Origin: a virus
Reading direction: 5' to 3' (one strand)
Virus record (IMG/VR): IMGVR_UViG_3300023174_000064
Location: 82,038 to 146,037 of that record
Length of the DNA stretch: 64,000 nt
The position numbers and the translations under genes are program-made. Under the pieces are notes generated by a model. The model saw only the letters and a list, made by a program, of their open reading frames with translations. It had not been told where the DNA came from and ran no database searches. Shown here in pieces: positions 1 through 64,000 of this stretch. Position 1 is the stretch's first letter. Each line of letters starts with the position of its first letter.

Positions 1-308
1 TCAGACAAATTTACTCGATCAAGATTTAACTTGATTGGTTTTCTGTCTTGATCTAAAACTATAGCTTCATTTACTATATCTTCAATAGCAGCATCCACTT
101 CTGGATACAATGCCATAGAACGATAATGTTGAATCATCTGGTTTTCGTCACGAACCGCACCAGAAAAATCAACAAATGTACCAAATACTCCACCAGTTTC
201 TAAAATATAAGAACCATCATAAGAATCTGGAGTGATAATATCACCAGTTTGTTTTGATGATTCTTGCTTTTTTTTACCTATAGAAAATCCAAATAATTCT
301 AATTCCAT
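1..308 (-). CDS. 20: Portal vertex protein gp20, N-terminal part only
   Basis: Reading the minus strand from the ATG at 306-308 gives about 102 residues before the window edge. The segment around QMIQHYRSMALYPEVDAAIE, followed by DIVNEAIVL, is the conserved N-terminal region of T4-type portal proteins. The portal forms the dodecameric ring through which DNA enters and leaves the head. A GGTGA ribosome-binding site sits just before the ATG. The gene follows gp19 in the T4 order (17-18-19-20). The C-terminal four fifths lie outside the window. Confidence 0.9.
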   Translation of the reverse strand, partial: MELELFGFSIGKKKQESSKQTGDIITPDSYDGSYILETGGVFGTFVDFSGAVRDENQMIQHYRSMALYPEVDAAIEDIVNEAIVLDQDRKPIKLNLDRVNLS

Positions 309-354
309 ATATTCACCATTTTGTTTTTAAATCACGCTATGATATGTAGTTGAT

Positions 355-894
355 TTATGCTATCTTGTTTACAACATAATGACTGTACACAATACCAACA
401 CTAAATGCACCGAGTTTGTTGTCTTGTGCCATATCTAATTGGAATTGACCGATACCTACAGGCCAACAATTATTAAGGGTAAATTGTTTTATAACCTTAG
501 CTCCGTTTGGATCATATTGTTGTATAGTCCAATCTGATGCAAAATTTGATTTAGGGCTTCCTGCGTTTGGACTGGTATTTAATTCATGATGATTCATTTG
601 GTTATGCCAGTCATGAAAAGCTTTATATAATGTTTTTGAGCCTACATCGTCTAAAATAGAAATTTCCCATGGTTTATATGTACGATCTCCCGGATAACTT
701 ACTGTTCTACCTCTCCAATTAACAGAAATACTTCCTACGATTGCTTCAGGTAAATTTGCAGATCGAACGTGAAATTCGGTAAATGGAGTTTTTGTCCCTT
801 TGCCTACCGGTCCTATCTGACCGGTTACGGTAAAACGATTTATTCTCGTTCCACCTTTAAATCCGCCAATAAAGTCTTCTATTTTGTGGCCCAT
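355..894 (-). CDS. 19: Tail tube monomer gp19
   Basis: This 179-residue protein has the length and sequence style of T4 gp19, whose hexameric rings stack to form the inner tail tube. Family-like segments are the early FTVTGQIGPVGKGT stretch, the FHVRSANLPEA segment and the C-terminal LGAFSVGIVYSHY strand. It lies directly after the sheath gene, as in T4. A second tube-fold protein in this window, at 21427-21975 on the plus strand, is probably the tube initiator rather than the main tube subunit. Identification rests on sequence style plus gene order. Confidence 0.9.
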   Translation of the reverse strand: MGHKIEDFIGGFKGGTRINRFTVTGQIGPVGKGTKTPFTEFHVRSANLPEAIVGSISVNWRGRTVSYPGDRTYKPWEISILDDVGSKTLYKAFHDWHNQMNHHELNTSPNAGSPKSNFASDWTIQQYDPNGAKVIKQFTLNNCWPVGIGQFQLDMAQDNKLGAFSVGIVYSHYVVNKIA

Positions 895-906
895 GTGTGT
901 TCCTTT

Positions 907-2037
907 TTAGCTAACCAAAACTTCTCCGGTAGCAGAATTAGTTACTCGTATTGTTATTGTCGATACTGGATACACTAAATCAACAACCACATCTAATATT
1001 AGATTGCCCGCAGCTCGAACAGCTTGAGTATTATTTGATTCATCACATATTAAACTATAACTAGCAATACCATTATTTGCTAAAATACCATTCATTATAG
1101 GAGTAGCAGAATTTACTACTTGTAGACGTGTGATTGCATCGTTTATCTCAAACAAATACTGTTTTAGTGTTGTTGTTAATTGTTTTTTGATGTATAAAGC
1201 CAACATCATAGAATTTATTATACTTTGTGATGTACCAGATACCGGATATGAGGTTATATTACTTAAGAAGAAAGTTCCTTGTCCTGGTATTGAGTTTATT
1301 GGATTTACTCCACCAGCTGTAAAATAAGAGATATCACTATCTGAGAATTTTTGTGTCAGATAAAGAACATTTAAAATTCTACCATTCGTATAACCTGCAG
1401 GACTTATCCAAATATTATTACTTTCTGCTGTTCTGGCAAAACAACCAGCAACATCCGGACTCATTCCACCATCATACACTGTAGCAACACCGGAATTAAG
1501 GTAAGTAAATTTTTTACGACCAGCAACGTAAGTGACGTATTTACTTAAAGTTTTTTGACCAAAATCTGCCGTAAATCCGTCATAATTACTACTCATTGAT
1601 AGAGTAGCAATATCTCTGTAATTACCAACAATAGCCATGCAGTCGGTTCTTGTTGTTGCTGCATTTATTGCAGCACTCGAAGAAAAAGTATTACCACCAT
1701 CAAAAATTACATCCAATTCTACTATATTTTTATTATGGAGAGGGCTGTTTGTTAATAAGTTCACGTTGTAAAACGATCCAGTGGATCCGGTTCCACCAAC
1801 AAAACAAGAACCACCGTATTGCAAATAATTCCAAACACCAAACCATTCTCCTTGCCAATCTCCAGTTGGTCCACTGGTGGCAAATGTAGAATTACTTAAT
1901 CTGCCTAGCCAGTCATTTAAAGAAGAAACTGTCATTAAACCAGTTTCTTTTTCCGAAATTCCATCAGAACCAGTTATACCAAATTTTGGTACAAGTCCTT
2001 TAAAAGAAACCATTCCAGCTTTTAGGTCTTGTGGCAT
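907..2037 (-). CDS. 18: Contractile tail sheath protein gp18
   Basis: The C-terminal half has the typical sheath signature: a GGMSPDVAGCFARTAESN stretch followed by WISPAGYTNGRILN, then the helical arm and the terminal beta-strands that mesh neighbouring subunits. At 376 residues it is much shorter than T4 gp18 (about 660), so it probably lacks the outer protruding domains and keeps the core. It sits between terminase and tail tube genes, as in T4. A CATAAATA element at 2064-2071 lies upstream of the start and may be its late promoter. Confidence 0.93.
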   Translation of the reverse strand: MPQDLKAGMVSFKGLVPKFGITGSDGISEKETGLMTVSSLNDWLGRLSNSTFATSGPTGDWQGEWFGVWNYLQYGGSCFVGGTGSTGSFYNVNLLTNSPLHNKNIVELDVIFDGGNTFSSSAAINAATTRTDCMAIVGNYRDIATLSMSSNYDGFTADFGQKTLSKYVTYVAGRKKFTYLNSGVATVYDGGMSPDVAGCFARTAESNNIWISPAGYTNGRILNVLYLTQKFSDSDISYFTAGGVNPINSIPGQGTFFLSNITSYPVSGTSQSIINSMMLALYIKKQLTTTLKQYLFEINDAITRLQVVNSATPIMNGILANNGIASYSLICDESNNTQAVRAAGNLILDVVVDLVYPVSTITIRVTNSATGEVLVS

Positions 2038-2063
2038 TTATATAGTCCTTTATTCCGTTCCAA

Positions 2064-2071
2064 TATTTATG
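2064..2071 (-). promoter_or_regulatory. Late promoter variant CATAAATA upstream of gp18
   Basis: The minus strand reads CATAAATA, one base from the T4 late consensus TATAAATA, 26 nt upstream of the sheath start codon. A strong virion gene needs its own late promoter, which fits. No -35 box is expected for this class. Confidence 0.5.
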
Positions 2072-2075
2072 TTTT

Positions 2076-3725
2076 TTAAAAATTCACTTGTCCTTCATCG
2101 TTATCATAGGAACTAATAAAACCAAAACTAAACCAATCGTCTTCTTCTATTTTTTTAATTTCTCCCTCAAACAGCTCTTTTCTGATATCAATATTAGTAA
2201 TTTCTTTAAAATACGGCTGTTTTGTAAGCCAAGAGAATAGCACCAAACACATAACTAGGTCGTCTGTATGACCATCATCTGCACTAAAACTATTCCATTT
2301 TGCTACAAACGATAGTAATTCTTTTATTATTTCTTCGTCTTCAATAATTAATTTGTCTTGTTCTACCAAACTCTTTAGGATAGAACAACCTAATTTTTTT
2401 ACTATAGCAGTCGTTCTTACTCCAAATAACGTTTCACCTTTACCAAATCCGCCGTTTAATACCATTCCAGCTCGGCCTTTATTCATGCTAGTTAGCAAGT
2501 TATCATATTCCAGATCGTAATGTAAAATATCAGCAACCTGTCCACCAATATCATTTACTTCTACTAACATGTAAGCATTATTGTATTTTTTACCTAAAGC
2601 AGCTAAAATGGTAGGATAGAGCATAGGTGAAATAATATTATTTCTATATTTTGCCACAATTTTGTATGGCGATTCTGTTATATCAAATACCACTGCAGCA
2701 CTGTAATCTTTTCCTTGTCCTCTGGAGGTATCCACAGTTATCACATATGCTCTGTTGGGCTTAGGTTCCTCGTATACCGAAAATCCTTCGGCTGATCTGG
2801 ATAACGGTCTTTTAGAAACCAACACATGTAGTTTAGAAGTAGAAATTAGTGTGTTAGACGAACCAATAAAGTCACAATCATATTCGCTTTTAAACTTCTG
2901 TTCACCACCAGAACCGCCACCTAATTGCTTAATAGTTCGTTGTTTCCATTTATCGTCTCGTAGCGGACCACCCGGATATAGAGGAACTTGGCTCCAATGT
3001 ACCTCTACTGGCACGTATTCGTTCTTGCCTTCTTCTCCGGCCTTCCTAGAGGCTCCCTGCCAAAGGTTGTAAAACATGTTTAAACCGTTTGGTGTCGATA
3101 CTATGATGACTTTAGTGGTTTGACCGGATGTAATAGTCGGATACACCGAGCTAAAAAACTCATCCGCAATATTAGCTGGAACGTGGGCAAACTCATCCAT
3201 AAAGATTACGTTATACGAACCACCGCGAACAGCAGAAGCAGAGGTGGCAGATGCCAAAACACGAGATCCATTTTCTAACTGAATAGAAGTCTTGTTCCAC
3301 TCAACCACACCGTGTTGAAGCCATTTTGGAAGATACTCGTAAGCTTCTTTTAAACGCTTCATAATTTCCATAGCAGTCTTCATCTTGTTGGCAAGAATGG
3401 CTATGTTTACGTTTTGATTAAATATTAAATAATGAACCATCCAAGCAACAGTGGTTGTAGTTTTACCGGTCTGTCGAGGTAGCTTGGCAATAACAAAACG
3501 ATTATCTTGGATTGTTCTAACAATATTTTCTTGATAATCATACAACCCAAAAGACTCAAGACCTTTATCTGTAGTTACAATCTTAATGTATTTTTTAATA
3601 AAATATACTGGATCGTTCGCACATTTAATGTACTCTTCAACTTGCTCTTTAGTAAATTCAATAGAAACCCCAATCTCTTTAAGATTAGGATTGCCAAGAT
3701 AACCTGATTTTTTTTTATATCCCAT
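2076..3725 (-). CDS. 17: Terminase large subunit gp17
   Basis: This is the ATP-driven DNA packaging motor and headful nuclease, 549 residues. The N-terminal ATPase domain has the Walker A motif PRQTGKT near residues 83-89 and Walker B IFMDE near 174-178, followed by a coupling segment VIIVSTPNG. The C-terminal RNase H-like nuclease has acidic clusters at VITVDTSRGQGKDYSA and the late HTDDLVMCLV stretch. The start overlaps the end of the small terminase gene by 11 nt, indicating translational coupling. No intein or split is seen. Confidence 0.97.
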   Translation of the reverse strand: MGYKKKSGYLGNPNLKEIGVSIEFTKEQVEEYIKCANDPVYFIKKYIKIVTTDKGLESFGLYDYQENIVRTIQDNRFVIAKLPRQTGKTTTTVAWMVHYLIFNQNVNIAILANKMKTAMEIMKRLKEAYEYLPKWLQHGVVEWNKTSIQLENGSRVLASATSASAVRGGSYNVIFMDEFAHVPANIADEFFSSVYPTITSGQTTKVIIVSTPNGLNMFYNLWQGASRKAGEEGKNEYVPVEVHWSQVPLYPGGPLRDDKWKQRTIKQLGGGSGGEQKFKSEYDCDFIGSSNTLISTSKLHVLVSKRPLSRSAEGFSVYEEPKPNRAYVITVDTSRGQGKDYSAAVVFDITESPYKIVAKYRNNIISPMLYPTILAALGKKYNNAYMLVEVNDIGGQVADILHYDLEYDNLLTSMNKGRAGMVLNGGFGKGETLFGVRTTAIVKKLGCSILKSLVEQDKLIIEDEEIIKELLSFVAKWNSFSADDGHTDDLVMCLVLFSWLTKQPYFKEITNIDIRKELFEGEIKKIEEDDWFSFGFISSYDNDEGQVNF

Positions 3726-4152
3726 CGTCTAAAAATTTCTGGCTGTCAAGAGCCTTGTTTCTGCTGCGATCTTTGTTTATTAGATCTTGTAATTCACTGG
3801 TAGAACCAACGTAAATTGAATTGTTAGTTGTATGATTAACTTTAATTTCTTCTTTCTTGATTGCTTTAGATTTTTGATATAAATCTATTAAATCTTTATT
3901 CATTTCTGAGACAGTTTTTAATAACTGTCCAAGAACTTCATAAGCTCTTGGTGAATCACCTGCTTTTGCAACTTTAAGAATTTCGTCTATTGCGCAAGAA
4001 CCATTATCAATCAATCCTTTAATGTTATCACGAACATAATTAAAATCTGCATCAAGACTAACACCTGTAGTGTTGTCTTTTTTTATGATAACTGGTTCCG
4101 ATCCTTTAAATTCTATACCTAAATTTTGAGAAATAATATCAGAAGAATCCAT
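3715..4152 (-). CDS. 16: Terminase small subunit gp16
   Basis: The 145-residue protein has the central helical segment typical of T4-type gp16, with SPRAYEVLGQLLKTVSEMNK and DLIDLYQK. This segment forms the oligomeric ring that recognises phage DNA and stimulates gp17. Its 3' end overlaps the gp17 start by 11 nt, and the upstream neighbour is gp15, so the order 15-16-17 of T4 is kept. The C-terminal tail, rich in polar residues, is less conserved. Confidence 0.9.
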   Translation of the reverse strand: MDSSDIISQNLGIEFKGSEPVIIKKDNTTGVSLDADFNYVRDNIKGLIDNGSCAIDEILKVAKAGDSPRAYEVLGQLLKTVSEMNKDLIDLYQKSKAIKKEEIKVNHTTNNSIYVGSTSELQDLINKDRSRNKALDSQKFLDDGI

Positions 4153-4157
4153 ATAAT

Positions 4158-4826
4158 TTATACATTTCCATTTATAAGAGTTACTCCATCAATATCATAT
4201 ACATTAAAATTAACAGTTCGAATACTTGTACCAGTAGTAATTTTTCCATAAATGTACGATTTTGCAACAAACTGATAAGAACTAACAATAAATCTTCTGG
4301 TACTAAAATCACCTTCAAATTCTTGAGTTAAATTGCTGGTTGCTATACTAACAGGAACATCTATATTTTGGCTTAAACTATTCATATTTACTGATATTAA
4401 AAATTCAGGAGAAAAATAAGGAAGAATTTGTTCCATTATTTGTAAATTTTCTTCTAAATTTCTAGTAAAAATACTTAAATTAAACACAAAATTATAAGGA
4501 ACTTCGGCATAGGAATAACTGGCGGTTAGACCGTTATTGCTTATTTTTTTGTTTGTTTTATTTAATTTTCGTATAGGATCGTATATTATCTGAGACAATT
4601 CAAATGACATTCTAGGAAGAGAAATTTCTATACGTGTTTTATCGCTTATTGAACTGGGTTCAATTAAACGTTTTATAAATTTTTCTTTTGCAGTGTACAT
4701 CAAAGGAACAGTGAATATTCTTTCATCGCCATTTTCATCTGTCTGCTGTAGTTCAACGCCATTAAAAAGACTTCCAAAAGCAATAACGAGTTTTCTGATA
4801 GAATCATTTTTATAGTGTGAAAACAT
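4158..4826 (-). CDS. 15: Tail sheath stabilizer and completion protein gp15
   Basis: This 222-residue protein opens with FSHYKNDSIRKLVIAFGSLF and contains the VPLMYTAKEKFIKRL stretch found in T4-type gp15, which caps the tail and joins it to the neck. It lies between gp14 and gp16. Its start shares one base with the gp14 stop (position 4826), showing tight coupling. Assignment is by family sequence and gene order. Confidence 0.9.
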   Translation of the reverse strand: MFSHYKNDSIRKLVIAFGSLFNGVELQQTDENGDERIFTVPLMYTAKEKFIKRLIEPSSISDKTRIEISLPRMSFELSQIIYDPIRKLNKTNKKISNNGLTASYSYAEVPYNFVFNLSIFTRNLEENLQIMEQILPYFSPEFLISVNMNSLSQNIDVPVSIATSNLTQEFEGDFSTRRFIVSSYQFVAKSYIYGKITTGTSIRTVNFNVYDIDGVTLINGNV

Positions 4827-5755
4827 TAATAATTTCCTTCAGAGAATGGATCAGTTTCTGTGAAATTTATTATATCAGAATTTGTAGCTTCTTTTTCTAT
4901 GTCATCATTATCACCAGCTGGTGTTTTATCTTCACTAGAAACAAGCACGATATTTGTTGTTTCGCCCACAATAGAAGTAACGTAACACTCTATACCGCTG
5001 TCTACACCCTTTAGAGTTTGTGATGTTTCTATATTTCCTGTGACATTCACTAATTCTAGATAACCGTTTCCTGCAGGTTTAATTGCAACATAACCAACCC
5101 CAGTTGCATTTTGTTCCAGTGCGTCTTGTTCCCTGAATCCGTATACTTGATACACCTTTTCTCCCGGATAATAAGTGTGTAAAGTTATTCCAGCTATATC
5201 GTTGCCAATTGCATATTTTTGAGTATACTGGCGGCTTTCTTCTTGTAGTGCATCGATATCTGTGGTTCCTGTAGTTACGTTCTCTTGATCGTAAGTAAAC
5301 AGCTCGCATGTTAAACGATACGAATACAATTTTCCTTGTTGATAAAAGGGATTTTCGTGTTCCACAAAATTTATTTCAAACATAGATTTTGAGAGTGGAA
5401 AATAAATTAAATCTCCTTCTCTTGGTCGAGTAATTTCAGAAAATCTAGTTTGGACTTCTTGTATAAAGCGTTTTTTAGATAAAGTAAGAAATATATTATC
5501 TTTAATTTCAATTCCAAATTTACTGGCAATATCACCTTGGCCCCTAAATCCGGTAACAGAATCAATATACATTTCTAATGGTACAGAATCTTTGTAAGAT
5601 ACTTGATTTCCTTCACCAAAAATTTTATCAAATACTACCATATTTCTTGGAATGTAATACATTTCTCTGCCCATCGTTTTAATTATTTCAATGGTCAGAT
5701 CTTCTGTTACGTCTTGTTCACCAGAATAATCTTTAAAATATGGATTAGTGGGCAT
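4826..5755 (-). CDS. 14: Neck protein gp14
   Basis: The N-terminus PTNPYFKDYSGEQDVTEDLT and the following MGREMYYIPRNMVV and DKIFGEG stretches are typical of the T4 neck protein gp14, which with gp13 forms the collar connecting head and tail. At 309 residues it is slightly longer than T4 gp14 (256). A basic segment LSKKRF and an ITRPREGDLIYFPLSKSMFE stretch follow. The gene is packed one nucleotide from gp13. The C-terminal 100 residues are acidic and less conserved. Confidence 0.92.
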   Translation of the reverse strand: MPTNPYFKDYSGEQDVTEDLTIEIIKTMGREMYYIPRNMVVFDKIFGEGNQVSYKDSVPLEMYIDSVTGFRGQGDIASKFGIEIKDNIFLTLSKKRFIQEVQTRFSEITRPREGDLIYFPLSKSMFEINFVEHENPFYQQGKLYSYRLTCELFTYDQENVTTGTTDIDALQEESRQYTQKYAIGNDIAGITLHTYYPGEKVYQVYGFREQDALEQNATGVGYVAIKPAGNGYLELVNVTGNIETSQTLKGVDSGIECYVTSIVGETTNIVLVSSEDKTPAGDNDDIEKEATNSDIINFTETDPFSEGNY

Positions 5756-5756
5756 A

Positions 5757-6557
5757 TTAACCTGTCATGAAATCAATTGGCAATTCGTAACTACGTAGGA
5801 CATCTGCTTCTATTTGTGCTATTTCTGAAGTTGCTTCTGCAAAAATTTGAGCACCGCGCATAGTGACACCACCGGGTAATTGCACTCCCTCAAACTTAGA
5901 CATGTTTGCTCCCCATTGACGCTTTATAAGAGCAGTCAAATATCTCTTCAAATAACGATCATTAAATATTTCAGTGTATTTTTCTGGATCTAAAGCAGCA
6001 TACGCCAAAATACAAATCCAATTTCCTGCTTTTGCTTCTTCGCTCCAATTCATGTCAAGATAAAGACGATTGGTTACTTTGCTGAACTCAATAGCCTTTT
6101 CTGGTTGAAACATGTCTTGAATTAATTGAATGTATCGTTTTGTGGAATCATAAGAAGCCAGACCCATAGAGTAAACACCACTTAAATTTCTATTAATACC
6201 AAAATAATCAGTTAGTGCTAATTGATAACGAACGTCAAACATGTTGATATTTGAAAACGCACCAAATTGCATAACTTTAACTACCGATACTATTTGTTTG
6301 CCAGTCGGGCCATCCGCTTCATTTGGTGATAAAATATTTTCTGTATTGATATAACGATTATCGATATCTTGTTGGGTTACTTGATATTTAAAAAATACTT
6401 TTTCTACACCATCAAAATGACGTTCTGTGAAGTATTGAAGAGCGTCGTCTAAACGGTCTTCGCACTGTTCCCAATCCACGTTGATTTCGACAACAGGAGC
6501 TCCTAATTGTCGCAAACTATATTGAATTAATGATTCTCTGGAATTTGGTGTTGCCAT
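5757..6557 (-). CDS. 13: Neck protein gp13
   Basis: This 266-residue protein starts SRESLIQYSLRQLGAPVVEI and has the VDWEQCEDRLDDALQYF helix typical of T4-type gp13, the partner of gp14 in the neck. Later segments (YIQLIQDMFQPEKAIEF, a tail near RRSYELPIDF-like residues) also fit the family. It is the first gene of a minus-strand packaging/neck run 13-14-15-16-17-18-19-20. A CATAAATA element at 6570-6577 lies 12 nt upstream of its start. Confidence 0.92.
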   Translation of the reverse strand: MATPNSRESLIQYSLRQLGAPVVEINVDWEQCEDRLDDALQYFTERHFDGVEKVFFKYQVTQQDIDNRYINTENILSPNEADGPTGKQIVSVVKVMQFGAFSNINMFDVRYQLALTDYFGINRNLSGVYSMGLASYDSTKRYIQLIQDMFQPEKAIEFSKVTNRLYLDMNWSEEAKAGNWICILAYAALDPEKYTEIFNDRYLKRYLTALIKRQWGANMSKFEGVQLPGGVTMRGAQIFAEATSEIAQIEADVLRSYELPIDFMTG

Positions 6558-6569
6558 GGTTGTTAAATA

Positions 6570-6577
6570 TATTTATG
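6570..6577 (-). promoter_or_regulatory. Late promoter variant CATAAATA upstream of gp13
   Basis: The minus strand reads CATAAATA 12 nt before the gp13 start codon, giving a very short leader. It would start the 13-to-20 run. Confidence 0.5.
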
Positions 6578-6603
6578 GCAAACAACAATTTACCAATTAG
6601 ATA

Positions 6604-7125
6604 TTATTCTAAATTTGTGCCTTCTGGTGGGGCGTGAACGTTTACAGGAATTTTCATAACTTCACTATAATCTATAGTTTCAATATAGTATTTTCTACTA
6701 ATAGGCTCTGTTTTTTCGTCTGAATTACTGGGTTCGTAATTTGAAAATCCGGGCATTTTAAGAGGACAATTTAATTTTGGGTAGTCTAGTTTGCTGTACT
6801 CTTCTGATGTTCCAGTCAACCAACTTCTTGGTTTATCACCACAACCACATCCACCACAGTAAAATTTGCCTGCAGTTTCGCTGGTTTTGAGATGTTGACA
6901 TGGTGGCAATTCACCACCATTTGATTGATTACCAAAACATCCCAAAACTCTGAGTTGTTTTGTTGGCGTATCAATCTTATTATCAGCAAATCCTCTAGAC
7001 ACAATTGCCTGAGCAAAACTTTGTATCAACCCTAGTTTTGTTGATAAGATATTTTTTACTTGTTGCTCTGGTGGTTCTTCTCTAAACTGTTCATTTTGTT
7101 TGTTTTTATTGCATCCACAACCCAT
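6604..7125 (-). CDS. Cysteine-rich CGCG/CPL protein, probably metal-binding
   Basis: This 173-residue protein begins MGCGCNKNKQ and has a central cluster with CQHLK, then YCGGCGCGDKPRSW, then LNCPLK. The pattern of paired cysteines, CGCG, a tryptophan and a final CPL matches the second protein at 24754-25287, so the two are probably diverged relatives. A zinc-ribbon or similar metal site is likely. It sits between the neck genes and the fibre gene, so it may be a virion or assembly protein. I do not recognise a named family. Confidence 0.75.
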   Translation of the reverse strand: MGCGCNKNKQNEQFREEPPEQQVKNILSTKLGLIQSFAQAIVSRGFADNKIDTPTKQLRVLGCFGNQSNGGELPPCQHLKTSETAGKFYCGGCGCGDKPRSWLTGTSEEYSKLDYPKLNCPLKMPGFSNYEPSNSDEKTEPISRKYYIETIDYSEVMKIPVNVHAPPEGTNLE

Positions 7126-7150
7126 AATATAATCCTTTCACTTACTATAC

Positions 7151-7158
7151 TATTTATC
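7151..7158 (-). promoter_or_regulatory. Late promoter variant GATAAATA
   Basis: The minus strand reads GATAAATA 25 nt upstream of the cysteine-rich gene start at 7125, in the short gap after the tail fibre gene. Confidence 0.45.
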
Positions 7159-10100
7159 CGGTCAAACCTACTGGTGTCAAAGTATAATAACCAGTGAATA
7201 TTGCTGTTTGTCTTGTTTGTGGTAAAAGATACAAAATAGCATCATTTCCGTTAATATTACAACCAAGGTCCCAAGTAAGACGGCTAGGATGTGCTGTAAG
7301 ATTTATTGCTACTACGTAAGTTTGTCTATCAGTTCCGTCACTAGAAACTCCATCGTGAACAATAAGATCTTTTCTACCAATATAGTATCCAGTTGGAATT
7401 GGTGCGCCCACAGGCTCCACCCCAATTCCACTTGGCCAAACACCTTGAGAGGTATTTTGATCAATGATGTTTACTGTTGAAGTAACATCTATCATATTAT
7501 ATTGATTTTTATTAAATCTGGCTACTTCGGCACTTAAACCTGTTTTAGACACAATTTTAAATGCATTCATTATTACTCTATTGTTTTCGGTAATACCCAT
7601 TACTCGACCAAAACTAAAAGTGCCTCCAGAAACAACAGATCCTGTAAATGTAGCACCGGATGCACTTAAACCGGCAGCAAAAATTTGTTGAGCAGTAAAT
7701 GTGTTTGTTACATTTGTTGCTGCACCGCTTGTTGATATGGTAACTGCGCCAGTTAAGCCGTTAACAGAAGACACCAGATTTGTAAATGACTGTCCGTTTA
7801 GACTCATCGTTCCACTTAACGTGGCACCGGATGCACTTAAACCATTTGGAAGTTGTAATTGCCCGTAAATAGTGGCAGATTGTTGTAGTGTGGTACCTAA
7901 TACCGCAGTATTAGAACCTAAACCAATAGCATTAGTACCAATTACTATTTCGTTAATTTGGCTATTTGCAGAAGCACGAGTATTATAACCTATGAAAACA
8001 CCACCTGTTACTGATGTTAATGAAGTTCCTGATCCGAAGTACCTACCAGCATCATATCCTATACCAGTATTATTACTGCCTGTTATATTTGATCTAAGTG
8101 CCTGCGTACCAATTGCCACGTTACTGCTGCCTGATGTGTTTGATGTTAGAGTATTGAAACCAACAGCGGTATTGTCTTGACCACCAACATTACTGCTCAA
8201 AGCACCACTACCAAAAGCAGAATTTTCAGTACCAGAAATGTTTGCTGTCAGTGCATTAAAACCAACACCAGTATTATCAGCACCGTTAGTGTTGACCAAT
8301 AAAGATCCAGAACCAACAGCAACATTATGAGTTCCTGTGGTGTTTGCGTTTAAAGCCCCAGAACCAAGAGCCGCATTTGAAGTAAGATTTCCAGCACCAA
8401 TACCAACACTAGCACTATTAACAGTAATATCTTTAGTGAAAGCTACACCAGTAATGCCACTGGGAACCGACAGTAAACCACGTAGTGTGGTGGATGTTGT
8501 ATCGGTATTACCTATAACTGTAGTGTTTGATCCGTTACCAATAGCATCATAACCTATTACTATTTCATTTGTTTGATCATTTGCCCCAGGAGAACAGTCT
8601 GCACCTATAAAAATAGAAGCAGTACAGCCAGTATGGTCATCACCATCTGGTAAAAATGCTCCAGCAGCATATCCTACAGAAACATAACTGTAACCGTCCA
8701 GATAATATCCGGAGAAAGCTCCTATACTGGTATTCCATTTTTTATTGTTATTGGCTCCAACGCTAGTGCCTATGAAAACGTTGTCTTCTTGGCCCAATCC
8801 GGTGTTTAAACCAATTCCAATTGATTGTAACGGTCTCGATATTAAACCAGAACCACCGCTTTGAAATCCAATACCAACACAAGATTCTGGATATAATGCA
8901 TCTGTGCCTGCTCTACAGCCTATAAAAGTACAATTCTGTGCCCCTGCGGCTTGGCGGCCTTGACCGTATTGCGGGCCGTTTCCTCCCGCGTTATATCCTA
9001 TAAAAACATTTTCTTCGCGAATAGCAGTACATCCGTTGAGTACCTCGTGACCTATTAATACGTTTCTAAATGGTTGGCCACCAGTAACATATTGAGAAGA
9101 AAATAATGGATCTAATATGTTGTCACCAATAACAATAGTATTCGATACGCCGTTTCCTGCAGTACTACCATTATCCGCAAAAATACGAGATCCAATACCA
9201 ATATTATTCCCGTAAGTATACCTGTAAAACTGAGTCGTTCCTGAGACAACCTCTCTGGTTACACCAAATCGTGCAATTGTTGTATACTGAGCAGTAAGCC
9301 CTACATGTTGGGCACCTAGTATTGGAAGATCAGGTTGTGTTGATGGTATACCAGCAATATTCGGATAAAACTGGTGATATAATTTTATATTTCCCGCATT
9401 TGTTATTCCACCATAACCTATACTACTGATAAGTGTTTCACCTCTAATTACTGTGGAATATATAAACCATCCACATACTCCAAGTACAGCCTGGTAACCA
9501 GAATACGTAATTCCTTTTTCTGTTGTATAATTACCAAAAATTTGTAATTTTGTTGTTAAAGTTGTACCAATCACCGCAGTATTGGAACCTAAACCTACCG
9601 CATCAGCACCAATTACAATTTCATTGTTTGATAATGAACCAGTATTTACTCGGGTATTATAACCTAATAGTACGGATTTGCTTGTGGTTGAGGAATTTTT
9701 TCCTGCCTCTGTACCAACAGCAGTATTGTAATTACCGCTTACCATATTGGTCAATGCTTGATAACCAACACCCAGATTTCCTGTTGCTGTATTAGCTGCC
9801 AGCGCAGCAGAACCCACTGCAGTATTGTAATTACCTGATGAGTTTGTTGATAAGCTGTTATAACCTACTGCAGTATTATCATTTCCGTTATTGTTTTGTA
9901 GTAAAGAGGAAGCACCAATTCCAGTGTTGTCTTCACCATTTCCATTACTGACTAATGCATTAGAACCTAATGCAGTATTGAAATTACCTGATGTGTTGTT
10001 AAATAAGCTGTTATAACCTACTGCAGTATTATCGTTTCCGTCTGTATTACTGCTTAATACATCGACGCCAACAGCTGTGGATTGATTTGGATTTTTACCA

Positions 10101-11008
10101 CGACCAACAGTAATAGTATTAACACGTATATCTGCACCAAACGTGGCACCAGCCGCACTTATACCAGCATTAAATGTTTGTACTGGAGTAAACACATTCG
10201 CCACTGATGTAGTAACACCAGTAACAGCACCAGTTAATCCGTTAAATGTAGCCACACCAGTTAAATTACCGGTTAATCCGTTTAAACTACTCACAACATT
10301 AGTTACTGTTGGTATACTTGCAGTTAAAGATCCAGTAATGGTAACATTTCCGTTAAAAACAGAAGCAGCATTAACTGTTAAATTACCGTTTAATGTAGCA
10401 TTTCCATTTAATGTGGCACCAGCCGCACTTATACCAGCATTAAATGTTTGTACTGGAGTAAACACATTCGCCACTGATGTAGTAACACCAGTAACAGCAC
10501 CAGTTAATCCGTTGAATGAAGCCACACCACTAACACTATTTGGATTAAATCCTGGAGCAATTAAATTTCCAGTTATTACGACATTACCATTAAATGTGGC
10601 ACCACTAGCAGAAATACCTGCTGTGTATTCTTGTAGCGTGGTAAAAATCTGTGTGGTGTCTAATCTTGCAATATTTTCTATTGCTCCAAACGATCCGTTT
10701 ACCGACAAAACGCCAGCATTTGTTATTATGGGATTAGTAGTACCAGTGATGGTTATACCAGAATTACCGGATCTAATTCCTGTGACACCAGAAACAGCAC
10801 CAGTTAAACCATTAAAAGAACTTACGTAATTACTAAAAGTAACAACTCCAGTTAATCCATTAAATGCCGCAACATAATCTCCACTAATACCAGTTGAGAG
10901 AGACCCACCACATATTCCAGCATTAACAGCTGCAATTAAACTGTTTGTTGTATTGAATAGTGTTTGAAAAGTATCGTTGCCAGTTAATGAAGTTATTGGT
11001 GTTGACAT
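7154..11008 (-). CDS. Large tail fibre / adhesin with YadA-head-like repeats
   Basis: This 1284-residue protein is built of repeats. Residues up to about 290 carry repeated SFNGLTGAVTGV blocks alternating with TFNAGISAAGATFNGN blocks. Two regions (about 310-480 and 860-1010) carry NTAVGYNSL / NTAIGSNAL units like the head repeats of trimeric autotransporters (YadA/Hep_Hag). The C-terminal 130 residues are non-repetitive and may be the receptor-binding tip. A trimeric fibre that contacts the host surface is inferred. It lies next to a baseplate/fibre-attachment gene. Low complexity DNA repeats accompany the protein repeats. Confidence 0.85.
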   Translation of the reverse strand: MSTPITSLTGNDTFQTLFNTTNSLIAAVNAGICGGSLSTGISGDYVAAFNGLTGVVTFSNYVSSFNGLTGAVSGVTGIRSGNSGITITGTTNPIITNAGVLSVNGSFGAIENIARLDTTQIFTTLQEYTAGISASGATFNGNVVITGNLIAPGFNPNSVSGVASFNGLTGAVTGVTTSVANVFTPVQTFNAGISAAGATLNGNATLNGNLTVNAASVFNGNVTITGSLTASIPTVTNVVSSLNGLTGNLTGVATFNGLTGAVTGVTTSVANVFTPVQTFNAGISAAGATFGADIRVNTITVGRGKNPNQSTAVGVDVLSSNTDGNDNTAVGYNSLFNNTSGNFNTALGSNALVSNGNGEDNTGIGASSLLQNNNGNDNTAVGYNSLSTNSSGNYNTAVGSAALAANTATGNLGVGYQALTNMVSGNYNTAVGTEAGKNSSTTSKSVLLGYNTRVNTGSLSNNEIVIGADAVGLGSNTAVIGTTLTTKLQIFGNYTTEKGITYSGYQAVLGVCGWFIYSTVIRGETLISSIGYGGITNAGNIKLYHQFYPNIAGIPSTQPDLPILGAQHVGLTAQYTTIARFGVTREVVSGTTQFYRYTYGNNIGIGSRIFADNGSTAGNGVSNTIVIGDNILDPLFSSQYVTGGQPFRNVLIGHEVLNGCTAIREENVFIGYNAGGNGPQYGQGRQAAGAQNCTFIGCRAGTDALYPESCVGIGFQSGGSGLISRPLQSIGIGLNTGLGQEDNVFIGTSVGANNNKKWNTSIGAFSGYYLDGYSYVSVGYAAGAFLPDGDDHTGCTASIFIGADCSPGANDQTNEIVIGYDAIGNGSNTTVIGNTDTTSTTLRGLLSVPSGITGVAFTKDITVNSASVGIGAGNLTSNAALGSGALNANTTGTHNVAVGSGSLLVNTNGADNTGVGFNALTANISGTENSAFGSGALSSNVGGQDNTAVGFNTLTSNTSGSSNVAIGTQALRSNITGSNNTGIGYDAGRYFGSGTSLTSVTGGVFIGYNTRASANSQINEIVIGTNAIGLGSNTAVLGTTLQQSATIYGQLQLPNGLSASGATLSGTMSLNGQSFTNLVSSVNGLTGAVTISTSGAATNVTNTFTAQQIFAAGLSASGATFTGSVVSGGTFSFGRVMGITENNRVIMNAFKIVSKTGLSAEVARFNKNQYNMIDVTSTVNIIDQNTSQGVWPSGIGVEPVGAPIPTGYYIGRKDLIVHDGVSSDGTDRQTYVVAINLTAHPSRLTWDLGCNINGNDAILYLLPQTRQTAIFTGYYTLTPVGLTG
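10143..10260. repeat. Long direct repeat copy 1 inside fibre gene
   Basis: About 118 bp here recur almost unchanged at 10413-10530, 270 bp away, with only a few mismatches at the distal end. The copies encode the same TFNAGISAAGAT / SVANVFTPVQ module, so this is recent duplication or gene conversion within the fibre. Confidence 0.9.
10413..10530. repeat. Long direct repeat copy 2 inside fibre gene
   Basis: Second copy of the 118-bp repeat found at 10143-10260. Confidence 0.9.
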
Positions 11009-11026
11009 TGTAAGTTAAACTTTCCT

Positions 11027-11716
11027 TTAAATAATACTTCTGATTGTTAATCCGTTTCGGAAACCAATATAACCAGTCGTTCCCGTTCTGACTGCAGTAA
11101 ATATAGGAACCATGTATTCTCCAGTTCCTGCAGTTCTACCAAAACCACTGATTTGTAATTTTAATCTGTCTGCACCACAAGGTCCGTTTACAAAATTCAT
11201 ATTATGGGAATCTTGTAGTGTTCTGTCTTGTGTTGTGCCTGCTGTATCGTTTGTTGTGCAACTAATAGTTACTGGTTTGATCACCATACCGTAATCTCCA
11301 GTACTTCCTGTTGCTCCAGTAAATCCACTCATAATAGTTCTTGCAGTATTATTATAAACCCAAACACCAAGACCGCCATTAGTGTTATTGTGTTTGATGA
11401 GATACCATCCAGCACTTCCTGTTGCAGTAATAGAAGTAGAACCACTAGAAGAAATCAGAGAAGAAGTATAAGGCGTACATCCATCCCAAGGAACGGTTCC
11501 AGCTGTCCATCCCTGACTTTGTAAACCACTATTTAATGTATTTTGTACATAAAATATTTCTTGAATTTCATTTAATTCAGATGCTTGTAGTGGATATCCT
11601 GCTTTAAATGCAACAGCATAATAATTTTTTGAAGCGTTTATTTGAGATTCTACTCTGCTTCTAAAAGGATTTTGGTTGAACGGAAATCCGCCTGTAAATG
11701 GTGTTGGTATTGGCAT
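11027..11716 (-). CDS. Baseplate/fibre-attachment protein with DUF4815-like N-terminus
   Basis: The 229-residue protein has an early segment AFKAGYPLQASELNEIQEIF. It matches the 'GxPLQARELNELQ' style found at the N-terminus of gp10-like or DUF4815-like virion proteins of T4-like marine phages. The rest is beta-rich, glycine and threonine rich, with a glycine-serine-threonine collagen-like stretch. It sits between the fibre gene and the wedge genes, consistent with connecting fibre to baseplate. The exact T4 counterpart is uncertain. Confidence 0.65.
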   Translation of the reverse strand: MPIPTPFTGGFPFNQNPFRSRVESQINASKNYYAVAFKAGYPLQASELNEIQEIFYVQNTLNSGLQSQGWTAGTVPWDGCTPYTSSLISSSGSTSITATGSAGWYLIKHNNTNGGLGVWVYNNTARTIMSGFTGATGSTGDYGMVIKPVTISCTTNDTAGTTQDRTLQDSHNMNFVNGPCGADRLKLQISGFGRTAGTGEYMVPIFTAVRTGTTGYIGFRNGLTIRSII

Positions 11717-11740
11717 AATTCTATTTTATTTAGTATAAAT

Positions 11741-12838
11741 TTATGTATCGCATGTAAATAATTCGTTTGGAAACGTATAACCGCTATTTGGTAGTAATTG
11801 TGCAAAATCTGATAATTTTATTACACCAAAACTAACACCAACAGGATATTGTGAAATTTCTACATCCCAAGTTGGAAAAATATAAGTTGGAGCAGCCAAA
11901 CCGGAGATACAACCAAAAGTATAACCTATACTTTGTTTGGAACCTAAAGTATAACCAGTATAATTTTTTATTTTTGGTATTTCGTATACGGTTATTAGTG
12001 ATTGTGCATTGTATTCATTATTAAATATATCCGATCTGTAATTAAATAAATCACGTAATCCTGCTGGATGCATGATTGGTCTGACAACGCCAGTGTACTC
12101 TTGATCACTTAAATTTGCACAATTAATAACGTAAGAGTATTCTTGCCATACATCACCGTCTCCCATAACCGACCAATTTAATCTGCTTCCTGACAATTGA
12201 ACATAGCTGGAAGAAACTTCAGCAGAATAATTGCCTAAAGGATTTAAATTATCTTGCATCCAATCAAAATTACCACCATTTAATCTAAAAAGGTATCTTT
12301 TAGGATAAGAAATAGAAATATTTTCTACTGGAATATTAAAAACTGTGTTTATTAACAGTTTAATACTTTCCTCTGATCCTTTCTTTGAGTATATGTTAGA
12401 TTTTATATTTTTTATTAAATCAATAAGTCCAGTTTCACTGATAATTCCATTAGTTATGGATTGTTCCGGAATAGCATTCACATAAGAATTTGCAACATTT
12501 GTTAATAAACTGGTTGGTATATTTTCTAAATTTGTTAAATCTTCTAGACTGAAAAAATTAATGCCTGTAATATCATTACATTCGCAAGACAACCATTTAT
12601 AATATTGTTCCGTTAAAGATATTAAAACAGAATTTGAATTGTTATTAGATATTCTTAACCAATACGGAAATAAATTTGCAATGTTTTGCGGATAATGACA
12701 AGTAACTCCAGCAGTTTGTGTTTTTACAAAAAATGAAGAAAGATTAGTGGAAGACGCATCAAATTCACCACCACTCAAACCTAAAGTTGTTGGGTTTGTA
12801 TTTAATTCGTAATTATTATTTTTAAAAATTAAAATCAT
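11741..12838 (-). CDS. Baseplate wedge protein (gp7-like C-terminal module)
   Basis: This 365-residue protein contains LIDLIKNIKSNIYSKKGSEE, followed by SIKLLINTVFNI and ENISISYPKRYLFRLNGG. This 'YxSKGTxxSFxxLFxxLF...YP' module is common in baseplate wedge proteins of T4-like marine phages that replace T4 gp7. It is followed immediately by gp6 and gp25, its expected wedge partners. It is far shorter than T4 gp7 (about 1030), so only part of the function may be shared. Confidence 0.7.
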   Translation of the reverse strand: MILIFKNNNYELNTNPTTLGLSGGEFDASSTNLSSFFVKTQTAGVTCHYPQNIANLFPYWLRISNNNSNSVLISLTEQYYKWLSCECNDITGINFFSLEDLTNLENIPTSLLTNVANSYVNAIPEQSITNGIISETGLIDLIKNIKSNIYSKKGSEESIKLLINTVFNIPVENISISYPKRYLFRLNGGNFDWMQDNLNPLGNYSAEVSSSYVQLSGSRLNWSVMGDGDVWQEYSYVINCANLSDQEYTGVVRPIMHPAGLRDLFNYRSDIFNNEYNAQSLITVYEIPKIKNYTGYTLGSKQSIGYTFGCISGLAAPTYIFPTWDVEISQYPVGVSFGVIKLSDFAQLLPNSGYTFPNELFTCDT

Positions 12839-12842
12839 TTAA

Positions 12843-14564
12843 TTATGTGGATTGTGTTATATTTGTATTAAATGATGCAGTCAATAAAAATTCATCCTTT
12901 ATTACGGTAGAGTCTGGATATCGTGGATATGCTGTCATGTCTATAGATTTATTTTTTGCTAACACGTTTTCGCTTATTACAGCATATCCATCAGAATAAT
13001 TTACATACCCTAAATAACCAAAACCACCAATTAAAGATGAATTTGCATCCACAGAAACAAGTTTTCCTTCTGTTGCTGTTCCGGTAGAATCAAATGTAAT
13101 AGGTGTATCTGCCAAATAAATTGTTTGACTGCTATACGATAATCCTGTTGTTTTTATTGCATTTCCGTATGCTGCTGTGCTTCCAGGTCTTAATTGATTT
13201 TTAAAGTTTACTAATTTTTGGCCATCGGAACCACATACTCCTAAAACAAAATTTAAAGAATTTATTCCTATACTTTTTATATTTGTAAAATTTGCGTCCG
13301 CCACAGTTTTCATATCTGCCACTCTAATATTATTATTAAATATTCTAGGACTATTATAATAATTTTGTAATATACCAGCCAAACCAGTCACCGATGTTGA
13401 ATTAGTTGTTACTACATCTAACGTAATGTTAGCTGTTATTGGTTGTGCCTGAACATATTCAGGTAAAGTTCCTATTATTGATTTTGCCTTTAAGAATGCT
13501 ATAGAATTTTTAACTTGTAAAGATCCTGCAGTAATTCCTGTGTTTGCAAAAGAAACAAATATTCTACCATATGCTGGAGGTGTTGCCGTATCTCCTCCCC
13601 ATATATTTAATTGTTCTTTTTGGGTTATAGACGAAGGTAGTAAATTTGAAGATAACAAAAAGCTGTAATAATCTTCTTGTGTTACTGCTCTTTGATTAGC
13701 TGCAAACGATTTGGGAGCAGAATAACGAATTGCGTCTAGATTGGGAGAATCTGTTCCACCAGAAGTAGAAGTAGAACTTTTTATTGTTATACTTGCATTT
13801 TTTATAGAAGTAATACTGTTTGCTGCAGTTCCAGAAGAAACCAAATAAGAAACCTGAACAATGTCGGATTCGTTTATTGTCTTTCCTTCAGAAGTTGAAT
13901 AACTACTCGCATTTGTTTTTCCAAATACTAGTTGAAATCCATCTACAATTCTTTCAACATAGAATATTTCACTATCAGAATTTGGTATTTGTGAACCATC
14001 ATATCGGGTCCATAGTGTTCCGTTAACTTTAACACTAACAGTAACTGGATCTATAGTTCCTAAGAAAGCAGTTTGTTTATTTAAATCTACGGATATTGTT
14101 AAATCCTTAACAACGCTGTTTGCTTCGTATACTGTAAATTCAGTATTTGTTGATACATTTACATCACTTATTGTATAAAATTTATAGGTAGAACCAGAAA
14201 TATTATTTCCAGTAAATGTTGTAGAATATCTTAATACTTTAAATGGGCTTGATGGATTCAAAGAATCTGCTATAATTTGTGATGTTGCACAACTTTTGCT
14301 AGGAACAGATACGCCTAACATATTGGCAAGGCGAACCACATTATTTTCTATTTGAGCAGTATCTAAAAATGTTTCATTTGCTATCATATTTGTATAATAG
14401 CCGTAGAACATGGTGTTATACGCAAGAACATCTAATAAAAGATTTAAAGTACTTCCACTAAAATCATATCCAGAAAATTCTGGTTTAGAACTAAGGTATG
14501 ATTTTAATGATGCTTTTACTCCATCAAAATCTAAAGACGAAATGTTTATTGGTGTGTTTGCCAT
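12843..14564 (-). CDS. 6: Baseplate wedge protein gp6
   Basis: The N-terminus SSLDFDGVKASLKSYLSSKP and the following FSGSTLNLLLDVLAYNTMFY and FLDTAQIENNVVRLANMLGV stretches are diagnostic of T4 gp6 (baseplate J-like fold). Gp6 dimers form the inner baseplate ring that transmits contraction. At 573 residues it is close to T4 gp6 (660). It lies next to gp25, its binding partner, with a few bases between. Confidence 0.95.
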   Translation of the reverse strand: MANTPINISSLDFDGVKASLKSYLSSKPEFSGYDFSGSTLNLLLDVLAYNTMFYGYYTNMIANETFLDTAQIENNVVRLANMLGVSVPSKSCATSQIIADSLNPSSPFKVLRYSTTFTGNNISGSTYKFYTISDVNVSTNTEFTVYEANSVVKDLTISVDLNKQTAFLGTIDPVTVSVKVNGTLWTRYDGSQIPNSDSEIFYVERIVDGFQLVFGKTNASSYSTSEGKTINESDIVQVSYLVSSGTAANSITSIKNASITIKSSTSTSGGTDSPNLDAIRYSAPKSFAANQRAVTQEDYYSFLLSSNLLPSSITQKEQLNIWGGDTATPPAYGRIFVSFANTGITAGSLQVKNSIAFLKAKSIIGTLPEYVQAQPITANITLDVVTTNSTSVTGLAGILQNYYNSPRIFNNNIRVADMKTVADANFTNIKSIGINSLNFVLGVCGSDGQKLVNFKNQLRPGSTAAYGNAIKTTGLSYSSQTIYLADTPITFDSTGTATEGKLVSVDANSSLIGGFGYLGYVNYSDGYAVISENVLAKNKSIDMTAYPRYPDSTVIKDEFLLTASFNTNITQST

Positions 14565-14570
14565 TTGAAA

Positions 14571-14942
14571 TTATGTTTGTATTGTTACTGTTTTTGATAT
14601 ATTTTTATCGTACACTGGAGTAAAGGCTATATCTATTATCCAGCTATTAAATCCGGTATTTTTAATATCTATATTTTGAATAATAGCTCTAGGTTCCTGT
14701 AACTGCAATTCACCAAATATTAACATTTTTGCATCATCTAATTGAAACGGCAATAAAGAACTAAAATCTAACAAATTTGCATTAGTACCAAATTTTAAAT
14801 TAAATAATTTTTCATTTTTATTTGTTAATATAATAGTTTTTATCGATTGTGATATAGCATTCAAATCATATTTTACTCCAATATCATCAGATATGACGTT
14901 TTTTGTTAAATTAGAATCGATATCAAAGTAAATTTTTTTCAT
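14571..14942 (-). CDS. 25: Baseplate wedge protein gp25
   Basis: This 123-residue protein has the gp25/lysozyme-like baseplate fold signature, with the conserved EPRA motif near residue 80 (LQLQEPRAIIQNIDI) and KTIILTNKNEKLFNLKFGTN upstream. Gp25 clamps gp6 in the wedge and nucleates the sheath. A GATAAATA late-type element at 14955-14962 lies 12 nt upstream. Confidence 0.92.
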   Translation of the reverse strand: MKKIYFDIDSNLTKNVISDDIGVKYDLNAISQSIKTIILTNKNEKLFNLKFGTNANLLDFSSLLPFQLDDAKMLIFGELQLQEPRAIIQNIDIKNTGFNSWIIDIAFTPVYDKNISKTVTIQT

Positions 14943-14953
14943 GATTGTTATCT

Positions 14954-15964
14954 TTATTTATCTGTTTTATCAATAAAAATTTCACTAGTTCTGTTTGGAT
15001 CTACGGTTGGATAATCTCTCATCAGATAAAGATACATTGAGTGCTTTCCTGGTTTAATTATTCTTTCTGCTTTATAAACCATCCAGTAACCATCTAATCT
15101 AGATCTTAGCACATCTGCGTTTCTATTGTCTGTAGGTCTACTGATATAAACTAAAGAACCTGGTTTTACAGTAAAATCACCATTTACTAAAATTTTAATT
15201 CTTAGGTATCTTAATAAAGCAACCTGTGCTTTTCTATACAAAGGAGTATGCTCGGGAGTATTCCAAAAAGTAGCATTAGTTTTAGAGTACTCTAAATAGT
15301 ACGGAAAATTTGAACCAATTAAAGTTGGATAAATTGCTTGATTTGCTGCAGACTTATCTTCGATATTATCCAATACGCTATTGGTGTCTTTTACATCCCA
15401 TGCACTATTTTCAGAATCATCAGTACTAAATGTCTTTCTAATAGCATAAGGAAAATACCCTCCACCAATCGATGATCCTAATCCTTCTTTTTGTGATAAA
15501 TCTTTTGTTGTTTGTAATGGTCCCGGTTCACCAATTTCAAATAAAGAATCTTGCCACTGAAATCTTCCATATTCTTTGGATCCCATACAATTGTATGTAC
15601 TGTCTTTATTTGAATAGTCAATACCACCCCATTTTACATATTCTGCCGACTTAAATCCATTTTTAACACCAAATTCTCTTCTTATAAAATAACATTCTTG
15701 AGATTGGTTTCTGGCTCTTTCCAGTTCTGATATTGAGGGTTCAGGATCTGCCGGTCTCAATTCAATTAGTGCATTAGGGCAGTTGCAGTCTGGGTATTCT
15801 TTTGGGCAATTTAAATTGCTAACAGGACCCCATATACTGATACAGTCCATATCACTACTCATGTTACTGGTTGTATTAAACTTTGAAGGAAATACCGTTA
15901 AAGAATCGCTATTTAAACGATCTTCATACGAAATATTCAAAGCTGTGATATGGTTATTTAACAT
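14954..15964 (-). CDS. Probable baseplate hub / hub-associated protein
   Basis: The 336-residue protein has a cysteine-rich N-terminal third (CPKEYPDCNCPNA). Its C-terminal beta-barrel-like region reads VNGDFTVKPGSLVYISRP and then GYWMVYKAERIIKPGKHS, with a final MYLYLMRD. That last pattern resembles the end of tail hub/late-control-D type proteins. Position between gp25 and the gp27-like gene supports a hub role. A GATAAATA element at 15972-15979 ends 7 nt before the ATG, so the mRNA may have almost no leader. Confidence 0.6.
   Translation of the reverse strand: MLNNHITALNISYEDRLNSDSLTVFPSKFNTTSNMSSDMDCISIWGPVSNLNCPKEYPDCNCPNALIELRPADPEPSISELERARNQSQECYFIRREFGVKNGFKSAEYVKWGGIDYSNKDSTYNCMGSKEYGRFQWQDSLFEIGEPGPLQTTKDLSQKEGLGSSIGGGYFPYAIRKTFSTDDSENSAWDVKDTNSVLDNIEDKSAANQAIYPTLIGSNFPYYLEYSKTNATFWNTPEHTPLYRKAQVALLRYLRIKILVNGDFTVKPGSLVYISRPTDNRNADVLRSRLDGYWMVYKAERIIKPGKHSMYLYLMRDYPTVDPNRTSEIFIDKTDK
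14955..14962 (-). promoter_or_regulatory. Late promoter variant GATAAATA upstream of gp25
   Basis: The minus strand reads GATAAATA 12 nt before the gp25 start, overlapping the 3' end of the upstream gene. Confidence 0.45.
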
Positions 15965-15971
15965 TTTTAAA

Positions 15972-15979
15972 TATTTATC
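15972..15979 (-). promoter_or_regulatory. Late promoter variant GATAAATA, near-leaderless
   Basis: The minus strand reads GATAAATA with 7 nt to the ATG at 15964. For T4-type late promoters the start point is about 6 nt downstream, so the predicted transcript begins at or beside the start codon. Confidence 0.5.
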
Positions 15980-15986
15980 TTATTTT

Positions 15987-18368
15987 TTAACCACCAGTAC
16001 AATCAGCGCAGAATCCATCATGTGCATTTTCTGTATCAAACAAGAACAAATAATCTCTTTCTACTCTGTACGGTTCGTCAACATCATCTTTTGTTTGTGC
16101 CACAAATCCCGTAGACGCCATATCATTTACACCAGGTAAAATTATACTTTGAATGGTTTCTTTAGGTATAGCAGACATTTGGACTACTCTTCCAGCATAG
16201 TAAAATCCTTTTTCATTTCCATCTGGTGTTTTGCCATCGTGTAAGAAATCTGGGCAATTAGCAGAAATAACCCGAAATTTACCTACAGGTAACATTTGTG
16301 ATTTTTTTGGATAAGCAGTTTTTTCAGCATCATAATCTCCTAATATTGTTGATATTCCAGGATTCATTATCACACTTTTAATAGATCCGTCTGTTTCAAA
16401 TGCATCGGGAATTCTTGAATTTAAAATTTCATTCAAATTATAAGCTCTATTGTCTTTTGTGTTTATTGTTACTTCTTTTATTTCATTTCCAGATGCAGTA
16501 TCTGTTGTTCCGGTTTGTTTGATTACGTTTATTTTTTTCTCTTCTGATATTTTACCTTGCAGGGCCCATGGTGACTGTACAAATATAAATGGAAAATCTG
16601 ATGAATCTGCTCCTTCTGTTTCAAATTCAATAATTTGTTTTCCTGCATCTAACATTTTAGTTATTTTGTTGATTCCGCCCTCTCCCTTTTCTTGAGGCCA
16701 TAATTCAACTTCCACCCAAGAATATGCCCATATTCCAGAAGAATCCTCTTTAGGAAATGCAGTAGAACCAGTAGAACCATAAATTTTTTCTGCACCCGTT
16801 ATTATTGCAAAAAAATTACTAGGAACAGGACGTTCACAACACATTTTTTTTCTGTAAACATCCCAAATAGTTTTTTTATTTTTTAAATTGATGTATTCTT
16901 CACCGTAAATTTTTGCGCTATTTTTAATATCATTTACTACAGACAATATAGAACCTGGTAATTCACAAAAATCAAATTGTGATTGCCAATATTCTTTTTC
17001 TGTTGTGTGATTAAATGATTTTATTTGCCAAGATGAAATTTGTTTTGCATTATATGGAGCAGAATAAAAACCAAAAACATTATCGGTTAGAGCATTAAAT
17101 GTGTAATTATTAAAAGCTAATAATTTATCACCAGTATATCCATGTGGTGTTTCTGTTCCATAACCACCAATGCTAGTAGGATCTATAATAATTTCATTAT
17201 TTTCGTTTGTTGTGTATCGTGGTATTCCTGTTGCGTCTTGAATAAAATCTATTCTGTCAACAAATATACTAGTTTTATCATCTGCTTTCTTTCCAGAAAT
17301 ATCATACCATTTTCTAAAATCTAAAGTATAATTATAATTTATAGTTTTAACAGTAAAACTTTTCATAACATCAACAAATCCTCTATAAGGATCTTTCCAA
17401 GCTGGTTTTACTCTATCATAAGTAGAAAATGCTGCACCACTATCTAAAATATAATTAGTATCAATATCATTTATAATTTCCATAGAAAATAAAGCGTCTT
17501 CTGCAAATTCATTTAAATGCGGTCGATATGTTTTTATATTTTCTGAATTAGGATCCATCAAATCTTCTTGTGCATCCTCCATCAGTCCTTCTATGCATTT
17601 AAAATTCCATTTATCAAGATCTTCCCAAAAGAAAAAATTTGCAGCATTTTTATTTTTTTTATAACAAGCATACTCACAAATATAATTCATTAGCTGTGAA
17701 ATTCTTAAATTATTTGCATCTTTTAAATACGGATAAAATGTAAACGCATTTTTTATCCATATATCATTAAAAGTCTCGTGAGCTTCTAGAGGTTTTTTTG
17801 TTTTATTACTAGCTTGGCTCATAATAAATTGAACAAATCCTCTTTCCTTATCTAATATCTCTGTTGGTACATTTATATCTTCTAAATATTCATTTAATAC
17901 AGGATCAACAGTAGATTCTGATCCTTCTACTTTTGATATTTTTCCTATAAAATCATCAACTATTATTTGAAAATTTTTCCAAAGAAATTCATCGGAAACA
18001 AAACTTATTGTTGTTTTTATAGGAGAACCAGAAGGTCCGTGTATAGTTTTTTGAGCAAGATTGCTTTGTGTTTTTATTTCTGATATTTTAAAATCATGTA
18101 CTTTTCCATCAAGTATTAAACGGATCCAAGAAGAATCACTACTAAGATTCCACTGATCCAATATATTGGAAGAGTCCACAAAAGACAAATATCCAAATAC
18201 TGTTGGAGAAAACATGTCTTCGTTTATTATAATTTCTTCCAGTGAGAAATATTCTCCTCCTTCATCGTTTCTTGGATATAACTCAAAAGGAGATAAAGTT
18301 CCTTGTGTTTCTTTATAGAGATATACTCTTATTGCTACGTTTGGAGAAAGTACTGCCATATAATTCAC
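15987..18368 (-). CDS. Baseplate central hub protein, gp27-like
   Basis: At 793 residues this is the largest baseplate protein of the cluster. The N-terminus (NVAIRVYLYKETQG, then EIIINEDMFSPTVFGYLSFVD, then WIRLILDGKVHDFKI) resembles hub proteins of the gp27 type, which trimerise at the centre of the baseplate. It is about twice T4 gp27, with a long insertion rich in aromatic residues. The first possible codon is a GTG overlapping the upstream stop (GTGA). An ATG three codons later at 18359 is an alternative start. Confidence 0.7.
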   Translation of the reverse strand: MNYMAVLSPNVAIRVYLYKETQGTLSPFELYPRNDEGGEYFSLEEIIINEDMFSPTVFGYLSFVDSSNILDQWNLSSDSSWIRLILDGKVHDFKISEIKTQSNLAQKTIHGPSGSPIKTTISFVSDEFLWKNFQIIVDDFIGKISKVEGSESTVDPVLNEYLEDINVPTEILDKERGFVQFIMSQASNKTKKPLEAHETFNDIWIKNAFTFYPYLKDANNLRISQLMNYICEYACYKKNKNAANFFFWEDLDKWNFKCIEGLMEDAQEDLMDPNSENIKTYRPHLNEFAEDALFSMEIINDIDTNYILDSGAAFSTYDRVKPAWKDPYRGFVDVMKSFTVKTINYNYTLDFRKWYDISGKKADDKTSIFVDRIDFIQDATGIPRYTTNENNEIIIDPTSIGGYGTETPHGYTGDKLLAFNNYTFNALTDNVFGFYSAPYNAKQISSWQIKSFNHTTEKEYWQSQFDFCELPGSILSVVNDIKNSAKIYGEEYINLKNKKTIWDVYRKKMCCERPVPSNFFAIITGAEKIYGSTGSTAFPKEDSSGIWAYSWVEVELWPQEKGEGGINKITKMLDAGKQIIEFETEGADSSDFPFIFVQSPWALQGKISEEKKINVIKQTGTTDTASGNEIKEVTINTKDNRAYNLNEILNSRIPDAFETDGSIKSVIMNPGISTILGDYDAEKTAYPKKSQMLPVGKFRVISANCPDFLHDGKTPDGNEKGFYYAGRVVQMSAIPKETIQSIILPGVNDMASTGFVAQTKDDVDEPYRVERDYLFLFDTENAHDGFCADCTGG

Positions 18369-20209
18369 TTAATATTAATTTTTATCTCACTTTTTGTTTT
18401 TAAGTCTACACTTAATTGATTTTTTATAGTTTGGATGTTTGTTTCTGATATTGTGTTTAATTGCAATTGATCGTATGTTTTTTGTTCAACTGCATCTTTT
18501 TTTACCGTAATAAATTCATTATTTTCTGCGTCTTTATATCCTGTCAAATAAACATCTTTCCAATTATTACCAACAGACGGTTGTAATTCGTTTCCACCTT
18601 GTATTATTTTAGTGGTGGAATCCAAATGTCTTTGTACAGAAAGTAATTGATGCTGAATAATATAACTTTCATAAACATCACCATTACTGTCATGGTCTCT
18701 TATAGAAACTGAAATAGAAGCAGGATCAGTATTTGCCGTATTGCCATTCAATAATTCTGGTATTACGTCTGGATACACATAAGATTTTACCACTATTCTC
18801 TTAAAATCAGTATCAACCGAATCAATTACTCCAGAATATTTTTTATTTGTGCCTGTTTCTTTCGCAATAATGTGCTCATCGCCTGAATTTATTTCAGAGA
18901 AAGTTCCAGGTAATGCAGACGGTATAACCTTTTGTAAAGATATTGGTGGAGAAAAATTATTATACATTGTTGCAATTTTACCCCATATCACCATTTTTCC
19001 TTCTGTTGTGAGAGCTGCAGAATGATATCTACCAGCAGAAATTTTGGAATATACTCCGGATGGAATGTCTAACTGTCCATCTAACGTGTTGCCACCACCG
19101 TAAATTGTTCCGTTATCCTTTAATGCCAAAAAATGATTGTATCCTAAAGCAACCGCAGTAATTCCCGTGATGCCTTGATTAAAACCTATGAATAAATTAT
19201 TTTTATTGGGTCCCCATCCAGTTACGCCATAATTGCTTTTTGTATTTATACCGATACAATCAGTTCTGTTACAATCAGCATCAAACAAAGAAATACCAGA
19301 AGGAGTAGAAGCAAATCCGTAATAAGTAGGATTGCCATTTTGCTTTAAAGCAACACCACTAGTAAGTCCTTCGGTCCAAGAAGTTTTTACGTAACCAGTA
19401 TCTCCACCATATAACGAAATAAATGTGGTACACGAACCAAAACAAGTAATACCACCATCAGATTTTATTGCTAATATACCGGAATTTGTAGAATTTATAT
19501 AAGAACAACCAGGTAAATTTTTAAAAAAATAATTTCCACCGTACATATCACTGGTACCGCTACTAAACGGGAAAGGATTCCCACCCCAATAATAAATATT
19601 ATTGTTATCAGTTAAAACTGCACTGTTAAATGAACCACAAGAAATTTGTTTTATTCCAGTAACTCCATTTATAACAGGAATCACGCATTGTCTATGGTGT
19701 GGTTGACCGGAGACAGAATCTATTGGTATTTGACCGGCTCCCAAAGCTCTCAAACTATAATTTCCATTACCAATTTCAAAAATAATTAATTGGCCACGTT
19801 TTAATCGTTCCATGTCTCGGTTTATGTCGGTTCCACTATAAGGATTATATTTACCATCAATGTAAGTGGGAGTGTTAAATGTTGGATTGTATTTTGATAC
19901 GTTTCCAAATTGATAAACCAATCCAGGATAGGTATTTTGTAGTTCTGTGTCTGTTTTTGGATCTGTTTCTGGATCTGTAATTAACCATTCTTGTAATGGA
20001 TTTCGTATATTATTTGTTAAAAATAATACCCAGTAGTGATCTGGTGTTTGATATATTCTATTAGAAAATTGATCTGGTCGCTCATCATCTATTCGGGTTT
20101 GTTCGGGAGTAGTGTTTGGTATAGTTATTTCTACATTTTTAAAAATGTTTAAAGCAGTGAAAGTTCCTCCACTAAATCCGTAATTGATTTTAGAAAAATA
20201 CTGTAACAT
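18365..20209 (-). CDS. 53: Baseplate wedge gp53 with inserted RCC1-like beta-propeller
   Basis: Residues 1 to about 160 look like T4 gp53: FSKINYGFSGGTFTALNIFK, then RIYQTPDHYWVLFLTNNIRN and a RLKRGQLIIFE stretch. From about 175 to 440 the protein changes to RCC1-type repeats (QISCGSFNSAVLTDNNNIYY, VALGYNHFLALKDNGTIYGG, KISAGRYHSAALTTEGKMVI). From about 450 to 614 a conventional baseplate sequence resumes, with GVIDSVDTDFKRIVVKSY. Total length 614 versus about 196 for T4 gp53. The gp53 part joins wedges; the propeller probably faces outward and may bind a ligand. The ORF is continuous. Confidence 0.82.
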   Translation of the reverse strand: MLQYFSKINYGFSGGTFTALNIFKNVEITIPNTTPEQTRIDDERPDQFSNRIYQTPDHYWVLFLTNNIRNPLQEWLITDPETDPKTDTELQNTYPGLVYQFGNVSKYNPTFNTPTYIDGKYNPYSGTDINRDMERLKRGQLIIFEIGNGNYSLRALGAGQIPIDSVSGQPHHRQCVIPVINGVTGIKQISCGSFNSAVLTDNNNIYYWGGNPFPFSSGTSDMYGGNYFFKNLPGCSYINSTNSGILAIKSDGGITCFGSCTTFISLYGGDTGYVKTSWTEGLTSGVALKQNGNPTYYGFASTPSGISLFDADCNRTDCIGINTKSNYGVTGWGPNKNNLFIGFNQGITGITAVALGYNHFLALKDNGTIYGGGNTLDGQLDIPSGVYSKISAGRYHSAALTTEGKMVIWGKIATMYNNFSPPISLQKVIPSALPGTFSEINSGDEHIIAKETGTNKKYSGVIDSVDTDFKRIVVKSYVYPDVIPELLNGNTANTDPASISVSIRDHDSNGDVYESYIIQHQLLSVQRHLDSTTKIIQGGNELQPSVGNNWKDVYLTGYKDAENNEFITVKKDAVEQKTYDQLQLNTISETNIQTIKNQLSVDLKTKSEIKINIK

Positions 20210-20215
20210 TTGTTT

Positions 20216-20947
20216 TTATAGAAAATTAAATCGTTCGGATCTGCTCAATAAACCTAGTGTACCATCGCCCAATTGCATTGCTGGTTCTAATTCTATGAAT
20301 TGTAATTTTATATTAATTGCCAGCGGTTTGTAATCTGTAGTCATAAATGGCGTATTAGAAATGGGAGAATGGTTGATGTCTACACTTTCTAGTACAGAAA
20401 CTAAAGGATTTCCATCCCAATACCATTTAACCGGACTTATATTGGTACCACTGGCATAAAAATACCAAAGAGGAGGATGTGTCATATTTAAAATAGACTC
20501 AGTAAATGTTCCAGGATACATGTAAGTTTGAAAGGCCAGACCTATTTTACTGATTGCTTCTGCATGAGCTGCTGTTTTTGCCACCAAATTCATATCAAAA
20601 ACATGCGTTCTTCTTGCTCCAGGAGTTAAAACGGTCTCTACGTGATCATAAGAAAAGATTCCAAGACCTTCCGCAAACGCATTATCCGTTTCGCTTTCTT
20701 TTAAATCGTATTCGGTTTTATCAAATAAACCTTCACTATCTCCGTATTTACCGGTCATGTATCTTTGAGAATTCCTTGTAGAAAACCTAAAGGGATATGG
20801 AACAGAGATAGAAACTGCCGCATTGCTCAGTACGTGACCTCTGGTACGTTCTGCAACAAAACTACTGTATCTAGCAGCTTTAAATGTCATCCAAACCGGT
20901 ATTTCAGAAGCAGCTGAATCGTTTGGAAAATAATATTCTATAGCCAT
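20216..20947 (-). CDS. Baseplate tail-tube cap protein (gp48/gp54-like)
   Basis: This 243-residue protein has THVFDMNLVAKTAAHAEAIS and the following TESILNMTHPPLWYF stretch. This pattern is found in T4-type gp48 tail-tube caps, which sit on the hub and start tube growth. It is next to gp53 and diverges from gp4 across about 20 bp. T4 gp48 is 364 residues, so this version is compact. gp54 is an alternative. Confidence 0.65.
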   Translation of the reverse strand: MAIEYYFPNDSAASEIPVWMTFKAARYSSFVAERTRGHVLSNAAVSISVPYPFRFSTRNSQRYMTGKYGDSEGLFDKTEYDLKESETDNAFAEGLGIFSYDHVETVLTPGARRTHVFDMNLVAKTAAHAEAISKIGLAFQTYMYPGTFTESILNMTHPPLWYFYASGTNISPVKWYWDGNPLVSVLESVDINHSPISNTPFMTTDYKPLAINIKLQFIELEPAMQLGDGTLGLLSRSERFNFL

Positions 20948-20948
20948 T

Positions 20949-20956
20949 TATAAATA
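20949..20956 (+). promoter_or_regulatory. T4-type late promoter TATAAATA for gp4
   Basis: Exact TATAAATA on the plus strand. The start point expected about 6 nt downstream falls near 20962, so the TTG at 20961 cannot be the start codon and ATG 20970 is preferred. Confidence 0.75.
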
Positions 20957-20969
20957 TATATTGAAAATT

Positions 20970-21443
20970 ATGGCGTATAAAACTAAATACCAACCCAAAA
21001 ATCCAAATAAATATGTTGGCAACCCATCCAACATTATTTGTAGATCTAATTGGGAACGAAAATTTTGTAAATACTTGGACGAAAATCAAAATATACTAAC
21101 CTGGTCCAGTGAAGAGTTAAAAATACCATATTTATCCACAATAGACAAACAAATACACAATTATTATCCTGATTTTGTATTTGAAGCAAAAATCAACCAA
21201 GCTGAGATAGAAACCTTTATTGTAGAAATAAAACCAAAAAAACAAACAATAGAACCTACTCCTAAAAAAAATAAAAGAGCGTATTTAAATGAATGTATAA
21301 CTTATGAAACTAATAGATGTAAATGGACGGCTGCTGCTTTATTTTGTGAAGATAAAAAATGGAAATTTAAAATATTAACCGAAGATGATTTGTTCAAAAC
21401 TAATACCAAAAAGGAATCACCCATAAATGTCTTCAAAATTTAA
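20970..21443 (+). CDS. 4: Head completion protein gp4
   Basis: This protein of about 157 residues opens YKTKYQPKNPNKYVGNPSNI followed by CRSNWERKFCKYLDEN. It then has ILTWSSEELKIPY and YYPDFVF, all hallmarks of T4 gp4 (50/65), a nuclease-fold head completion protein added after packaging. The acidic and lysine residues of the endonuclease-like core (SEE, PDF, VEIKPKK) are present. I chose ATG 20970 over TTG 20961 because a late promoter lies at 20949-20956. It begins the only plus-strand block in the left arm. Confidence 0.93.
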   Translation: MAYKTKYQPKNPNKYVGNPSNIICRSNWERKFCKYLDENQNILTWSSEELKIPYLSTIDKQIHNYYPDFVFEAKINQAEIETFIVEIKPKKQTIEPTPKKNKRAYLNECITYETNRCKWTAAALFCEDKKWKFKILTEDDLFKTNTKKESPINVFKI

Positions 21444-21975
21444 TTCAGTTAACGATCTAATTTATACCTTTGAAAGGATGCAAGGATTTCAAAGAGGTAA
21501 TCGTTTTGAAATCTCAATTACACCTCCTATAGGATTACTTTCTCCAAAAACTCCATTTTTTGCTTCCAGTATACAAATACCAACACACGTTACACAGTTT
21601 TATAGAGATACTATGGCTCCTTCTGCTGGTACCATAAGTGTTCCTATAAAACGTCAATACGATGAATTATTTAAAATAGATTTTATAGTTGATTCTAATT
21701 GGGAAGTTAGAAAGTTTTTTGAAGACTGGACAGATTTAATATTTCCAAGAAATTATATAACTGGAAAAAATGCACTCATGGTAAATTATTGGAATGATAT
21801 ATGTGGAACATTTAACATATTGGCATTAGATGAAAATGCTAATACAATGAGAACCATTACTCTAAATCAAGCATGGCCATCCACCATTCTTCCCAGCGGA
21901 TTCAATAACGATATGCCAAACAATTACTTAGTTCTATCAGTTGATATAGACTATCGAAATTACACAATTTCATAA
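21427..21975 (+). CDS. Tail-tube-fold protein (gp19 paralogue, possible tube initiator gp54)
   Basis: The 182-residue protein resembles gp19: RGNRFEISITPPIG near the N-terminus, DELFKIDFIVDSNWEVRKFF in the middle and YLVLSVDIDYRNY at the end. Since the main tube gene is at 355-894, this second copy beside gp48- and gp53-type genes is likely the short tube initiator. The ATG lies inside the last codons of gp4 in another frame (17-nt overlap), so translation is coupled. Confidence 0.7.
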   Translation: MSSKFNSVNDLIYTFERMQGFQRGNRFEISITPPIGLLSPKTPFFASSIQIPTHVTQFYRDTMAPSAGTISVPIKRQYDELFKIDFIVDSNWEVRKFFEDWTDLIFPRNYITGKNALMVNYWNDICGTFNILALDENANTMRTITLNQAWPSTILPSGFNNDMPNNYLVLSVDIDYRNYTIS

Positions 21976-21980
21976 ACCCA

Positions 21981-21988
21981 TATAAATA
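21981..21988 (+). promoter_or_regulatory. T4-type late promoter TATAAATA, leaderless
   Basis: Exact TATAAATA ending 6 nt before the ATG at 21995. The predicted transcription start coincides with the start codon. Confidence 0.7.
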
Positions 21989-21994
21989 TTTAAA

Positions 21995-22891
21995 ATGGCA
22001 TTAAAAGATTTATTAACATCATCATTACCTAATTATTGTGTTACTTTATTGTCTGGAAGAAATATATGTTTCAGACCAATGATGGTCTCAGAAGAAAAAT
22101 CATTATTATTGGCAAAACAACACGAACAAAAACAAACAATAATAAAAAATTTAATAAATGTATTATCAAATTGTTGTTCTGAAGAAAATTTAAAAAAAAT
22201 AAAAGAAGTAACAATAGCAGAATTTGAAAATATATTCTTATTAGTAAGAGCCAAATCAATCGGTGAAACTGAATCGTTTTTAATAAAATGCCCAGAAACT
22301 AAAGAGCAAGTTCGTATTAGTGTTAATTTAGAAACTGATGTAAAATTAACACAAAACAAACCAAATAACATTATTAAAATAAATGACAATTTAGTTATTT
22401 TAATGAAAGAACCTTCTGTTTTTTCTTTATTTCAATACCCAGAATACGATAAAAACCCAGATCAAATGTTTGGGTTTATAGGATCTTGTATTAAAGAAAT
22501 ACAAACTCCCAAAGAAATTATAAATTGTGAAGATATATCAGAACAAGAATTAATTGATTTTATTAAAAATTTAACAAAAAAACAATTTAATGAAATATCA
22601 AATTATTTAAACAAAATATCAAAAACTTATATCTTAGCGGATTATACGACATCAGACGGTAAATCCAGACAAATAAAAATAAATGGCATCTTCAACTACT
22701 TTAATTTTTTTTTTGATCACCTAAATCTTAAATTGTTTTATAAACAAAATTTTTTATTAAAAAATTATCATAATTACAGTTTATACGAAATAGAAAATAT
22801 GATACCTTGGGAAAGAACAATTTATATTGAACAAATAAGAAGTTATTTAAAAGAAAAAGAACAAGCAAAAAAAGGATTTGAATTTCTATGA
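21995..22891 (+). CDS. Baseplate hub assembly protein, gp26/gp51-like fusion
   Basis: The 298-residue protein begins LTSSLPNYCVTLLSGRNICF and continues RPMMVSEEKSLLLAKQ and IFLLVRAKSIGE, like T4 gp26-type baseplate proteins. Its C-terminal part has FLLKNYHNYSLYEIENMIPW followed by ERTIYIEQIRSYLKE, like gp51. It appears to join two T4 hub-assembly factors in one chain, as in other T4-like marine phages. No Shine-Dalgarno site is seen, since the late promoter lies directly before the ATG. Confidence 0.75.
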   Translation: MALKDLLTSSLPNYCVTLLSGRNICFRPMMVSEEKSLLLAKQHEQKQTIIKNLINVLSNCCSEENLKKIKEVTIAEFENIFLLVRAKSIGETESFLIKCPETKEQVRISVNLETDVKLTQNKPNNIIKINDNLVILMKEPSVFSLFQYPEYDKNPDQMFGFIGSCIKEIQTPKEIINCEDISEQELIDFIKNLTKKQFNEISNYLNKISKTYILADYTTSDGKSRQIKINGIFNYFNFFFDHLNLKLFYKQNFLLKNYHNYSLYEIENMIPWERTIYIEQIRSYLKEKEQAKKGFEFL

Positions 22892-23526
22892 TTGAAGAAG
22901 ATAAAGAAGAACCAGTAAATCAACCAGCTCCAGACACATTTTTTGATGCACTGGTAGATTCTGGTTTTTTCCCCGAATCATTAGAATTTGTAAAAGATAA
23001 AATAAATCCTGGAAATACTGAAGAAGAAACAGATAAAAGTCCAGATATAACAGAAACGCAACAAGAATCTAATATTGCTATAGAAGACATAAAGCCTATA
23101 GAACAATCAGAAGAAACAGAACAAGAACAGGCAATCTCTCTTTCTGATTTAAAAATCGAACAAACTTCTGATACAAACAATGAATCTAATATTGCAACAC
23201 AAGAATTAGAACAACAATCAGAAGAGCAAGAAAAAAGTGAATCAGAATTAAAGTCGGAACCCATATCTGAACCAGAGTCTTCTGAAAGTTCCGATAAAAT
23301 TAATGAAAGTTTAAAAGATCTAATACAAAAAAGCAAAGCAAATCAAGCACAGTCGTTTGCAAACGAAGAGCCTGAAGAACCAAACCAAGAATCAGAAGAT
23401 ATAAAAGGTATTGATATTACTAATGAATCAAGCACAACAAATGTAATGCCTTTAGAGCCTGATCATTTTAAAATAGTAAAAGACAAATATAAACAAATTC
23501 CTAATTGGAGAACATTAATTGGGTAA
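22888..23526 (+). CDS. Acidic, probably disordered protein of unknown function
   Basis: The 212-residue protein is dominated by glutamate, serine, glutamine and asparagine, with only short hydrophobic patches at the start (TFFDALVDSGFFPESLEFVK) and end (FKIVKDKYKQIPNWRTLIG). The ordered ends with a long acidic linker suggest an assembly adaptor or scaffold-like protein. Its ATG overlaps the previous stop (ATGA), so it is translated with the hub assembly protein. It ends just before a shared terminator. I do not recognise a family. Confidence 0.8.
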   Translation: MIEEDKEEPVNQPAPDTFFDALVDSGFFPESLEFVKDKINPGNTEEETDKSPDITETQQESNIAIEDIKPIEQSEETEQEQAISLSDLKIEQTSDTNNESNIATQELEQQSEEQEKSESELKSEPISEPESSESSDKINESLKDLIQKSKANQAQSFANEEPEEPNQESEDIKGIDITNESSTTNVMPLEPDHFKIVKDKYKQIPNWRTLIG

Positions 23527-23528
23527 AA

Positions 23529-23556
23529 GAAAAGGCCCCTTTCGGGGCCTTTTTTA
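23529..23556. terminator. Bidirectional intrinsic terminator
   Basis: Stem AAAGGCCCC / GGGGCCTTT with a four-base loop, A-tract on one side and T-tract on the other. It separates the plus-strand hub genes from the convergent gp32 gene. Confidence 0.9.
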
Positions 23557-24426
23557 TTCGTCTCCTAGAGACTTCAGGTAACTTTCAACATCTACATCTT
23601 CATCCACTTCCGTCTTTGGGGACGGCTTTCGTGAAGGCCGAGCAGGTGCTTCATTCTCAATAGTGTCCTCTTCGGTGGCTTCACCGCGAACATCGCCTCC
23701 TAGAGCGTCTACGAGCTTCACCTTGAGTTCTGCGTAACTCTTGAACTCCTTGGGATTCACAAACTCCTTGAGGGCGTATTGCTTCTTCCACAGAGCCTCA
23801 AGTTTGGCGTCATCACCGTCAAGCAGTTCTGAAGCCGCACTAAACTCAGACTTATCGTAGTTGACATAACCTTCAACCTTACGAATCTTTAGCTTGAAGT
23901 TGGCACCCTTCCAGAAGTCAAACGGATTTACTGCATTCTCGTCTTCAAACTCTGGGTTCATTTGCTCTTGAATCTTCTCAAAAATCTTCTTGCCGTACTT
24001 AAACAGGAACACCTTACCCTTGTTTTGAGGAGCAGCAGGATCTTCCACAACAAGAATATTAGACACGTAATTAAGCTTACGCTTACGATCACGAGCAATA
24101 CGCTTATCGCTTTCAGTACCACTATTCCATAGCTCACTGTTTGCTTCACAAACCGGGCACTTTTCGCCAAGGGTAGTGGGGCAGTTGTGAATAAACCAAC
24201 CACTCTTTCCCTTAAACGCGTGAGAGTACAGCTTAACCCATGGAATATCCTCGTTCTCCACTGCTGGAAGAAATCGAATTACAGCATATCCATTACTAGC
24301 AGAGTCCAGAGTTGGTCGCCAAAATCGATCATCCTTGTAGTCGTTGTTCTTGTTACTCTTCTCAAGTTCCTCTTGGAGCTTGCTGGCCATTGTCGTTGAA
24401 TTCTTCTTTAGATCTTTAAATCCCAT
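23554..24426 (-). CDS. 32: Single-stranded DNA-binding protein gp32
   Basis: The 290-residue protein coats ssDNA in replication and recombination. The basic N-terminus, the core with RFWRPTLDSASNGYAVIRFL, and a zinc site with H69, C82, C90 and C93 (HNCPTTLGEKCPVCEAN region) follow T4 gp32. The acidic C-terminal tail, used to recruit partners, ends DVESYLKSLGDE. GC content is clearly higher than in flanking structural genes. A host-type promoter (TTGACT-16 bp-TATACT) and a strong AAAGGAG ribosome site precede it, so it is expressed before late genes. Confidence 0.97.
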   Translation of the reverse strand: MGFKDLKKNSTTMASKLQEELEKSNKNNDYKDDRFWRPTLDSASNGYAVIRFLPAVENEDIPWVKLYSHAFKGKSGWFIHNCPTTLGEKCPVCEANSELWNSGTESDKRIARDRKRKLNYVSNILVVEDPAAPQNKGKVFLFKYGKKIFEKIQEQMNPEFEDENAVNPFDFWKGANFKLKIRKVEGYVNYDKSEFSAASELLDGDDAKLEALWKKQYALKEFVNPKEFKSYAELKVKLVDALGGDVRGEATEEDTIENEAPARPSRKPSPKTEVDEDVDVESYLKSLGDE

Positions 24427-24448
24427 TATAAATCTCCTTTAATATAAA

Positions 24449-24476
24449 AGTATACACCGGATAAACTGTAAGTCAA
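24449..24476 (-). promoter_or_regulatory. Sigma-70-type promoter for gp32, 16-bp spacer
   Basis: The minus strand reads TTGACT, 16 bp, TATACT. The leader carries AAAGGAG before the gp32 ATG. Confidence 0.75.
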
Positions 24477-24477
24477 A

Positions 24478-24708
24478 TCAAATTGGTAATTTTGATGATT
24501 TTGGAAGGTAATTTAATCGCTGTCCTTCTTGCTCTATTTTTTCAATAATAGGCTTTGAAAGTATTTTTGCAACACTTTCTGGAAGTACATCTTTACTTTC
24601 ACAAATAGTAACAACAGCATCCATATAAGACACTTTCCATTGTTCTACATATTTTTCTACTTGTCGGCAGAAATCGTTTTGTGATTCTTCATCAAAAAAT
24701 ATCACCAT
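24478..24708 (-). CDS. 33: Late transcription co-activator gp33
   Basis: This 76-residue protein reads FFDEESQNDFCRQVEKYVEQ, then VSYMDAVVTICESKDV, then a C-terminal helix and RLNYLPKSSKLPI. This layout is typical of short marine versions of T4 gp33, which bridges RNA polymerase, the gp55 sigma factor and the sliding clamp at late promoters. T4 gp33 is 112 residues. The presence of TATAAATA promoters across the left arm is consistent. It lies just upstream (minus strand) of gp32, and has its own TATAAATA at 24718-24725. Confidence 0.8.
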   Translation of the reverse strand: MVIFFDEESQNDFCRQVEKYVEQWKVSYMDAVVTICESKDVLPESVAKILSKPIIEKIEQEGQRLNYLPKSSKLPI

Positions 24709-24717
24709 AAGTACAAA

Positions 24718-24725
24718 TATTTATA
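24718..24725 (-). promoter_or_regulatory. T4-type late promoter TATAAATA for gp33
   Basis: Exact match on the minus strand, 9 nt before the gp33 ATG. Confidence 0.7.
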
Positions 24726-24753
24726 GGGCATTACTATTAAAATCCAAATATTA

Positions 24754-25287
24754 TTAAATCTTTATACGATCAATTATTGAATATAAAACACCCTTAATTG
24801 CATCCTTGGTGTGTTTCCATTTCTTTTCTTCTCCTTTTACTGGAGAAAATTTACTGAGAGGACATGTAGTACCTGCCAAAGTTAGTTTAACAGAAAGTGC
24901 TGCGCGTCTGCTTGCACCACAACCACATAGTGAACAAAATCCAATACCACCTGGATCTGTTTTGTCTTCTAAACTATCAACCCTACCTGGGCATCCCTTG
25001 CACAAGTCTAATCTCTTTTTTATTTCTTTTTGAGGAGCAGGTCCTTGAGTTGCATGTTTTACCTCAACCTTTAAATATTGTTTGGCTTTAATTAAAAATA
25101 ATCTAAAATCTTTAATTTTTTTATTCCAAAAAATATAAAATAAACTAGTTTTTAAAGGATCTGTGCCATTACTGCACTTTTTTAAATCCTGAATAACTTC
25201 AGAGGTCATTTTTGCTGTTTTTCTTTTTTGTAATTTTGCGTGATGTTCAATTACTTTTTGTTTACATTTTATAAAAAAATCATCCAT
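24754..25287 (-). CDS. Cysteine-rich zinc-ribbon-like protein (second CGCG/CPL protein)
   Basis: The 177-residue protein has a basic helical N-terminal half and a cysteine cluster in the second half: LCKGCPGR, then GFCSLCGCGASRRAALSVKL, then TTCPLSKF. Two CxxC pairs with CGCG and a closing CPL suggest a metal-binding fold shared with the protein at 6604-7125. It sits five bases after the giant RCC1-like gene and is probably co-transcribed with it. Function unknown. Confidence 0.75.
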   Translation of the reverse strand: MDDFFIKCKQKVIEHHAKLQKRKTAKMTSEVIQDLKKCSNGTDPLKTSLFYIFWNKKIKDFRLFLIKAKQYLKVEVKHATQGPAPQKEIKKRLDLCKGCPGRVDSLEDKTDPGGIGFCSLCGCGASRRAALSVKLTLAGTTCPLSKFSPVKGEEKKWKHTKDAIKGVLYSIIDRIKI

Positions 25288-25292
25288 AAAAA

Positions 25293-28200
25293 TTAATCTC
25301 CATTAAATCCAGTACAACCTGTTGTTCCGCTTGGCCAACTAATTTCACCACTAATACAACCGGATGCAGTACAACCAAGAGTGTATCCCCATGCTGTATA
25401 ATTCCATTCGTAATCATCCAAACAAGATGTCCAAGATCCTGTAACTCCAGACCATTGACCCTTTTGAGCAAGTTTCTTTGTGTTGGTTGATGGAACGGGA
25501 ACCCATGAAGGATAATGACCAAATGTTGCTCCAGTAACTCCTACATTTATTGGCCACGGTGGACACGGATCTTCTAGTGTTCCACTAACCCATAACTTTA
25601 GTCCCTTTGTGGTATCTGATGTAGAATTACTGTAACCTTTAGGCATCAACTTATTATAATATCTTCTGTTTTCATTGCAAGAAGAAGACCAAACAAATTC
25701 ACCAGAAAGTCCTCTAGACCAAGGGGTTGCTCTGATGTGAACACCAAAACTTCTTCCTGTTGCGTAACTTATTACAGGATTATTAAAACACCAACGATTA
25801 ATTGAATCACTTAATCCGGCATCACACATAAATCCGGTTTGTCCGGATAGCGACCAAGGACCATTTGGATCTTGAGCAGGATATCCTGGAAGTTTATCTT
25901 CTCCTCCCGCATCAACAGCAAATGCTGTACTGCTTTCACAAGACAAACTTATACCATCACACTTCCACAAAAATCGTACACCACGAGGATTACAAGCACA
26001 CGGATTATTTGTAATTTGTGGTGTGGTATAACAATCTATACCTCCAACAGTCGCAGTTTGAGAAAATGGTGGTTGATCTGGATCGCAACCTGTTCCTATT
26101 GCACTTATTGGGAAATAGTACTGCATGGAATTTGGCCAGTCGTTTCCATATACTGTTCTTGGAAAAAATGTTGCTGGTCTTTGGTCTTGTTTATAACAAT
26201 TATTCATAAACCAAGTAGGCATTCCTGGACCCAATCTACTACCACTATTCCACGGTAAATTTTCTAGTGGCATATCAGTACCACCACCGTTTCTGTAAGT
26301 AACATACACTCCAGTTTTATTGTATTTTCTGGCACATACAGCAAGATCCACGTAATTAGGAACAGCAAATCCCACATCAGTTTCTATATTCCAAGGTCCC
26401 CAAGGTCTTGTTGGGAACATGTGAGCACTCAAAGGTAGGGCAGGACCTATGCTACATTCTGTTGCAAACGGATCAGTGTAAAATGGATTGTTTACTCCAT
26501 TACTGTCACCGTTACCACTTGGAGGTTCTGTATTACTATCACTTGGAATGTAAATACCAGCGTATGTTGTATTTCCTACTTCAACCGAATGTTCTGATGC
26601 ATTTCCACCAACGTAACCACATTCTGCACACGGATCAGGTACGTAAATACTTCCGCCATTTCCGCCGTAATCGGTATCCCATGAATTCTGACCCTGATTG
26701 TTTGTAACTGGATTACCACTAGTTCTATTCAGACCTTTATCATCCATTAAATGATATTTTTCGCATTTAGAGTAAGCAGATGTAGTAATCAAATTTGCAG
26801 CTAATCCTTCACCCAATTCTTGGCCAGTAAGAACTCGTGTGGAAGAAACCCAAGCAACCGTGTTTGTACCAGCAACACATGTAAGAGACCGTGCCATATG
26901 AGACGGGTATCTAAAGATTCCAGGAACTCCTTTTACGCCCATTGCACCAGAAAAATTACCGTCAGACGGACAGAAAGACTCACATGGATGGTCTGCACCA
27001 AAGTTCATAGTACATCTGTTAGCAAGTTCTCCATCGTTTGCACATCTTGAAGGAATACCAGGAAGATTTCTAGAAGATGGTCTACTTCTACTTGGTGCTG
27101 CAACTTTTGTGCTCCAACCGTAAGAAGCATTGACTCTATTCCAACTAGGATATAATCCTCCCGTGAATCCAGCAGGTCTTACTTGCTGCCCTGCTGTCCA
27201 TAAATTAGTTGTTGTGATTGCCCAATTAGGATCATAACCGGATTCTCCATAGTCACAATTAAAACATCCAATTCCTTCTCCTCTTGGTGGTAAAGAAGGA
27301 GTACAACTATAAAAACTATTACTACTAAAATCCCAATTATCGTAGGCTGGACAGTCGTATTGTTGTTTTGAACAAGGAGTAATATAACCTCGATCAGTCA
27401 TATAAAATTTACAATCTATAGGATCGCTGGGAACACAACCAGGACATACTCCACCAACCGGTGGTTGATCGTTGCAACAAGTTAATGTATTATTGTAGTT
27501 GTAACCACGGTCTTTAGGTGTTACTGTTCCTTGGTATGGTACATAATTACTGTCAAACGAACAGTCTCTGCTGTACAGTCTGGTTGGTCCGTCTGGAGCG
27601 TAAGCAGTGTCTGCTGCATTTGATTTTCGTGTAGTAACAATCTGTCCGGATCTTCTCATGCCTACAGCAAAATCTTTATAGATGGTTAGACCAGCGCAGT
27701 CTTCACACCAAACTTTAGGATCAAACCAACTCTTATCAGTTGCTCCATCGATTGGATCTGATATATTTCCTGTATATAACCAATTTACAGGATATATTGG
27801 ATCCACATGAACTCCCAGATCAAAGTGCGGGAATCCGGGAGTTCCTTTTCTCCAGTACGCAAACCAGTCAGTGTTTGCATTATATGTTGGATTATCGTAT
27901 TTGTTACTGGGATATTGTGGTGAAATGGGATCCGGATAACCAATACTGCCAGGACCCATGCACGCAGATCCTTCTCCTGCTTGTCCGTTGTGGCGTTTGA
28001 TTGGAGAAATTTTAATGTCTGTCCAATTGTTTACCGCACACGCCACATCAGGATCACCCCAACAAAGAGCTGTGCCGTCATTAAACAGCACTGCACTGGT
28101 ACTAAATCCTGCATGTATACTGACAATTTTATTGATCTTGGGGTGGCGTCCTAGTGTTATTCCGGCTTTTAGTGATTCTGGAACATTGCATTGTCCCATG

Positions 28201-29321
28201 GAATTTAATCCCCAACACATAATAGTATTGTCTTCTAGACGAATTATGTTGTGATAAGCACCACACTCAATGTCTATAACTTTTAATTTTGTTGATCCTG
28301 CACCTTTTGTTGGTAGAGTTGGAACACACAAAGGATGGCCAACAGGAGCAGGAATTACTGCTGGTTTGTAATACTCGTAAACGGTTATACCAGTTAAAAA
28401 GGTTACACCATTTGGTCCAGTTACTGAGTACAGATAATTACTAAAAGTGACCGAATTTAAATCACCAAAAGTACCGTACTTTTTTGTTATCAGATATTTC
28501 CAACGTTCACTGGTTACTCCACCAATTCCAAAAGTATTACCAGTATTTAATTTATACGGCCTTTCTACTCTTGATCCTTCACCATCAAATTCAATGTATC
28601 CGTGAGGCCAATTGTATGTAAAATGATTTGCAGGATCACCTTCATTGCCTGGTCCGTCGTATGTGGTTATTCTGTTTCTTGTGTACCAACATCCTCTGCC
28701 TATCGGGCCGGTTTCCCCGGATGATATGTCATTGTTTATGCCGGTACAACCAGAACAACCAGTGCATCCAATTCCAGTGATGTACACACAAGTTCCAGTA
28801 CAACCAGTACATCCTTGATATAAACTTAATTCTAAACTTTCACTGGATCTGCATATACCAGTAAACACGTTAAACAAACTTTTAACGATAGGGTACTTGC
28901 TGGTTTCTGAACAATTATAATTTGTTAGTTGAGAACCCACTCCTTCTCTGGCAGGAGAAGTTACAGATTCTGCAGGAGAGTGAATCATTATATCAACATC
29001 TTGATCTGAATTAGTCCAATTTGTTCTGTTTGGACTTCCATTTGGATTGAATGTTGTGATGTAACGATTAGCTCCGTCAGAAAAATATGGAGACTCGTGC
29101 ACACGCATCCAATCGTAATCAAAAACACCCCAAGCACGAGTGTCTTGATTACCTATTTGGCCGTACGTTACACCTTTTGCGCCTTCTAATCCAGAACCAA
29201 TAAAACAATTAATTCTGCCGTCTAATGTCATCACTAAAAAGTGATACCATCCGGCTCGAACTAAAACCATATCTCCGGTTAAACCTATAGGTGAACAACA
29301 ACAAGGATTCCATCTAGACAT
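25293..29321 (-). CDS. Giant cysteine-rich RCC1-like adhesin or baseplate fibre
   Basis: The 1342-residue protein starts SRWNPCCCSPIGLTGDMVLV and soon has an RCC1-like strand set (RAGWYHFLVMTLDGRINCFI). A clearer pair follows around residues 350-440: IECGAYHNIIRLEDNTIMCW and VSIHAGFSTSAVLFNDGTAL. In between are CTGCTG-type cysteine/glycine stretches and dozens of cysteines in all, unusual for a cytoplasmic protein and suggesting disulfides or metals in the mature virion. No transmembrane segment or signal peptide is seen. A host-contact protein is inferred from size, position and the shared propeller motif with the gp53 insertion. Confidence 0.75.
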   Translation of the reverse strand: MSRWNPCCCSPIGLTGDMVLVRAGWYHFLVMTLDGRINCFIGSGLEGAKGVTYGQIGNQDTRAWGVFDYDWMRVHESPYFSDGANRYITTFNPNGSPNRTNWTNSDQDVDIMIHSPAESVTSPAREGVGSQLTNYNCSETSKYPIVKSLFNVFTGICRSSESLELSLYQGCTGCTGTCVYITGIGCTGCSGCTGINNDISSGETGPIGRGCWYTRNRITTYDGPGNEGDPANHFTYNWPHGYIEFDGEGSRVERPYKLNTGNTFGIGGVTSERWKYLITKKYGTFGDLNSVTFSNYLYSVTGPNGVTFLTGITVYEYYKPAVIPAPVGHPLCVPTLPTKGAGSTKLKVIDIECGAYHNIIRLEDNTIMCWGLNSMGQCNVPESLKAGITLGRHPKINKIVSIHAGFSTSAVLFNDGTALCWGDPDVACAVNNWTDIKISPIKRHNGQAGEGSACMGPGSIGYPDPISPQYPSNKYDNPTYNANTDWFAYWRKGTPGFPHFDLGVHVDPIYPVNWLYTGNISDPIDGATDKSWFDPKVWCEDCAGLTIYKDFAVGMRRSGQIVTTRKSNAADTAYAPDGPTRLYSRDCSFDSNYVPYQGTVTPKDRGYNYNNTLTCCNDQPPVGGVCPGCVPSDPIDCKFYMTDRGYITPCSKQQYDCPAYDNWDFSSNSFYSCTPSLPPRGEGIGCFNCDYGESGYDPNWAITTTNLWTAGQQVRPAGFTGGLYPSWNRVNASYGWSTKVAAPSRSRPSSRNLPGIPSRCANDGELANRCTMNFGADHPCESFCPSDGNFSGAMGVKGVPGIFRYPSHMARSLTCVAGTNTVAWVSSTRVLTGQELGEGLAANLITTSAYSKCEKYHLMDDKGLNRTSGNPVTNNQGQNSWDTDYGGNGGSIYVPDPCAECGYVGGNASEHSVEVGNTTYAGIYIPSDSNTEPPSGNGDSNGVNNPFYTDPFATECSIGPALPLSAHMFPTRPWGPWNIETDVGFAVPNYVDLAVCARKYNKTGVYVTYRNGGGTDMPLENLPWNSGSRLGPGMPTWFMNNCYKQDQRPATFFPRTVYGNDWPNSMQYYFPISAIGTGCDPDQPPFSQTATVGGIDCYTTPQITNNPCACNPRGVRFLWKCDGISLSCESSTAFAVDAGGEDKLPGYPAQDPNGPWSLSGQTGFMCDAGLSDSINRWCFNNPVISYATGRSFGVHIRATPWSRGLSGEFVWSSSCNENRRYYNKLMPKGYSNSTSDTTKGLKLWVSGTLEDPCPPWPINVGVTGATFGHYPSWVPVPSTNTKKLAQKGQWSGVTGSWTSCLDDYEWNYTAWGYTLGCTASGCISGEISWPSGTTGCTGFNGD

Positions 29322-29348
29322 ACTGTAAAGCGACTTTCTGACCTGAAA

Positions 29349-29696
29349 TTATTTCAGGGTCAGTAGATATTTAGTTTGATTTACCAAACCAAGCATTTCG
29401 TCACGGATATTGGAAAGATCAGTGTTTCCGGACAGTTCTTTTTCTATTTCAACCGAAAAAAAGTGTACTGCTTGATCTAACAGTTTCATTGGGCTTCCTA
29501 GAGTGTACGGACGGAGATCTAATTTAATAGGTGGTAGATTCTTACCATGGCTTCCCATGTATGTTTCCACAAACGTGTCTATCAGTTCATCTAAACCTTC
29601 GTAAGCCTTGCCTAAAGCTTTATGTTCAGCATAAGAGCTTGTACCCCAGTGAAGCATACGAAGTTGGTTTTGAAGTCCTAATAGTTTATCTACCAT
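29349..29696 (-). CDS. Small helical, ferritin-like/DUF5856-type protein
   Basis: The 115-residue protein has LQNQLRMLHWGTSSYAEHKA, then LGKAYEGLDELIDTFVETYM. This resembles the 'LHWxTKSYAEHKAxGxxYExLxxLID' helix pair seen in ferritin-like proteins of many T4-type phages (DUF5856-like). The histidine and glutamates could bind metal, but the full four-helix ligand set cannot be confirmed by eye. A host-type promoter and AGGAGAA site precede it. Function unknown. Confidence 0.75.
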   Translation of the reverse strand: MVDKLLGLQNQLRMLHWGTSSYAEHKALGKAYEGLDELIDTFVETYMGSHGKNLPPIKLDLRPYTLGSPMKLLDQAVHFFSVEIEKELSGNTDLSNIRDEMLGLVNQTKYLLTLK

Positions 29697-29710
29697 ATGT
29701 GTTCTCCTAT

Positions 29711-29740
29711 AGTATATAATGCACCCGGGTGGGGATGCAA
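29711..29740 (-). promoter_or_regulatory. Possible sigma-70 promoter upstream of ferritin-like gene
   Basis: The minus strand reads TTGCAT, 18 bp, TATACT, followed by an AGGAGAA site and the ATG at 29696. Confidence 0.45.
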
Positions 29741-29796
29741 AGTATCTATAGAAATTCCATTTTCAATAAATACCCGTAGAAGGAAGGTGATTTCTA

Positions 29797-29904
29797 ATGC
29801 AAATAATCAATTGGCTAAAAGCTCAATTAAACACCGTTCTAGTTAAATTAAATCTAAAACCACAACCCAAGAAGTGTTCAAAGAAGCAGTGCTGCAAAAA
29901 GTAA
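29797..29904 (+). CDS. Small lysine/cysteine-rich peptide, 35 aa
   Basis: This plus-strand reading frame is too short for routine detection. It starts with a strong ribosome site (AAGGAAGGTGA, six bases before ATG). The peptide has an amphipathic start MQIINWLKAQLNTVLVKLNL and a tail KPQPKKCSKKQCCKK. An intrinsic terminator follows 18 bases later. Cysteine and lysine richness suggests a membrane- or nucleic-acid-interacting peptide, but this is inference. An AATAAATA element at 29765-29772 could serve as promoter. Confidence 0.65.
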   Translation: MQIINWLKAQLNTVLVKLNLKPQPKKCSKKQCCKK

Positions 29905-29921
29905 AGAGTATTCAATAATGG

Positions 29922-29965
29922 AATAACGGGCTCCCACCTGTGACGGCGGGAGCCCTTATTCTTTT
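29922..29965. terminator. Bidirectional terminator
   Basis: Stem GGGCTCCC (29928-29935) with GGGAGCCC (29948-29955) followed by TTATTCTTTTT. It separates the 35-aa plus-strand gene from the convergent methyltransferase gene. Confidence 0.85.
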
Positions 29966-30513
29966 TACACTATTACCTTTTTACAGTAGTCGTACATGGC
30001 AATGCCACTTGCCGTACCTACATTCAGGCTACGCACAGAACCGTACTGAGTGATGTATACGGTGTCCTGAGCCATCTGGAGCAGCTCTGGAGGCACTCCA
30101 ACCTGTTCTTGGCCCAGAATGATTACTGCGTGCTTATTGATGGGCCATTGGTAAGATTCCAAATTAATGGAATTTTCCACATTATCCATGGCAACCAGAT
30201 GTAGTGGTCCTACTTGTTCCGCCAGCGTGTCAAGTCCTTGCACCAACCGATCCAACGTTCCACAGTGTACAGAACGAACATAGTGGTGAGTACCAACAGT
30301 ACCACGACGATCATACTGCTTAGACCCATAGATAAAAACTCGTTTAGCCAAGAATGCGTTAGCGTTCCGGATGCAAGTAGCAATATTAAAGTCATTGTAT
30401 AGGTTGCTGCAAATAATAGAGAAGTTGTTTGCTCGTGAGTCAAGATCCGCAATAATTGCTTCATGATTCCAGTAATGGTAATGGTCAATGATGTTACGAG
30501 ATTCACTCGCCAT
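29965..30513 (-). CDS. SpoU/TrmH-type RNA 2'-O-methyltransferase
   Basis: The SPOUT motifs are visible: NIATCIRNANAFLAKRVFIY (motif 1), VIILGQEQVGVPPELL (motif 2) and GSVRSLNVGTASGIAMYDYC (motif 3, the knot that binds S-adenosylmethionine). Such enzymes methylate tRNA or rRNA ribose. Length from the chosen start is 182 residues. The ATG at 30513 overlaps the last codons of the upstream gene (GATGGCGAGTGA). A longer ORF to 30642 exists but has no support. Proximity to seven tRNAs suggests a tRNA target. Confidence 0.88.
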   Translation of the reverse strand: MASESRNIIDHYHYWNHEAIIADLDSRANNFSIICSNLYNDFNIATCIRNANAFLAKRVFIYGSKQYDRRGTVGTHHYVRSVHCGTLDRLVQGLDTLAEQVGPLHLVAMDNVENSINLESYQWPINKHAVIILGQEQVGVPPELLQMAQDTVYITQYGSVRSLNVGTASGIAMYDYCKKVIV

Positions 30514-30838
30514 CCCAGTTCTTGAAGAATTGATTGAAGTCAGGTCCGTCATTGTCTCGCTTTCGCTTCTTGTTTTTGTTTCCCAGATAAAAATTCTTGT
30601 AGTAATACTTAAAGTCGGTAAAACCTGGCCATCCAGCAGCATTTAATGCTTTAGTTTCTAACTTGATGCCATGCTTAACAAACCAAGCACCTAAATTGTA
30701 TCGTAACTGTTTTACTGAGCCAGGATAACATTCTTTGGATGGATTCCAATCACGAGCATCCATCTTTAAAAGAATACCAAATCCTAGATTAATGAGCTTC
30801 TTACCAAACCAAATTTTAAATGTATTAAATGTTTTCAT
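30503..30838 (-). CDS. Unknown basic protein downstream of tRNA-Gly
   Basis: The 111-residue protein starts KTFNTFKIWFGKKLINLGFG and has aromatic, basic segments (KYYYKNFYLGNKNKKRKRD). The ORF can be extended upstream but that part is a translation of the tRNA-Gly, so ATG 30838 is the real start. No family recognised. It overlaps the methyltransferase start by 11 nt. Confidence 0.75.
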   Translation of the reverse strand: MKTFNTFKIWFGKKLINLGFGILLKMDARDWNPSKECYPGSVKQLRYNLGAWFVKHGIKLETKALNAAGWPGFTDFKYYYKNFYLGNKNKKRKRDNDGPDFNQFFKNWDGE

Positions 30839-30840
30839 AA

Positions 30841-30911
30841 TGCGGGTAAAGGGAATCGAACCCTTGTCTACTGCTTGGAAGGCAGTCGTGCTACCATTAT
30901 ACCACACCCGC
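30841..30911 (-). tRNA. tRNA-Gly (UCC)
   Basis: On the minus strand a full cloverleaf reads GCGGGTGTGG at the 5' end, anticodon loop CTTCCAA and T-arm GGGTTCGATTCCC. Length 71 nt, discriminator A, no encoded CCA. The 5' end overlaps the last codons of the UVDE gene. Confidence 0.95.
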
Positions 30912-31823
30912 GTATTCTGTCAAATACTTTTTGAGAGCAAGATCCTTTGCCTTGGTTTCCAGCATGACGTCGTACATGCGATTCGTATTAAATTCTGGAA
31001 GAGGACCTTCAATATAATCTGAATGTGCTTGTGGACGCTTACCGGGAGCAGATTCTGAATAATGAATCTTGGGAACCTGATCATCCGGCCAAGTGGAAAA
31101 CATCATGTCTACTGCTTCGTCTACCGTTTCGTTGGAACAAAAACGGTGATGGTGATAATCGTAAACTAGGCGAATTCCACACTTAGAGTAAATCATATCG
31201 TACAATTCCTTGGGTGACCACATAGATTGCTTGTCATCATTCTCCAAAGTTAGTTGCATTTTTAATGCAGGATTCAACCGCTTAAAATTTTCACAAAAAC
31301 GTTCTGCGGTAGTCTGCTTGTCTTCGTAAACACCGCCAACATGAATATTGATATTGAAATCGTGATCTTGACCAAGCAGGCTACCAATCAGTTGATGCAT
31401 TTCTAGTGATCGCACAGACTTCACCACGATCGCGCTATTAGGGCTTGCAAGGCACGTATACGGCCCAGGATGGCACGACAGGCGAATACCCGCCTGACGA
31501 GCAATAGAGCCTGCTTCAACCAACTCAGACACAATATCAGTATGGTGCTCTCGTGACAAGTCTCCCAGAGTATATCCTAGTTCAGAGTGATCCATAAATG
31601 GAAAAATTTCACTGCTGACACGGAACATTTGAATTCCGTTATCACGGTTCCATTCCATGATCTTAACCAGATCCTTGCTATTTTGAAGTGCCAGTTGACC
31701 TACACGATCCAAACTAAAACCAGACATACGCAGAGTACGACTGGCAGTAATCTGATCCTTCTTCTTAACGCCTTCGTTAAGAGTAAGATTCATACAAGCA
31801 TAACCAATTTTACGAACTGGCAT
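30897..31823 (-). CDS. UV damage endonuclease (UVDE/UvsE family)
   Basis: The 308-residue protein starts PVRKIGYACMNLTLNEGVKK and has FRVSSEIFPFMDHSE, IRLSCHPGPYTCLASPN, INIHVGGVY, LENDDKQ and LVYDYHHHRF. These are the metal-ligand segments of the TIM-barrel UVDE family, which nicks DNA 5' of UV photoproducts. A phage exposed to light in surface water would benefit. Length matches the family (about 300). The end overlaps tRNA-Gly by 15 nt. Confidence 0.93.
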   Translation of the reverse strand: MPVRKIGYACMNLTLNEGVKKKDQITASRTLRMSGFSLDRVGQLALQNSKDLVKIMEWNRDNGIQMFRVSSEIFPFMDHSELGYTLGDLSREHHTDIVSELVEAGSIARQAGIRLSCHPGPYTCLASPNSAIVVKSVRSLEMHQLIGSLLGQDHDFNINIHVGGVYEDKQTTAERFCENFKRLNPALKMQLTLENDDKQSMWSPKELYDMIYSKCGIRLVYDYHHHRFCSNETVDEAVDMMFSTWPDDQVPKIHYSESAPGKRPQAHSDYIEGPLPEFNTNRMYDVMLETKAKDLALKKYLTEYAGVV

Positions 31824-31971
31824 TTGTTTTATTCTCTAGTTCTTTGATACGAGTTTGGAGACGCTTAATTTCTTCGTGTGCCATCAGCATGATGTCTTGC
31901 ATTTCACGCCAACCAGAGTACACTTGAGTATACGCTAGTTTAAATAGTTTATTTAAATCATCATCTGTCAT
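31810..31971 (-). CDS. Small coiled-coil protein, 53 aa
   Basis: This short gene starts at ATG 31971 with TDDDLNKLFKLAYTQVYSGW and ends with a charged helix (EEIKRLQTRIKELENK) of coiled-coil character. It overlaps the start of UVDE by 14 nt, as do many adjacent genes here. Function unknown. Confidence 0.7.
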   Translation of the reverse strand: MTDDDLNKLFKLAYTQVYSGWREMQDIMLMAHEEIKRLQTRIKELENKTNASS

Positions 31972-31978
31972 AATGAAG

Positions 31979-32052
31979 TGACCCCAGCGGGACTCGAACC
32001 CGCAGTCATCGCCTTGAAAGGGCGAGGATTTGGCCAGTTAATCTATGGGGCC
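31979..32052 (-). tRNA. tRNA-Glu (UUC)
   Basis: Cloverleaf on the minus strand, 5' GGCCCCATAG, anticodon loop CTTTCAA, T-arm CGGGTTCGAGTCCCG. Length 74 nt, no encoded CCA. The last codons of the small gene upstream run into its 5' end. Confidence 0.93.
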
Positions 32053-32246
32053 TTTTTGTTCTTTGTTTTGTTTGGAATTGGATCAGTCTGCTTAGGAAAA
32101 CTTCCACGCATACTCTTACTAATAATCATATGGATGTTGTTTATGTCTTTTTGAGTGAACAACATGCCGCTGGCTGTCATGTACTTTAATACATTACGAG
32201 TAACCGTGTCCGCAAGAGTTTGTTGTTTTGATTTTCGCATAAACAT
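32043..32246 (-). CDS. Small basic protein of unknown function
   Basis: The 67-residue protein (FMRKSKQQTLADTVTRNVLK followed by ASGMLFTQKDINNIHMIISK) is helical and basic with a lysine-rich tail. It lies between tRNA-Ile and tRNA-Glu and overlaps the latter by 10 nt. No family recognised. Confidence 0.65.
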   Translation of the reverse strand: MFMRKSKQQTLADTVTRNVLKYMTASGMLFTQKDINNIHMIISKSMRGSFPKQTDPIPNKTKNKKAP

Positions 32247-32252
32247 ATTTAG

Positions 32253-32324
32253 TAGGATACCAGAGACTCGAACTCTGCAATAGATCGTTATAAGCGATCC
32301 TGTCCCACCCGAGACTTGTATCCC
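32253..32324 (-). tRNA. tRNA-Ile (UAU)
   Basis: Cloverleaf with 5' GGGATACAAG, anticodon loop CTTATAA giving anticodon UAU, and T-arm AGAGTTCGAGTCTCT. Length 72 nt. It would read AUA directly, instead of the usual bacterial CAU/lysidine route. AUA is common in the low-GC late genes of this window. Confidence 0.88.
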
Positions 32325-32330
32325 ATGCGC

Positions 32331-32585
32331 TTATTCTACCTCAGATTCAGCAGAAAGCAAGTTAATTCGTGACTTTTTATTAGCAATATGTCCGTTTTCA
32401 TTACGAATCATGTAGTTGGACTTTTGACGGTCGTGGTCATTACCAAGACGGTAATTGATATCAGTAATGCCCATACCAATTAATTCTTCCTTATGGGCAT
32501 CAAGGAAAGCAATAAACTTATTGCAAGCATCCATTGAATCTGATTCAGGTGTTGTCAGTGGAAAGTCCATGTGCAGTCGAAACAT
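32331..32585 (-). CDS. Unknown small protein
   Basis: I take ATG 32585, preceded by AGGAG at correct spacing, giving 84 residues (FRLHMDFPLTTPESDSMDAC onward). A longer ORF to 32651 would fully overlap the upstream gene. A helix FIAFLDAHKEELIGMGI and a polar C-terminus follow. It starts inside the upstream small gene. Function unknown. Confidence 0.65.
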   Translation of the reverse strand: MFRLHMDFPLTTPESDSMDACNKFIAFLDAHKEELIGMGITDINYRLGNDHDRQKSNYMIRNENGHIANKKSRINLLSAESEVE

Positions 32586-32739
32586 CGATTGGCTCCTGTT
32601 CTTGTGTGATGTACTGTCTAATCTGATCTCGTAGCTGTACCATACGGCCACGAATTACTGTGAGTTGTGCACTCATCTGATCTAGTTCTGCTTGTAGCAC
32701 ATCTAACGCTTGTAGATCACTAGGTTTAGGTTGTCTCAT
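32545..32739 (-). CDS. Small coiled-coil protein
   Basis: The 64-residue protein has a long heptad-like helix LQALDVLQAELDQMSAQLTV followed by RGRMVQLRDQIRQYI. Its ATG overlaps the deaminase-like stop (ATGA), so the two are coupled. Function unknown. Confidence 0.7.
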   Translation of the reverse strand: MRQPKPSDLQALDVLQAELDQMSAQLTVIRGRMVQLRDQIRQYITQEQEPIDVSTAHGLSTDNT

Positions 32740-33107
32740 AGAGTAATAATTCCTTGATCTGTAGTGTAATGAATTTCATGAAAGATTTCTTGACACCACG
32801 GAAGGCAAAGTTCACACGGCCTTGCAATACGAAGTTCCCCAAATCGATTAAAACGAACATTAAGGAGAGTTAGCTTCTTGTCACGAAGATTTCTAGGAAC
32901 CTTACGATAAGCGTCCAGTTCGGAGTGCATTTCATCAAATGCGTATCCAATAACCTTGGCCTTTGGGTGTGTTTTAAAAAAGTTACGACCGGTTGCTACA
33001 ATTCGATTCTTATGTAGAATAAAAGAAAGATGCTTCTTTTGGCGAGGCAATTCCATACAAAGAGGAAAAGCCTGCTCCAAATACTCATCAATAAGAGTGT
33101 TGGTCAT
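32736..33107 (-). CDS. Cytidine/deoxycytidylate deaminase-fold protein
   Basis: The 123-residue protein has the zinc-deaminase signature: HSE at residues 61-63 (MHSELDAY) and PCELC at 97-101 (RPCELCLPWC). This places it in the CMP/dCMP deaminase superfamily, which deaminates free or RNA-bound cytosine or adenine. The substrate cannot be told by eye; a nucleotide-pool role is plausible for a T4-like phage, and an RNA-editing role is an alternative. A host-type promoter (TTGACT-16 bp-TATATT) lies upstream at 33115-33142. Confidence 0.8.
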   Translation of the reverse strand: MTNTLIDEYLEQAFPLCMELPRQKKHLSFILHKNRIVATGRNFFKTHPKAKVIGYAFDEMHSELDAYRKVPRNLRDKKLTLLNVRFNRFGELRIARPCELCLPWCQEIFHEIHYTTDQGIITL

Positions 33108-33114
33108 AATAACT

Positions 33115-33142
33115 AATATACATCACTTCTGCTTAGAGTCAA
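33115..33142 (-). promoter_or_regulatory. Sigma-70-type promoter, 16-bp spacer, for deaminase-like gene
   Basis: The minus strand reads TTGACT, 16 bp, TATATT, close before the deaminase-like ATG. Confidence 0.65.
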
Positions 33143-33260
33143 TTTTTTTCGCAGACTTTTTCTTCTTTTTATTAAAGATATCGTCCCAGTTTTTGGAATA
33201 CTGTTCCCAGTTTACTGGTCGATATTGATCACCTTTTCCTGCTGCGTGCTTGCCGCCCAT
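33123..33260 (-). CDS. Small phage protein with GKGDxYRPV motif
   Basis: This 45-residue frame starts GGKHAAGKGDQYRPVNWEQY and ends in a lysine-rich tail. The 'GKHxxGKGDxYRPV' beginning is typical of a small conserved protein in many T4-like phages, function unknown. It adjoins the next gene with no gap and contains the 16-bp-spacer promoter of the deaminase-like gene in its 3' end. Confidence 0.8.
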   Translation of the reverse strand: MGGKHAAGKGDQYRPVNWEQYSKNWDDIFNKKKKKSAKKIDSKQK

Positions 33261-33875
33261 TTATTGTTCCTTTAAATCATAATAATAATTATCGTCGTCT
33301 CCGTCTATAATCCATCTATCGCTAGATCCTTCACAACGAAATATTTTATTATCTACTTTAAAATCTGGTTTGGTTGGAAACGGTTTAGTGACAAAAGACA
33401 TATGTTTCCAATAAATTCTATTATTTGGCTGTAAAGTATAACAACCATTATCCAGTTTAATCATATGCAAACATTTATATTGTGTTGGTTCGTCACTATA
33501 CGGGTTATCATACCAATCAAACGTCATGGTGTAATCTCCCCAATGTTCAGAACCATCTTTCAGTATTACTTTTGCTCTGGAATTTTTTAGGTAATCGTAC
33601 ACAATATTTGTACAATTAATAGAAAAACAATCCCACAATTGTAGATGATCTAGTGGAATACTGGGAGCAGATTCTTTATGACACAGCATGTGTATTGGTA
33701 TTCTGCTTCTAACTAAACCATCATCAGTTAATACAGTAAATAATAAAGCAGTATCTGAATTTGATTGAGCACCAAAAACAGTAACTTTAACAAATTCACC
33801 AACATGATCTTTATGCTGGTACATTTGTTCTTTTCTCATATAACAATAGAAATGAGGAATATTAACATTTAACAT
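33261..33875 (-). CDS. Conserved phage protein of unknown function
   Basis: The 204-residue protein is beta-rich with aromatic-rich segments (EHWGDYTMTFDWYDNPYSDE, CLHMIKLDNGCYTLQPNN, RIYWKHMSF). I do not recognise a named family. It is probably in one transcript with the 45-aa gene and follows tRNA-Asn. Confidence 0.75.
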   Translation of the reverse strand: MLNVNIPHFYCYMRKEQMYQHKDHVGEFVKVTVFGAQSNSDTALLFTVLTDDGLVRSRIPIHMLCHKESAPSIPLDHLQLWDCFSINCTNIVYDYLKNSRAKVILKDGSEHWGDYTMTFDWYDNPYSDEPTQYKCLHMIKLDNGCYTLQPNNRIYWKHMSFVTKPFPTKPDFKVDNKIFRCEGSSDRWIIDGDDDNYYYDLKEQ

Positions 33876-33885
33876 AATATTTAAA

Positions 33886-33958
33886 CTCTCGAAACTGGAC
33901 TCGAACCAGTGACCCGTGAGTTAACAGCTCACTGCTCTACCAACTGAGCTATTCGAGA
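33886..33958 (-). tRNA. tRNA-Asn (GUU)
   Basis: Cloverleaf with 5' TCTCGAATAGCTCAG, anticodon loop CTGTTAA and T-arm CTGGTTCGAGTCCAG. Length 73 nt, discriminator G. Confidence 0.95.
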
Positions 33959-33964
33959 AATTTT

Positions 33965-34240
33965 TTAATCCTTAAATCGTGTAAACTTAGGATTATTTTT
34001 GTTGTACTCTAAAACAGTTTCCTTTACGTCCATATCCGTAAGTGCTTCACTAATAGTGTTACGAATACAAAGAAGTTCATCGTAAGAGTATCCGTCAATC
34101 ATTTCATCACAGTCAGTTGCTTGAAAACAAGCAAGAAATTTGCCAGGGTTCAGAGGATCTGGAAATACTGTGATCATTGGCTTACGAACATCATCAAGAC
34201 GATTCACACCAGTTGCAACAAATACGTTTTGTTTATGCAT
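33965..34240 (-). CDS. Unknown protein, 91 aa
   Basis: Reads HKQNVFVATGVNRLDDVRKP and TDCDEMIDGYSYDELLCIRN. A small alpha/beta protein with no recognised family. Adjacent to the next gene by two bases, in the tRNA-rich accessory block. Confidence 0.7.
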   Translation of the reverse strand: MHKQNVFVATGVNRLDDVRKPMITVFPDPLNPGKFLACFQATDCDEMIDGYSYDELLCIRNTISEALTDMDVKETVLEYNKNNPKFTRFKD

Positions 34241-34242
34241 AA

Positions 34243-34473
34243 TTAATCCTGTAAAAATTCACGTTGATTAGAATTTTCTGTTAGACGATTACGAGAATTT
34301 TCATAATCACGACGAACATTCTCTAGAATAGTACGGTTGGCATCAAACCAACCTGCACGATACTCATCCCAATACACACCAATTTCACTAGTTGAAGGCA
34401 TCTCTCTGCCTTCCATTCGGGCATCATACCCGCTTCGATACGCTTGACCGGGAACGTACTTTGGTTGACTCAT
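34243..34473 (-). CDS. Unknown protein, 76 aa
   Basis: Reads YVPGQAYRSGYDARMEGREM, then WDEYRAGWFDANRTIL, then an asparagine/arginine-rich tail. The 'AYRSGYDAxxxGxxxx..YxxGWxDA' style occurs in small phage proteins resembling ribosome modulation factor-type sequences (AxxxGxxAxxxG). That is only a weak resemblance. Confidence 0.7.
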   Translation of the reverse strand: MSQPKYVPGQAYRSGYDARMEGREMPSTSEIGVYWDEYRAGWFDANRTILENVRRDYENSRNRLTENSNQREFLQD

Positions 34474-34576
34474 TTGATGACTCCTTTGATTGAGAAATAT
34501 TCATTCCAAATTGTATGCCTAACAAAAATATTTGAACGCAGCACAAAAAAATTAAAGTGTAAAACCAGTATTCCAT
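34424..34576 (-). CDS. Small single-pass membrane protein, 50 aa
   Basis: ATG 34576 has an AAAGGA ribosome site five bases upstream. The peptide starts MEYWFYTLIFLCCVQIFLLG (one transmembrane helix) and ends with a serine/lysine/arginine tail. It overlaps the downstream gene by 50 nt in another frame, so it could be spurious, but the ribosome site and hydrophobic profile support it. Confidence 0.5.
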   Translation of the reverse strand: MEYWFYTLIFLCCVQIFLLGIQFGMNISQSKESSNESTKVRSRSSVSKRV

Positions 34577-34595
34577 ACAATCCTTTCTATAAAAA

Positions 34596-34670
34596 CACAC
34601 CCGGCTGGGTTCGAACCAGCGACCTTAGCATTAGAAGTGCCACGCTCTAATCCAACTGAGCTACGGGTGT
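34596..34670 (-). tRNA. tRNA-Arg (UCU)
   Basis: Cloverleaf with 5' ACACCCGTAGCTCAG, anticodon loop CTTCTAA and T-arm CTGGTTCGAACCCAG. Length 75 nt. Reads AGA, common in the low-GC arm. Confidence 0.94.
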
Positions 34671-34681
34671 ATGCTGATTGT

Positions 34682-35014
34682 TTAGTCAGCCCCGACTAGC
34701 TTCATGCCACCGCCTGGTGTAACAAGCTTCTTTGAAGGAGCAGAGATACCAGTCTTAAATGACATGTATTGAGTTTCAATTTCCTTCTCGGCCTTTAGAG
34801 TTAGCCACACAAAGTCAGCAGGAATATTCACGCCGTCCTTGGTGTCAGCAAAAGGCATCCAACCAATAAATGCAAGACGACCATCTGGAGTGGGAACAAG
34901 GGCCATAGGATCCTTGAGGTTCCAACCAGTGTTCGTCTTGGTTGCACGGCAAAGAACGTCTTCACCTGTCTTCATACGCATAATTAGAGTTTCAGTGTTT
35001 TCCATAGTGTTCAT
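34682..35014 (-). CDS. Sm-like (LSm-type) small phage protein
   Basis: The 110-residue protein starts with IMRMKTGEDVLCRATKTNTG and continues WNLKDPMALVPTPDGRLAFI. The 'xxTGExVxCxxxxxxxxYxxxDPxxxV' pattern resembles Sm-like proteins found in T4-type cyanophages. RNA binding is a reasonable guess. A TATAAATA late promoter lies at 35058-35065, 43 nt upstream. Confidence 0.6.
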   Translation of the reverse strand: MNTMENTETLIMRMKTGEDVLCRATKTNTGWNLKDPMALVPTPDGRLAFIGWMPFADTKDGVNIPADFVWLTLKAEKEIETQYMSFKTGISAPSKKLVTPGGGMKLVGAD

Positions 35015-35057
35015 ATTATATCTCCTAAATTAAAAAATGCAAACACAATCACAAATT

Positions 35058-35065
35058 TATTTATA
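35058..35065 (-). promoter_or_regulatory. T4-type late promoter TATAAATA for Sm-like gene
   Basis: Exact match on the minus strand just downstream of the terminator of the HTH gene. Confidence 0.65.
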
Positions 35066-35068
35066 AAA

Positions 35069-35100
35069 AAAATCTGTCCTTTTTAAAGGGACAGATTTTC
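35069..35100 (-). terminator. Intrinsic terminator after HTH gene
   Basis: Stem AAATCTGTCC / GGACAGATTT followed by a T-run on the minus strand. Confidence 0.85.
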
Positions 35101-35126
35101 ATCGAAAAACTCAATCAAAATTTAAC

Positions 35127-35399
35127 TCAGCGAGTCTTGTAACGAGTACCGTCTGCACGGAACTTGAACACACGACGACCCGGATGAGTGTCCTTCATGA
35201 AGTATTGGGTACGACCGGTTGAACTCATACGAGTCTCAACGCTCCAGTTACCGAACTCTTCAACGATCTCGCGGATGTCGCTGATGGTTGCACGGAGGTT
35301 CTGCACGCCGAAACGAGCACGAGCCTCAGCAGCAGTCAGAGTACGGCCACGCTTGCTCAGATAGTTAATCACCTTGTTTTGCTTAGTAATAGTACGCAT
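35127..35399 (-). CDS. Helix-turn-helix (winged-helix-like) DNA-binding protein
   Basis: The 90-residue protein begins TITKQNKVINYLSKRGRTLT and AAEARARFGVQNLRATISDI, a helix-turn-helix with a recognition helix, then a wing-like strand (WSVETRMSSTGRTQYFM) and a basic tail. It has its own promoter, a leader with an inverted repeat (GGACATTCAG / TTCACTGTCC) and its own terminator. This monocistronic layout and the leader palindrome suggest autoregulation, but this is inference. Confidence 0.8.
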   Translation of the reverse strand: MRTITKQNKVINYLSKRGRTLTAAEARARFGVQNLRATISDIREIVEEFGNWSVETRMSSTGRTQYFMKDTHPGRRVFKFRADGTRYKTR

Positions 35400-35477
35400 A
35401 ATAAAACCTTTCTAGAAATTTTAGGACATTCAGTTATTACCATTCACTGTCCTGTGATGAATGGCTTACGTTTAGTA

Positions 35478-35505
35478 AATATACACCCAAAATAACGAGT
35501 GTCAA
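35478..35505 (-). promoter_or_regulatory. Sigma-70-type promoter, 16-bp spacer, for HTH gene
   Basis: The minus strand reads TTGACA, 16 bp, TATATT. The roughly 70-nt leader contains the inverted repeat described for the HTH gene. Confidence 0.7.
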
Positions 35506-35512
35506 GAAATAA

Positions 35513-35797
35513 TTAAATCTTTTCTGCGATTTCTCGCACCTTCATCCACTCTGGACGACGGTAATCATCCATGGGAGGAAATTGTGACTTCTTGAGAACT
35601 GGATGATTGAATGCTTGCTTCATGTCTGCCATGATCAAGTTAAGATCTTCAATATTAGCACCGAATACACTGGACTGACTCACAGTATGATCAATGGGTT
35701 CATCATCAATGTAATACACTTCATGAATACCATACCATGGAGTTTCATTAGTATCATCCACAATAATACGGTAATTCCAAGTTAATTTTCCACTCAT
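35513..35797 (-). CDS. Unknown protein, 94 aa
   Basis: Reads WNYRIIVDDTNETPWYGIHE, VYYIDDEPI, then a helical segment and PPMDDYRRPEWMKVREIAEK. A small alpha/beta protein of the 'WNYRVI...YGIHEVYYxx' type seen in many phages, function unknown. Its ATG overlaps the upstream stop by four bases. Confidence 0.78.
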   Translation of the reverse strand: MSGKLTWNYRIIVDDTNETPWYGIHEVYYIDDEPIDHTVSQSSVFGANIEDLNLIMADMKQAFNHPVLKKSQFPPMDDYRRPEWMKVREIAEKI

Positions 35798-36036
35798 TGC
35801 TTGTATTCCTTTCGTTCCTGATCACGCTTCTCGCAAATCAGTTGCCATTCCTTATCATCGTTTGGAAGATAAGTGGTGGCAGCAACATCAACTTCCACCA
35901 CAGTGGCTCGCCAACCGTCTGGAAGAACCACAACACTGCCGTGTTTCATTTCTTCGTTCATTCGTGTAACTTCTTGATTTAAAGAACGATTAGAAATTGT
36001 ATGATTTGGTCGAACTAGTAAAATCTTACGTGTCAT
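35794..36036 (-). CDS. Unknown protein, 80 aa
   Basis: Reads TRKILLVRPNHTISNRSLNQ and EEMKHGSVVVLPDGWRATVV, a small protein with possible SH3-like strand pattern in the middle and charged helix at the end. No family recognised. It starts on the last base of the PEP-CTERM-like gene and overlaps the next gene by four bases. Confidence 0.7.
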   Translation of the reverse strand: MTRKILLVRPNHTISNRSLNQEVTRMNEEMKHGSVVVLPDGWRATVVEVDVAATTYLPNDDKEWQLICEKRDQERKEYKQ

Positions 36037-36473
36037 TACTTTTTCCTTTTTCTAAACAGAGCCGCAATTCCTGCTGCCACAATTAATGTGAGTGAAGCAG
36101 GAGCAGGTACAGCCGCTGTTGTAGTGCCTTCAGAAGGAGTTAGTGGTACGCCCAAACAAAATCCTTCTACCTGATCAAACGCAACTGAAATACAAAACTG
36201 TTGATCAGACATCTGGTATGTTCCAACCAACTCGCCGTTTAGGTACAACTTATAGACCCAAAGACCAACAGCTTCTCCGGTAAACATGGTATCGCTGTAT
36301 GTTGCCAGCGGAACTGTATTACCGGAAATAGAACCACCAAATTCGGTGGCCATTGACAGGGCTGGCTTAAACTGAGGAGGCTGTGTATACGCTTGTGTGG
36401 TATACATTGATCCTTCGTATGCAGCCCTATGTGAGAACTGTCCTTGTCCGTAAAATGTAGATGTAAAACCCAT
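36036..36473 (-). CDS. Protein with PEP-CTERM-like C-terminus
   Basis: The 145-residue protein has a beta-rich body and ends with VPAPASLTLIVAAGIAALFR followed by KRKK. This tripartite tail (proline-containing signature, transmembrane helix, basic end) is the architecture of PEP-CTERM sorting signals processed by exosortases. The central region resembles small outer-surface proteins (YKLYLNGELVGTYQMS). No N-terminal signal peptide is visible, which is atypical. It may be host-acquired or may mimic host surface proteins. Confidence in the signal is moderate. Confidence 0.7.
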   Translation of the reverse strand: MGFTSTFYGQGQFSHRAAYEGSMYTTQAYTQPPQFKPALSMATEFGGSISGNTVPLATYSDTMFTGEAVGLWVYKLYLNGELVGTYQMSDQQFCISVAFDQVEGFCLGVPLTPSEGTTTAAVPAPASLTLIVAAGIAALFRKRKK

Positions 36474-36483
36474 AGTATTTAAG

Positions 36484-36566
36484 TAGGAGCGACAGGACTC
36501 GAACCTGCATGATCTTGCGACCAGAACGTTTTAAGCGTTCCGTGTATGCCATTCCACCACGCTCCC
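36484..36566 (-). tRNA. tRNA-Leu (UAA)
   Basis: Type-II cloverleaf with 5' GGGAGCGTGGTGGAATGG, anticodon loop CTTAAAA, a long variable arm, and T-arm CAGGTTCGAGTCCTG. Length 83 nt. Confidence 0.93.
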
Positions 36567-36571
36567 AAAAG

Positions 36572-36644
36572 TGCCCCCTGTAGGAATTGAACCTACGACC
36601 TATAGATTAAAAGTCTACTGCTCTACCAACTGAGCTAAGAGGGC
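36572..36644 (-). tRNA. tRNA-Lys (UUU)
   Basis: Cloverleaf with 5' GCCCTCTTAGCTCAG, anticodon loop CTTTTAA and T-arm GTAGGTTCAATTCCTAC. Length 73 nt. It is the first tRNA of the minus-strand series. Confidence 0.95.
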
Positions 36645-36664
36645 TATTCACTTGTAACTCACAT

Positions 36665-36692
36665 AATATAGCTCAGGATTTACGGGAGTCAA
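36665..36692 (-). promoter_or_regulatory. Sigma-70-type promoter for the tRNA/accessory run
   Basis: The minus strand reads TTGACT, 16 bp, TATATT, about 20 nt upstream of tRNA-Lys. Confidence 0.7.
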
Positions 36693-36695
36693 GAA

Positions 36696-37859
36696 TTATT
36701 TGTTATATGCTTGCGGATAGTAAGTGGGAAACCATTCTCCCCTTTTTTGTCTTTCACGAACAGCTTTGAATCCTGCTGGATCACCTTCTAATTCGCCTTC
36801 TGGTGTAATATTAAAAGCAAGACCAGCATCACTTTGAAACATTTTTTCCATTTGTTGCCTAGTTCTATTATCTGGTGGATGTAATAAACCAACCATACTA
36901 TCTATTGCGGCGGGAGCTGCAGCTGCCATACCACCTACAACCGCACTGCCTACGCCAGACATTAAAGCTAAAGTATCAGCAGAAATTGCACCCCGTCTTG
37001 CACCACTTGGAGGTGTTTGTGGTTTCGTGGGTGTGGATGCGGAAGCTGGTGTTTGTGTTGTAGTTGGGGTTACTGGTTTTGAAACTTCTATTGTGCCTGC
37101 TCTTAATGGTCCACTAGAATAACCTTCTATTGTGCCTGCTCTTAATGGTCCACTAGAATAACCTTCTATTGTGCCTGCTCTTAATGGTCCAGAAGAAATA
37201 TTTGCTGTTGCTTTTGTTGTCTGGGGGGCTAACACATGAGGAGAAAGTATAATTTTTTTGGGATCTCTTACATTAATTATTTCATGCGGGACAACTTCTC
37301 CAATTTTTTTATCATATGCTTTTATAGCGTCTATTCCTCTTTCATCTAAAGCACTTTGTATTCGTGCTAAATAGTCAGGGTTTTTTCTATCTTTAAAATT
37401 ATCTGGAATAGATATTCCCAATCGTTCGCCCACTGTTGGTATATTTTCTCCATAACCCATTTCTATTGGATTTTCTATATTAGCATACGCAGTAATAATT
37501 CTACTACCTGGTGCGTATGAATGTGTAGTTTTACTTGTTGGTGGTTTGAAAGGACGAAGATACCATGGTTGTTTTATTTCTATACTATTTGGTATTGTTG
37601 TCAGATAACGTTCAGCATAAGTTGGACTTGAAGTCCAATATTGTCCGGGACCCCATGTATTAGTACCAAGATTATTACTTATTCTTCCTGTTTCTGCAAA
37701 ATCAAAATTTGGTGTAGCAGACGTTCCACGATATAGTGGTTGAGGTAATCCGGTTTTAGGGTCTATAGCCTTTGTTCCTTTTAAACGGGTTAAAAGATCA
37801 TTTACATAATTATTAAATGAATTATCAGATTCTGATAAAAATTGAATAAAGCTTTTCAT
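36696..37859 (-). CDS. Head-targeted ADP-ribosyltransferase-like protein
   Basis: The 387-residue protein starts MKSFIQFLSE, with the prohead-protease motif L-S-E at residues 8-10. The catalytic-like region has PLYRGTS (R44), then WGPGQYWTSSPTYAERY (about 69-85), then IITAYANIENPIEM, ERGIDAIKAY and EVVPHEI. This resembles phage ADP-ribosyltransferase modules. Proline-rich repeats (three copies of SSGPLRAGTIE) and a hydrophobic stretch follow. T4 Alt is a precedent for a packaged ADP-ribosyltransferase. The start at 37859 is chosen because the TATAAATA at 37865-37872 ends 5 nt before it. Confidence 0.75.
   Translation of the reverse strand: MKSFIQFLSESDNSFNNYVNDLLTRLKGTKAIDPKTGLPQPLYRGTSATPNFDFAETGRISNNLGTNTWGPGQYWTSSPTYAERYLTTIPNSIEIKQPWYLRPFKPPTSKTTHSYAPGSRIITAYANIENPIEMGYGENIPTVGERLGISIPDNFKDRKNPDYLARIQSALDERGIDAIKAYDKKIGEVVPHEIINVRDPKKIILSPHVLAPQTTKATANISSGPLRAGTIEGYSSGPLRAGTIEGYSSGPLRAGTIEVSKPVTPTTTQTPASASTPTKPQTPPSGARRGAISADTLALMSGVGSAVVGGMAAAAPAAIDSMVGLLHPPDNRTRQQMEKMFQSDAGLAFNITPEGELEGDPAGFKAVRERQKRGEWFPTYYPQAYNK
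37085..37192. repeat. Tandem 39-bp repeat in ART-like gene
   Basis: Two full copies and a partial third copy encode SSGPLRAGTIE linkers. Perfect or near-perfect units imply recent expansion or contraction. Confidence 0.9.
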
Positions 37860-37864
37860 ACTAA

Positions 37865-37872
37865 TATTTATA
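37865..37872 (-). promoter_or_regulatory. T4-type late promoter TATAAATA, leaderless
   Basis: Exact match with 5 nt between its last base and the ATG at 37859. Predicted transcript starts at or next to the start codon. Confidence 0.7.
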
Positions 37873-37874
37873 AT

Positions 37875-37906
37875 AAAAAACCTCACTTTTACGTGAGGTT
37901 TTTTAA
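37875..37906. terminator. Bidirectional terminator
   Basis: Stem AACCTCAC / GTGAGGTT with A- and T-runs on both sides. It separates the 53-aa basic protein unit from the ART-like gene. Between 37907 and 38000 I see only a short hairpin (CTGAAG / CTTCAG). Confidence 0.85.
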
Positions 37907-38000
37907 GAGTTATTTGTACGATTCTGTTAGACTCTAATCACAGACAACGCTGAAGTTGTAGCACCTTCAGAAAGCTTTTATAATATAAAATAAAGTGTCT

Positions 38001-38162
38001 TTAATAATTCTTAGCAATACTAGGAAGACGACCAAGCCGTTCTAGGGCTTCGCGGGTCTTCTTCTTGGCATTTTCAGCAATAGCAAGTTGACGATCTCGC
38101 GTAGCATTACGCTTACGCTTACGGTGCTTCATGAAAACTTTACGAGTAGGTGTGTTAGCCAT
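38001..38162 (-). CDS. Small basic protein, 53 aa
   Basis: Reads ANTPTRKVFMKHRKRKRNAT then RDRQLAIAENAKKKTREAL. Very arginine/lysine-rich, likely nucleic-acid binding. It has its own host-type promoter at 38170-38197. Confidence 0.75.
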   Translation of the reverse strand: MANTPTRKVFMKHRKRKRNATRDRQLAIAENAKKKTREALERLGRLPSIAKNY

Positions 38163-38169
38163 AATGTTT

Positions 38170-38197
38170 ATTATATACTACGGTTTAAACAAGTCAA
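38170..38197 (-). promoter_or_regulatory. Sigma-70-type promoter, 16-bp spacer
   Basis: The minus strand reads TTGACT, 16 bp, TATAAT, 7 nt upstream of the 53-aa gene start, so near-leaderless. Confidence 0.7.
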
Positions 38198-38429
38198 ATA
38201 ATTTATCCCAAAATCTTTTAATAAAATTTGGAAATCCTAGAGGTCCTCGTTGTAGGCTGTACTGCCAACCAGACAGATCTGTGGCTCTCATAAACTCTTC
38301 GGCACTCATTCTGGAGGACTGAGTGGAAATGCTTCTCCACAGCTTAACTTCATTAGACAACACCTTGATCTGCTTTAACAGCAGTTCTTGGTATTGTGTA
38401 TGAAGGTCTCGGCAGTTTTTATCACACAT
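38178..38429 (-). CDS. Unknown protein, 83 aa
   Basis: Reads CDKNCRDLHTQYQELLLKQI, then SRMSAEEFMRATDLSGWQYS and an amphipathic C-terminus NFIKRFWDKLFDLFKP. Function unknown. It begins on the last base of the GMP reductase gene, so it is coupled to it. Confidence 0.7.
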   Translation of the reverse strand: MCDKNCRDLHTQYQELLLKQIKVLSNEVKLWRSISTQSSRMSAEEFMRATDLSGWQYSLQRGPLGFPNFIKRFWDKLFDLFKP

Positions 38430-39487
38430 TATGAAAAGATCGTATTAATTTGTCGGTTCACTCGTATAAACGTAGTACACTTTGGAAGATCCTTGAGACG
38501 AGCCGCACCAACGTATGTGCAAGCAGAACGAACACCACCAAGAATTTGTTGCATCACACCAGCCACAGGGCCTGCTGGTTCAACAAACACTCGCTTTCCT
38601 TCTGCTGCACGATATGTTGCCACTCCTCCAGAACGCTTCTCCATTGCTGCTGCTGAGGACATCCCGTAGAACTCCTTGCCCTCGTCTGTCAGCTCGCCTG
38701 CTGATTCGTCTGTACCAGCAAACATTCCACCAATCATAACAAAATCTGCACCCGCTCCAAATGCCTTGGCTACATCACCAGGACAGGTACAACCACCGTC
38801 CGATATCACGTAACCACCCAATCCGTGTGCGGCATCAGCACACTCCATGATGCACGACAGTTGCGGATAGCCAACACCAGCAACCTTGCGAGTCGTGCAG
38901 ACTGATCCAGGACCAATACCAATCTTTACAATATTTGCTCCTGCAAGAATCAGTGCTTCAGTCATTTCTCGTGTCACAACATTTCCAGCAATCAGAATAT
39001 GATCCGGAAACAATCCACGAATAGTACGAACATAATTCACAAACTTTTCAGTGTACCCGTTTGCCACATCAATACAAATAAATTTGATGGACTTATGCTT
39101 GTTTAGAATTCGTTCAGCCTTTTGAATTTCTTCCATGCTGGAATTCATGTCACCCATGCCCATGGTGTACACCACATTAGGTGGCCAGTTCACATGATCC
39201 GTGATCCAACCGTACATAAAGTTGTCCCATTCGGCTTCTGTGTAATATTTGTGAATACCACACAGTGCATTATATTCTGCTAGGCTGTCAGCCATTTGAA
39301 ACGTACCAACTGTGTCCATGTTGGCAGCAACAATCGGCACACCAGTCCATTCTTGTTCCATATTGTCTGGAAGTTTAAACGTAAACTTGCGTGCCACATC
39401 AACTTTACTGCGACTGTCAAGATTACTGCGCTTTGGGCGAATCAGAACGTCGGCAAAATCCAGCTTGATATCATCTTCAATCTTCAT
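38429..39487 (-). CDS. guaC: GMP reductase / IMPDH-family enzyme
   Basis: The 352-residue TIM barrel starts [20 protein letters not shown] and has the catalytic loop [20 protein letters not shown] with cysteine near residue 197, then [20 protein letters not shown] and [14 protein letters not shown]. The [12 protein letters not shown] form and the absence of CBS domains favour GMP reductase (GMP + NADPH to IMP) over IMP dehydrogenase. It would redirect purine nucleotides during infection. Promoter TTGACT-17 bp-TAAATT lies upstream. Confidence 0.9.
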
Positions 39488-39493
39488 AATAAC

Positions 39494-39522
39494 AATTTAC
39501 TCCAAAAAAGTCACACAGTCAA
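39494..39522 (-). promoter_or_regulatory. Sigma-70-type promoter for GMP reductase
   Basis: The minus strand reads TTGACT, 17 bp, TAAATT, 6 nt before the start codon, which again predicts a leaderless mRNA. Confidence 0.55.
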
Positions 39523-39532
39523 GTAAAAAACA

Positions 39533-39772
39533 TTATTTTCCGCCAGCAGCGTAGTAACCAGAGATGGCAGAACGCAGTTTAGTCATGATTTTTGCCAAAT
39601 TACGCCAATCTTTTTGATCAAGCAGATACTCTTCGTACATACCAAGCACTTCAGCAGCAGTTTCGGCCAATTTTTGTGAAGTTTTTTCGAGAAGTTCTGA
39701 TTTTTTCTCTTCAGGCATTGGTAGATCCCCTTGTGGTTCTGGTTTTTTCTTATTGGATGTCAGTTTTTTCAT
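39533..39772 (-). CDS. Unknown helical protein, 79 aa
   Basis: Reads LLEKTSQKLAETAAEVLGMY, then QKDWRNLAKIMTKLRSAISG, with a lysine/proline-rich N-terminus. A helical, possibly scaffold-like protein. It overlaps the upstream gene by 23 nt. Confidence 0.65.
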   Translation of the reverse strand: MKKLTSNKKKPEPQGDLPMPEEKKSELLEKTSQKLAETAAEVLGMYEEYLLDQKDWRNLAKIMTKLRSAISGYYAAGGK

Positions 39773-40187
39773 TTCTGATCAATTTAAAAACGCGATTTGG
39801 GTAAAAACTTCTCCACTCACTAGCATCTAAGTCCCAAACTGCCATAACTCCTTGTCTATTGTATTTAGTTGCAACCGGATCTTTATCTTGCAGAGTACAT
39901 CTCATGCGTCTCATGGTTCCGTCAGTGATTTTATAAAAGAAAAGAGTGCAAACTCCTTCATTTAATTGTTCATCAATTTCGGTTGGTGAAGGATTTATTA
40001 TTTCAACAGGAGTTTTATCTTTTCTTTCCTGAATTTCTGCTAAAGATTGATCAACAAACTTTAATTCACCAATAGTTCGTAAAATTTTATTTTCACTTTT
40101 GGCAAATTTACCACTAGCATCTCGCGGTTGGAGTGCTTTTGACCACATTCCAGAAAAATCTAATGGATTTTTTTTAAATTTTGCCAT
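39750..40187 (-). CDS. Protein with DUF2693-like SH3 domain
   Basis: The 145-residue protein (start ATG 40187) has a basic N-terminus (AKFKKNPLDFSGMWSKALQP). Its C-terminal half has the pattern GVCTLFFYKITDGTMRRMRC then GVMAVWDLDASEWRSFYPNR, typical of DUF2693-like small phage domains. A longer ORF to 40286 overlaps the metallopeptidase gene. A second protein with this domain is at 59291-59560. Function unknown. Confidence 0.7.
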   Translation of the reverse strand: MAKFKKNPLDFSGMWSKALQPRDASGKFAKSENKILRTIGELKFVDQSLAEIQERKDKTPVEIINPSPTEIDEQLNEGVCTLFFYKITDGTMRRMRCTLQDKDPVATKYNRQGVMAVWDLDASEWRSFYPNRVFKLIRNEKTDIQ

Positions 40188-40188
40188 T

Positions 40189-40560
40189 TTATTCGTAAAA
40201 ATCCGGATTTTTCTTTCCGTATAGCCGAATAATTTGACCTGCAGTTGCGTTTGCTTCGTTTTCGCAGTCAGAACCTGTGTCGCCATTCAGTTCTTCACCG
40301 TTCACGTTTTGTTTGTGGTGTACAAGTTCGTGTGCAAGTGATCTGGCAACATCAAAAAGTGCTCGACCTTTGGCGTAAACTTTGATATTTTTAGTGTTTG
40401 GGCAATAATTTGCCGTTGTCATGTTGCCGTCTCGTACTTGCACCAATTCAATTTTTGGTGTATCTTGTAATTTCAGATGATCACAAGCAAATTGAACAAA
40501 ATCGTCCAATTTTTCTTCCAACAACATGGTGGTTTTTAGATATTCGTTGAATCCTAACAT
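40189..40560 (-). CDS. HExxH zinc metallopeptidase, possible head protein
   Basis: The 123-residue protein has HELVHHKQ at residues 77-84, with a downstream acidic segment CENEANATAGQIIRLYG that can supply the third zinc ligand, the layout of small zincin peptidases. The N-terminus MLGFNEYLKTTMLLEE differs from the ten-residue tag shared by neighbours, though LLE at 13-15 could serve as a cleavage site. A TATAAATA promoter lies 8 nt upstream. It may cut a host or structural protein. Confidence 0.75.
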   Translation of the reverse strand: MLGFNEYLKTTMLLEEKLDDFVQFACDHLKLQDTPKIELVQVRDGNMTTANYCPNTKNIKVYAKGRALFDVARSLAHELVHHKQNVNGEELNGDTGSDCENEANATAGQIIRLYGKKNPDFYE

Positions 40561-40568
40561 GACTCTAG

Positions 40569-40576
40569 TATTTATA
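40569..40576 (-). promoter_or_regulatory. T4-type late promoter TATAAATA for metallopeptidase
   Basis: Exact match, 8 nt before the ATG at 40560. Confidence 0.7.
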
Positions 40577-40593
40577 GAAAGCTAAATATTGGT

Positions 40594-41214
40594 ATGAAAT
40601 CATTTTTACAACACCTTCAAGAACGTTCTTTATTGGCTCCCATGATGTTGTCTGCTGCAATTGGTGCAGGAACTCCTCCAGAAGAACCACCACCAACAAC
40701 CACTACCACTACGACAACAAAACCCACAGAACCAAAAAAACCAAAAACAGTTACTACACAACAGTACGCAACAGATAATGCAGCAAAAAATGGTATTTTG
40801 CAATCTGAAGATTTAACTCTTGTTGGAAATTTACAAAATCCAACACCATGGAATGATAAATTTGGAGAAAAGCCGTGGTATTTTGGTAAAGCTTATTTAA
40901 ATCCACAAGCAGCAAGTGCATTTAAAAGAATGGATGACGATTACTATAAAGAAACCGGAAAACGTATAGGCATTAATAGTGCTTATAGAAGCCGACAACA
41001 GCAAGCAATGTTTGGTGGAAAATATGATGTTGCTGCTCAACCTGGGAAGTCTAGACACGGGCTAGGATTAGCGTTAGATGTTCAACCAGGAACTCCAGAA
41101 TTTAATTGGATGAAATCACGAGGTGGCAATTACGGTTGGAAATGGATGAATATTAAGAATGATGCTTGCCACTTTGGATACTGTGGAAACATGGAAGTTC
41201 CAGATAAAGATTAA
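40594..41214 (+). CDS. Head-targeted M15-type peptidase
   Basis: The 206-residue protein starts MKSFLQHLQE (L-Q-E at 8-10), then a hydrophobic run and a threonine/proline-rich linker. The C-terminal domain has RIGINSAYRSRQQQAMF, SRHGLGLALDV (SxHxxGxAxD zinc motif) and KNDACHFGYCG. This matches the D-Ala-D-Ala carboxypeptidase/L-Ala-D-Glu endopeptidase (M15) fold, which cuts peptidoglycan stem peptides. A packaged cell-wall hydrolase is unusual. It is on the plus strand, opposite to its cluster neighbours. Confidence 0.82.
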   Translation: MKSFLQHLQERSLLAPMMLSAAIGAGTPPEEPPPTTTTTTTTKPTEPKKPKTVTTQQYATDNAAKNGILQSEDLTLVGNLQNPTPWNDKFGEKPWYFGKAYLNPQAASAFKRMDDDYYKETGKRIGINSAYRSRQQQAMFGGKYDVAAQPGKSRHGLGLALDVQPGTPEFNWMKSRGGNYGWKWMNIKNDACHFGYCGNMEVPDKD

Positions 41215-41219
41215 TTAAA

Positions 41220-41295
41220 TTAAATAATAATTCCACGTTGACGTAATTTAAATTTCATCCAATCGTTGGCATTTTCAAAAACGGTTTTAACTGGT
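41220..41295 (-). other. Probable frameshifted 3' extension of the 41296-42144 gene
   Basis: Continuous coding of about 33 residues follows the A8 run in the alternate frame, ending with TAA at 41220-41222. Confidence rests on the coherent amino-acid sequence and on convergent placement against the M15 gene stop at 41214. Confidence 0.6.
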
Positions 41296-42144
41296 TCATA
41301 ACTTACTTTTGCTGGTTTTTTTTACTTCTTTTCTAGCTTTTATAATTTCTTTCATGCTCATTCCTGGTATTGCAGAGTGAACAAGTTTAGAGAGCAGGGC
41401 GTCTTCTTTGGCTTGAAATTTTATATCCCCTTTTTGTTTTTTCTCTCCCTCATCATAAACACCAGATAAAGCTCGTATTGTTGCTTCCTGATCTTTAGTT
41501 TGTATTCCTAACTGTGTTAAATGTTTTCCTATGTAATATTTGCTTGTTGGTACTGTGGAAAATCTTTTAACTCTATCTCCGTGAACTAATGTGATAACAT
41601 CAATTCCTTCTCTTCTATGATGAGCCGCCAATCCCATTTTTGCTCTTTGAGTATCTTCTTTTCCTAGTGGAGTTCTAGAAGAAACTTTTCCTTCTTTTGG
41701 GGGAACAGGCTTAACTCCTTGTTGTTGTAATTCTTTAGAAAGCCGTGTGGATGAAACAAGAGCGGGTCTAGGTCCACGTGAAAGAACTCCCCCTTTTATT
41801 TCCTCTCCAGTACGTCTAAATGTGGTTGGTGAAGATCTGTCCGTTTTAGATCCAACTTCTTCAAAAGAAACGTCCAATTCTCCTTTAGCCCCAGGTCTAC
41901 TAACTTTAACTACCCAACTACCAGATCCATTTTTATGTGGTATTGTGTGAGTATAATCGTGCTCATGACGATCAACATAAAAGTGCTTGTGTATATCTTT
42001 AAAAAATGCGTCTTTATTTTGTTGTGTAATTTTGTGACCTTCGTAAGAATATAATTCACCTATTGTATCCGCAGCACCGACCATCTGTGCTTCATCACCC
42101 GATTCTCTAGAGGATAAAATAGGTTGTCTAGTTATTTTGCTCAT
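41296..42144 (-). CDS. Unknown protein with a likely frameshifted C-terminus
   Basis: The 282-residue protein (SKITRQPILSSRESGDEAQM onward) has a basic C-terminal helix. Its frame ends just after a run of eight A on the coding strand (41316-41323). If one A is removed, the frame continues in good codon style as PAKVSYEPVKTVFENANDWM then KFKLRQRGIII and stops at 41220. Either a programmed frameshift or a sequence error in the homopolymer is likely. No function recognised. It lacks the ten-residue tag of its neighbours. Confidence 0.7.
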   Translation of the reverse strand: MSKITRQPILSSRESGDEAQMVGAADTIGELYSYEGHKITQQNKDAFFKDIHKHFYVDRHEHDYTHTIPHKNGSGSWVVKVSRPGAKGELDVSFEEVGSKTDRSSPTTFRRTGEEIKGGVLSRGPRPALVSSTRLSKELQQQGVKPVPPKEGKVSSRTPLGKEDTQRAKMGLAAHHRREGIDVITLVHGDRVKRFSTVPTSKYYIGKHLTQLGIQTKDQEATIRALSGVYDEGEKKQKGDIKFQAKEDALLSKLVHSAIPGMSMKEIIKARKEVKKTSKSKL

Positions 42145-42189
42145 TTGGGTTGATTAAATACTGTTATTATAAACTGAATAAAAGCATTT

Positions 42190-43380
42190 TTATTTTTGTT
42201 GATTTGCTGGATGATCTTTACCAACAACAACTGGAGAACCAGGTTCGCTTGTTGGTCGTACAGCAAAGTTTCCTGCTTTTGCTAGATTCTTCTTACCACC
42301 TTTAATACGAAGACCAGCAATAACACCTTCATTCTCACCAATACCGTTTAGTTGTTTATCCAAATAACGGTGATCGTGAGCGTCTGCATCAACAACTCGC
42401 CACTTCTTACCGGTAGCTTCGTCTACCACATGTGAAGGTAGAACACCACCGGGTTTTTCGCCTCTGCCAGCGTGAACAGCAAACACCATGGCAACAACTC
42501 CACCATTATTTAAATGTTGACGTGCGTGATGCCAATTGCTGTCTGGGCCTTGAATACCTGTAGAAGAAAATGTGAGATGGTAATTATCAGGAAGTTTTTT
42601 AGGAGTACCGTCTGTATTCATTACTCTGCTGGCTATCTTGGTGTAATCGTAAAATTGAGTGTTTTTGTGTTCGCTAAAAATTTCAGGATGTACGGTTTCC
42701 CAAGGAATATCAGAAACAACATTTAGACGAGCAACAGCTTTCTTACCTTGTTTGGCCATGGCCCGTTCGTGTGCGTCTAATTCATTGTGTAGTATTATAC
42801 CAGCACTTTTTGCTTTAGTTACTACTCTTTCTAATTTTCTTCCCCGTGCTTCTTGACTCATGGCTCCACGGCCAGTCATGTTTAAACAAGCTTTAGCACA
42901 CTCTCCGGTTGCACACGGACAAGTATTAATTAAACCGGATTGTTTTTCTGGAAGCAAAGTTAATCCTATTGTTCCTCTGTCTGGAATTGTGGATTCTTCT
43001 TTTGCTAGTTTGGGATTTCCACCTTGTGCAGTAAATAATTTAGTTCCAGGTCTAATTCCTAAATCTGCTCTTGCTGCTTTTTTTGCTTTTTTATCTCTCC
43101 AGAGTTTATGTGATTCACCCATGTCTGCTTTCATTGTTGCAAACGAATATTTTTTAGCTTCAGGTTGAGGAGCAGTGGACGCAAGAACTGGTAATGAGAT
43201 TTGTTCGCTTAAAAATTCAATATAAGTTTCAAAAGTAATGTCTTCAAATAGTTCATCAAATACTGATTCGGTTATTAAACGATCAGCAGTAGTTTCATAA
43301 TTTTCTACTATTACATCACTAATGGTTCTGAATTGTTTTCCAATAAAACGCTCTATTAATTTTTTGCTGAATGGATTCAT
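42190..43380 (-). CDS. Head-targeted GP88-like protein
   Basis: The 396-residue protein starts MNPFSKKLIE (L-I-E at 8-10). The body has CPCATGECAKACLN at 154-167, ARLNVVSDIPWETVHPEIFS, NTQFYDYTKI, NYHLTFSSTG, a GGVVAMVFAVHAGR stretch and DADAHDHRYLD. This cysteine pattern with the following order resembles the mycobacteriophage 'gene 88 product' family. Function unknown; the cysteines suggest a metal or iron-sulfur site. A second L-S-E (residues 57-59) could be a second cleavage site. Confidence 0.72.
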   Translation of the reverse strand: MNPFSKKLIERFIGKQFRTISDVIVENYETTADRLITESVFDELFEDITFETYIEFLSEQISLPVLASTAPQPEAKKYSFATMKADMGESHKLWRDKKAKKAARADLGIRPGTKLFTAQGGNPKLAKEESTIPDRGTIGLTLLPEKQSGLINTCPCATGECAKACLNMTGRGAMSQEARGRKLERVVTKAKSAGIILHNELDAHERAMAKQGKKAVARLNVVSDIPWETVHPEIFSEHKNTQFYDYTKIASRVMNTDGTPKKLPDNYHLTFSSTGIQGPDSNWHHARQHLNNGGVVAMVFAVHAGRGEKPGGVLPSHVVDEATGKKWRVVDADAHDHRYLDKQLNGIGENEGVIAGLRIKGGKKNLAKAGNFAVRPTSEPGSPVVVGKDHPANQQK

Positions 43381-43392
43381 TTTACTTTCCTG

Positions 43393-44112
43393 TTATAAAC
43401 TGAGTCGTTGATCTTGTTTGGATCTGAGATATTCTGTAACTTTATCTAGGTATCCTAGATTGCGTAACTCTTTGAACACCAAGTTCTCCACCGAGAACTC
43501 GCCACCTTGTTTCAGTGCAGCTGCACGCATCTCACGGAATTTAGTTTTTAATGCTTCAAACGCTTCATCTTCCGCACTGGTACTGATTAGCGTATCAATC
43601 TTTTCCACGTACTGTTCAACTTTACGTTTGATGCCCGGATCTTTCAGATTGACTTCTTTCTTTACCGGTTGAACCAACCACTTATCATTCTTGACACTGT
43701 ACACGCCTTGATCTTTGGTGTACGCGGTATCTTTGTCTTGAGCGTACAGTTCAACGTCGTGTCCGTAAATTTTAATATCGTGGACGAGCCCCCATAGTTG
43801 TTTCTTGCCACGCAGGTACTCGTCAAGTAGTCCTTCGCATTCTGGAATCTTATCCATGTCAACCACAACGTGCAGATCAATGTCTGAATACGGTGTGTAG
43901 TTGTAATTGGCGTTACCACCAACTAAAATAATGTCAGTGATTGCCGCAGGAGGAATCTTGGCGAATCCTGCCCAGGTTCTGGCAATCATCATCAGCTTGG
44001 CACGAACTTCAGACTTCAATTTGGTGTCATCCCAAATTTTGAGATTTAACTCGTCATGATACTGCAGTGTTAACTCTACTGCTTCTCGTAAAATGTTCCG
44101 GAAAGATTTCAT
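43393..44112 (-). CDS. Head-targeted nucleotidyltransferase
   Basis: The 239-residue protein starts MKSFRNILRE (L-R-E at 8-10). The nucleotidyltransferase signature GGNANYNYTPYSDIDLHVVV has the catalytic D77 and D79, preceded by a helix. A basic helical C-terminal half follows (FREMRAAALKQGGEFSVENL). The fold transfers nucleotides to protein, RNA or small molecules. If packaged and injected, it could modify host targets early. It overlaps the next gene by one base. Confidence 0.8.
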   Translation of the reverse strand: MKSFRNILREAVELTLQYHDELNLKIWDDTKLKSEVRAKLMMIARTWAGFAKIPPAAITDIILVGGNANYNYTPYSDIDLHVVVDMDKIPECEGLLDEYLRGKKQLWGLVHDIKIYGHDVELYAQDKDTAYTKDQGVYSVKNDKWLVQPVKKEVNLKDPGIKRKVEQYVEKIDTLISTSAEDEAFEALKTKFREMRAAALKQGGEFSVENLVFKELRNLGYLDKVTEYLRSKQDQRLSL

Positions 44113-44942
44113 TAGTCAATCTTGTCTGGATTGCCGTTCATGTAGTCGTGTACTGAACTAATGTAGTCTTTAGCCTTGGTGATTTTGGATTGTACCCAAG
44201 CTTCTAGTTGGGTGTCGTCCTTCATCATGCTTGCAAGCTCTTGAGCCTTTTGTGCAAGAACTTTTAGTTCACCGATAGCCATTTGACCTTCGGTGTCTCG
44301 TTCCTCGTATATTTTTGGCATACTTGGAAGTGAGCCGGTTACCGAATTGTACATCTTCTTGTTAGCGTTTAGAACACTGTTTAACAAACCGCTGCCGGTT
44401 GTTGCAGGTACTGTAGATTGTGGTGCAGGTGTGCGTATTGGGATGCTGGGTATCTTATCTTGATAGACTGGATATTTTCCACGTATATTATCGTTTGGGT
44501 TCTCTTTATCCGGAAGAATACGGTCGTATCCAGATGTTGGTTTTGGAGTTGGAGTAGTATTATCTTCTACTCCAATAAGGTTTCCGTCTGGACCGTAAAT
44601 TGGTTTTCCTGGTTGTGCACCACCCCATGCGCCGGTTCCGGGTTTTGGTTTGCTGCCACCCCAACTGCCGTCTCCAGGAGTTGGTGTTGGCTTGGGTTTT
44701 GGAAACCATGAAGGAAGTGGACGTTCCGGAGCGTCCTTTTTTCTTATCCATCGGTTTCGTGGTTTATAATTAAGACCTACTAATTTGCGATCATATAGTA
44801 TCTCCCAACCACCGTCGTCGGTTGGTGGTTTTGACATATCACTCATTGGATCATAAAATGGGGTATATGGGGTATATGTAATTTTATCTTCACTAACAAT
44901 TTTTTTCCAGGTTTCGTGTAATGCTTTGGTGATGGGATCCAT
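44112..44942 (-). CDS. Head-targeted proline-rich protein
   Basis: The 276-residue protein (start ATG 44942, AAGGAAAT site upstream) begins MDPITKALHE (L-H-E at 8-10). The middle is a proline/glycine/lysine-rich linker (PKPKPTPTPGDG, GKPIYGPDGN). The C-terminus has GELKVLAQKAQELASMMKDD and TQLEAWVQSKITKAKDYISS, a helical module widely found in T4-like marine phage proteins. The longer frame to 45005 lies upstream of the late promoter at 44960-44967 and is not used. Role in the head interior is inferred. Confidence 0.7.
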   Translation of the reverse strand: MDPITKALHETWKKIVSEDKITYTPYTPFYDPMSDMSKPPTDDGGWEILYDRKLVGLNYKPRNRWIRKKDAPERPLPSWFPKPKPTPTPGDGSWGGSKPKPGTGAWGGAQPGKPIYGPDGNLIGVEDNTTPTPKPTSGYDRILPDKENPNDNIRGKYPVYQDKIPSIPIRTPAPQSTVPATTGSGLLNSVLNANKKMYNSVTGSLPSMPKIYEERDTEGQMAIGELKVLAQKAQELASMMKDDTQLEAWVQSKITKAKDYISSVHDYMNGNPDKID

Positions 44943-44959
44943 ATAATTTCCTTTTTTAG

Positions 44960-44967
44960 TATTTATA
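44960..44967 (-). promoter_or_regulatory. T4-type late promoter TATAAATA
   Basis: Exact match, 17 nt upstream of ATG 44942. Confidence 0.7.
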
Positions 44968-44974
44968 CAAAATG

Positions 44975-45001
44975 AAAACCCCCGGATTTCTCCGAGGGTT
45001 T
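44975..45001 (-). terminator. Intrinsic terminator after small membrane gene
   Basis: Stem AACCCTCGGA / TCCGGGGGTT on the minus strand followed by TTTTC. Confidence 0.7.
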
Positions 45002-45025
45002 CCAAAGACCTAAGAGATTACAGGA

Positions 45026-45184
45026 TCACTTGGCGGCGCAAGCACTCACAGCAGCAACCCCAGACCACACCCAAGCAATGGTCTTTACAGCGTAGGGAAG
45101 CACAGCAAGAAACAGCGCAACTTGAAGAGGATTCTTCCAGCAGAATCCACCGCTAACCGGACATGACTTATTATTAGTACTCAT
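45026..45184 (-). CDS. Small membrane protein, 52 aa
   Basis: Start ATG 45184 has a strong AAAGGAG site. The peptide reads STNNKSCPVSGGFCWKNPLQ then VALFLAVLPYAVKTIAWVWS, with one or two hydrophobic spans to the end (GVAAVSACAAK). A membrane or holin-like role is possible, but no known family is recognised. It is followed by its own terminator. Confidence 0.75.
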   Translation of the reverse strand: MSTNNKSCPVSGGFCWKNPLQVALFLAVLPYAVKTIAWVWSGVAAVSACAAK

Positions 45185-45267
45185 TAGTGTCTCCTTTATA
45201 AAATGCCTTCCCGAAAGAAGGTAAGATATCTAGCAGGATTCCACTAATTTTTCCGTTTTAGGAAAAC

Positions 45268-45813
45268 TTAAAAAACCTCGTTTATAGCGTGAATAACGCC
45301 TTTTTGAATGCCAGCATTTGGAAAAACTGCATGAACTGTCTTTAAGTACGATTCTAGGTTCTGGTTACGCTGCCACGAATCTTTCTTGGTTTGTTTTCCT
45401 ACACCACTTTTATCACCAGGATATACGGATATAAACAATCTGCCACCCGGCTTCAAGTGCGATTGTGCGGCTTTCAGTACGTCAAGATGAACTTCTGGTT
45501 CTTTGATTGTGTTCAGCACGTTGAATAAAGTCACAGTGTCTGCGCCTCCGCGAGCCTTCACGGTTTCCGCCACTTTTTTATTGTGTTCTTCTGAACGATT
45601 GAACGGATCCAGCACGTGACTTTCCACTCCGTGTTTGGCTAAAAAGTTCACACCGTGATCGTACTTGCCACCACCCAGATCCACATTAAGTGTGTCCGGC
45701 TTCCATCCAATATGTTTGGCAACAGTACTAAACCCTTTGGCCACTTGCGATTGTGAGGTTCCGGCAGATGAAAACTCTTGAGCTTCTTGTAAGTGTTGTT
45801 TAAATGTTTTCAC
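45268..45813 (-). CDS. Head-targeted SAM-dependent methyltransferase
   Basis: The 181-residue protein starts MKTFKQHLQE (L-Q-E at 8-10). The SAM-binding motif NVDLGGGKYDHGVNFLAKHG is followed by ESHVLDPFNR, then VTLFNVLNTIKEPEVH and LKPGGRLFISVYPGDK. This is a class I Rossmann methyltransferase. The substrate is unknown; a host RNA, DNA or protein target after injection is possible. The next gene upstream overlaps it by four bases. Confidence 0.82.
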   Translation of the reverse strand: MKTFKQHLQEAQEFSSAGTSQSQVAKGFSTVAKHIGWKPDTLNVDLGGGKYDHGVNFLAKHGVESHVLDPFNRSEEHNKKVAETVKARGGADTVTLFNVLNTIKEPEVHLDVLKAAQSHLKPGGRLFISVYPGDKSGVGKQTKKDSWQRNQNLESYLKTVHAVFPNAGIQKGVIHAINEVF

Positions 45814-47513
45814 GAAGGATCTCCTGGCGATTTTATTGTTCCTGCTTCTCGTAGTCGTTGCCTAATTTCAGGAGTAACTCGGTTTGAAAATGCCTGAAGT
45901 CTGCGAACCGTATTAGAATCTCCACCGTTTCTGTATAAATCTATAAATCCACGTTTATCAACTGTATTAGTTTTTCCTGTTTCCCAATCAGTTTCTTGTT
46001 CTGTATACTTTGGTTTAGAGTGGTGTAGTATTTGAAACAGGTGTTCGTCTGATAATGTATGCGGATGATGTTCTGCAATATACATTCGTAATGGTTCAGA
46101 TCCTGTTGTTACAGCTTTAGTTAACAGGTGATCTATATTCATGTCTTCTTTTTTTCGTGCGGCCCATCGTTTTCTTTCTGGACTGCCCATAGAATCCAGA
46201 GCCCATCTCATGGCAGATATTTGCACTGCGTGATTTGGGTGTTCCAGTGCAGTTTCTGCGTGTTCGGGATGCATAGCCGCCATTCGTTGGCCTGCTTGTG
46301 GAACAGCCCACTGAGCAACAAGAGGATCAGGATCGCGTAGTGCACGGTGCATTTGTTCTCGGTCGTATACGTTTCGTGCTCCGTGACTACGAACTATAGG
46401 ATCTTCACTGTCTAATAGCTTACCGACAATATCAGGAGTGATGAGTTGTTTTCTTTCAGAGGAACTCATATCATCCACATGCATCATTGCTTGTTTAACA
46501 GTTTCGCGTCCTCCTTTGGTGAGTGCATCGCGTAATTGTTTGTGTGAAACTGGGTGAGTGTATTTTGCTGAAGCCAAATGTGCTGCTTTCATTCGGTCTG
46601 CTTGTGTGTCTGATTTGGTAGGAACATCTAAAATTTTACTTAGATGTTCTTGTTTATCAGTGTGATTGTCTGTGTGAATATTTTGGTAGTGCATGTAGTC
46701 ACGCATACCATGAATAGCACCACGGGCTTCTGAATCTTTTATTTCTGGAAGAGGTCTGTGTGGATCAGACAGGACTTGCATTTGTTCTGGATTTTTGTCA
46801 TTGGTCCATACCGGAAGATCTTTTTCATTCATAAATTGAATCTGATCGTCTTCGCTTCTATCTTTTACAGGCACATTAATCTGGTACCGTTCTCCCTTGT
46901 ATTTGGGAGCTTTAGGTATCAGCGCGTACAGTGGAGCTTTTTCATTGTAATGCTGAAACCTGTTGCCTTCGCCAGTGGGAGCGGTACACCAGTTGGTACC
47001 ACGACCCACAGCACACGCTGCGGTTTTGGTACGGGGTTGCACGATTGACCAGTGTTCGTTTTCACCGTGAACAGTGTATTCGTCTGGAGACAATCCACCC
47101 AACGATTCATCTGAAACTGGATACACTTTTGCAAGATGGGCGTGTAGTGCACCGGCTCCTTGAATTCTGGCTAAACTGGCATCACTCTTGCCTTCTGCTC
47201 GGGCTTGACGTAAACGTTTCAGATTGGGTATAACTGTGCTATGTACGTCTTCTTCTCGCTGAATTCCTCCACCATGAAAATGTTTCAGAACCCATCGGCC
47301 TTCTTCAGTTGTTAGATCATGTAAACCTAAAGAGTGTGAAATAATATTAGTTTTTGATTCGGGTGTTTGTGCTCCACGATTAGTGTTGTTACGATAATGT
47401 GTGAGTTGTCCTAGTTTATCCAAAATAGCATCACCATGCTGACCAATAAACTGATGCCATGCTTTATTTTCAAGCAGGAACGCTTCTTCCAGATATTGAC
47501 GGAACGATAACAT
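45810..47513 (-). CDS. Head-targeted WCT-motif / HEAT-like protein
   Basis: The 567-residue protein starts MLSFRQYLEE (L-E-E at 8-10). The central part has ACAVGRGTNWCTAPTGEG and RFQHYNEKAPLYALIPK, a WCT domain found in several phage proteins (PcfJ-like style). The C-terminal half has HEAT-like helices (LLDSEDPIVRSHGARNVYDR, RALRDPDPLVAQWAVPQAGQ) and a hydrophilic end. The catalytic nature of the WCT domain is not known. It overlaps both neighbours by four bases or fewer. Confidence 0.72.
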   Translation of the reverse strand: MLSFRQYLEEAFLLENKAWHQFIGQHGDAILDKLGQLTHYRNNTNRGAQTPESKTNIISHSLGLHDLTTEEGRWVLKHFHGGGIQREEDVHSTVIPNLKRLRQARAEGKSDASLARIQGAGALHAHLAKVYPVSDESLGGLSPDEYTVHGENEHWSIVQPRTKTAACAVGRGTNWCTAPTGEGNRFQHYNEKAPLYALIPKAPKYKGERYQINVPVKDRSEDDQIQFMNEKDLPVWTNDKNPEQMQVLSDPHRPLPEIKDSEARGAIHGMRDYMHYQNIHTDNHTDKQEHLSKILDVPTKSDTQADRMKAAHLASAKYTHPVSHKQLRDALTKGGRETVKQAMMHVDDMSSSERKQLITPDIVGKLLDSEDPIVRSHGARNVYDREQMHRALRDPDPLVAQWAVPQAGQRMAAMHPEHAETALEHPNHAVQISAMRWALDSMGSPERKRWAARKKEDMNIDHLLTKAVTTGSEPLRMYIAEHHPHTLSDEHLFQILHHSKPKYTEQETDWETGKTNTVDKRGFIDLYRNGGDSNTVRRLQAFSNRVTPEIRQRLREAGTIKSPGDPS

Positions 47514-47728
47514 CAGTCTGGTCCACCAATCATTTTTGCGATCTCAGGATTTTCCAGTTCTTTCGACGGTTTTTTTTGCAGAATAGATTTGCGCTGATTT
47601 TTCAACCAGCTTTGGTAGTACAACTCCATTTCAGGTTGTGTCATACCACCGTGCTCGGGTGCGCCTTCGTAGTCCGCGTCTTGGGGTTGTTCGTCGGCTT
47701 CCGAGATGTACTGTAAAAATGATTTCAT
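47513..47728 (-). CDS. Head-targeted small acidic protein
   Basis: The 71-residue protein starts MKSFLQYISE (I-S-E at 8-10) at ATG 47728; a four-codon upstream extension is not supported. The rest is charged (EQPQDADYEGAPEHGGMTQP, QKKPSKELENPEIAKMIGG). A candidate internal head protein; no enzymatic motif seen. Confidence 0.72.
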   Translation of the reverse strand: MKSFLQYISEADEQPQDADYEGAPEHGGMTQPEMELYYQSWLKNQRKSILQKKPSKELENPEIAKMIGGPD

Positions 47729-48030
47729 TCGCAGTTCCACTTTCTCAGAGCTTTATTGATGCGTGAGTCTGGATCACGTGCTGTTTTGGCAGACGTTAAC
47801 TTTCGCTTCATGCCTTTCATTCGGCGACAAAATGAAAGTCTGCGCTTGGCTTTCTTGGAGCCCTTTTTTAATTTTTTTGGATCGGTGGTGACAGCAGTTT
47901 GCAGCTTGCTGCCCGGGTTTTCGCGTCGATAAGACTCAACGCCTTTTTTATTCAAACCACCTTCTGGATCTTTACCGGCTTTCCGGGTCCACGCGGCAGA
48001 TTCTTGCAGATGTTGGAGAAATGATTTCAT
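47725..48030 (-). CDS. Head-targeted DUF6321-like basic protein
   Basis: The 101-residue protein starts MKSFLQHLQE (L-Q-E at 8-10), then SAAWTRKAGKDPEGGLNKKG and SKLQTAVTTDPKKLKKGSKK, ending SRINKALRKWNCE. The body resembles the DUF6321-type protein common in phages. Its strong positive charge would suit condensing DNA in the capsid. It overlaps the next gene by four bases. Confidence 0.78.
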   Translation of the reverse strand: MKSFLQHLQESAAWTRKAGKDPEGGLNKKGVESYRRENPGSKLQTAVTTDPKKLKKGSKKAKRRLSFCRRMKGMKRKLTSAKTARDPDSRINKALRKWNCE

Positions 48031-48038
48031 GTAATTGT

Positions 48039-48416
48039 TTACGCGTAGGGGTAGTGTGGATTGGTGGTGTCGTCTAAATCGCGTTGTTGTTTTTCTAAAT
48101 TTTGTAAATGTTTAAATTCTGAATCACTGGCTTTTCGTATAGGATTATCTGTTCCATATTTAAAAGCAGCGTCTTGAACCCATTGTTTAATTGCGTTATC
48201 TGCTTTTTGCGTATCAATTTCTAGTTCGGTGGGTTCACGAAATGGTTCTAGTCTTTCCAGATCTTTGTCTGGTCTGGCTAACTCTCGTGCTCTTTGTCGT
48301 GCTTGTTCGTCTTCTAATTGTTTGACTGCTCGATGAGTGTTCACAGCATCATCCATCGGCTGTTCTTGTTCTGGAGTTAATCCAGCTTCTTGCAGATAAT
48401 GTAGAAACGATTTCAT
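48039..48416 (-). CDS. Head-targeted charged protein
   Basis: The 125-residue protein starts MKSFLHYLQE (L-Q-E at 8-10) and is highly charged and helical (HRAVKQLEDEQARQRARELA). No catalytic motif. The downstream gene is 9 nt away. Confidence 0.7.
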   Translation of the reverse strand: MKSFLHYLQEAGLTPEQEQPMDDAVNTHRAVKQLEDEQARQRARELARPDKDLERLEPFREPTELEIDTQKADNAIKQWVQDAAFKYGTDNPIRKASDSEFKHLQNLEKQQRDLDDTTNPHYPYA

Positions 48417-48808
48417 CTGTTTGCGTCGCGTTCTTGCTTTTCTTTTGCTAGTTGAGCCAGTCGTTCTGGAGTGTATCCAGCTTTGGCTGCTTGTTGTTTT
48501 CCAGAATCAGTGAGATCGTTTCCAATTTTAGGTGTTGGAAGATCAGTACCAGGCACAGGACCTGGGCCTAAACCTAAACCGGTGGATTGTGTTGCGTATG
48601 AATCACCTTGTTTCCAATTGTCTAACATTTTTTCACTACTGTTTTGACGCCAAGTGTCACCAAACGGTACCCCACTTTTCTTATCTTGTACGTCTTGTGC
48701 TGCCGCGTGTAGTGGACGAACTTGTGGGTGTACTGGTGGTTTGGTTGTGTCTGTATTTTCTAAAATTTTATTTACGGTTTCTATTAATCGGCGGGTAATT
48801 GGATCCAT
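48413..48808 (-). CDS. Head-targeted proline/lysine-rich protein
   Basis: The 131-residue protein starts MDPITRRLIE (L-I-E at 8-10), like the protein at 44112-44942. The body is disordered (KPPVHPQVRPLHAAAQDVQD, LGLGPGPVPGTDLPTPKIGN). It overlaps the next gene by four bases. A TATAAATA promoter lies 18 nt upstream. Confidence 0.7.
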   Translation of the reverse strand: MDPITRRLIETVNKILENTDTTKPPVHPQVRPLHAAAQDVQDKKSGVPFGDTWRQNSSEKMLDNWKQGDSYATQSTGLGLGPGPVPGTDLPTPKIGNDLTDSGKQQAAKAGYTPERLAQLAKEKQERDANR

Positions 48809-48826
48809 TTGAAATTCCTTTTTTAT

Positions 48827-48834
48827 TATTTATA
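48827..48834 (-). promoter_or_regulatory. T4-type late promoter TATAAATA
   Basis: Exact match upstream of the 48413-48808 gene. Confidence 0.7.
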
Positions 48835-48836
48835 TG

Positions 48837-49409
48837 TTAACGAATTTTTTTTTGCCACGCGGCAGACTCTGTGATATTTACAGGAGTCATGGCTGCGGGT
48901 CCTGCCGATCCACTACTTTTATCTTTTGGTTTTGGTTTACCAGAACCGGTTGAAACAAAAGTAGCGTTAGCGTCTGGATCTATAGGTCTAAACATTAGTG
49001 TATCAATCACGTTTTGGCGAAACGTTTGAGTTAATTCGTCGTGAGTTCTTTGTTTAAAATTATATCCAGTTCCTGCTGCGTCTCGTTTGGCAACAGCTCG
49101 AAACCCTGCAGGATTTCCGTATAATTCTCCGGTCATTCGGTCTTGATCAAAAGCGGTTCCCACATCTGTTCTCCACGCTTTTTCTTTGTCCATATTCATT
49201 TCTCTGTTCATAGCGTTTGCATATGCGGCAGATATTATCCAACCGGATTCGTTTCCTCCAGCCGGACTATATGCTGTAGCAAATAAAGCTTTTTGTTTGT
49301 CGTATTCTTCTCGTTGCTTTTTTGCTTCTTCTCCTGCGTCTGCAGGTAATGCGGATCTGGGGGCGTAAAATTGTTGCTGTTCTGTGATGTATTGGAGAAA
49401 TGATTTCAT
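48837..49409 (-). CDS. Head-targeted protein with GxPAGFxAV motif
   Basis: The 190-residue protein starts MKSFLQYITE (I-T-E at 8-10). It contains TGELYGNPAGFRAVAKRDAA, which resembles GELEGDPAGFKAVRERQKRG at the end of the ART-like protein (36696-37859), so the two share a C-terminal-type motif. A proline/lysine-rich tail follows. Function unknown. Confidence 0.7.
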   Translation of the reverse strand: MKSFLQYITEQQQFYAPRSALPADAGEEAKKQREEYDKQKALFATAYSPAGGNESGWIISAAYANAMNREMNMDKEKAWRTDVGTAFDQDRMTGELYGNPAGFRAVAKRDAAGTGYNFKQRTHDELTQTFRQNVIDTLMFRPIDPDANATFVSTGSGKPKPKDKSSGSAGPAAMTPVNITESAAWQKKIR

Positions 49410-49943
49410 TTAAAATCCTTCTGCAGAGTAATTAAGACCCGACGAATCCATAGTTTCTTTGTGGCGGGCAAGATTTGAAACAAACTTTACAGCGTAATGT
49501 TTACTTATTTCTTCTAGCGGATTTTCTATAACACGCTGAGACACAGGGCTGGGTGCGCGTTCACCCGGAGCAAAATACTCTGCTCCTACGGTTTGTTGGA
49601 ATCCTTGACGAACATTGTATTGGGATAATACGGGGCGATGGCTTTGTATTGCTTCACGGTCTGCTTCATCAAAGTACACTGTGGGTTTACTGTTCTTTGT
49701 GCGTGCTCCGGTGGTTATCCAACGAGTGGCACGAGGAACTGCATATGTTAGAACGTGGTGCAACTTGCCGGTAAACAATCCTGTGCGACGTGACCAGTCT
49801 GCGGGAGGATTCCATCCGGCCACGTTTCCTGATTCTGAACCGTCTGGAGAAATGGCGTACTCGTGTGCTTCAGGAGTTACCTGTTGATCATCAAATCTGT
49901 ACAGTTTTCCGGATTCTGTGATGTGCTGGAGAAACGATTTCAT
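49410..49943 (-). CDS. Head-targeted protein of unknown function
   Basis: The 177-residue protein starts MKSFLQHITE (I-T-E at 8-10), then ADWSRRTGLFTGKLHHVLTY, TVYFDEADREAIQSHRPVLS and AEYFAPGERAPSPVSQRVIE. A TATAAATA promoter at 49950-49957 leaves 6 nt to the ATG, so the mRNA is predicted leaderless. It heads the minus-strand head-protein run. Confidence 0.72.
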   Translation of the reverse strand: MKSFLQHITESGKLYRFDDQQVTPEAHEYAISPDGSESGNVAGWNPPADWSRRTGLFTGKLHHVLTYAVPRATRWITTGARTKNSKPTVYFDEADREAIQSHRPVLSQYNVRQGFQQTVGAEYFAPGERAPSPVSQRVIENPLEEISKHYAVKFVSNLARHKETMDSSGLNYSAEGF

Positions 49944-49949
49944 TTTAAA

Positions 49950-49957
49950 TATTTATA
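49950..49957 (-). promoter_or_regulatory. T4-type late promoter TATAAATA, leaderless
   Basis: Exact match, 6 nt before ATG 49943. Confidence 0.7.
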
Positions 49958-49963
49958 AGAACT

Positions 49964-50001
49964 GGGGGATCCATGGGGAAATCAGAAGGGGGGTATGGGG
50001 G
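49964..50001 (+). repeat. G-rich direct repeat, copy 1
   Basis: GGGGGATCCATGGGGAAATC followed by a G-run, TAT and a second G-run. Four G-tracts of four or more make it G-quadruplex-capable on the plus strand. Confidence 0.85.
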
Positions 50002-50041
50002 TACCCTCTCGTATTTAAAAATTTAGAAACTGGGTGCAACC

Positions 50042-50081
50042 GGGGGATCCATGGGGAAATCGATAGGGGGGTATGGGGGGG
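50042..50081 (+). repeat. G-rich direct repeat, copy 2
   Basis: Nearly identical to copy 1, 78 bp away, with a few differences (CGATAG in place of AGAAG) and a slightly longer final G-run. Confidence 0.85.
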
Positions 50082-50268
50082 TCTGCGTTATTAGAGGGAT
50101 GGATGGTGTCTCGACCGGGTAGACTTGCTAGCCCCGGATCCTTCCAGATGGGACCCGCTCCGTGCAACTGTCCGGACAGGACCCCCCTCCCCACGCTGTA
50201 TGCTTCCACCGCCCCCGGTGTCAACCGAAATGTTCTACAATCTTAATCTTAATAATTCAAAAAACTTT

Positions 50269-50285
50269 GTTAAGATTGTGTTAAG
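50269..50285 (+). repeat. GTTAAG pair with 11-bp period
   Basis: GTTAAGATTGT followed at 11 bp by GTTAAG, same style as the repeats at 52349 and 55116. Confidence 0.6.
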
Positions 50286-50318
50286 AAAAAAATCTGCATC
50301 TACTTCGCATCTACCCTA

Positions 50319-50347
50319 TTGACTCGACTTGGCGACTTTGATATAGT
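50319..50347 (+). promoter_or_regulatory. Early promoter TTGACT-17-TATAGT
   Basis: Consensus-like promoter; leader of about 36 nt contains the hairpin GGGCCACAGGCCC at 50363-50375 before a GGAAAG site. Confidence 0.8.
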
Positions 50348-50362
50348 GCACACATACCCATT

Positions 50363-50375
50363 GGGCCACAGGCCC
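50363..50375 (+). promoter_or_regulatory. Leader hairpin GGGCC-ACA-GGCCC
   Basis: Perfect 5-bp stem with a 3-nt loop in the 5' leader, also present at 51867-51879 in the leader of another leadered gene. Confidence 0.6.
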
Positions 50376-50389
50376 GGAAAGACACTACC

Positions 50390-50833
50390 ATGCAGATCAA
50401 GCACCTCGTCTCGTCCGTCTTCACCGCCCTGAACCGCAGCATCACGGGCTACCGCCCGTTCTCGGCTCGTGACTGCCGGGTGGTGGAGACCAGCCGTTAC
50501 TCGCACGCGACCGACCGGGCCACGGGCAGCCGGGTGTACATGAGCAAGCCCGCGTCGGTGTTCTCGGGCACCACCGTCACCACGGGTGAGGTGCAGCGTG
50601 GCGACTCGGGCATCAGCCTGACCGTGTGCGAGAATGGCCGTGTGGTGTGGCGGGGCTGGGTCAAGGTGGAGGACGGCAAGGCGATCGCAGCCACCGTGAA
50701 CTCGGCCTGCATGAAGGCACAGCCTCGCACGGGCCGCGAGATGGCCAACACGGAGTGGGCCGACTTGGTTCGTGTGGCCGACCATGTGAAGGCCGACGCC
50801 CAGTACACCGCCTCGCTGTTCGACAACATCTAA
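50390..50833 (+). CDS. Unknown early protein, 147 aa
   Basis: Reads QIKHLVSSVFTALNRSITGY then a beta-rich body (GVYMSKPASVF-like strands, SGISLTVCENGRVVWRGWVK) and a helical end. It has a leadered promoter and a strong terminator at 50843-50876. High-GC codon use contrasts with the left arm. No family recognised. Confidence 0.8.
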   Translation: MQIKHLVSSVFTALNRSITGYRPFSARDCRVVETSRYSHATDRATGSRVYMSKPASVFSGTTVTTGEVQRGDSGISLTVCENGRVVWRGWVKVEDGKAIAATVNSACMKAQPRTGREMANTEWADLVRVADHVKADAQYTASLFDNI

Positions 50834-50842
50834 TGGTGGTGC

Positions 50843-50876
50843 GGGGAGGGGGGATGTTCCCCCCTCCCTCTTTCTT
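50843..50876 (+). terminator. Intrinsic terminator
   Basis: Stem GGGGAGGGGGG / CCCCCCTCCC followed by TCTTTCTT. Confidence 0.85.
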
Positions 50877-50953
50877 CCAACCCAACCAACGCGCCCGCCC
50901 CCGCTCTTCCTGCCTGTGTGAGTTCACCACAGCGAGGAGCCGGGGTGGCCCGC

Positions 50954-50963
50954 GTTGATAGTA
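50954..50963 (+). repeat. GTTGATAGTA motif
   Basis: Copy of the right-arm intergenic motif. Confidence 0.7.
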
Positions 50964-51002
50964 TTTGGTTATCAGTCTCGCAAATAAACTTGGAAATAGG
51001 GG

Positions 51003-51031
51003 TTGACACAGCACTCCCAACTTGTTAGAAT
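51003..51031 (+). promoter_or_regulatory. Leaderless early promoter TTGACA-17-TAGAAT
   Basis: Six bases separate the -10 box from ATG 51038, placing the start codon at +1. Confidence 0.85.
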
Positions 51032-51037
51032 GAACGC

Positions 51038-51334
51038 ATGACCACCAACAACAACAACCTTCCGCCCGTCGTTCAGATCGTGCTGCCCGTCACCACCGTC
51101 CGCAACCTGCTGACCCTGCTGGAAGAGTGCAGCAGCACCTGGTCGGTTGACACTGAAACTGTGACCGCCATCCGCCGCGAGTACACCAGCGAGATGATCC
51201 GCCACGGCATCATCCGCCCGAGCGAGGTGAGCGTGATGACCCCGGACGAGGATCACTCGCACGAGGACGCCACGCAGAACGAGTACGATGCGGACAACGC
51301 GTGGCTGCGCTCGGCAGGCTGGGGGGAAATGTGA
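51038..51334 (+). CDS. Unknown early protein, 98 aa, leaderless
   Basis: Reads TTNNNNLPPVVQIVLPVTTV then ETVTAIRREYTSEMIRHGII and an acidic end. The start is fixed by the promoter. The stop overlaps the ATG of a tiny membrane gene. Function unknown. Confidence 0.82.
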   Translation: MTTNNNNLPPVVQIVLPVTTVRNLLTLLEECSSTWSVDTETVTAIRREYTSEMIRHGIIRPSEVSVMTPDEDHSHEDATQNEYDADNAWLRSAGWGEM

Positions 51335-51429
51335 TGATGTTCCTGCTCGGCCTGATCTTGTCCGTGGTGTTTGTTATGGGCATCGTGGCCCTAGATCACC
51401 TCACCTCCGAGTGGGGAAGTGGAGGCTGA
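51334..51429 (+). CDS. Tiny membrane peptide, 31 aa
   Basis: ATG overlaps the stop of the previous gene (TGATG). Reads MMFLLGLILSVVFVMGIVAL then DHLTSEWGSGG: one transmembrane helix with a short polar tail. Translational coupling to the previous gene and a G-rich site support it. Confidence 0.6.
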   Translation: MMFLLGLILSVVFVMGIVALDHLTSEWGSGG

Positions 51430-51445
51430 TCTCACAAGCCGAACC

Positions 51446-51477
51446 GGGATTCGTCCCCTGCCACCCTTCGGGGTGGC
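51446..51477 (+). terminator. Tandem UUCG hairpins
   Basis: GGGA-TTCG-TCCC (51446-51457) and GCCACCC-TTCG-GGGTGGC (51460-51477) sit after the tiny membrane gene. They likely end the transcript or stabilise the 3' end; the T-run is weak. Confidence 0.6.
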
Positions 51478-51484
51478 TAGGCTT

Positions 51485-51494
51485 GTTGATAGTA
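51485..51494 (+). repeat. GTTGATAGTA motif
   Basis: Copy lies within a CTTGT/ACAAG inverted repeat just after the tandem hairpins. Confidence 0.7.
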
Positions 51495-51516
51495 CAAGCT
51501 GGGTGTTCCGCTTGCT

Positions 51517-51545
51517 ATTGTACCACGGGGGACTGGGCGTGTCAA
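51517..51545 (-). promoter_or_regulatory. Minus-strand early-type promoter without ORF
   Basis: Minus strand reads TTGACA, 17 bp, TACAAT. No start codon follows; the transcript would run through the GTTGATAGTA copy and the hairpins. Confidence 0.6.
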
Positions 51546-51592
51546 GAGGGAAAATACCAAAAAAGAAAAAAAAGATTCCCCGTTCCACCCCC

Positions 51593-51621
51593 TTGACAAG
51601 CCACCCCCGATCCTGTATACT
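51593..51621 (+). promoter_or_regulatory. Leaderless early promoter TTGACA-17-TATACT
   Basis: Six bases to ATG 51628. Confidence 0.85.
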
Positions 51622-51627
51622 ACCCGC

Positions 51628-51819
51628 ATGAACACCACCAACCCCATCTACGACAATGGCGACGACTCCTTCGACTGGCACGAGGAGGAGGAGGCCATGA
51701 CTCCCGAGCGGATCGCGGAGTTGGAGGAGTGTGTACGCCTCCACAATGCCGAGCAAAACGGCGAGTTTGTGGACCCGTACGGGTTCCACGAGGATCCCAA
51801 CCAAATGTACGACGAATAA
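51628..51819 (+). CDS. Small acidic early protein, leaderless
   Basis: The 63-residue protein is very acidic (NGDDSFDWHEEEEAMTPERI) and possibly a mimic or inhibitor, but function is unknown. Confidence 0.8.
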   Translation: MNTTNPIYDNGDDSFDWHEEEEAMTPERIAELEECVRLHNAEQNGEFVDPYGFHEDPNQMYDE

Positions 51820-51822
51820 GGC

Positions 51823-51851
51823 TTGACAAGCCTGTTCGGATCGTGTACACT
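51823..51851 (+). promoter_or_regulatory. Early promoter TTGACA-17-TACACT with leader
   Basis: The leader of about 35 nt contains the GGGCCACAGGCCC hairpin at 51867-51879 and AAGGAAA before ATG 51893. Confidence 0.8.
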
Positions 51852-51866
51852 ACTTGAAACCCAACC

Positions 51867-51879
51867 GGGCCACAGGCCC
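51867..51879 (+). promoter_or_regulatory. Leader hairpin GGGCC-ACA-GGCCC
   Basis: Same hairpin as at 50363-50375, followed by a ribosome site. Confidence 0.6.
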
Positions 51880-51892
51880 AAAGGAAACCACC

Positions 51893-52201
51893 ATGTTTGA
51901 CGCTGCCACCATCGACCTGCACAACCTGCCCCCGGAACTGGATCGCATGGTTCAGACCCTGCTGATCGTGTCCCGCGAGGGCTGCACCGATGTCGGAGAA
52001 CTGATGCGACGCCTGTACGGAAATGTCTCCGACTACACCCCGAAGCAGCAGGACGAGTGCTGCACCCAGTACGCTCACATCCTGATGAAGATGTACGCGT
52101 GCAAGTGGATCACGGCTGCGGATGCCGAGTTCGTGGCCTTGACCGCCGCAGGCGTTGAAGCCGCCGACACCATGCGGGAGTTCTACCGGAACAACCCGTA
52201 A
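51893..52201 (+). CDS. Winged-helix-like early protein, 102 aa
   Basis: Reads FDAATIDLHNLPPELDRMVQ, TLLIVSREGCTDVGELMRRL, then YAHILMKMYACKWITAADAE and FVALTAAGVEAADTMREFY. The layout (helices, then a 'xLTAAG' turn) parallels the proteins at 57077-57403 and 58176-58457. A winged-helix DNA-binding fold is plausible. The start is ATG 51893, not the in-frame ATG at 51854, because the promoter ends at 51851. Confidence 0.75.
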   Translation: MFDAATIDLHNLPPELDRMVQTLLIVSREGCTDVGELMRRLYGNVSDYTPKQQDECCTQYAHILMKMYACKWITAADAEFVALTAAGVEAADTMREFYRNNP

Positions 52202-52306
52202 CCGAAACACTGTGGTGGTGTCCAAGTCCCCTGATCAGAGGAGGGTCTGGTCAGGGGCAACCACCCCCAAACATCCCAGTCAAACGAACCCAGGCTTCGC
52301 AGGAGC
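52202..52306 (+). other. Long 3' untranslated region
   Basis: About 100 nt of GC-rich sequence with several inverted repeats (CCCCTGATCAG / CTGGTCAGGGG). May be a structured RNA or a remnant gene. No ORF seen. Confidence 0.45.
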
Positions 52307-52338
52307 CACCCCGGCCTAAACCACCGGGGCGGGTTTGT
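52307..52338 (+). terminator. Possible terminator
   Basis: Stem CCCCGG / CCGGGG followed by a short T-rich GTTTGTTG. The T-run is weak. Confidence 0.5.
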
Positions 52339-52346
52339 TGATAGTA
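52337..52346 (+). repeat. GTTGATAGTA motif
   Basis: Copy directly after the hairpin, leading into the AT-rich repeat array. Confidence 0.7.
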
Positions 52347-52348
52347 TT

Positions 52349-52413
52349 GTTAAGATTGCGTTAAATTAATTTTGTGTTAAGATTTGGTTAAATTAATTTT
52401 GTGTTAAGATTTA
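52349..52413 (+). repeat. AT-rich tandem repeat, 27-bp period
   Basis: Two full units and one partial, each GTTAAGATT + 2 bases + GTTAAATTAATTTTGT, so GTTAA elements alternate at 11 and 16 bp. The complementary strand reads TTAAC-N6-TTAAC, like PhoB-family boxes. Confidence 0.8.
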
Positions 52414-52440
52414 ATAAAATATTTTAGGAGTCCACTTACT

Positions 52441-52469
52441 ATTGTACCTCCTGGTTTATTGTGTGTCAA
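52441..52469 (-). promoter_or_regulatory. Minus-strand early-type promoter without ORF
   Basis: Minus strand reads TTGACA, 17 bp, TACAAT and fires into the AT-rich repeats. Confidence 0.6.
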
Positions 52470-52517
52470 TCCGGAAAATGCCCGGAATTTAAAAATAAAA
52501 ATCTGTGCCTGACCCCC

Positions 52518-52546
52518 TTGACAGGCGGGGCCGGATCCGGTATACT
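52518..52546 (+). promoter_or_regulatory. Leaderless early promoter TTGACA-17-TATACT
   Basis: Six bases to ATG 52553. Confidence 0.85.
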
Positions 52547-52552
52547 ACCCGC

Positions 52553-52783
52553 ATGTGCAACACCACCACCACCATCTCCCCCGCCGCCTCCAACCTCGTT
52601 ATCACCTGCGTGGAACCCGAAATTTTTTGTGCGGAGTGTGGCTGTGAAATCTCGCCAGAAAACTGGCACTGTGCGCCCCAGTTTTGGGTGTATCGTTTCG
52701 GGGGTGGTCGCCACGAATGCTTGGAGTGCGGGAACGGCATTGAACCCGACGATCACGAACCGGGATTCGACCCTCAAGATTGA
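52553..52783 (+). CDS. Zinc-ribbon early protein, leaderless
   Basis: The 76-residue protein has two CxxC pairs: IFCAECGCEI and HECLECGNGI, with a tryptophan-rich spacer, i.e. a zinc ribbon. The stop is inside the terminator stem. The true start is ATG 52553, not the earlier in-frame ATG at 52505. Confidence 0.82.
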   Translation: MCNTTTTISPAASNLVITCVEPEIFCAECGCEISPENWHCAPQFWVYRFGGGRHECLECGNGIEPDDHEPGFDPQD

Positions 52784-52797
52784 GGGTTTTCTTTTTG
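52771..52797 (+). terminator. Intrinsic terminator overlapping the stop codon
   Basis: CCCTCAA / TTGAGGG then TTTTCTTTTT. Confidence 0.88.
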
Positions 52798-52806
52798 TTG
52801 ATAGTA
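52797..52806 (+). repeat. GTTGATAGTA motif
   Basis: Copy directly after the terminator T-run. Confidence 0.7.
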
Positions 52807-52826
52807 CGGGCCGATAACCAGAACCC

Positions 52827-52863
52827 CCTCCACCGGGACTGGTTCCCAATGGAGGGGGCTGCG
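52827..52863 (-). terminator. Terminator-like hairpin for minus-strand gene
   Basis: Inverted repeat CCCCCTCC / GGAGGGGG follows the stop of the minus-strand gene. Confidence 0.5.
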
Positions 52864-52876
52864 TTTGTTACCGGAC

Positions 52877-53029
52877 TTACCACTCGGTGTGGTCGATCCA
52901 CGGTTCCCAGTCATCGTGGCCGGGGTCGGTTGGCTCCTCGTTGTATTCCGGCCAGTTCTCTTGGAGGAACAGATCCTCGTTGTAGTCCGGGTGCTCCATG
53001 TCGTCGTCGGGGGTGGTGGGGTTCGTCAT
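52877..53029 (-). CDS. Small acidic protein on minus strand, leaderless
   Basis: The 50-residue protein starts TNPTTPDDDMEHPDYNEDLF and continues with tryptophan-rich acidic sequence (ENWPEYNEEPTDPGHDDWEP). The promoter at 53036-53064 has six bases to the ATG. It is the only minus-strand gene in the right arm and follows the same design. Confidence 0.75.
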   Translation of the reverse strand: MTNPTTPDDDMEHPDYNEDLFLQENWPEYNEEPTDPGHDDWEPWIDHTEW

Positions 53030-53035
53030 GCCCGG

Positions 53036-53064
53036 ATTGTAACCGAAACTCCCGGCCCTGTCAA
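53036..53064 (-). promoter_or_regulatory. Leaderless early promoter TTGACA-17-TACAAT (minus)
   Basis: Six bases to the ATG at 53029. Confidence 0.8.
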
Positions 53065-53101
53065 GAGGGAAACCAAATAAATTATTTCTGTGGCTACCCT
53101 A

Positions 53102-53130
53102 TTGACACAAGCCGGTCAGGTTGATATACT
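53102..53130 (+). promoter_or_regulatory. Leaderless early promoter TTGACA-17-TATACT
   Basis: Six bases to ATG 53137. Confidence 0.85.
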
Positions 53131-53136
53131 GCCTGC

Positions 53137-53301
53137 ATGAACCTCACCACCCAACTGATCAAGTATGAAGACGGCGAACTCACGCACGAAGAAACCGTGT
53201 GCCTGTTTCAGGAACTGCTCGACACAGGCATGATCGACCACCTGCAAGGCTCGTACGCTCGCGTGGCTCTGCACCTGTACAACAACGGCGAAATCGCCTG
53301 A
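53137..53301 (+). CDS. Small conserved phage protein (LFQELxDTGxxxxLQGSY), leaderless
   Basis: The 54-residue protein reads NLTTQLIKYEDGELTHEETV then CLFQELLDTGMIDHLQGSYA. This is a very common small protein of tailed phages, function unknown. First gene of a two-gene unit. Confidence 0.85.
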   Translation: MNLTTQLIKYEDGELTHEETVCLFQELLDTGMIDHLQGSYARVALHLYNNGEIA

Positions 53302-53313
53302 AAGGAACCCCCC

Positions 53314-53520
53314 ATGATCGTGAACATCTGCATCCATGTGCCTGACCTCGACCCCAACACCCCGTTGGCGTGGAACACCACCGACCGGATCGAACAGGAA
53401 CTGACCCCCGCCCTGCAACGGCTGACCGGATTCGGTCGGTACGGCAATTGGAACTGGTGGATCAATGTGGAGAACGGCGAAACCCGGTATATGCCGGAAA
53501 ATGTTTCGGAACTGTCTTGA
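53314..53520 (+). CDS. Unknown early protein, 68 aa
   Basis: Reads IVNICIHVPDLDPNTPLAWN, then a tryptophan-rich NWNWWINVENGETRYM stretch. An AAAGGA site precedes it. Its TGA stop lies inside the next -35 box. Confidence 0.75.
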   Translation: MIVNICIHVPDLDPNTPLAWNTTDRIEQELTPALQRLTGFGRYGNWNWWINVENGETRYMPENVSELS

Positions 53521-53545
53521 CACCGCACCCCGAACCGGATAGAAT
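53517..53545 (+). promoter_or_regulatory. Leaderless early promoter TTGACA-17-TAGAAT
   Basis: Overlaps the previous stop codon and leaves six bases to ATG 53552. Confidence 0.85.
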
Positions 53546-53551
53546 CCAACC

Positions 53552-53692
53552 ATGACCACCTGCCCCCGTTGCAACCACCCGGAAACCCCTGACCACCTGT
53601 CCGCATGGGAAGGTCTGTGCCAAAACTGTTGGGGGCAACTGGCCGAAGCCACCATGACCGACGAAGATCGGGAGTGGTTGGAAAAAAACTGA
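53552..53692 (+). CDS. Tiny zinc-ribbon protein, leaderless
   Basis: The 46-residue protein has two CxxC pairs (TTCPRCNHPE and GLCQNCWGQ) and an acidic tail. Confidence 0.78.
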   Translation: MTTCPRCNHPETPDHLSAWEGLCQNCWGQLAEATMTDEDREWLEKN

Positions 53693-53709
53693 AATGTTTC
53701 AGAAACCGC

Positions 53710-53738
53710 TTGACATCGCACCCCAAACCGGATAGAAT
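53710..53738 (+). promoter_or_regulatory. Leaderless early promoter TTGACA-17-TAGAAT
   Basis: Six bases to ATG 53745. Confidence 0.85.
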
Positions 53739-53744
53739 ACACCC

Positions 53745-53999
53745 ATGACCACCAAGACCTACAACGGATACCGCAATGCAGCCACCTACCGCACCGCCCT
53801 GTGGCTCACCAACGAGGAGCCTCTGTACCGCACCATGGTTGAACACTTCCGCGAGGAGGAGATCACCACGGCGAACGCCCGGTTCTTCTGCAACCTGCTG
53901 TGGCCGTGTGCGGAGAACCCGGACGGCGACGAACTCGCTGATGTGTACTGGCCGGACATCGTTCGCGTCATCCAAGACTGCACCGACATCGAAAACTGA
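53745..53999 (+). CDS. Conserved phage protein (DUF7249-like), leaderless
   Basis: The 84-residue protein reads TYNGYRNAATYRTALWLTNE then EPLYRTMVEHFREEEITTAN. The 'YNGWxNYETWxVALWLxNxxxLY' pattern is widespread in phages, function unknown. It is first in a two-gene unit. Confidence 0.82.
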   Translation: MTTKTYNGYRNAATYRTALWLTNEEPLYRTMVEHFREEEITTANARFFCNLLWPCAENPDGDELADVYWPDIVRVIQDCTDIEN

Positions 54000-54041
54000 A
54001 CTTTTTTACTAACCCCAAACCCCAAGGAAGGGAACCTCACT

Positions 54042-54284
54042 ATGCCACGAGTCACCGCCAATCTGAAGTCTTTCACTCCCCGTCACGGCAAGATCCGGAT
54101 CACTTTCGCCCTGATGTTTATGAAGGGCAAGGGCTACGAGTACTCGGGTCGCGGCAAGATTGCCTCCTCCCGTAACAAGTGGCGGCCCGAGCGTGCCTAC
54201 TTCTTCACGAACCGTGCCACCGGACAGCGGCTGACCCTGACCACCTCTGATCTGCGTCAGGCGTTTGCCACCGGAACCGTCTAA
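54042..54284 (+). CDS. Basic early protein, 80 aa
   Basis: Reads PRVTANLKSFTPRHGKIRIT and GRGKIASSRNKWRPERAYFF. Strongly basic, suggesting nucleic-acid binding. AAGGAAGGGAA precedes the ATG. Confidence 0.75.
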   Translation: MPRVTANLKSFTPRHGKIRITFALMFMKGKGYEYSGRGKIASSRNKWRPERAYFFTNRATGQRLTLTTSDLRQAFATGTV

Positions 54285-54408
54285 CAAAGCCTGTGCCACG
54301 GGCTAAAGTGGCCGGGTTGGCCGTTTGCCTGCACCAAAAACGGCCCAGTCGCCCGTCTTGAATACTGGTAAAGGTTTGGAATCACCTACTTGAGGACTTC
54401 CCGCTTTT
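54285..54408 (+). other. Long 3' untranslated region
   Basis: GC-rich sequence with inverted repeats (GGCCGGGTTGGCC) and no ORF. May be a structured RNA. Confidence 0.45.
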
Positions 54409-54437
54409 CCCCTTGAGTGTTATCAAGGGGTTTTTTC
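54409..54437 (+). terminator. Intrinsic terminator
   Basis: CCCCTTGA / TCAAGGGG followed by a T-run. Confidence 0.88.
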
Positions 54438-54448
54438 ATTTCCGGAAA

Positions 54449-54458
54449 GTTGATAGTA
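54449..54458 (+). repeat. GTTGATAGTA motif
   Basis: Copy 12 nt after the terminator T-run. Confidence 0.7.
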
Positions 54459-54480
54459 TTTAATTTAACCCAGACACTGT

Positions 54481-54509
54481 ATTATATCACAGATTCCGGA
54501 ACCTGTCAA
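54481..54509 (-). promoter_or_regulatory. Minus-strand consensus promoter without ORF
   Basis: Minus strand reads TTGACA, 17 bp, TATAAT, a perfect consensus, but no gene follows; transcript would cover the GTTGATAGTA copy and the terminator in reverse. Confidence 0.65.
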
Positions 54510-54556
54510 GTGGAAAACCGCCCGGAATAAAAAGATTTATTTCTGCGGTATAGGGC

Positions 54557-54585
54557 TTGACAAACCAACCCGGATGGTGTAGAAT
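54557..54585 (+). promoter_or_regulatory. Leaderless early promoter TTGACA-17-TAGAAT
   Basis: Six bases to ATG 54592. Confidence 0.85.
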
Positions 54586-54591
54586 GACCAC

Positions 54592-54912
54592 ATGGAAACC
54601 ACCAACACCATCCCGGCCTGTCCGAACCCCAACCTGTACGAGTTCATCATCCGCGTGCGTGACCGTCGTCGCAAGACGGGCTATCGGGTTGTGGTGACCG
54701 AACAGCGAGAGTTCCCGGATGCCGACACCGCAAAGATTTACGCAGAGAAGATGGAAGGCACAGACGGTCGCTACATTGTGGAGTTTCATCAGTTTTGGGT
54801 GCTGAAGCAGAACTTCATGGCCTCACAGCCCGGGTTCCCGGCGTACTTTTGGGAGGCGTACAACACCCCGTACTGCTGCTCTCCTGCATCCGAACTGTAC
54901 TGGACGATGTGA
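54592..54912 (+). CDS. Unknown early protein, 106 aa, leaderless
   Basis: Reads CPNPNLYEFIIRVRDRRRKT, VVVTEQREFPDADTAKIYAE, then an aromatic-rich end. Alpha/beta protein with a basic loop. Function unknown. Confidence 0.8.
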   Translation: METTNTIPACPNPNLYEFIIRVRDRRRKTGYRVVVTEQREFPDADTAKIYAEKMEGTDGRYIVEFHQFWVLKQNFMASQPGFPAYFWEAYNTPYCCSPASELYWTM

Positions 54913-55057
54913 ACCAAGGGTGGCCGTACTCCCGGATTCCGGAATCCTAACGGCCTGCGTTGTACTGTGTAAGAGTCAACAGTACCGGGTGTGGAACCAC
55001 CTGTCCCAAGGTTCTAGGGAATGGGAACGCCCTATCGGAATCTCCCCGCCTTCTATT
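54913..55057 (+). other. Long 3' untranslated region
   Basis: About 145 nt with inverted repeats (GGATTCCGGAATCC) before the terminator. No ORF seen. Confidence 0.45.
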
Positions 55058-55088
55058 GGGTTCTTGAGCGTATCAAGAACCCTTTTTT
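55058..55088 (+). terminator. Intrinsic terminator
   Basis: GGGTTCTTGA / TCAAGAACCC followed by TTTTTT. Confidence 0.9.
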
Positions 55089-55103
55089 ATTATCGGACCA
55101 GGA

Positions 55104-55113
55104 GTTGATAGTA
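55104..55113 (+). repeat. GTTGATAGTA motif
   Basis: Copy directly before the AT-rich repeats. Confidence 0.7.
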
Positions 55114-55115
55114 TT

Positions 55116-55198
55116 GTTAAGATTGCGTTAAATTAAGATTGTGTTAAGTTTCGGTTAAGATTGGATTAATTTAAGTTTGTGTTAAGATTTGATTAACC
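55116..55198 (+). repeat. AT-rich GTTAAG repeat array, 27/11-bp spacing
   Basis: GTTAAG-type units at 55116, 55127, 55143, 55154 and 55181, spaced 11, 16, 11 and 27 bp. Same family as 52349-52413 but more degenerate. Confidence 0.75.
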
Positions 55199-55232
55199 GG
55201 AAAGTGGTCAGCCCGCCCTCCCAGCCCGATCT

Positions 55233-55261
55233 AGGGTAACACAGCAGGCGGAACCTGTCAA
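55233..55261 (-). promoter_or_regulatory. Weak minus-strand promoter
   Basis: TTGACA, 17 bp, TACCCT; weak -10. Confidence 0.35.
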
Positions 55262-55309
55262 CCCTGAAACCTCCCAGATTCTCAAAATTAATTTATTGGG
55301 ATTGCAGAA

Positions 55310-55319
55310 TACTATCAAC
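55310..55319 (-). repeat. GTTGATAGTA motif, minus orientation
   Basis: The only copy in minus orientation, downstream of the minus promoter at 55345-55373. Confidence 0.65.
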
Positions 55320-55344
55320 CCGCCCAGATCATCCCCGTACCTGT

Positions 55345-55373
55345 AGTGTACCACACTCTGCCTCCTCTGTCAA
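55345..55373 (-). promoter_or_regulatory. Minus-strand early-type promoter without ORF
   Basis: TTGACA, 17 bp, TACACT on the minus strand; no start codon follows. Confidence 0.55.
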
Positions 55374-55612
55374 CCCCCAAAATACCCGGAATGTAACAAA
55401 TAATTCTCGAGAAAATTTCAGATATTGGAGGATTCTGCTTGACTGGAAGAATCCGGGGTATGGGACGGCTGGGATGTGTGTGTTTGCGAGATAACCCGGA
55501 CATTCTCAAATATATTTCAGAATCTTACCCCACTTCCCCCCATTTCAACCCACTTTGAAATCGCCGATCAGCGTCGAGCATTATCAGACTCAAAAAATCC
55601 GCATTTCACCCC

Positions 55613-55641
55613 TTGACACCACGCCCCGGATCGGTTAGACT
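55613..55641 (+). promoter_or_regulatory. Leaderless early promoter TTGACA-17-TAGACT
   Basis: Six bases to ATG 55648. Confidence 0.85.
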
Positions 55642-55647
55642 ACCCCC

Positions 55648-55929
55648 ATGACCACCTTCACCTCATCCCGTTGGCGAAACCACCCGACCTACCTGTGTGC
55701 GTTGGAGGTGGAGATGGCGACCATCCCCGGCCCTGCGTTCGGTGCGTTCTTGGACTCCAATCCCGACCACCGCGACCACCATGAGGACACGGGCGAGTAC
55801 ACCATCTCGCCTGCGGCAGTCCGTGAGTGGTTCACCCTGAACCGTGCCGACCTGTTTGGCCCCGGTGACACCGATCTTGTGGACTGGACTGCCGTTGCCG
55901 CCTACATGGACACTTGGAACTGGTTCTGA
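55648..55929 (+). CDS. Unknown early protein, 93 aa, leaderless
   Basis: Reads TFTSSRWRNHPTYLCALEVE, then acidic and tryptophan-rich sequence (DLVDWTAVAAYMDTWNWF). Function unknown. Confidence 0.8.
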   Translation: MTTFTSSRWRNHPTYLCALEVEMATIPGPAFGAFLDSNPDHRDHHEDTGEYTISPAAVREWFTLNRADLFGPGDTDLVDWTAVAAYMDTWNWF

Positions 55930-55949
55930 AAAAAATCTGTTTCTTCCTC

Positions 55950-55978
55950 TTGACAAACACCCCAACACCTGATAGGAT
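55950..55978 (+). promoter_or_regulatory. Leaderless early promoter TTGACA-17-TAGGAT
   Basis: Seven bases to ATG 55986. Confidence 0.82.
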
Positions 55979-55985
55979 ACACCCC

Positions 55986-56375
55986 ATGACCACCGTGACC
56001 TCCACCGCGCTCACCGCTCGCACCTCTGACCACCGATGGGATGATGACCTTCAAGCCGCCTACGCCGCAGGGAATGCCGCAGCGAACGCGATTGAGGTGG
56101 TTCCCATGACCGTGGTGGGCCGTGACCGCACCTACTGGGTGGAAGGCGGCGTGTGCGGGTTCGCTCGCGTCGAGGTTCGGCCTCGCACTTCTGCATGGGC
56201 CAAGTGGCTGCTGGCCACCGGGTGGCGTTCATCGGACTACTTCAAGTGCGTCACGCTGAACATTGACGGCTTCGGCCAGTCCATGCAGCGGAAGGAAGCG
56301 TTCGCCCAAGCGTTTGTTGACCACCTGACCCGGTTGGGCTACCCCGGCGTGTCGTACACCGCCACCATCGACTGA
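55986..56375 (+). CDS. Unknown early protein, 129 aa, leaderless
   Basis: Reads RWDDDLQAAYAAGNAAANAI, WVEGGVCGFARVEVRPRTSA and FVDHLTRLGYPGVSY. An earlier in-frame ATG exists (55914) but lies upstream of the promoter. Function unknown. Confidence 0.8.
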   Translation: MTTVTSTALTARTSDHRWDDDLQAAYAAGNAAANAIEVVPMTVVGRDRTYWVEGGVCGFARVEVRPRTSAWAKWLLATGWRSSDYFKCVTLNIDGFGQSMQRKEAFAQAFVDHLTRLGYPGVSYTATID

Positions 56376-56392
56376 AAAAATCCAAAAAGTTC

Positions 56393-56421
56393 TTGACCAC
56401 CCCACCCCTGAAAGGTACAAT
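56393..56421 (+). promoter_or_regulatory. Leaderless early promoter TTGACC-17-TACAAT
   Basis: Six bases to ATG 56428. Confidence 0.82.
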
Positions 56422-56427
56422 CCTCCC

Positions 56428-56727
56428 ATGAGAATCACCGCCAACCGATTGGAAACCCGTCTTGCGTTCATCAACCGTATGCTGGGCCGTCCTGCCACCC
56501 CGTACACCTACACCGCCAAGACTGTGGCCAATGTCGGCTGCTGGTACTTGAGTGCCAGCGAGTACGGGTACGAGGTGCTGGAGATTGTGACGGAGTCGGG
56601 TGGTGTCCAAGTGGTGTACCCGGCCATGCGTCCCAGCATCCTGTACGCCGTGCTGGGCGGGTTCTTGGACGGCATCAAGGCTCGTGGAACGGTGGATGAA
56701 GCCTACGCCACCACCTGTTCCATCTGA
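56428..56727 (+). CDS. Unknown early protein, 99 aa, leaderless
   Basis: Reads RITANRLETRLAFINRMLGR, then VVYPAMRPSILYAVLGGFLD. Alpha/beta small protein; function unknown. Confidence 0.8.
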   Translation: MRITANRLETRLAFINRMLGRPATPYTYTAKTVANVGCWYLSASEYGYEVLEIVTESGGVQVVYPAMRPSILYAVLGGFLDGIKARGTVDEAYATTCSI

Positions 56728-56746
56728 AATAAATCCATTTTCCCTC

Positions 56747-56775
56747 TTGACACCACGCCCAACCCCGGATACAAT
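56747..56775 (+). promoter_or_regulatory. Leaderless early promoter TTGACA-17-TACAAT
   Basis: Six bases to ATG 56782. Confidence 0.85.
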
Positions 56776-56781
56776 CCATCC

Positions 56782-57045
56782 ATGACCTTGACCACCACCA
56801 TCCAGTACTTGCGAAACAACGAAATCATCACTTCGGAAACCCGCAGTTTCCGGGGCAGGTGGATCGGAAACATTGAACGCAAGGCGATGCACCACGCCCA
56901 AGGTGACAGGCTGTTTGTGTACTGCAACCGGATCAACATCCTGTGTGAACTGCCGCACGGTGGCGTGAGCAACACCACATGGATTCTGACCCACCCGGTT
57001 CGACCGCTTGCAGAACTTGAATCAAAGTGTTTGGAAACTGCTTGA
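56782..57045 (+). CDS. Unknown early protein, 87 aa, leaderless
   Basis: Reads TLTTTIQYLRNNEIITSETR and WIGNIERKAMHHAQGDRLFV. Function unknown. Its TGA stop lies inside the next -35 box. Confidence 0.8.
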   Translation: MTLTTTIQYLRNNEIITSETRSFRGRWIGNIERKAMHHAQGDRLFVYCNRINILCELPHGGVSNTTWILTHPVRPLAELESKCLETA

Positions 57046-57070
57046 CACCCCAACCCCTGAAAGGTAAACT
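57042..57070 (+). promoter_or_regulatory. Leaderless early promoter TTGACA-17-TAAACT
   Basis: Overlaps the previous stop; six bases to ATG 57077. Confidence 0.82.
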
Positions 57071-57076
57071 ACACCC

Positions 57077-57403
57077 ATGAAATGCCCCACCAACCTGCTG
57101 CCTGAAAACCTGCCGCAAGACTTCGTGCAAGCGGCTGCCGTTTGCATCACCATCCAAGCGTTCGACAACATCCCGTGCCATGTGCAAGCGATCTACGACG
57201 GCCTGTACGGGGATGCGGTTGACCCGGATGCCGCCAAGCGGGAGTTGAGCCGGATGCTGGCCCGGATGGTTCGTGTGGGCCTGATCACCATGCCCAGCCA
57301 GTCCGGTACGGTGATCCTGACCGATAAGGGCGACGAAGCCGCCACCACATTCCGCGAGTTGTGGGTGGGTTCCGGCATCCTCGATCTGTCCGACCTGTGC
57401 TGA
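57077..57403 (+). CDS. Winged-helix-like early protein, 108 aa, leaderless
   Basis: Reads PENLPQDFVQAAAVCITIQA, ELSRMLARMVRVGLITMPSQ and SGTVILTDKGDEAATTFREL. The helix-helix-strand-LTDKG layout matches small winged-helix domains and resembles 51893-52201. Confidence 0.75.
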   Translation: MKCPTNLLPENLPQDFVQAAAVCITIQAFDNIPCHVQAIYDGLYGDAVDPDAAKRELSRMLARMVRVGLITMPSQSGTVILTDKGDEAATTFRELWVGSGILDLSDLC

Positions 57404-57422
57404 AAAAATCTGAAAAAGGGAC

Positions 57423-57451
57423 TTGACATGATCGACTTTCTGTGTTACACT
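57423..57451 (+). promoter_or_regulatory. Leaderless early promoter TTGACA-17-TACACT
   Basis: Six bases to a GTG at 57458. Confidence 0.8.
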
Positions 57452-57457
57452 ACCGCT

Positions 57458-57520
57458 GTGATGATTGCCACTCCGTTGGTGGCAACCTTCGTGACCTACT
57501 ACAGCCATGAGGACTTCTGA
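57458..57520 (+). CDS. 20-aa GTG-started leader peptide
   Basis: Reads MMIATPLVATFVTYYSHEDF and stops 3 nt before the ATG of the next gene. A leader peptide that could couple or regulate the gene downstream. Confidence 0.55.
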   Translation: MMIATPLVATFVTYYSHEDF

Positions 57521-57523
57521 CCC

Positions 57524-57730
57524 ATGACCACTCACACCATCATCGTGTTTCCCGACGGGGAAACTTGGAACACGGCAGATGGCTCTGCCATCATGGTCAT
57601 CACCGACCAGCAGTTCCGTGATCTGATTGAAGGCCGCATCAACGCAGGAGACATTCCGGCGATTGCGTCCATCTCGCTGGCAGACTTCACACCCGGCCCC
57701 CGCAACGGCTCACAGGAGAACACCAAGTGA
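57524..57730 (+). CDS. Unknown early protein, 68 aa
   Basis: Reads HTIIVFPDGETWNTADGSAI then QFRDLIEGRINAGDIPAIAS. A common small phage protein style; function unknown. It has no ribosome site, so it probably depends on reinitiation after the leader peptide. Confidence 0.75.
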   Translation: MTTHTIIVFPDGETWNTADGSAIMVITDQQFRDLIEGRINAGDIPAIASISLADFTPGPRNGSQENTK

Positions 57731-58005
57731 ACCACACACGGCCACCCATCCTGCCCGCAGCACGCAGTCGGATACTGCCTGTGCGGTGGTGCATGGAAGT
57801 GCTGTGGTGGGCTGGCTGGATTCACGAACGCACCATGACCATTGGTGGTTATCGGACTTACATCTGCCTCGACCCGGCAGGCCGGGTGAACTACCTGACC
57901 ACCTACGGGCTGCGACAGGCTGCATACGAGAACTACAGCAAGTACTGGCAAGAAAATCACTACCTCTTGACAACACCTCCAACACAAGGTACAATCCACA
58001 CATGA
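57727..58005 (+). CDS. Unknown early protein, 92 aa, GTG start
   Basis: Starts at a GTG that overlaps the previous stop (GTGA). Reads WCMEVLWWAGWIHERTMTIG, then YICLDPAGRVNYLTTYGLRQ. Its 3' end contains the next promoter. Function unknown. Confidence 0.7.
   Translation: MNHTRPPILPAARSRILPVRWCMEVLWWAGWIHERTMTIGGYRTYICLDPAGRVNYLTTYGLRQAAYENYSKYWQENHYLLTTPPTQGTIHT
57967..57995 (+). promoter_or_regulatory. Leaderless early promoter TTGACA-17-TACAAT
   Basis: Lies within the previous gene's end; six bases to ATG 58002. Confidence 0.85.
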
Positions 58006-58154
58006 TGAATCCGCAAGGCAAATGGTGCATCTACGATCCGCGACTCGACGGCTTTATTGCCGAATACTCCACCATGCTGGAGGCCCGGTCGTGGCTCGAC
58101 ATGACGCAGCCACCTGATACTGAACTGACTGTTGTGTTCGTGCCCGGTAACTAA
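58002..58154 (+). CDS. Unknown early protein, 50 aa, leaderless
   Basis: Reads MMNPQGKWCIYDPRLDGFIA then EYSTMLEARSWLDMTQPPDT. Its frame is the end of a longer ORF starting at 57627, but the promoter fixes the start here. Confidence 0.78.
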   Translation: MMNPQGKWCIYDPRLDGFIAEYSTMLEARSWLDMTQPPDTELTVVFVPGN

Positions 58155-58175
58155 CCCCAAACAGAAAGAACCCCG

Positions 58176-58457
58176 ATGCTGCCTGAAGAACCTGACATGA
58201 CCATGAGCGAACTTCACGAGATGCTGGCCCAAGAACTGCCGCCTGCCAAGATTGAGAGGGCGGTGGAGGACTTGATTGCCAAAGGCATGGTGGAAACGCT
58301 GTGGGATGCTGACGGCAATGTGTCCTACCGCCTGACTGCCATCGGTCGTGTGGTGGGCAAGGCGATCAACGACCAGTACCAGTACGACACCGAACAGCAC
58401 GACGGCTGGCTGGGTGACGGCTGGGATGACGAGGGCTGGGATGACGGAGAAATCTGA
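58176..58457 (+). CDS. Winged-helix-like protein with acidic tail, 93 aa
   Basis: Reads MTMSELHEMLAQELPPAKIE, RAVEDLIAKGMVETLWDADG and VSYRLTAIGRVVGKAINDQY, then an aspartate/tryptophan-rich tail. Helix-turn-helix with a beta wing is likely. Confidence 0.72.
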   Translation: MLPEEPDMTMSELHEMLAQELPPAKIERAVEDLIAKGMVETLWDADGNVSYRLTAIGRVVGKAINDQYQYDTEQHDGWLGDGWDDEGWDDGEI

Positions 58458-58476
58458 AATAGTTTCAGATTCACTA

Positions 58477-58505
58477 TTGACACACGCTGCAACACCGGAT
58501 ACAAT
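58477..58505 (+). promoter_or_regulatory. Leaderless early promoter TTGACA-17-TACAAT
   Basis: Seven bases to ATG 58513. Confidence 0.82.
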
Positions 58506-58512
58506 CCACACC

Positions 58513-58785
58513 ATGAAGAACCCCCAATTCAACGACGAGTTCGATCACACCAACGATGACGGGTACTACCAGTTTCAAGACTCGCAGGACATCCGCGACG
58601 AGTGGCTGCGTGAGGAGGAAGAGTACTGGAGCGAGGGCACACTCGACCCGGCAGACTCCGGCGAGTACGACCCGGTGGACGAGTCCGATAACTCTGAAGC
58701 CACCGATGAGTGGAGTGACGAGGACATGGACGAGACTCCCATCGGCCTTGAGTACGACGGGTACAACGATCCCGATAACTTCTGA
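58513..58785 (+). CDS. Very acidic early protein, 90 aa, leaderless
   Basis: Reads KNPQFNDEFDHTNDDGYYQF and a long acidic run (EATDEWSDEDMDETPIGLEY). Strong negative charge suggests DNA mimicry, but that is inference. Confidence 0.78.
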   Translation: MKNPQFNDEFDHTNDDGYYQFQDSQDIRDEWLREEEEYWSEGTLDPADSGEYDPVDESDNSEATDEWSDEDMDETPIGLEYDGYNDPDNF

Positions 58786-58867
58786 ACATTGCGGCTCTCA
58801 CTTGCAGGACTACGCTCTCCTTCGGGAAGCCTGCTTGAGAGTTGTGAAAAAAAGTTTGGTTTCCCTC

Positions 58868-58896
58868 TTGACACCACACACCCAATCGGGTACAAT
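58868..58896 (+). promoter_or_regulatory. Leaderless early promoter TTGACA-17-TACAAT
   Basis: Six bases to ATG 58903. Confidence 0.85.
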
Positions 58897-58902
58897 ACAC
58901 AC

Positions 58903-59076
58903 ATGAACAAGCCTGTCACCATCACCCTGACCAACAAGCAAGCACACCTGATGCTGGACTACTTGAGCGATCTTCACTTCGATGGAGAAGCCCAAGTGTA
59001 CAACGAGGATGTGCCTGACCTGCGAACCATTGTGGACACCTTGGCTGACACCATCGAACAAACGGAGAACGCATGA
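58903..59076 (+). CDS. Unknown early protein, 57 aa, leaderless
   Basis: Reads NKPVTITLTNKQAHLMLDYL, then acidic helix. First in a three-gene operon. Confidence 0.78.
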   Translation: MNKPVTITLTNKQAHLMLDYLSDLHFDGEAQVYNEDVPDLRTIVDTLADTIEQTENA

Positions 59077-59291
59077 CAGACGAAGCAGACAACGACGAAG
59101 GCAACCCCAGCACCGCGAAGCGAGCCACCTACCATATCATCATCGAAGCCAGCGATGTGGAGGACACCGAGTTTCAGGTGGAGGAAGTGAACGACCTGAC
59201 CGAACAACTGGGCCGGATGCTTTCATTCAACGGCACGGTGTGGCTGGACGAGGTGGAGTACGACGAGGACACCAACGAGGAGGAAGTCTGA
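59073..59291 (+). CDS. Unknown acidic early protein, 72 aa
   Basis: ATGA overlap with the previous gene. Reads ATYHIIIEASDVEDTEFQVE and ends EDTNEEEV. Function unknown. Confidence 0.75.
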   Translation: MTDEADNDEGNPSTAKRATYHIIIEASDVEDTEFQVEEVNDLTEQLGRMLSFNGTVWLDEVEYDEDTNEEEV

Positions 59292-59560
59292 TGGCAACGC
59301 TGCGAGCCTGTTACTTGAACGATCCCAACGCGATCCGTGACTTCATGGTGCGCCATGTGGTGTTCCGTGTGAAGTTCCGCAAGAAGGATGGCACGATCCG
59401 TAGCCTGCTGGGCACGGTGGAGCCGGGGTTTCTTGGTGTGAACACACCAAACGGCACAGGCAATCCGAACTATGACGAAGCCATCCCTGTCTACGACATG
59501 GAGAGGCAAGCATGGCGTGCGTTCAAGCCGGACAATGTGTTGGAACTTCACTCTGTCTGA
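59291..59560 (+). CDS. DUF2693-like SH3-type early protein, 89 aa
   Basis: ATG shares one base with the previous stop. Contains VVFRVKFRKKDGTIRSLLGT and IPVYDMERQAWRAFKPDNVL, the same domain pattern as at 39750-40187. Function unknown. Confidence 0.75.
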   Translation: MATLRACYLNDPNAIRDFMVRHVVFRVKFRKKDGTIRSLLGTVEPGFLGVNTPNGTGNPNYDEAIPVYDMERQAWRAFKPDNVLELHSV

Positions 59561-59578
59561 AATAATTTCAGAAATCAC

Positions 59579-59607
59579 TTGACACTCACCCCAAACTGTG
59601 GTACAAT
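59579..59607 (+). promoter_or_regulatory. Early promoter TTGACA-17-TACAAT with leader
   Basis: Leader of about 17 nt with AAAGGA before ATG 59631. Confidence 0.82.
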
Positions 59608-59630
59608 CCACACAACGAAAGGACACACAC

Positions 59631-59957
59631 ATGACGAACGACCAATGGAAACTGTGGGAAGACAGCATGGCACTTGCACCTGAAATCACGACGGCAATGT
59701 TCAATGCCCGCGTGAAGGAGATGACGCAGGCCGAAGTGATTGACCTGTCTCGTTGCCTGCTGACCGTGACTCGCTGCATTGAGAGTCTCGCTGCTGGCCG
59801 CATCACGGAGAAGCGTGATGTGGAGGACTTGGCTGACCTCACCATGAGCATGATGAGCGGAATGTACGGCAGGCTGATGGGGTTGGCAAGGGCGTATGAC
59901 ACGCTCATCACCAAGCAGGTGATGCTGGAGGCTGAACTGGCCTCGACGGGGAAGTGA
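59631..59957 (+). CDS. Unknown helical early protein, 108 aa
   Basis: Reads TNDQWKLWEDSMALAPEITT and MYGRLMGLARAYDTLITKQV. Helical, probably oligomeric. First of a two-gene unit. Confidence 0.78.
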   Translation: MTNDQWKLWEDSMALAPEITTAMFNARVKEMTQAEVIDLSRCLLTVTRCIESLAAGRITEKRDVEDLADLTMSMMSGMYGRLMGLARAYDTLITKQVMLEAELASTGK

Positions 59958-59977
59958 TACTGGTTTGGGGTTGCCTG

Positions 59978-60001
59978 CCGCCGGATGAAACACTCCGGCG
60001 G
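59978..60001 (+). other. GC-rich hairpin between genes
   Basis: Stem CCGCCGGA / TCCGGCGG with an 8-nt loop, before the ribosome site of the next gene. No T-run, so it may be an attenuator or mRNA stabiliser. Confidence 0.55.
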
Positions 60002-60026
60002 TAGGTTTATGGAGGAAGCACACTCA

Positions 60027-60230
60027 ATGTACATCGTTCTCGCTGTGGCAATCCTTGCCACCATCATCGTTCTTGGCATCCAGTTTGTTCTGTTCGTGAT
60101 CGACCACGAACGCCGCGAACAACTCCGCGACCTGTACGAAGCCAAGCAGGACAAGTTCCTGAATGTGTACACCAAGTCCGATAACAACAGCAAGTACCGC
60201 AAGACCAAGCAGACCAAGCGAAAGAAATAA
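60027..60230 (+). CDS. Single-pass membrane protein with basic tail, 67 aa
   Basis: ATG 60027 has a GGAGGAAG site. Reads YIVLAVAILATIIVLGIQFV (transmembrane), then a lysine-rich coil (KQTKRKK). The ORF's earlier ATG (59985) would include the hairpin. A membrane anchor on the cytoplasmic side is likely. Confidence 0.75.
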   Translation: MYIVLAVAILATIIVLGIQFVLFVIDHERREQLRDLYEAKQDKFLNVYTKSDNNSKYRKTKQTKRKK

Positions 60231-60244
60231 TTTCAGAAGTGGGC

Positions 60245-60273
60245 TTGACACACACCACACCTTGTGGTACAAT
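60245..60273 (+). promoter_or_regulatory. Early promoter TTGACA-17-TACAAT with leader
   Basis: Leader with GAAGGAA before ATG 60294. Confidence 0.82.
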
Positions 60274-60293
60274 CCCAGCACGAAGGAAACACC

Positions 60294-60890
60294 ATGACAA
60301 CCCCCAAGTTCAACATCGTCCAAGTGTACGCCAGTCTGAACGCCAAGCCCGGAGGCTCGCAGCACACTCGTCTGCTGTGTGTGGAGATGGGCATTGTGTT
60401 TGTGACTGTCACCTCGCCTGCCACAGACGGTGGTTGGACTTCACAGTACCTGTGGTGCTGGCCCCGTGTGAACGGTCTGTCTCAAACATGGCTGCTGGGT
60501 GACAACATCGGCGGCAAGGACGGCAAGCCGTGGACACGCAACGATCCCAACACAGCGGTGGACGGCATGGGCATTCCATACGCTCACACCGATGCGGTGG
60601 CACACATCACCGCGCTGGCAGCAGCCGGGTATGTGGATTGGAGCAAGGCTGCCTACAGCGGCAGACCGATTCCCAATCTGTTCAGCGATGCCACCCTGAT
60701 GCCACAGTCTTACGCCAAGGTGACTCCACCCGGCAAGCCCACGCAACGACAGGCTTCCAACGATCCGCTGCAAGTGCAGGGACAAAGCCCGGTTCACGAA
60801 ATCGCTGATCTCATCAACTCGTTGGGGATTCAGACTGTGTTTCCCACCACCGAAGATATGAACGCCATCAGCAAGATGAACCCGCTATGA
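60294..60890 (+). CDS. Unknown early protein, 198 aa
   Basis: The longest right-arm protein. Reads FNIVQVYASLNAKPGGSQHT, then a tryptophan/glycine-rich middle (WPRVNGLSQTWLLGDNIGGK) and a proline-rich linker. Function unknown. Confidence 0.78.
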   Translation: MTTPKFNIVQVYASLNAKPGGSQHTRLLCVEMGIVFVTVTSPATDGGWTSQYLWCWPRVNGLSQTWLLGDNIGGKDGKPWTRNDPNTAVDGMGIPYAHTDAVAHITALAAAGYVDWSKAAYSGRPIPNLFSDATLMPQSYAKVTPPGKPTQRQASNDPLQVQGQSPVHEIADLINSLGIQTVFPTTEDMNAISKMNPL

Positions 60891-61222
60891 AGAATCCAAA
60901 CATGACATCACAGGAATACATGGAACGGTTGCGTGAGGAAGGTGCAGCAGGCATCGGGTGGTTCAACCACCGTGGCGTGCGGTACACTCTGAAAACCAGC
61001 AGGCGAAATACCATCCCGGTGCAGACCGCACTTCACATTCTGTTGCTGGAAGGATGGACGGATGTGGAGTACTACACCGCACTTCGGGTGTACCGTGCCC
61101 GGAACCCGGATGGTGAATGGGTCGATATGTCGGTGGACACCGTGCGGTGGACTGCACTTCACATTGTGTACTGTGGAATGAAAAAGACGAAAAGTTCATT
61201 TGACAACCCGCAACCTGTGTGA
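60887..61222 (+). CDS. Unknown early protein, 111 aa
   Basis: ATGA overlap with the previous gene. Reads TSQEYMERLREEGAAGIGWF and WTDVEYYTALRVYRARNPDG. Its 3' end contains the next promoter. Confidence 0.75.
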   Translation: MKNPNMTSQEYMERLREEGAAGIGWFNHRGVRYTLKTSRRNTIPVQTALHILLLEGWTDVEYYTALRVYRARNPDGEWVDMSVDTVRWTALHIVYCGMKKTKSSFDNPQPV

Positions 61223-61228
61223 TACAAT
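61200..61228 (+). promoter_or_regulatory. Leaderless early promoter TTGACA-17-TACAAT
   Basis: Six bases to ATG 61235, inside the end of the previous gene. Confidence 0.85.
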
Positions 61229-61234
61229 ACCACC

Positions 61235-61435
61235 ATGCCAAAGCGACACATCGACCAATTCGACATTGAAGCAGAGCGTGAAGGTGCAGCCGTGCGTCTG
61301 TCCGGCCAGCAGGTGTGCAAGCCGTTTGGCTATGGCCGTGGTATCACCAAGCAGCGTCGAATGCAGAAGGACGGCGCAGCCAAGGTGGAGTGCCGTACCA
61401 TCAAGCAATCGTTCGGAAAGTTTTCCTATGCGTAA
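61235..61435 (+). CDS. Small basic early protein, 66 aa, leaderless
   Basis: Reads PKRHIDQFDIEAEREGAAVR, then KPFGYGRGITKQRRMQKDG. Strongly basic, possibly nucleic-acid binding. Overlaps the next start. Confidence 0.76.
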   Translation: MPKRHIDQFDIEAEREGAAVRLSGQQVCKPFGYGRGITKQRRMQKDGAAKVECRTIKQSFGKFSYA

Positions 61436-61640
61436 GTGCATGAAGTGTGACTGCGAGATTCCTGCTGTTCGGTTGGAAGCCCTGCCGTACACCACGACCT
61501 GTGTGAAGTGCAGCACCACCAAGGCATATGTGGGGTTCATGTCATTTGCCCACAAGACCGCCCCCGACATTGTGATGGTCAACCCTGATGACAGGGAGAA
61601 CTTGCGTCGGGCTGTGGCGATCCATGAAAGGCGACGATAA
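61428..61640 (+). CDS. DksA/TraR-like zinc finger protein
   Basis: The 70-residue protein reads RKCMKCDCEIPAVRLEALPY followed by TTTCVKCSTTKAYVGFMS. The 'CxxC..IPxxRLEALPxxxxCVxC' motif is the DksA/TraR zinc finger of small phage versions. It may bind RNA polymerase, but the coiled-coil tip seen in DksA is absent. Confidence 0.78.
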   Translation: MRKCMKCDCEIPAVRLEALPYTTTCVKCSTTKAYVGFMSFAHKTAPDIVMVNPDDRENLRRAVAIHERRR

Positions 61641-61930
61641 TGTGCAACACATGGCGTGAACGATACGGCCCAGCAGTAGACTCCGATCAGACTGTGGAGT
61701 GTGTGATGTGTGGTTACACACTACATGGCGATGATCCACCAATCGGCGTGGTGTGTCTTGATTGCTGGAATGGTGGTCAGATTCTCCGTGACCGCGTGGT
61801 GTGCAACGGCTGTGCGTCCGATAACGGATGGCACGGCGACAAGACCACCACCGATACACACCCTGATGGATTCACCTGCGATGAGTGTGGCGAAACTTTC
61901 CCTTGCGAAAATCTTTCGGAAAACACTTGA
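61640..61930 (+). CDS. Multi-zinc-ribbon protein, 96 aa
   Basis: Starts TAATG with the previous stop. Four CxxC pairs: ECVMCGYTL, VCLDCWNGG, VCNGCASD and TCDECGETF. Two zinc sites are likely. Its stop lies in the next -35 box. Confidence 0.78.
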   Translation: MCNTWRERYGPAVDSDQTVECVMCGYTLHGDDPPIGVVCLDCWNGGQILRDRVVCNGCASDNGWHGDKTTTDTHPDGFTCDECGETFPCENLSENT

Positions 61931-61955
61931 CACCCACCACTCCCTGTGGTACAAT
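61927..61955 (+). promoter_or_regulatory. Leaderless early promoter TTGACA-17-TACAAT
   Basis: Overlaps the previous stop; six bases to ATG 61962. Confidence 0.85.
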
Positions 61956-61961
61956 ACACAC

Positions 61962-62171
61962 ATGAGCAACGACGATCTCGACCACCTGTGCAAGATGCTG
62001 CAAAACTCCCACGACACCGCCTCCAAGGTGACTGGCATGGATGACACCATGTTCTTGCAGGCGTTGGATGGCATCAAGTGGCTGCGTGCCAAGTTGAAGC
62101 AGTACCAGCGAGCAGAGGCAGCAGCCGCAATGGATCGGCTGTCACAGTTTGACGAGGAGAACGGCCTGTGA
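61962..62171 (+). CDS. Unknown helical early protein, 69 aa, leaderless
   Basis: Reads SNDDLDHLCKMLQNSHDTAS then FLQALDGIKWLRAKLKQYQR. Helical; first of a three-gene unit. Confidence 0.76.
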   Translation: MSNDDLDHLCKMLQNSHDTASKVTGMDDTMFLQALDGIKWLRAKLKQYQRAEAAAAMDRLSQFDEENGL

Positions 62172-62419
62172 ACAACCCATACAACGAACTACCACACCCG
62201 GTGTTCCTGCGATATGTGGCACAGAACGACTACATGATCGACGGGTACTACCTGCCGGAAGGTGTGCGACTGAACGCAGCGGCGGATGAACTGGAGTCTC
62301 TACAGATTCGGTACGACGAACTGTGGAAGGCACACCAGCGGCTGGCACAGACCTGCAAGGAAGCAGAGGAGCGTGTTGACACTCTCCTAGAGCGTGTGAA
62401 AGAACGAGTACGCCCATGA
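62168..62419 (+). CDS. Unknown early protein, 83 aa, GTG start
   Basis: GTGA overlap with the previous stop. Reads NNPYNELPHPVFLRYVAQND and a long coiled-coil-like C-terminus (ERVDTLLERVKERVRP). Confidence 0.74.
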   Translation: MNNPYNELPHPVFLRYVAQNDYMIDGYYLPEGVRLNAAADELESLQIRYDELWKAHQRLAQTCKEAEERVDTLLERVKERVRP

Positions 62420-62748
62420 GTGACTACAAGCAGGCTGAACACTATGCAGGCATGAGCATCGAACGATGGGAAAGCCTGATGAAGAAGGTGGACGCAAACA
62501 CCGCAAGTGATGCAGACTTGACACCGGGCGAGCGTGGTGCTGGCTGGCACTTCTGCTCGCTGGGCTGGGATGGTCTGCTGATCTCTCCCATCGACTTGGA
62601 GTACAAGCATTGCGGATGCCCGGACAAGCAGCACCACAAGCGGGAGGCTTCATACTATGAACGGCTGCTGAAGGTAAAGCAATGGATCAAAGCAGAACCA
62701 CGAGACTACCCCCAAGACTTTCAAGAAAAGTTTGGAAATAAGGATTGA
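62416..62748 (+). CDS. Unknown early protein with cysteine pair, 110 aa
   Basis: ATGA overlap. Reads SDYKQAEHYAGMSIERWESL and KHCGCPDKQHHKREASYYER. Possible metal site; function unknown. Stop lies in the next -35 box. Confidence 0.75.
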   Translation: MSDYKQAEHYAGMSIERWESLMKKVDANTASDADLTPGERGAGWHFCSLGWDGLLISPIDLEYKHCGCPDKQHHKREASYYERLLKVKQWIKAEPRDYPQDFQEKFGNKD

Positions 62749-62773
62749 CAACATCCACAACCTGTGGTACAAT
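62745..62773 (+). promoter_or_regulatory. Leaderless early promoter TTGACA-17-TACAAT
   Basis: Overlaps the previous stop; six bases to ATG 62780. Confidence 0.85.
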
Positions 62774-62779
62774 ACACAC

Positions 62780-63124
62780 ATGACCAAGACCAAAGCCAAG
62801 ATCGTTTCGCACAAGCCGAAGTTCCTGCCACTCAACCGTCCTGTCAAGGGCACGGTGGGCCTGCAAGTTCACTTCGACGGCTACGCTCTGCCCAACTTTG
62901 GCGAGAGCGACACGGAGGTAGAAGTTCTCCGTGACATCCGTGAGGAGTTGGGCAAGCCGTTCAACAAGCGGATTGTGTACGCAGGCGATGGTGGTTCGAT
63001 GGACTACTTCTACATGGAGTGGGAAGGCAAGCCCAAGGACATGGCTCGTCTTGCCAAGTGGTTCCGTGAGGGCGACCAGTATCCTTTGCTCGCCATTCAC
63101 ACCGTGGAAATCTTCAAGATTTGA
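62780..63124 (+). CDS. Unknown early protein, 114 aa, leaderless
   Basis: Reads TKTKAKIVSHKPKFLPLNRP and DTEVEVLRDIREELGKPFNK, then MDYFYMEWEGKPKDMARLAK. Alpha/beta protein; function unknown. Confidence 0.76.
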   Translation: MTKTKAKIVSHKPKFLPLNRPVKGTVGLQVHFDGYALPNFGESDTEVEVLRDIREELGKPFNKRIVYAGDGGSMDYFYMEWEGKPKDMARLAKWFREGDQYPLLAIHTVEIFKI

Positions 63125-63126
63125 TC

Positions 63127-63155
63127 TTGACACACACCCAAACATCAGGTACAAT
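63127..63155 (+). promoter_or_regulatory. Leaderless early promoter TTGACA-17-TACAAT
   Basis: Six bases to ATG 63162. Confidence 0.85.
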
Positions 63156-63161
63156 ACACAC

Positions 63162-63593
63162 ATGACCAAGACCAACAACAACCGTGTGCGAGCCAAGGCC
63201 CGCAAGTCCCCGAAGTCTCTCCGTGATCTGAACACGGCCAAGATGAATGCCGTGATGTACAAGTTCATCCCGGCTGTCTACGATCTCCATGTGGAGTTCA
63301 CACTCACGGGCGATCAGGACTTGAATGATCCGGTGGACTTCCTGCCACGCAACCTGTCTCGACTGGAGATGGGTAGCGGTTACTGCATGATGACGGGAAT
63401 GCGTGACTTTCACTTCCGTGGCACAGAGCAGGAGATGAAGAACATCATGCGCCAGTTCTGTTCCAGCCCGTTCAAGGTGTACAAGTTCTATGTGTACCCG
63501 GACGGAGATCACTTCAACGAGTTCAACGACAGCGTGCGGCAGAAGGCGTTTGCCCGTGCAGAGCGTCGGGCCAAGACCAAGAGGAGCAAGTGA
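63162..63593 (+). CDS. Unknown early protein, 143 aa, leaderless
   Basis: Reads TKTNNNRVRAKARKSPKSLR and FIPAVYDLHVEFTLTGDQDL, then DFHFRGTEQEMKNIMRQFCS and a basic tail. Shares the first four residues MTKT with the upstream protein. Function unknown. Confidence 0.76.
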   Translation: MTKTNNNRVRAKARKSPKSLRDLNTAKMNAVMYKFIPAVYDLHVEFTLTGDQDLNDPVDFLPRNLSRLEMGSGYCMMTGMRDFHFRGTEQEMKNIMRQFCSSPFKVYKFYVYPDGDHFNEFNDSVRQKAFARAERRAKTKRSK

Positions 63594-63892
63594 TGGACGG
63601 CATCATCAGCACATTCAAGTCTCGCTACGGCGACACACGCACCGTGACCCAACTGGACGAGGAGACTCTGATCCTTGAAGGCACAACCATGTACACCCGT
63701 GGAAGTGATGGTGATGACGGGCAACTCATGGTGGACTTTGAGGGTGGCCCGTTCCTGACCAAAGGCATGGACATCCGGGTACACTTGGGATGCCCGATGG
63801 ATGGTGTCATCAAGACCATGCGGTTCCTGCCCAGCGACCGACCCAACCACGCCAAGGTTGAGGTGAAGATCAAGCCCGGTCAGCAGCGTTGA
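63593..63892 (+). CDS. Unknown early protein, 99 aa
   Basis: ATG 63593 overlaps the previous stop (TGATG) and has an AGGAG site; a GTG three bases earlier is less likely. Reads DGIISTFKSRYGDTRTVTQL and MVDFEGGPFLTKGMDIRVHL. Beta-rich; function unknown. Confidence 0.74.
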   Translation: MDGIISTFKSRYGDTRTVTQLDEETLILEGTTMYTRGSDGDDGQLMVDFEGGPFLTKGMDIRVHLGCPMDGVIKTMRFLPSDRPNHAKVEVKIKPGQQR

Positions 63893-63957
63893 AACTGCCC
63901 CGGCCACTTTGACGGCTGTGTGCGTACAACCGTTCGTGTTGACTTATTCATCGGCCT
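63893..63957 (+). other. 3' untranslated region before last terminator
   Basis: GC-rich, no ORF, short inverted repeats only. Confidence 0.45.
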
Positions 63958-63986
63958 TGCCCCCTCCGTTATGGGGGCTTTTTTGT
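63958..63986 (+). terminator. Intrinsic terminator
   Basis: GCCCC / GGGGGC stem followed by TTTTTT. Confidence 0.88.
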
Positions 63987-63991
63987 TTTTT

Positions 63992-64000
63992 GTTGATAGT
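63992..64000 (+). repeat. GTTGATAGT motif at window end
   Basis: Copy cut by the window edge, again directly after a terminator T-run. Confidence 0.7.

Follow-up and report, generated by a model that had tools for sequence, protein, structure and literature searches.

The promoter array and its genes

The window analysed here, a 64,000-nucleotide stretch of IMG/VR record IMGVR_UViG_3300023174_000064, includes an AT-rich body and a GC-rich arm, and the phage has the markers of a T4-like myovirus: a gp23 capsid protein, a gp6-type baseplate wedge, a T4-type terminase and gp32, together with UvsY, a RegA-type translational regulator and a late coactivator. For 85 body proteins, the 25 Pfam families listed as best include no photosynthesis genes such as psbA. 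On the plus strand of the arm, between positions 51003 and 63155, a regular-expression scan and re-count identified 23 promoters of the form TTGAC(A/C)-17-TANNNT. An earlier note on this DNA had counted 24, but the remaining one, at 50319, falls outside this interval, has a leader and carries a TTGACT hexamer. The 20 plus-strand promoters that it described as having 6–7 nt between the -10 box and the start codon were all recovered (20 of 23; P about 2e-26 in a binomial test based on how often ATG occurs locally), and dinucleotide shuffles of the region give a mean of 0.09 promoters and a maximum of 1; simple chance is therefore rejected as the source of the array. These distances are promoter-anchored counts, used in place of the distance table of a mechanical gene caller because that crude caller left 19 early genes unresolved.

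Eighteen of the arm promoters have a gap of exactly 6 nt, with 17 ATG starts and one GTG. The leftmost (51003–51334, TTGACA-17-TAGAAT) precedes the ATG at 51038 of a 98-aa protein with a C-terminal motif common to the relatives described below. Next to it are a promoter with a 63-aa ORF from 51628 (51593–51819), and others with ORFs from 52553 (52518–52783), from 53137 (53102–53301, followed by a Shine-Dalgarno (SD)-led ORF at 53314–53520), from 53552 (53517–53692, 46 aa) and from 53745 (53710–53999, followed by an SD-led ORF at 54042–54284). The same 6-nt arrangement is present at 54557–54912 (ORF from 54592), 55613–55929 (from 55648), 56393–56727 (TTGACC, from 56428), 56747–57045 (from 56782), 57042–57403 (from 57077), 57967–58154 (from 58002) and 58868–59076 (from 58903, with SD-led ORFs at 59073 and 59291 next in the operon), and at 61200–61435 (from 61235), 61927–62171 (from 61962, with 62168 and 62416 next in the operon), 62745–63124 (from 62780) and 63127–63593 (from 63162). 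The weakest case is the promoter at 57423 (57423–57520), where the GTG at 6 nt opens an ORF of only 20 codons, an ATG lies at 9 nt, and a further ORF follows at 57524–57730. The gap is 7 nt at two promoters, 55950 (55950–56375, ORF from 55986) and 58477 (58477–58785, ORF from 58513).

The other three plus-strand promoters are of the same type but leadered, and serve as internal controls. They are at 51823 (51823–52201, ATG 51893), 59579 (59579–59957, ATG 59631) and 60245 (60245–60890, ATG 60294), with leaders of 41, 23 and 20 nt and with AAAGGAAAC, GAAAGGAC and GAAGGAAAC, respectively, before the ATG. The latter two retain an A after a C at the predicted +1 position. The single minus-strand promoter noted previously with the leaderless-type geometry was also found, with TTGACA at 53064 and a 6-nt gap to a 50-aa ORF from 53029 (52877–53064); five further minus-strand promoters of this type lack a downstream ORF. 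The array resumes at the opposite end of the same record, with a promoter at C1:659 and a VWA/CobT-like gene at C1:694.

Sequence context of the predicted transcription starts

The same array was found in five other IMG/VR contigs (G006, G012, G015, G020 and G023), where it is located in a GC-rich arm adjoining AT-rich DNA. When the six genomes are pooled, 79 of the 95 promoters with an assigned ORF have the 6- or 7-nt geometry (6 nt, n=72; 7 nt, n=7), one more has a gap of 8 nt, and a control spacing of 16–19 nt gives only 0–6 matches per record in the array relatives. The base at -1 is C in 71 of the 72 six-nt cases, compared with 29% upstream of ATGs in general (P about 8e-37); in Mycobacterium tuberculosis, the preferred transcription start is a purine at +1 with C at -1 (PMC3898074). 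Predicted anti-SD pairing before the leaderless-type ATGs averages -3.9, near the random background of -3.1, whereas operon-internal starts average -6.5 and the leadered promoters range from -5.6 to -6.2; an SD-led reading of the leaderless-type starts is rejected on this weak pairing. Codons 2–7 have an A+C content of 0.80 in the leaderless-type genes versus 0.54 in SD-led genes, the latter chosen by a simple motif rule (P 4e-19), and the first 40 nt fold with -2.0 versus -6.6 kcal/mol. CA repeats 3' of the start codon are reported to enhance leaderless translation (PMC9031893).

Because C is almost invariant at -1, a second class of promoters has SD-containing leaders, the 5' ends are CA-rich and unstructured, and the spacing is kept, transcription is strongly predicted to begin at the A of the ATG. 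A start elsewhere, either downstream or upstream with subsequent processing, such that the start codons have been misassigned or the mRNAs have leaders after all, seems very improbable. The distance from the -10 box to +1 varies by 1–3 nt in bacteria, which leaves some room for such a displacement, but the C at -1, the conservation of start codons between homologues, and SD pairing at the array ATGs weaker than at operon-internal starts all argue against it.

We also considered whether the spacing is simply inherited, with a promoter-plus-start-codon cassette copied whenever a small gene was acquired and then kept by compact packing. Three repeat families (D1, D2 and D4) span the promoter and first codons with 60–85% identity, and the pairwise identity of the spacers is 0.39 compared with 0.29 expected from composition; the resemblance within the D1 and D2 families and among some spacer pairs means that part of the uniformity reflects shared descent. 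However, most spacers have diverged (only 7 of 171 pairs are at least 70% identical) with the 6-nt gap unchanged, the same gap is present in the five relatives in spite of different spacers, and an SD-containing leader is tolerated at three of the promoters. Moreover, in pairs of homologues the 6/7-nt spacing is kept even where the start codon has shifted by 2–5 codons, indicating that the promoter moved along with it. Duplication as the whole explanation is thus unlikely. The proposition that uniformity implies selection for leaderless translation holds insofar as the geometry is real, exceeds chance and recurs in relatives; selection as such is unproven, since several of the promoters resemble duplicates and the same pattern would result from a host in which leaderless starts are the default. 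The view that the whole early region is leaderless fits most first genes, but not the operon-downstream genes or the three leadered first genes, which use SD sites.

Relatives and known leaderless systems

A T4-type capsid protein is common to three of the five relatives (61–64% identity), and the VWA gene is conserved across all six records with the GC split, accompanied in the relatives by a CobS-like gene. Apart from the VWA protein, the gene at 51038 and a single weak match, this arm has little sequence in common with the arms of the relatives. A near-identity search for the arm among phage records gave no match, and no relative was confirmed when the VWA protein was used to scan viral contigs or the IMPDH-like protein to scan genomes. 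In the T4-like cyanophages (Kyanoviridae), gp23 is at most 57% identical and a VWA 'peptidase' adjoins CobS, but the pattern occurs only 0–4 times per record in four cyanophage-type records and there is no array; cyanophage-wide inheritance of the array is rejected on these counts. T4 itself has six matches and one cyanophage has none, and from the T4 chance level it follows that single matches mean little and that it is the array that counts.

Phage leaderless mRNAs had been regarded in the earlier note as isolated cases such as lambda cI, a phage mRNA starting at its AUG (PMC9031893), albeit of a single gene encoding a temperate repressor. This is too strong, as leaderless phage gene classes are already known and the array is not unprecedented. 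In Thermus phage phiYS40, most middle and late transcripts are reported to be leaderless (PMC3594737), and the genome has 11 pattern matches. In each case a large phage has, or in the present one would have, an entire class of transcripts of this kind, but in phiYS40 that class comprises the middle and late transcripts and is linked to an increase in IF2 and a decrease in IF3, whereas here a T4-like phage has full -35/-10 promoters in a putative early arm, and the predicted leaderless class takes in nearly all of that arm. Cluster O mycobacteriophages (the Corndog group) have SigA-like promoters in which +1 coincides with the first nucleotide of the start codon, although the available text of that report gives three predicted leaderless promoters per genome and describes neither an array nor a CA-rich start or a codon compartment (PMC4351075).

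A TANNNT motif lies about 12 bp upstream of the start codon in about 19% of Actinobacteria genes and 39% of Deinococcus-Thermus genes (PMC3160421), and this -10 geometry is the same as in the array (PMC3160421, PMC3898074). A plausible alternative, to which we give somewhat less than even odds, is that the arm follows the ordinary rule of a host from a leaderless-normal group (Actinobacteria, Deinococcota) and that nothing about it is phage-specific; the use of the same geometry by the cluster O phages, as far as the available text describes it, is consistent with this. In those bacteria, however, leaderless genes are a genome-wide minority class, and in M. tuberculosis they lack a conserved -35, whereas almost all promoters of this one arm are of the leaderless type (about 87%, above the averages of both groups) and have TTGACA. 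Downstream genes are freely SD-led, and a scan of a genome collection with the strict motif form singled out no such phylum: its nine matches are spread over mixed phyla without a host lead, and for this reason no host is called. A host rule is compatible with a host-adapted leaderless arm, the reading developed below, and would make it less surprising.

Codon usage of the arm and body

In its codon usage the arm forms a compartment of its own, a feature new in this analysis. GC3 is 0.75 in the early arm and 0.275 in the body, and use of ATA and TTA is 0.00 in the arm compared with 0.34 and 0.37 in the body. The arm shuns ATA, TTA, AGA and AAA, and the body is rich in all four, which phage tRNAs decode. 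Seven tRNA genes (Gly-UCC, Glu-UUC, Ile-UAU, Asn-GUU, Arg-UCU, Leu-UAA and Lys-UUU; 30841–36644, minus strand) read mostly codons that are avoided in the arm and used in the body, a match qualified by the presence of Asn-GUU, which decodes both AAT and AAC. The GC-ending codons of the arm presumably resemble those of the host. Four relatives carry a four-tRNA cassette within the GC-rich arm.

The sharp change in GC content, and the little that this arm shares with those of its relatives, could also indicate an island imported from another replicon, with the codon bias a trace of its origin as opposed to a functional compartment. We consider this doubtful, as the same GC split is present in six records, the tRNA cassette lies inside the arm in four relatives, and the arms have conserved VWA and, in the relatives, CobS-like genes, which are neighbours of the T4-like core in cyanophages.

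We favor, at a probability of roughly 80%, a reading in which the GC-rich arm consists of short operons with sigma-70/sigma-A-type promoters and leaderless first cistrons, and constitutes a host-adapted first stage of translation before the tRNA-assisted body. Each operon would have its own strong promoter with transcription starting on the A of the first ATG, and host RNA polymerase would presumably fire all of these at entry. Host ribosomes would then take the 5'-terminal AUG of the first cistron directly, aided by the CA-rich, unstructured codons 2–7, with downstream cistrons initiating at SD sites. This self-contained stage would be followed by a body stage using T4-type ATAAATA motifs, partly SD-led and assisted by the phage tRNAs. 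We infer the early timing solely from the type of promoter and the genes present; nearly all of the early proteins lack an assigned function. That a whole T4-like lineage is built in this way, with a GC-rich, leaderless, CA-led early arm of host-like codons (including the tRNA cassette in four relatives) and an AT-rich, tRNA-assisted body expressed later, is a tentative extension. Judged by sequence, almost every early message of this uncultured T4-like phage, and of five or more relatives, appears to begin precisely on the start codon, with no leader for ribosome binding.

If so, leaderless initiation would be the default of the first expression wave and conserved in a lineage, beyond a single-gene curiosity, and a two-compartment organization would make the switch from arm to body a programme of both translation and transcription. 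The array would offer a natural test bed, with many first cistrons behind one promoter type, with or without a leader and with a measurable 5' context, and would make it possible to ask directly why leaderless mRNAs and host-like codons come first in a phage and are later replaced. Gene calling would also improve, as the 6–7-nt TANNNT spacing would mark true starts in such genomes. Body genes have only a slight excess of this geometry, and a few TTGACT-16/17-TANNNT-6/7-ATG sites there (33142, 38197, and 39522 on the minus strand) may be leaderless too.

A T4-like phage with a GC-rich arm

The IMG/VR virus record, 146,037 bases of which bases 82,038-146,037 form the window, encodes gp23 capsid, gp6-type baseplate wedge, T4-type terminase, gp32 and UvsY, together with a RegA-type translational regulator and a late coactivator, and by gene content the phage is T4-like. 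Judged by capsid, its closest named relatives are cyanophages (gp23 identity up to 57%). Most of the record is AT-rich (26–46% GC), with GC of 51–57% from ~48 kb to the window end and 56% in the record's first 4 kb. Because the relatives' VWA-domain gene, positioned here at the left end (C1:694-3000, at the record's other end; L009, a 'peptidase' of phrog_459), sits within the same promoter array, the GC-rich stretches at both ends probably belong to a single arm, presumed early, that the contig ends split. The relatives' arm also encodes a CobS-like AAA protein; in one cyanophage, a VWA 'peptidase' and CobS-like pair is located between gp46 and the sliding clamp.

Promoters positioned at start codons

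The plus strand carries 23 TTGAC[AC]-17-TANNNT promoters from 51003 to 63155, compared with 0.09 in dinucleotide shuffles, and 20 of these have a start codon 6 or 7 nt past the -10 box (at 6 nt, 17 ATG and one GTG; at 7 nt, two ATG; binomial P ~2e-26). Those at 51823, 59579 and 60245 have leaders of 41, 23 and 20 nt respectively, each with a clear Shine-Dalgarno (SD) site. The earlier note also counted 20 predicted leaderless promoters, but among 24; the additional one seems to be at 50319, a leadered TTGACT type outside the interval. Its single minus-strand leaderless promoter is real, at 53064. The uniform spacing may derive partly from kinship, as some early-arm promoters are related copies, although most spacers have diverged and the 6/7-nt gap has not.

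Four independent lines agree on the A of the ATG as the predicted transcription start. Among 72 genes, pooled, whose gap is 6 nt, 71 have C as base -1, versus 29% before ATGs generally; in M. tuberculosis, transcription starts preferentially at a purine(+1) preceded by C(-1) (PMC3898074). A C-preceded A is at the same position in two of the three leadered promoters, though no ATG is there. Ahead of the leaderless ATGs, SD pairing is close to background; ahead of starts inside operons it is stronger. Finally, among 16 homologue pairs between relatives the start is at the identical residue in 11 and shifted by 2–5 codons in five, and the promoter is kept 6–8 nt from its own start in all 16.

Codons 2–7 are 80% A+C in leaderless genes versus 54% in SD-led genes from the same regions (P 4e-19; for this phage alone 82% versus 59%, P 3e-6), falling to 52% further on, with ACC and AAC commonest at codons 2 and 3. 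Folding of the first 40 nt is weak (-2.0 versus -6.6 kcal/mol for SD-led genes). Of all the features, this start context most readily suggests selection acting on the RNA, not on the promoter. If leaderless starts are habitual in the host, as in an actinobacterium, that alone would explain much; the phage's ThyX, class II ribonucleotide reductase and GP88-family protein are compatible with this without demonstrating it, and a motif scan of a genome collection did not identify the host.

Five minus-strand TTGACA-17-TANNNT promoters with no ORF behind them (51545, 52469, 54509, 55261 and 55373) fire backwards out of intergenic gaps, possibly giving antisense or small RNAs. In the AT-rich body, TTGACT-16/17-TANNNT on the minus strand at 33142, 38197 and 39522 is followed 6–7 nt on by ATG, and these genes are possibly leaderless outside the arm.

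The array in relatives and other phages

A strict version of the motif, scanned against viral contigs, led to five further array records: G006 (19 pattern matches), G012 (13), G015 (23, ~14 within one block), G020 (15, ~12 within one block) and G023 (9, 8 within one block); a control spacing of 16–19 nt gave 0–6 matches in these. Cyanophage-type records have 0–4 matches, T4 has 6 and phiYS40 11. The array therefore characterises a lineage and not a single assembly. The capsid proteins of G006, G020 and G023 are 61–64% identical to this phage's, and G012 and G015 have arm genes in common with these three (identity up to 80–87%). The window's arm is more distant, the detectable links being the VWA protein (768 aa, 24–26% identity), the 51038 gene and a single weak match.

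The earlier note knew only isolated phage leaderless mRNAs, but leaderless classes are known: middle and late phiYS40 transcripts are reported leaderless (PMC3594737), and cluster O mycobacteriophages have three predicted leaderless promoters (PMC4351075). Here the 6/7-nt geometry extends over an entire arm of strong -35/-10 promoters. Relative to the openly licensed full texts searched, this arm and its conservation across a T4-like lineage are new, as are the A+C-rich context of the starts and the separate compartment of codon usage.

Codon compartments and other arm elements

Early-arm genes have a GC3 of 0.75 versus 0.275 for body genes, and almost lack ATA, TTA, AGA and AAA, which in body genes make up 0.34, 0.37, 0.39 and 0.66 of their own amino acids. 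Seven phage tRNAs read these four codons plus Gly, Glu and Asn codons. The arm/body GC split is also present in the relatives, four of which have a Lys-UUU, Leu-CAA, Arg-UCU, Ile-UAU tRNA cassette inside the leaderless arm. The body contains ATAAATA motifs resembling T4 late promoters. Plausibly, the arm would be translated immediately from the host's own tRNA pool and, in the relatives, would then supply tRNAs, with the ATAAATA-bearing body expressed afterwards.

Nine exact copies of GTTGATAGTA are in the record, all within the early arm and mostly directly 3' of terminator-like hairpins (50954, 51485, 52337, 52797, 54449, 55104, 55310 on the minus strand, and 63993, which is cut; C1:3646 and C1:4152). 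It was not found in four relatives, and G023 has one stray copy. D3 repeats rich in TTAAGATT/TTAATTTT adjoin it at 52337-52420 and 55104-55200. The small protein encoded at 51038-51334 has a C-terminal DADNxWLxSAGWGEM motif, and its relatives are in the arms of all five related phages, oriented divergently from the array. CTGAAAnnnTTTCAG-like dyads, candidate terminators or operators, lie just 5' of the -35 in early-arm promoters and are built on the preceding gene's stop codon (for example, 53685-53707, 58455-58470 and 59558-59573).
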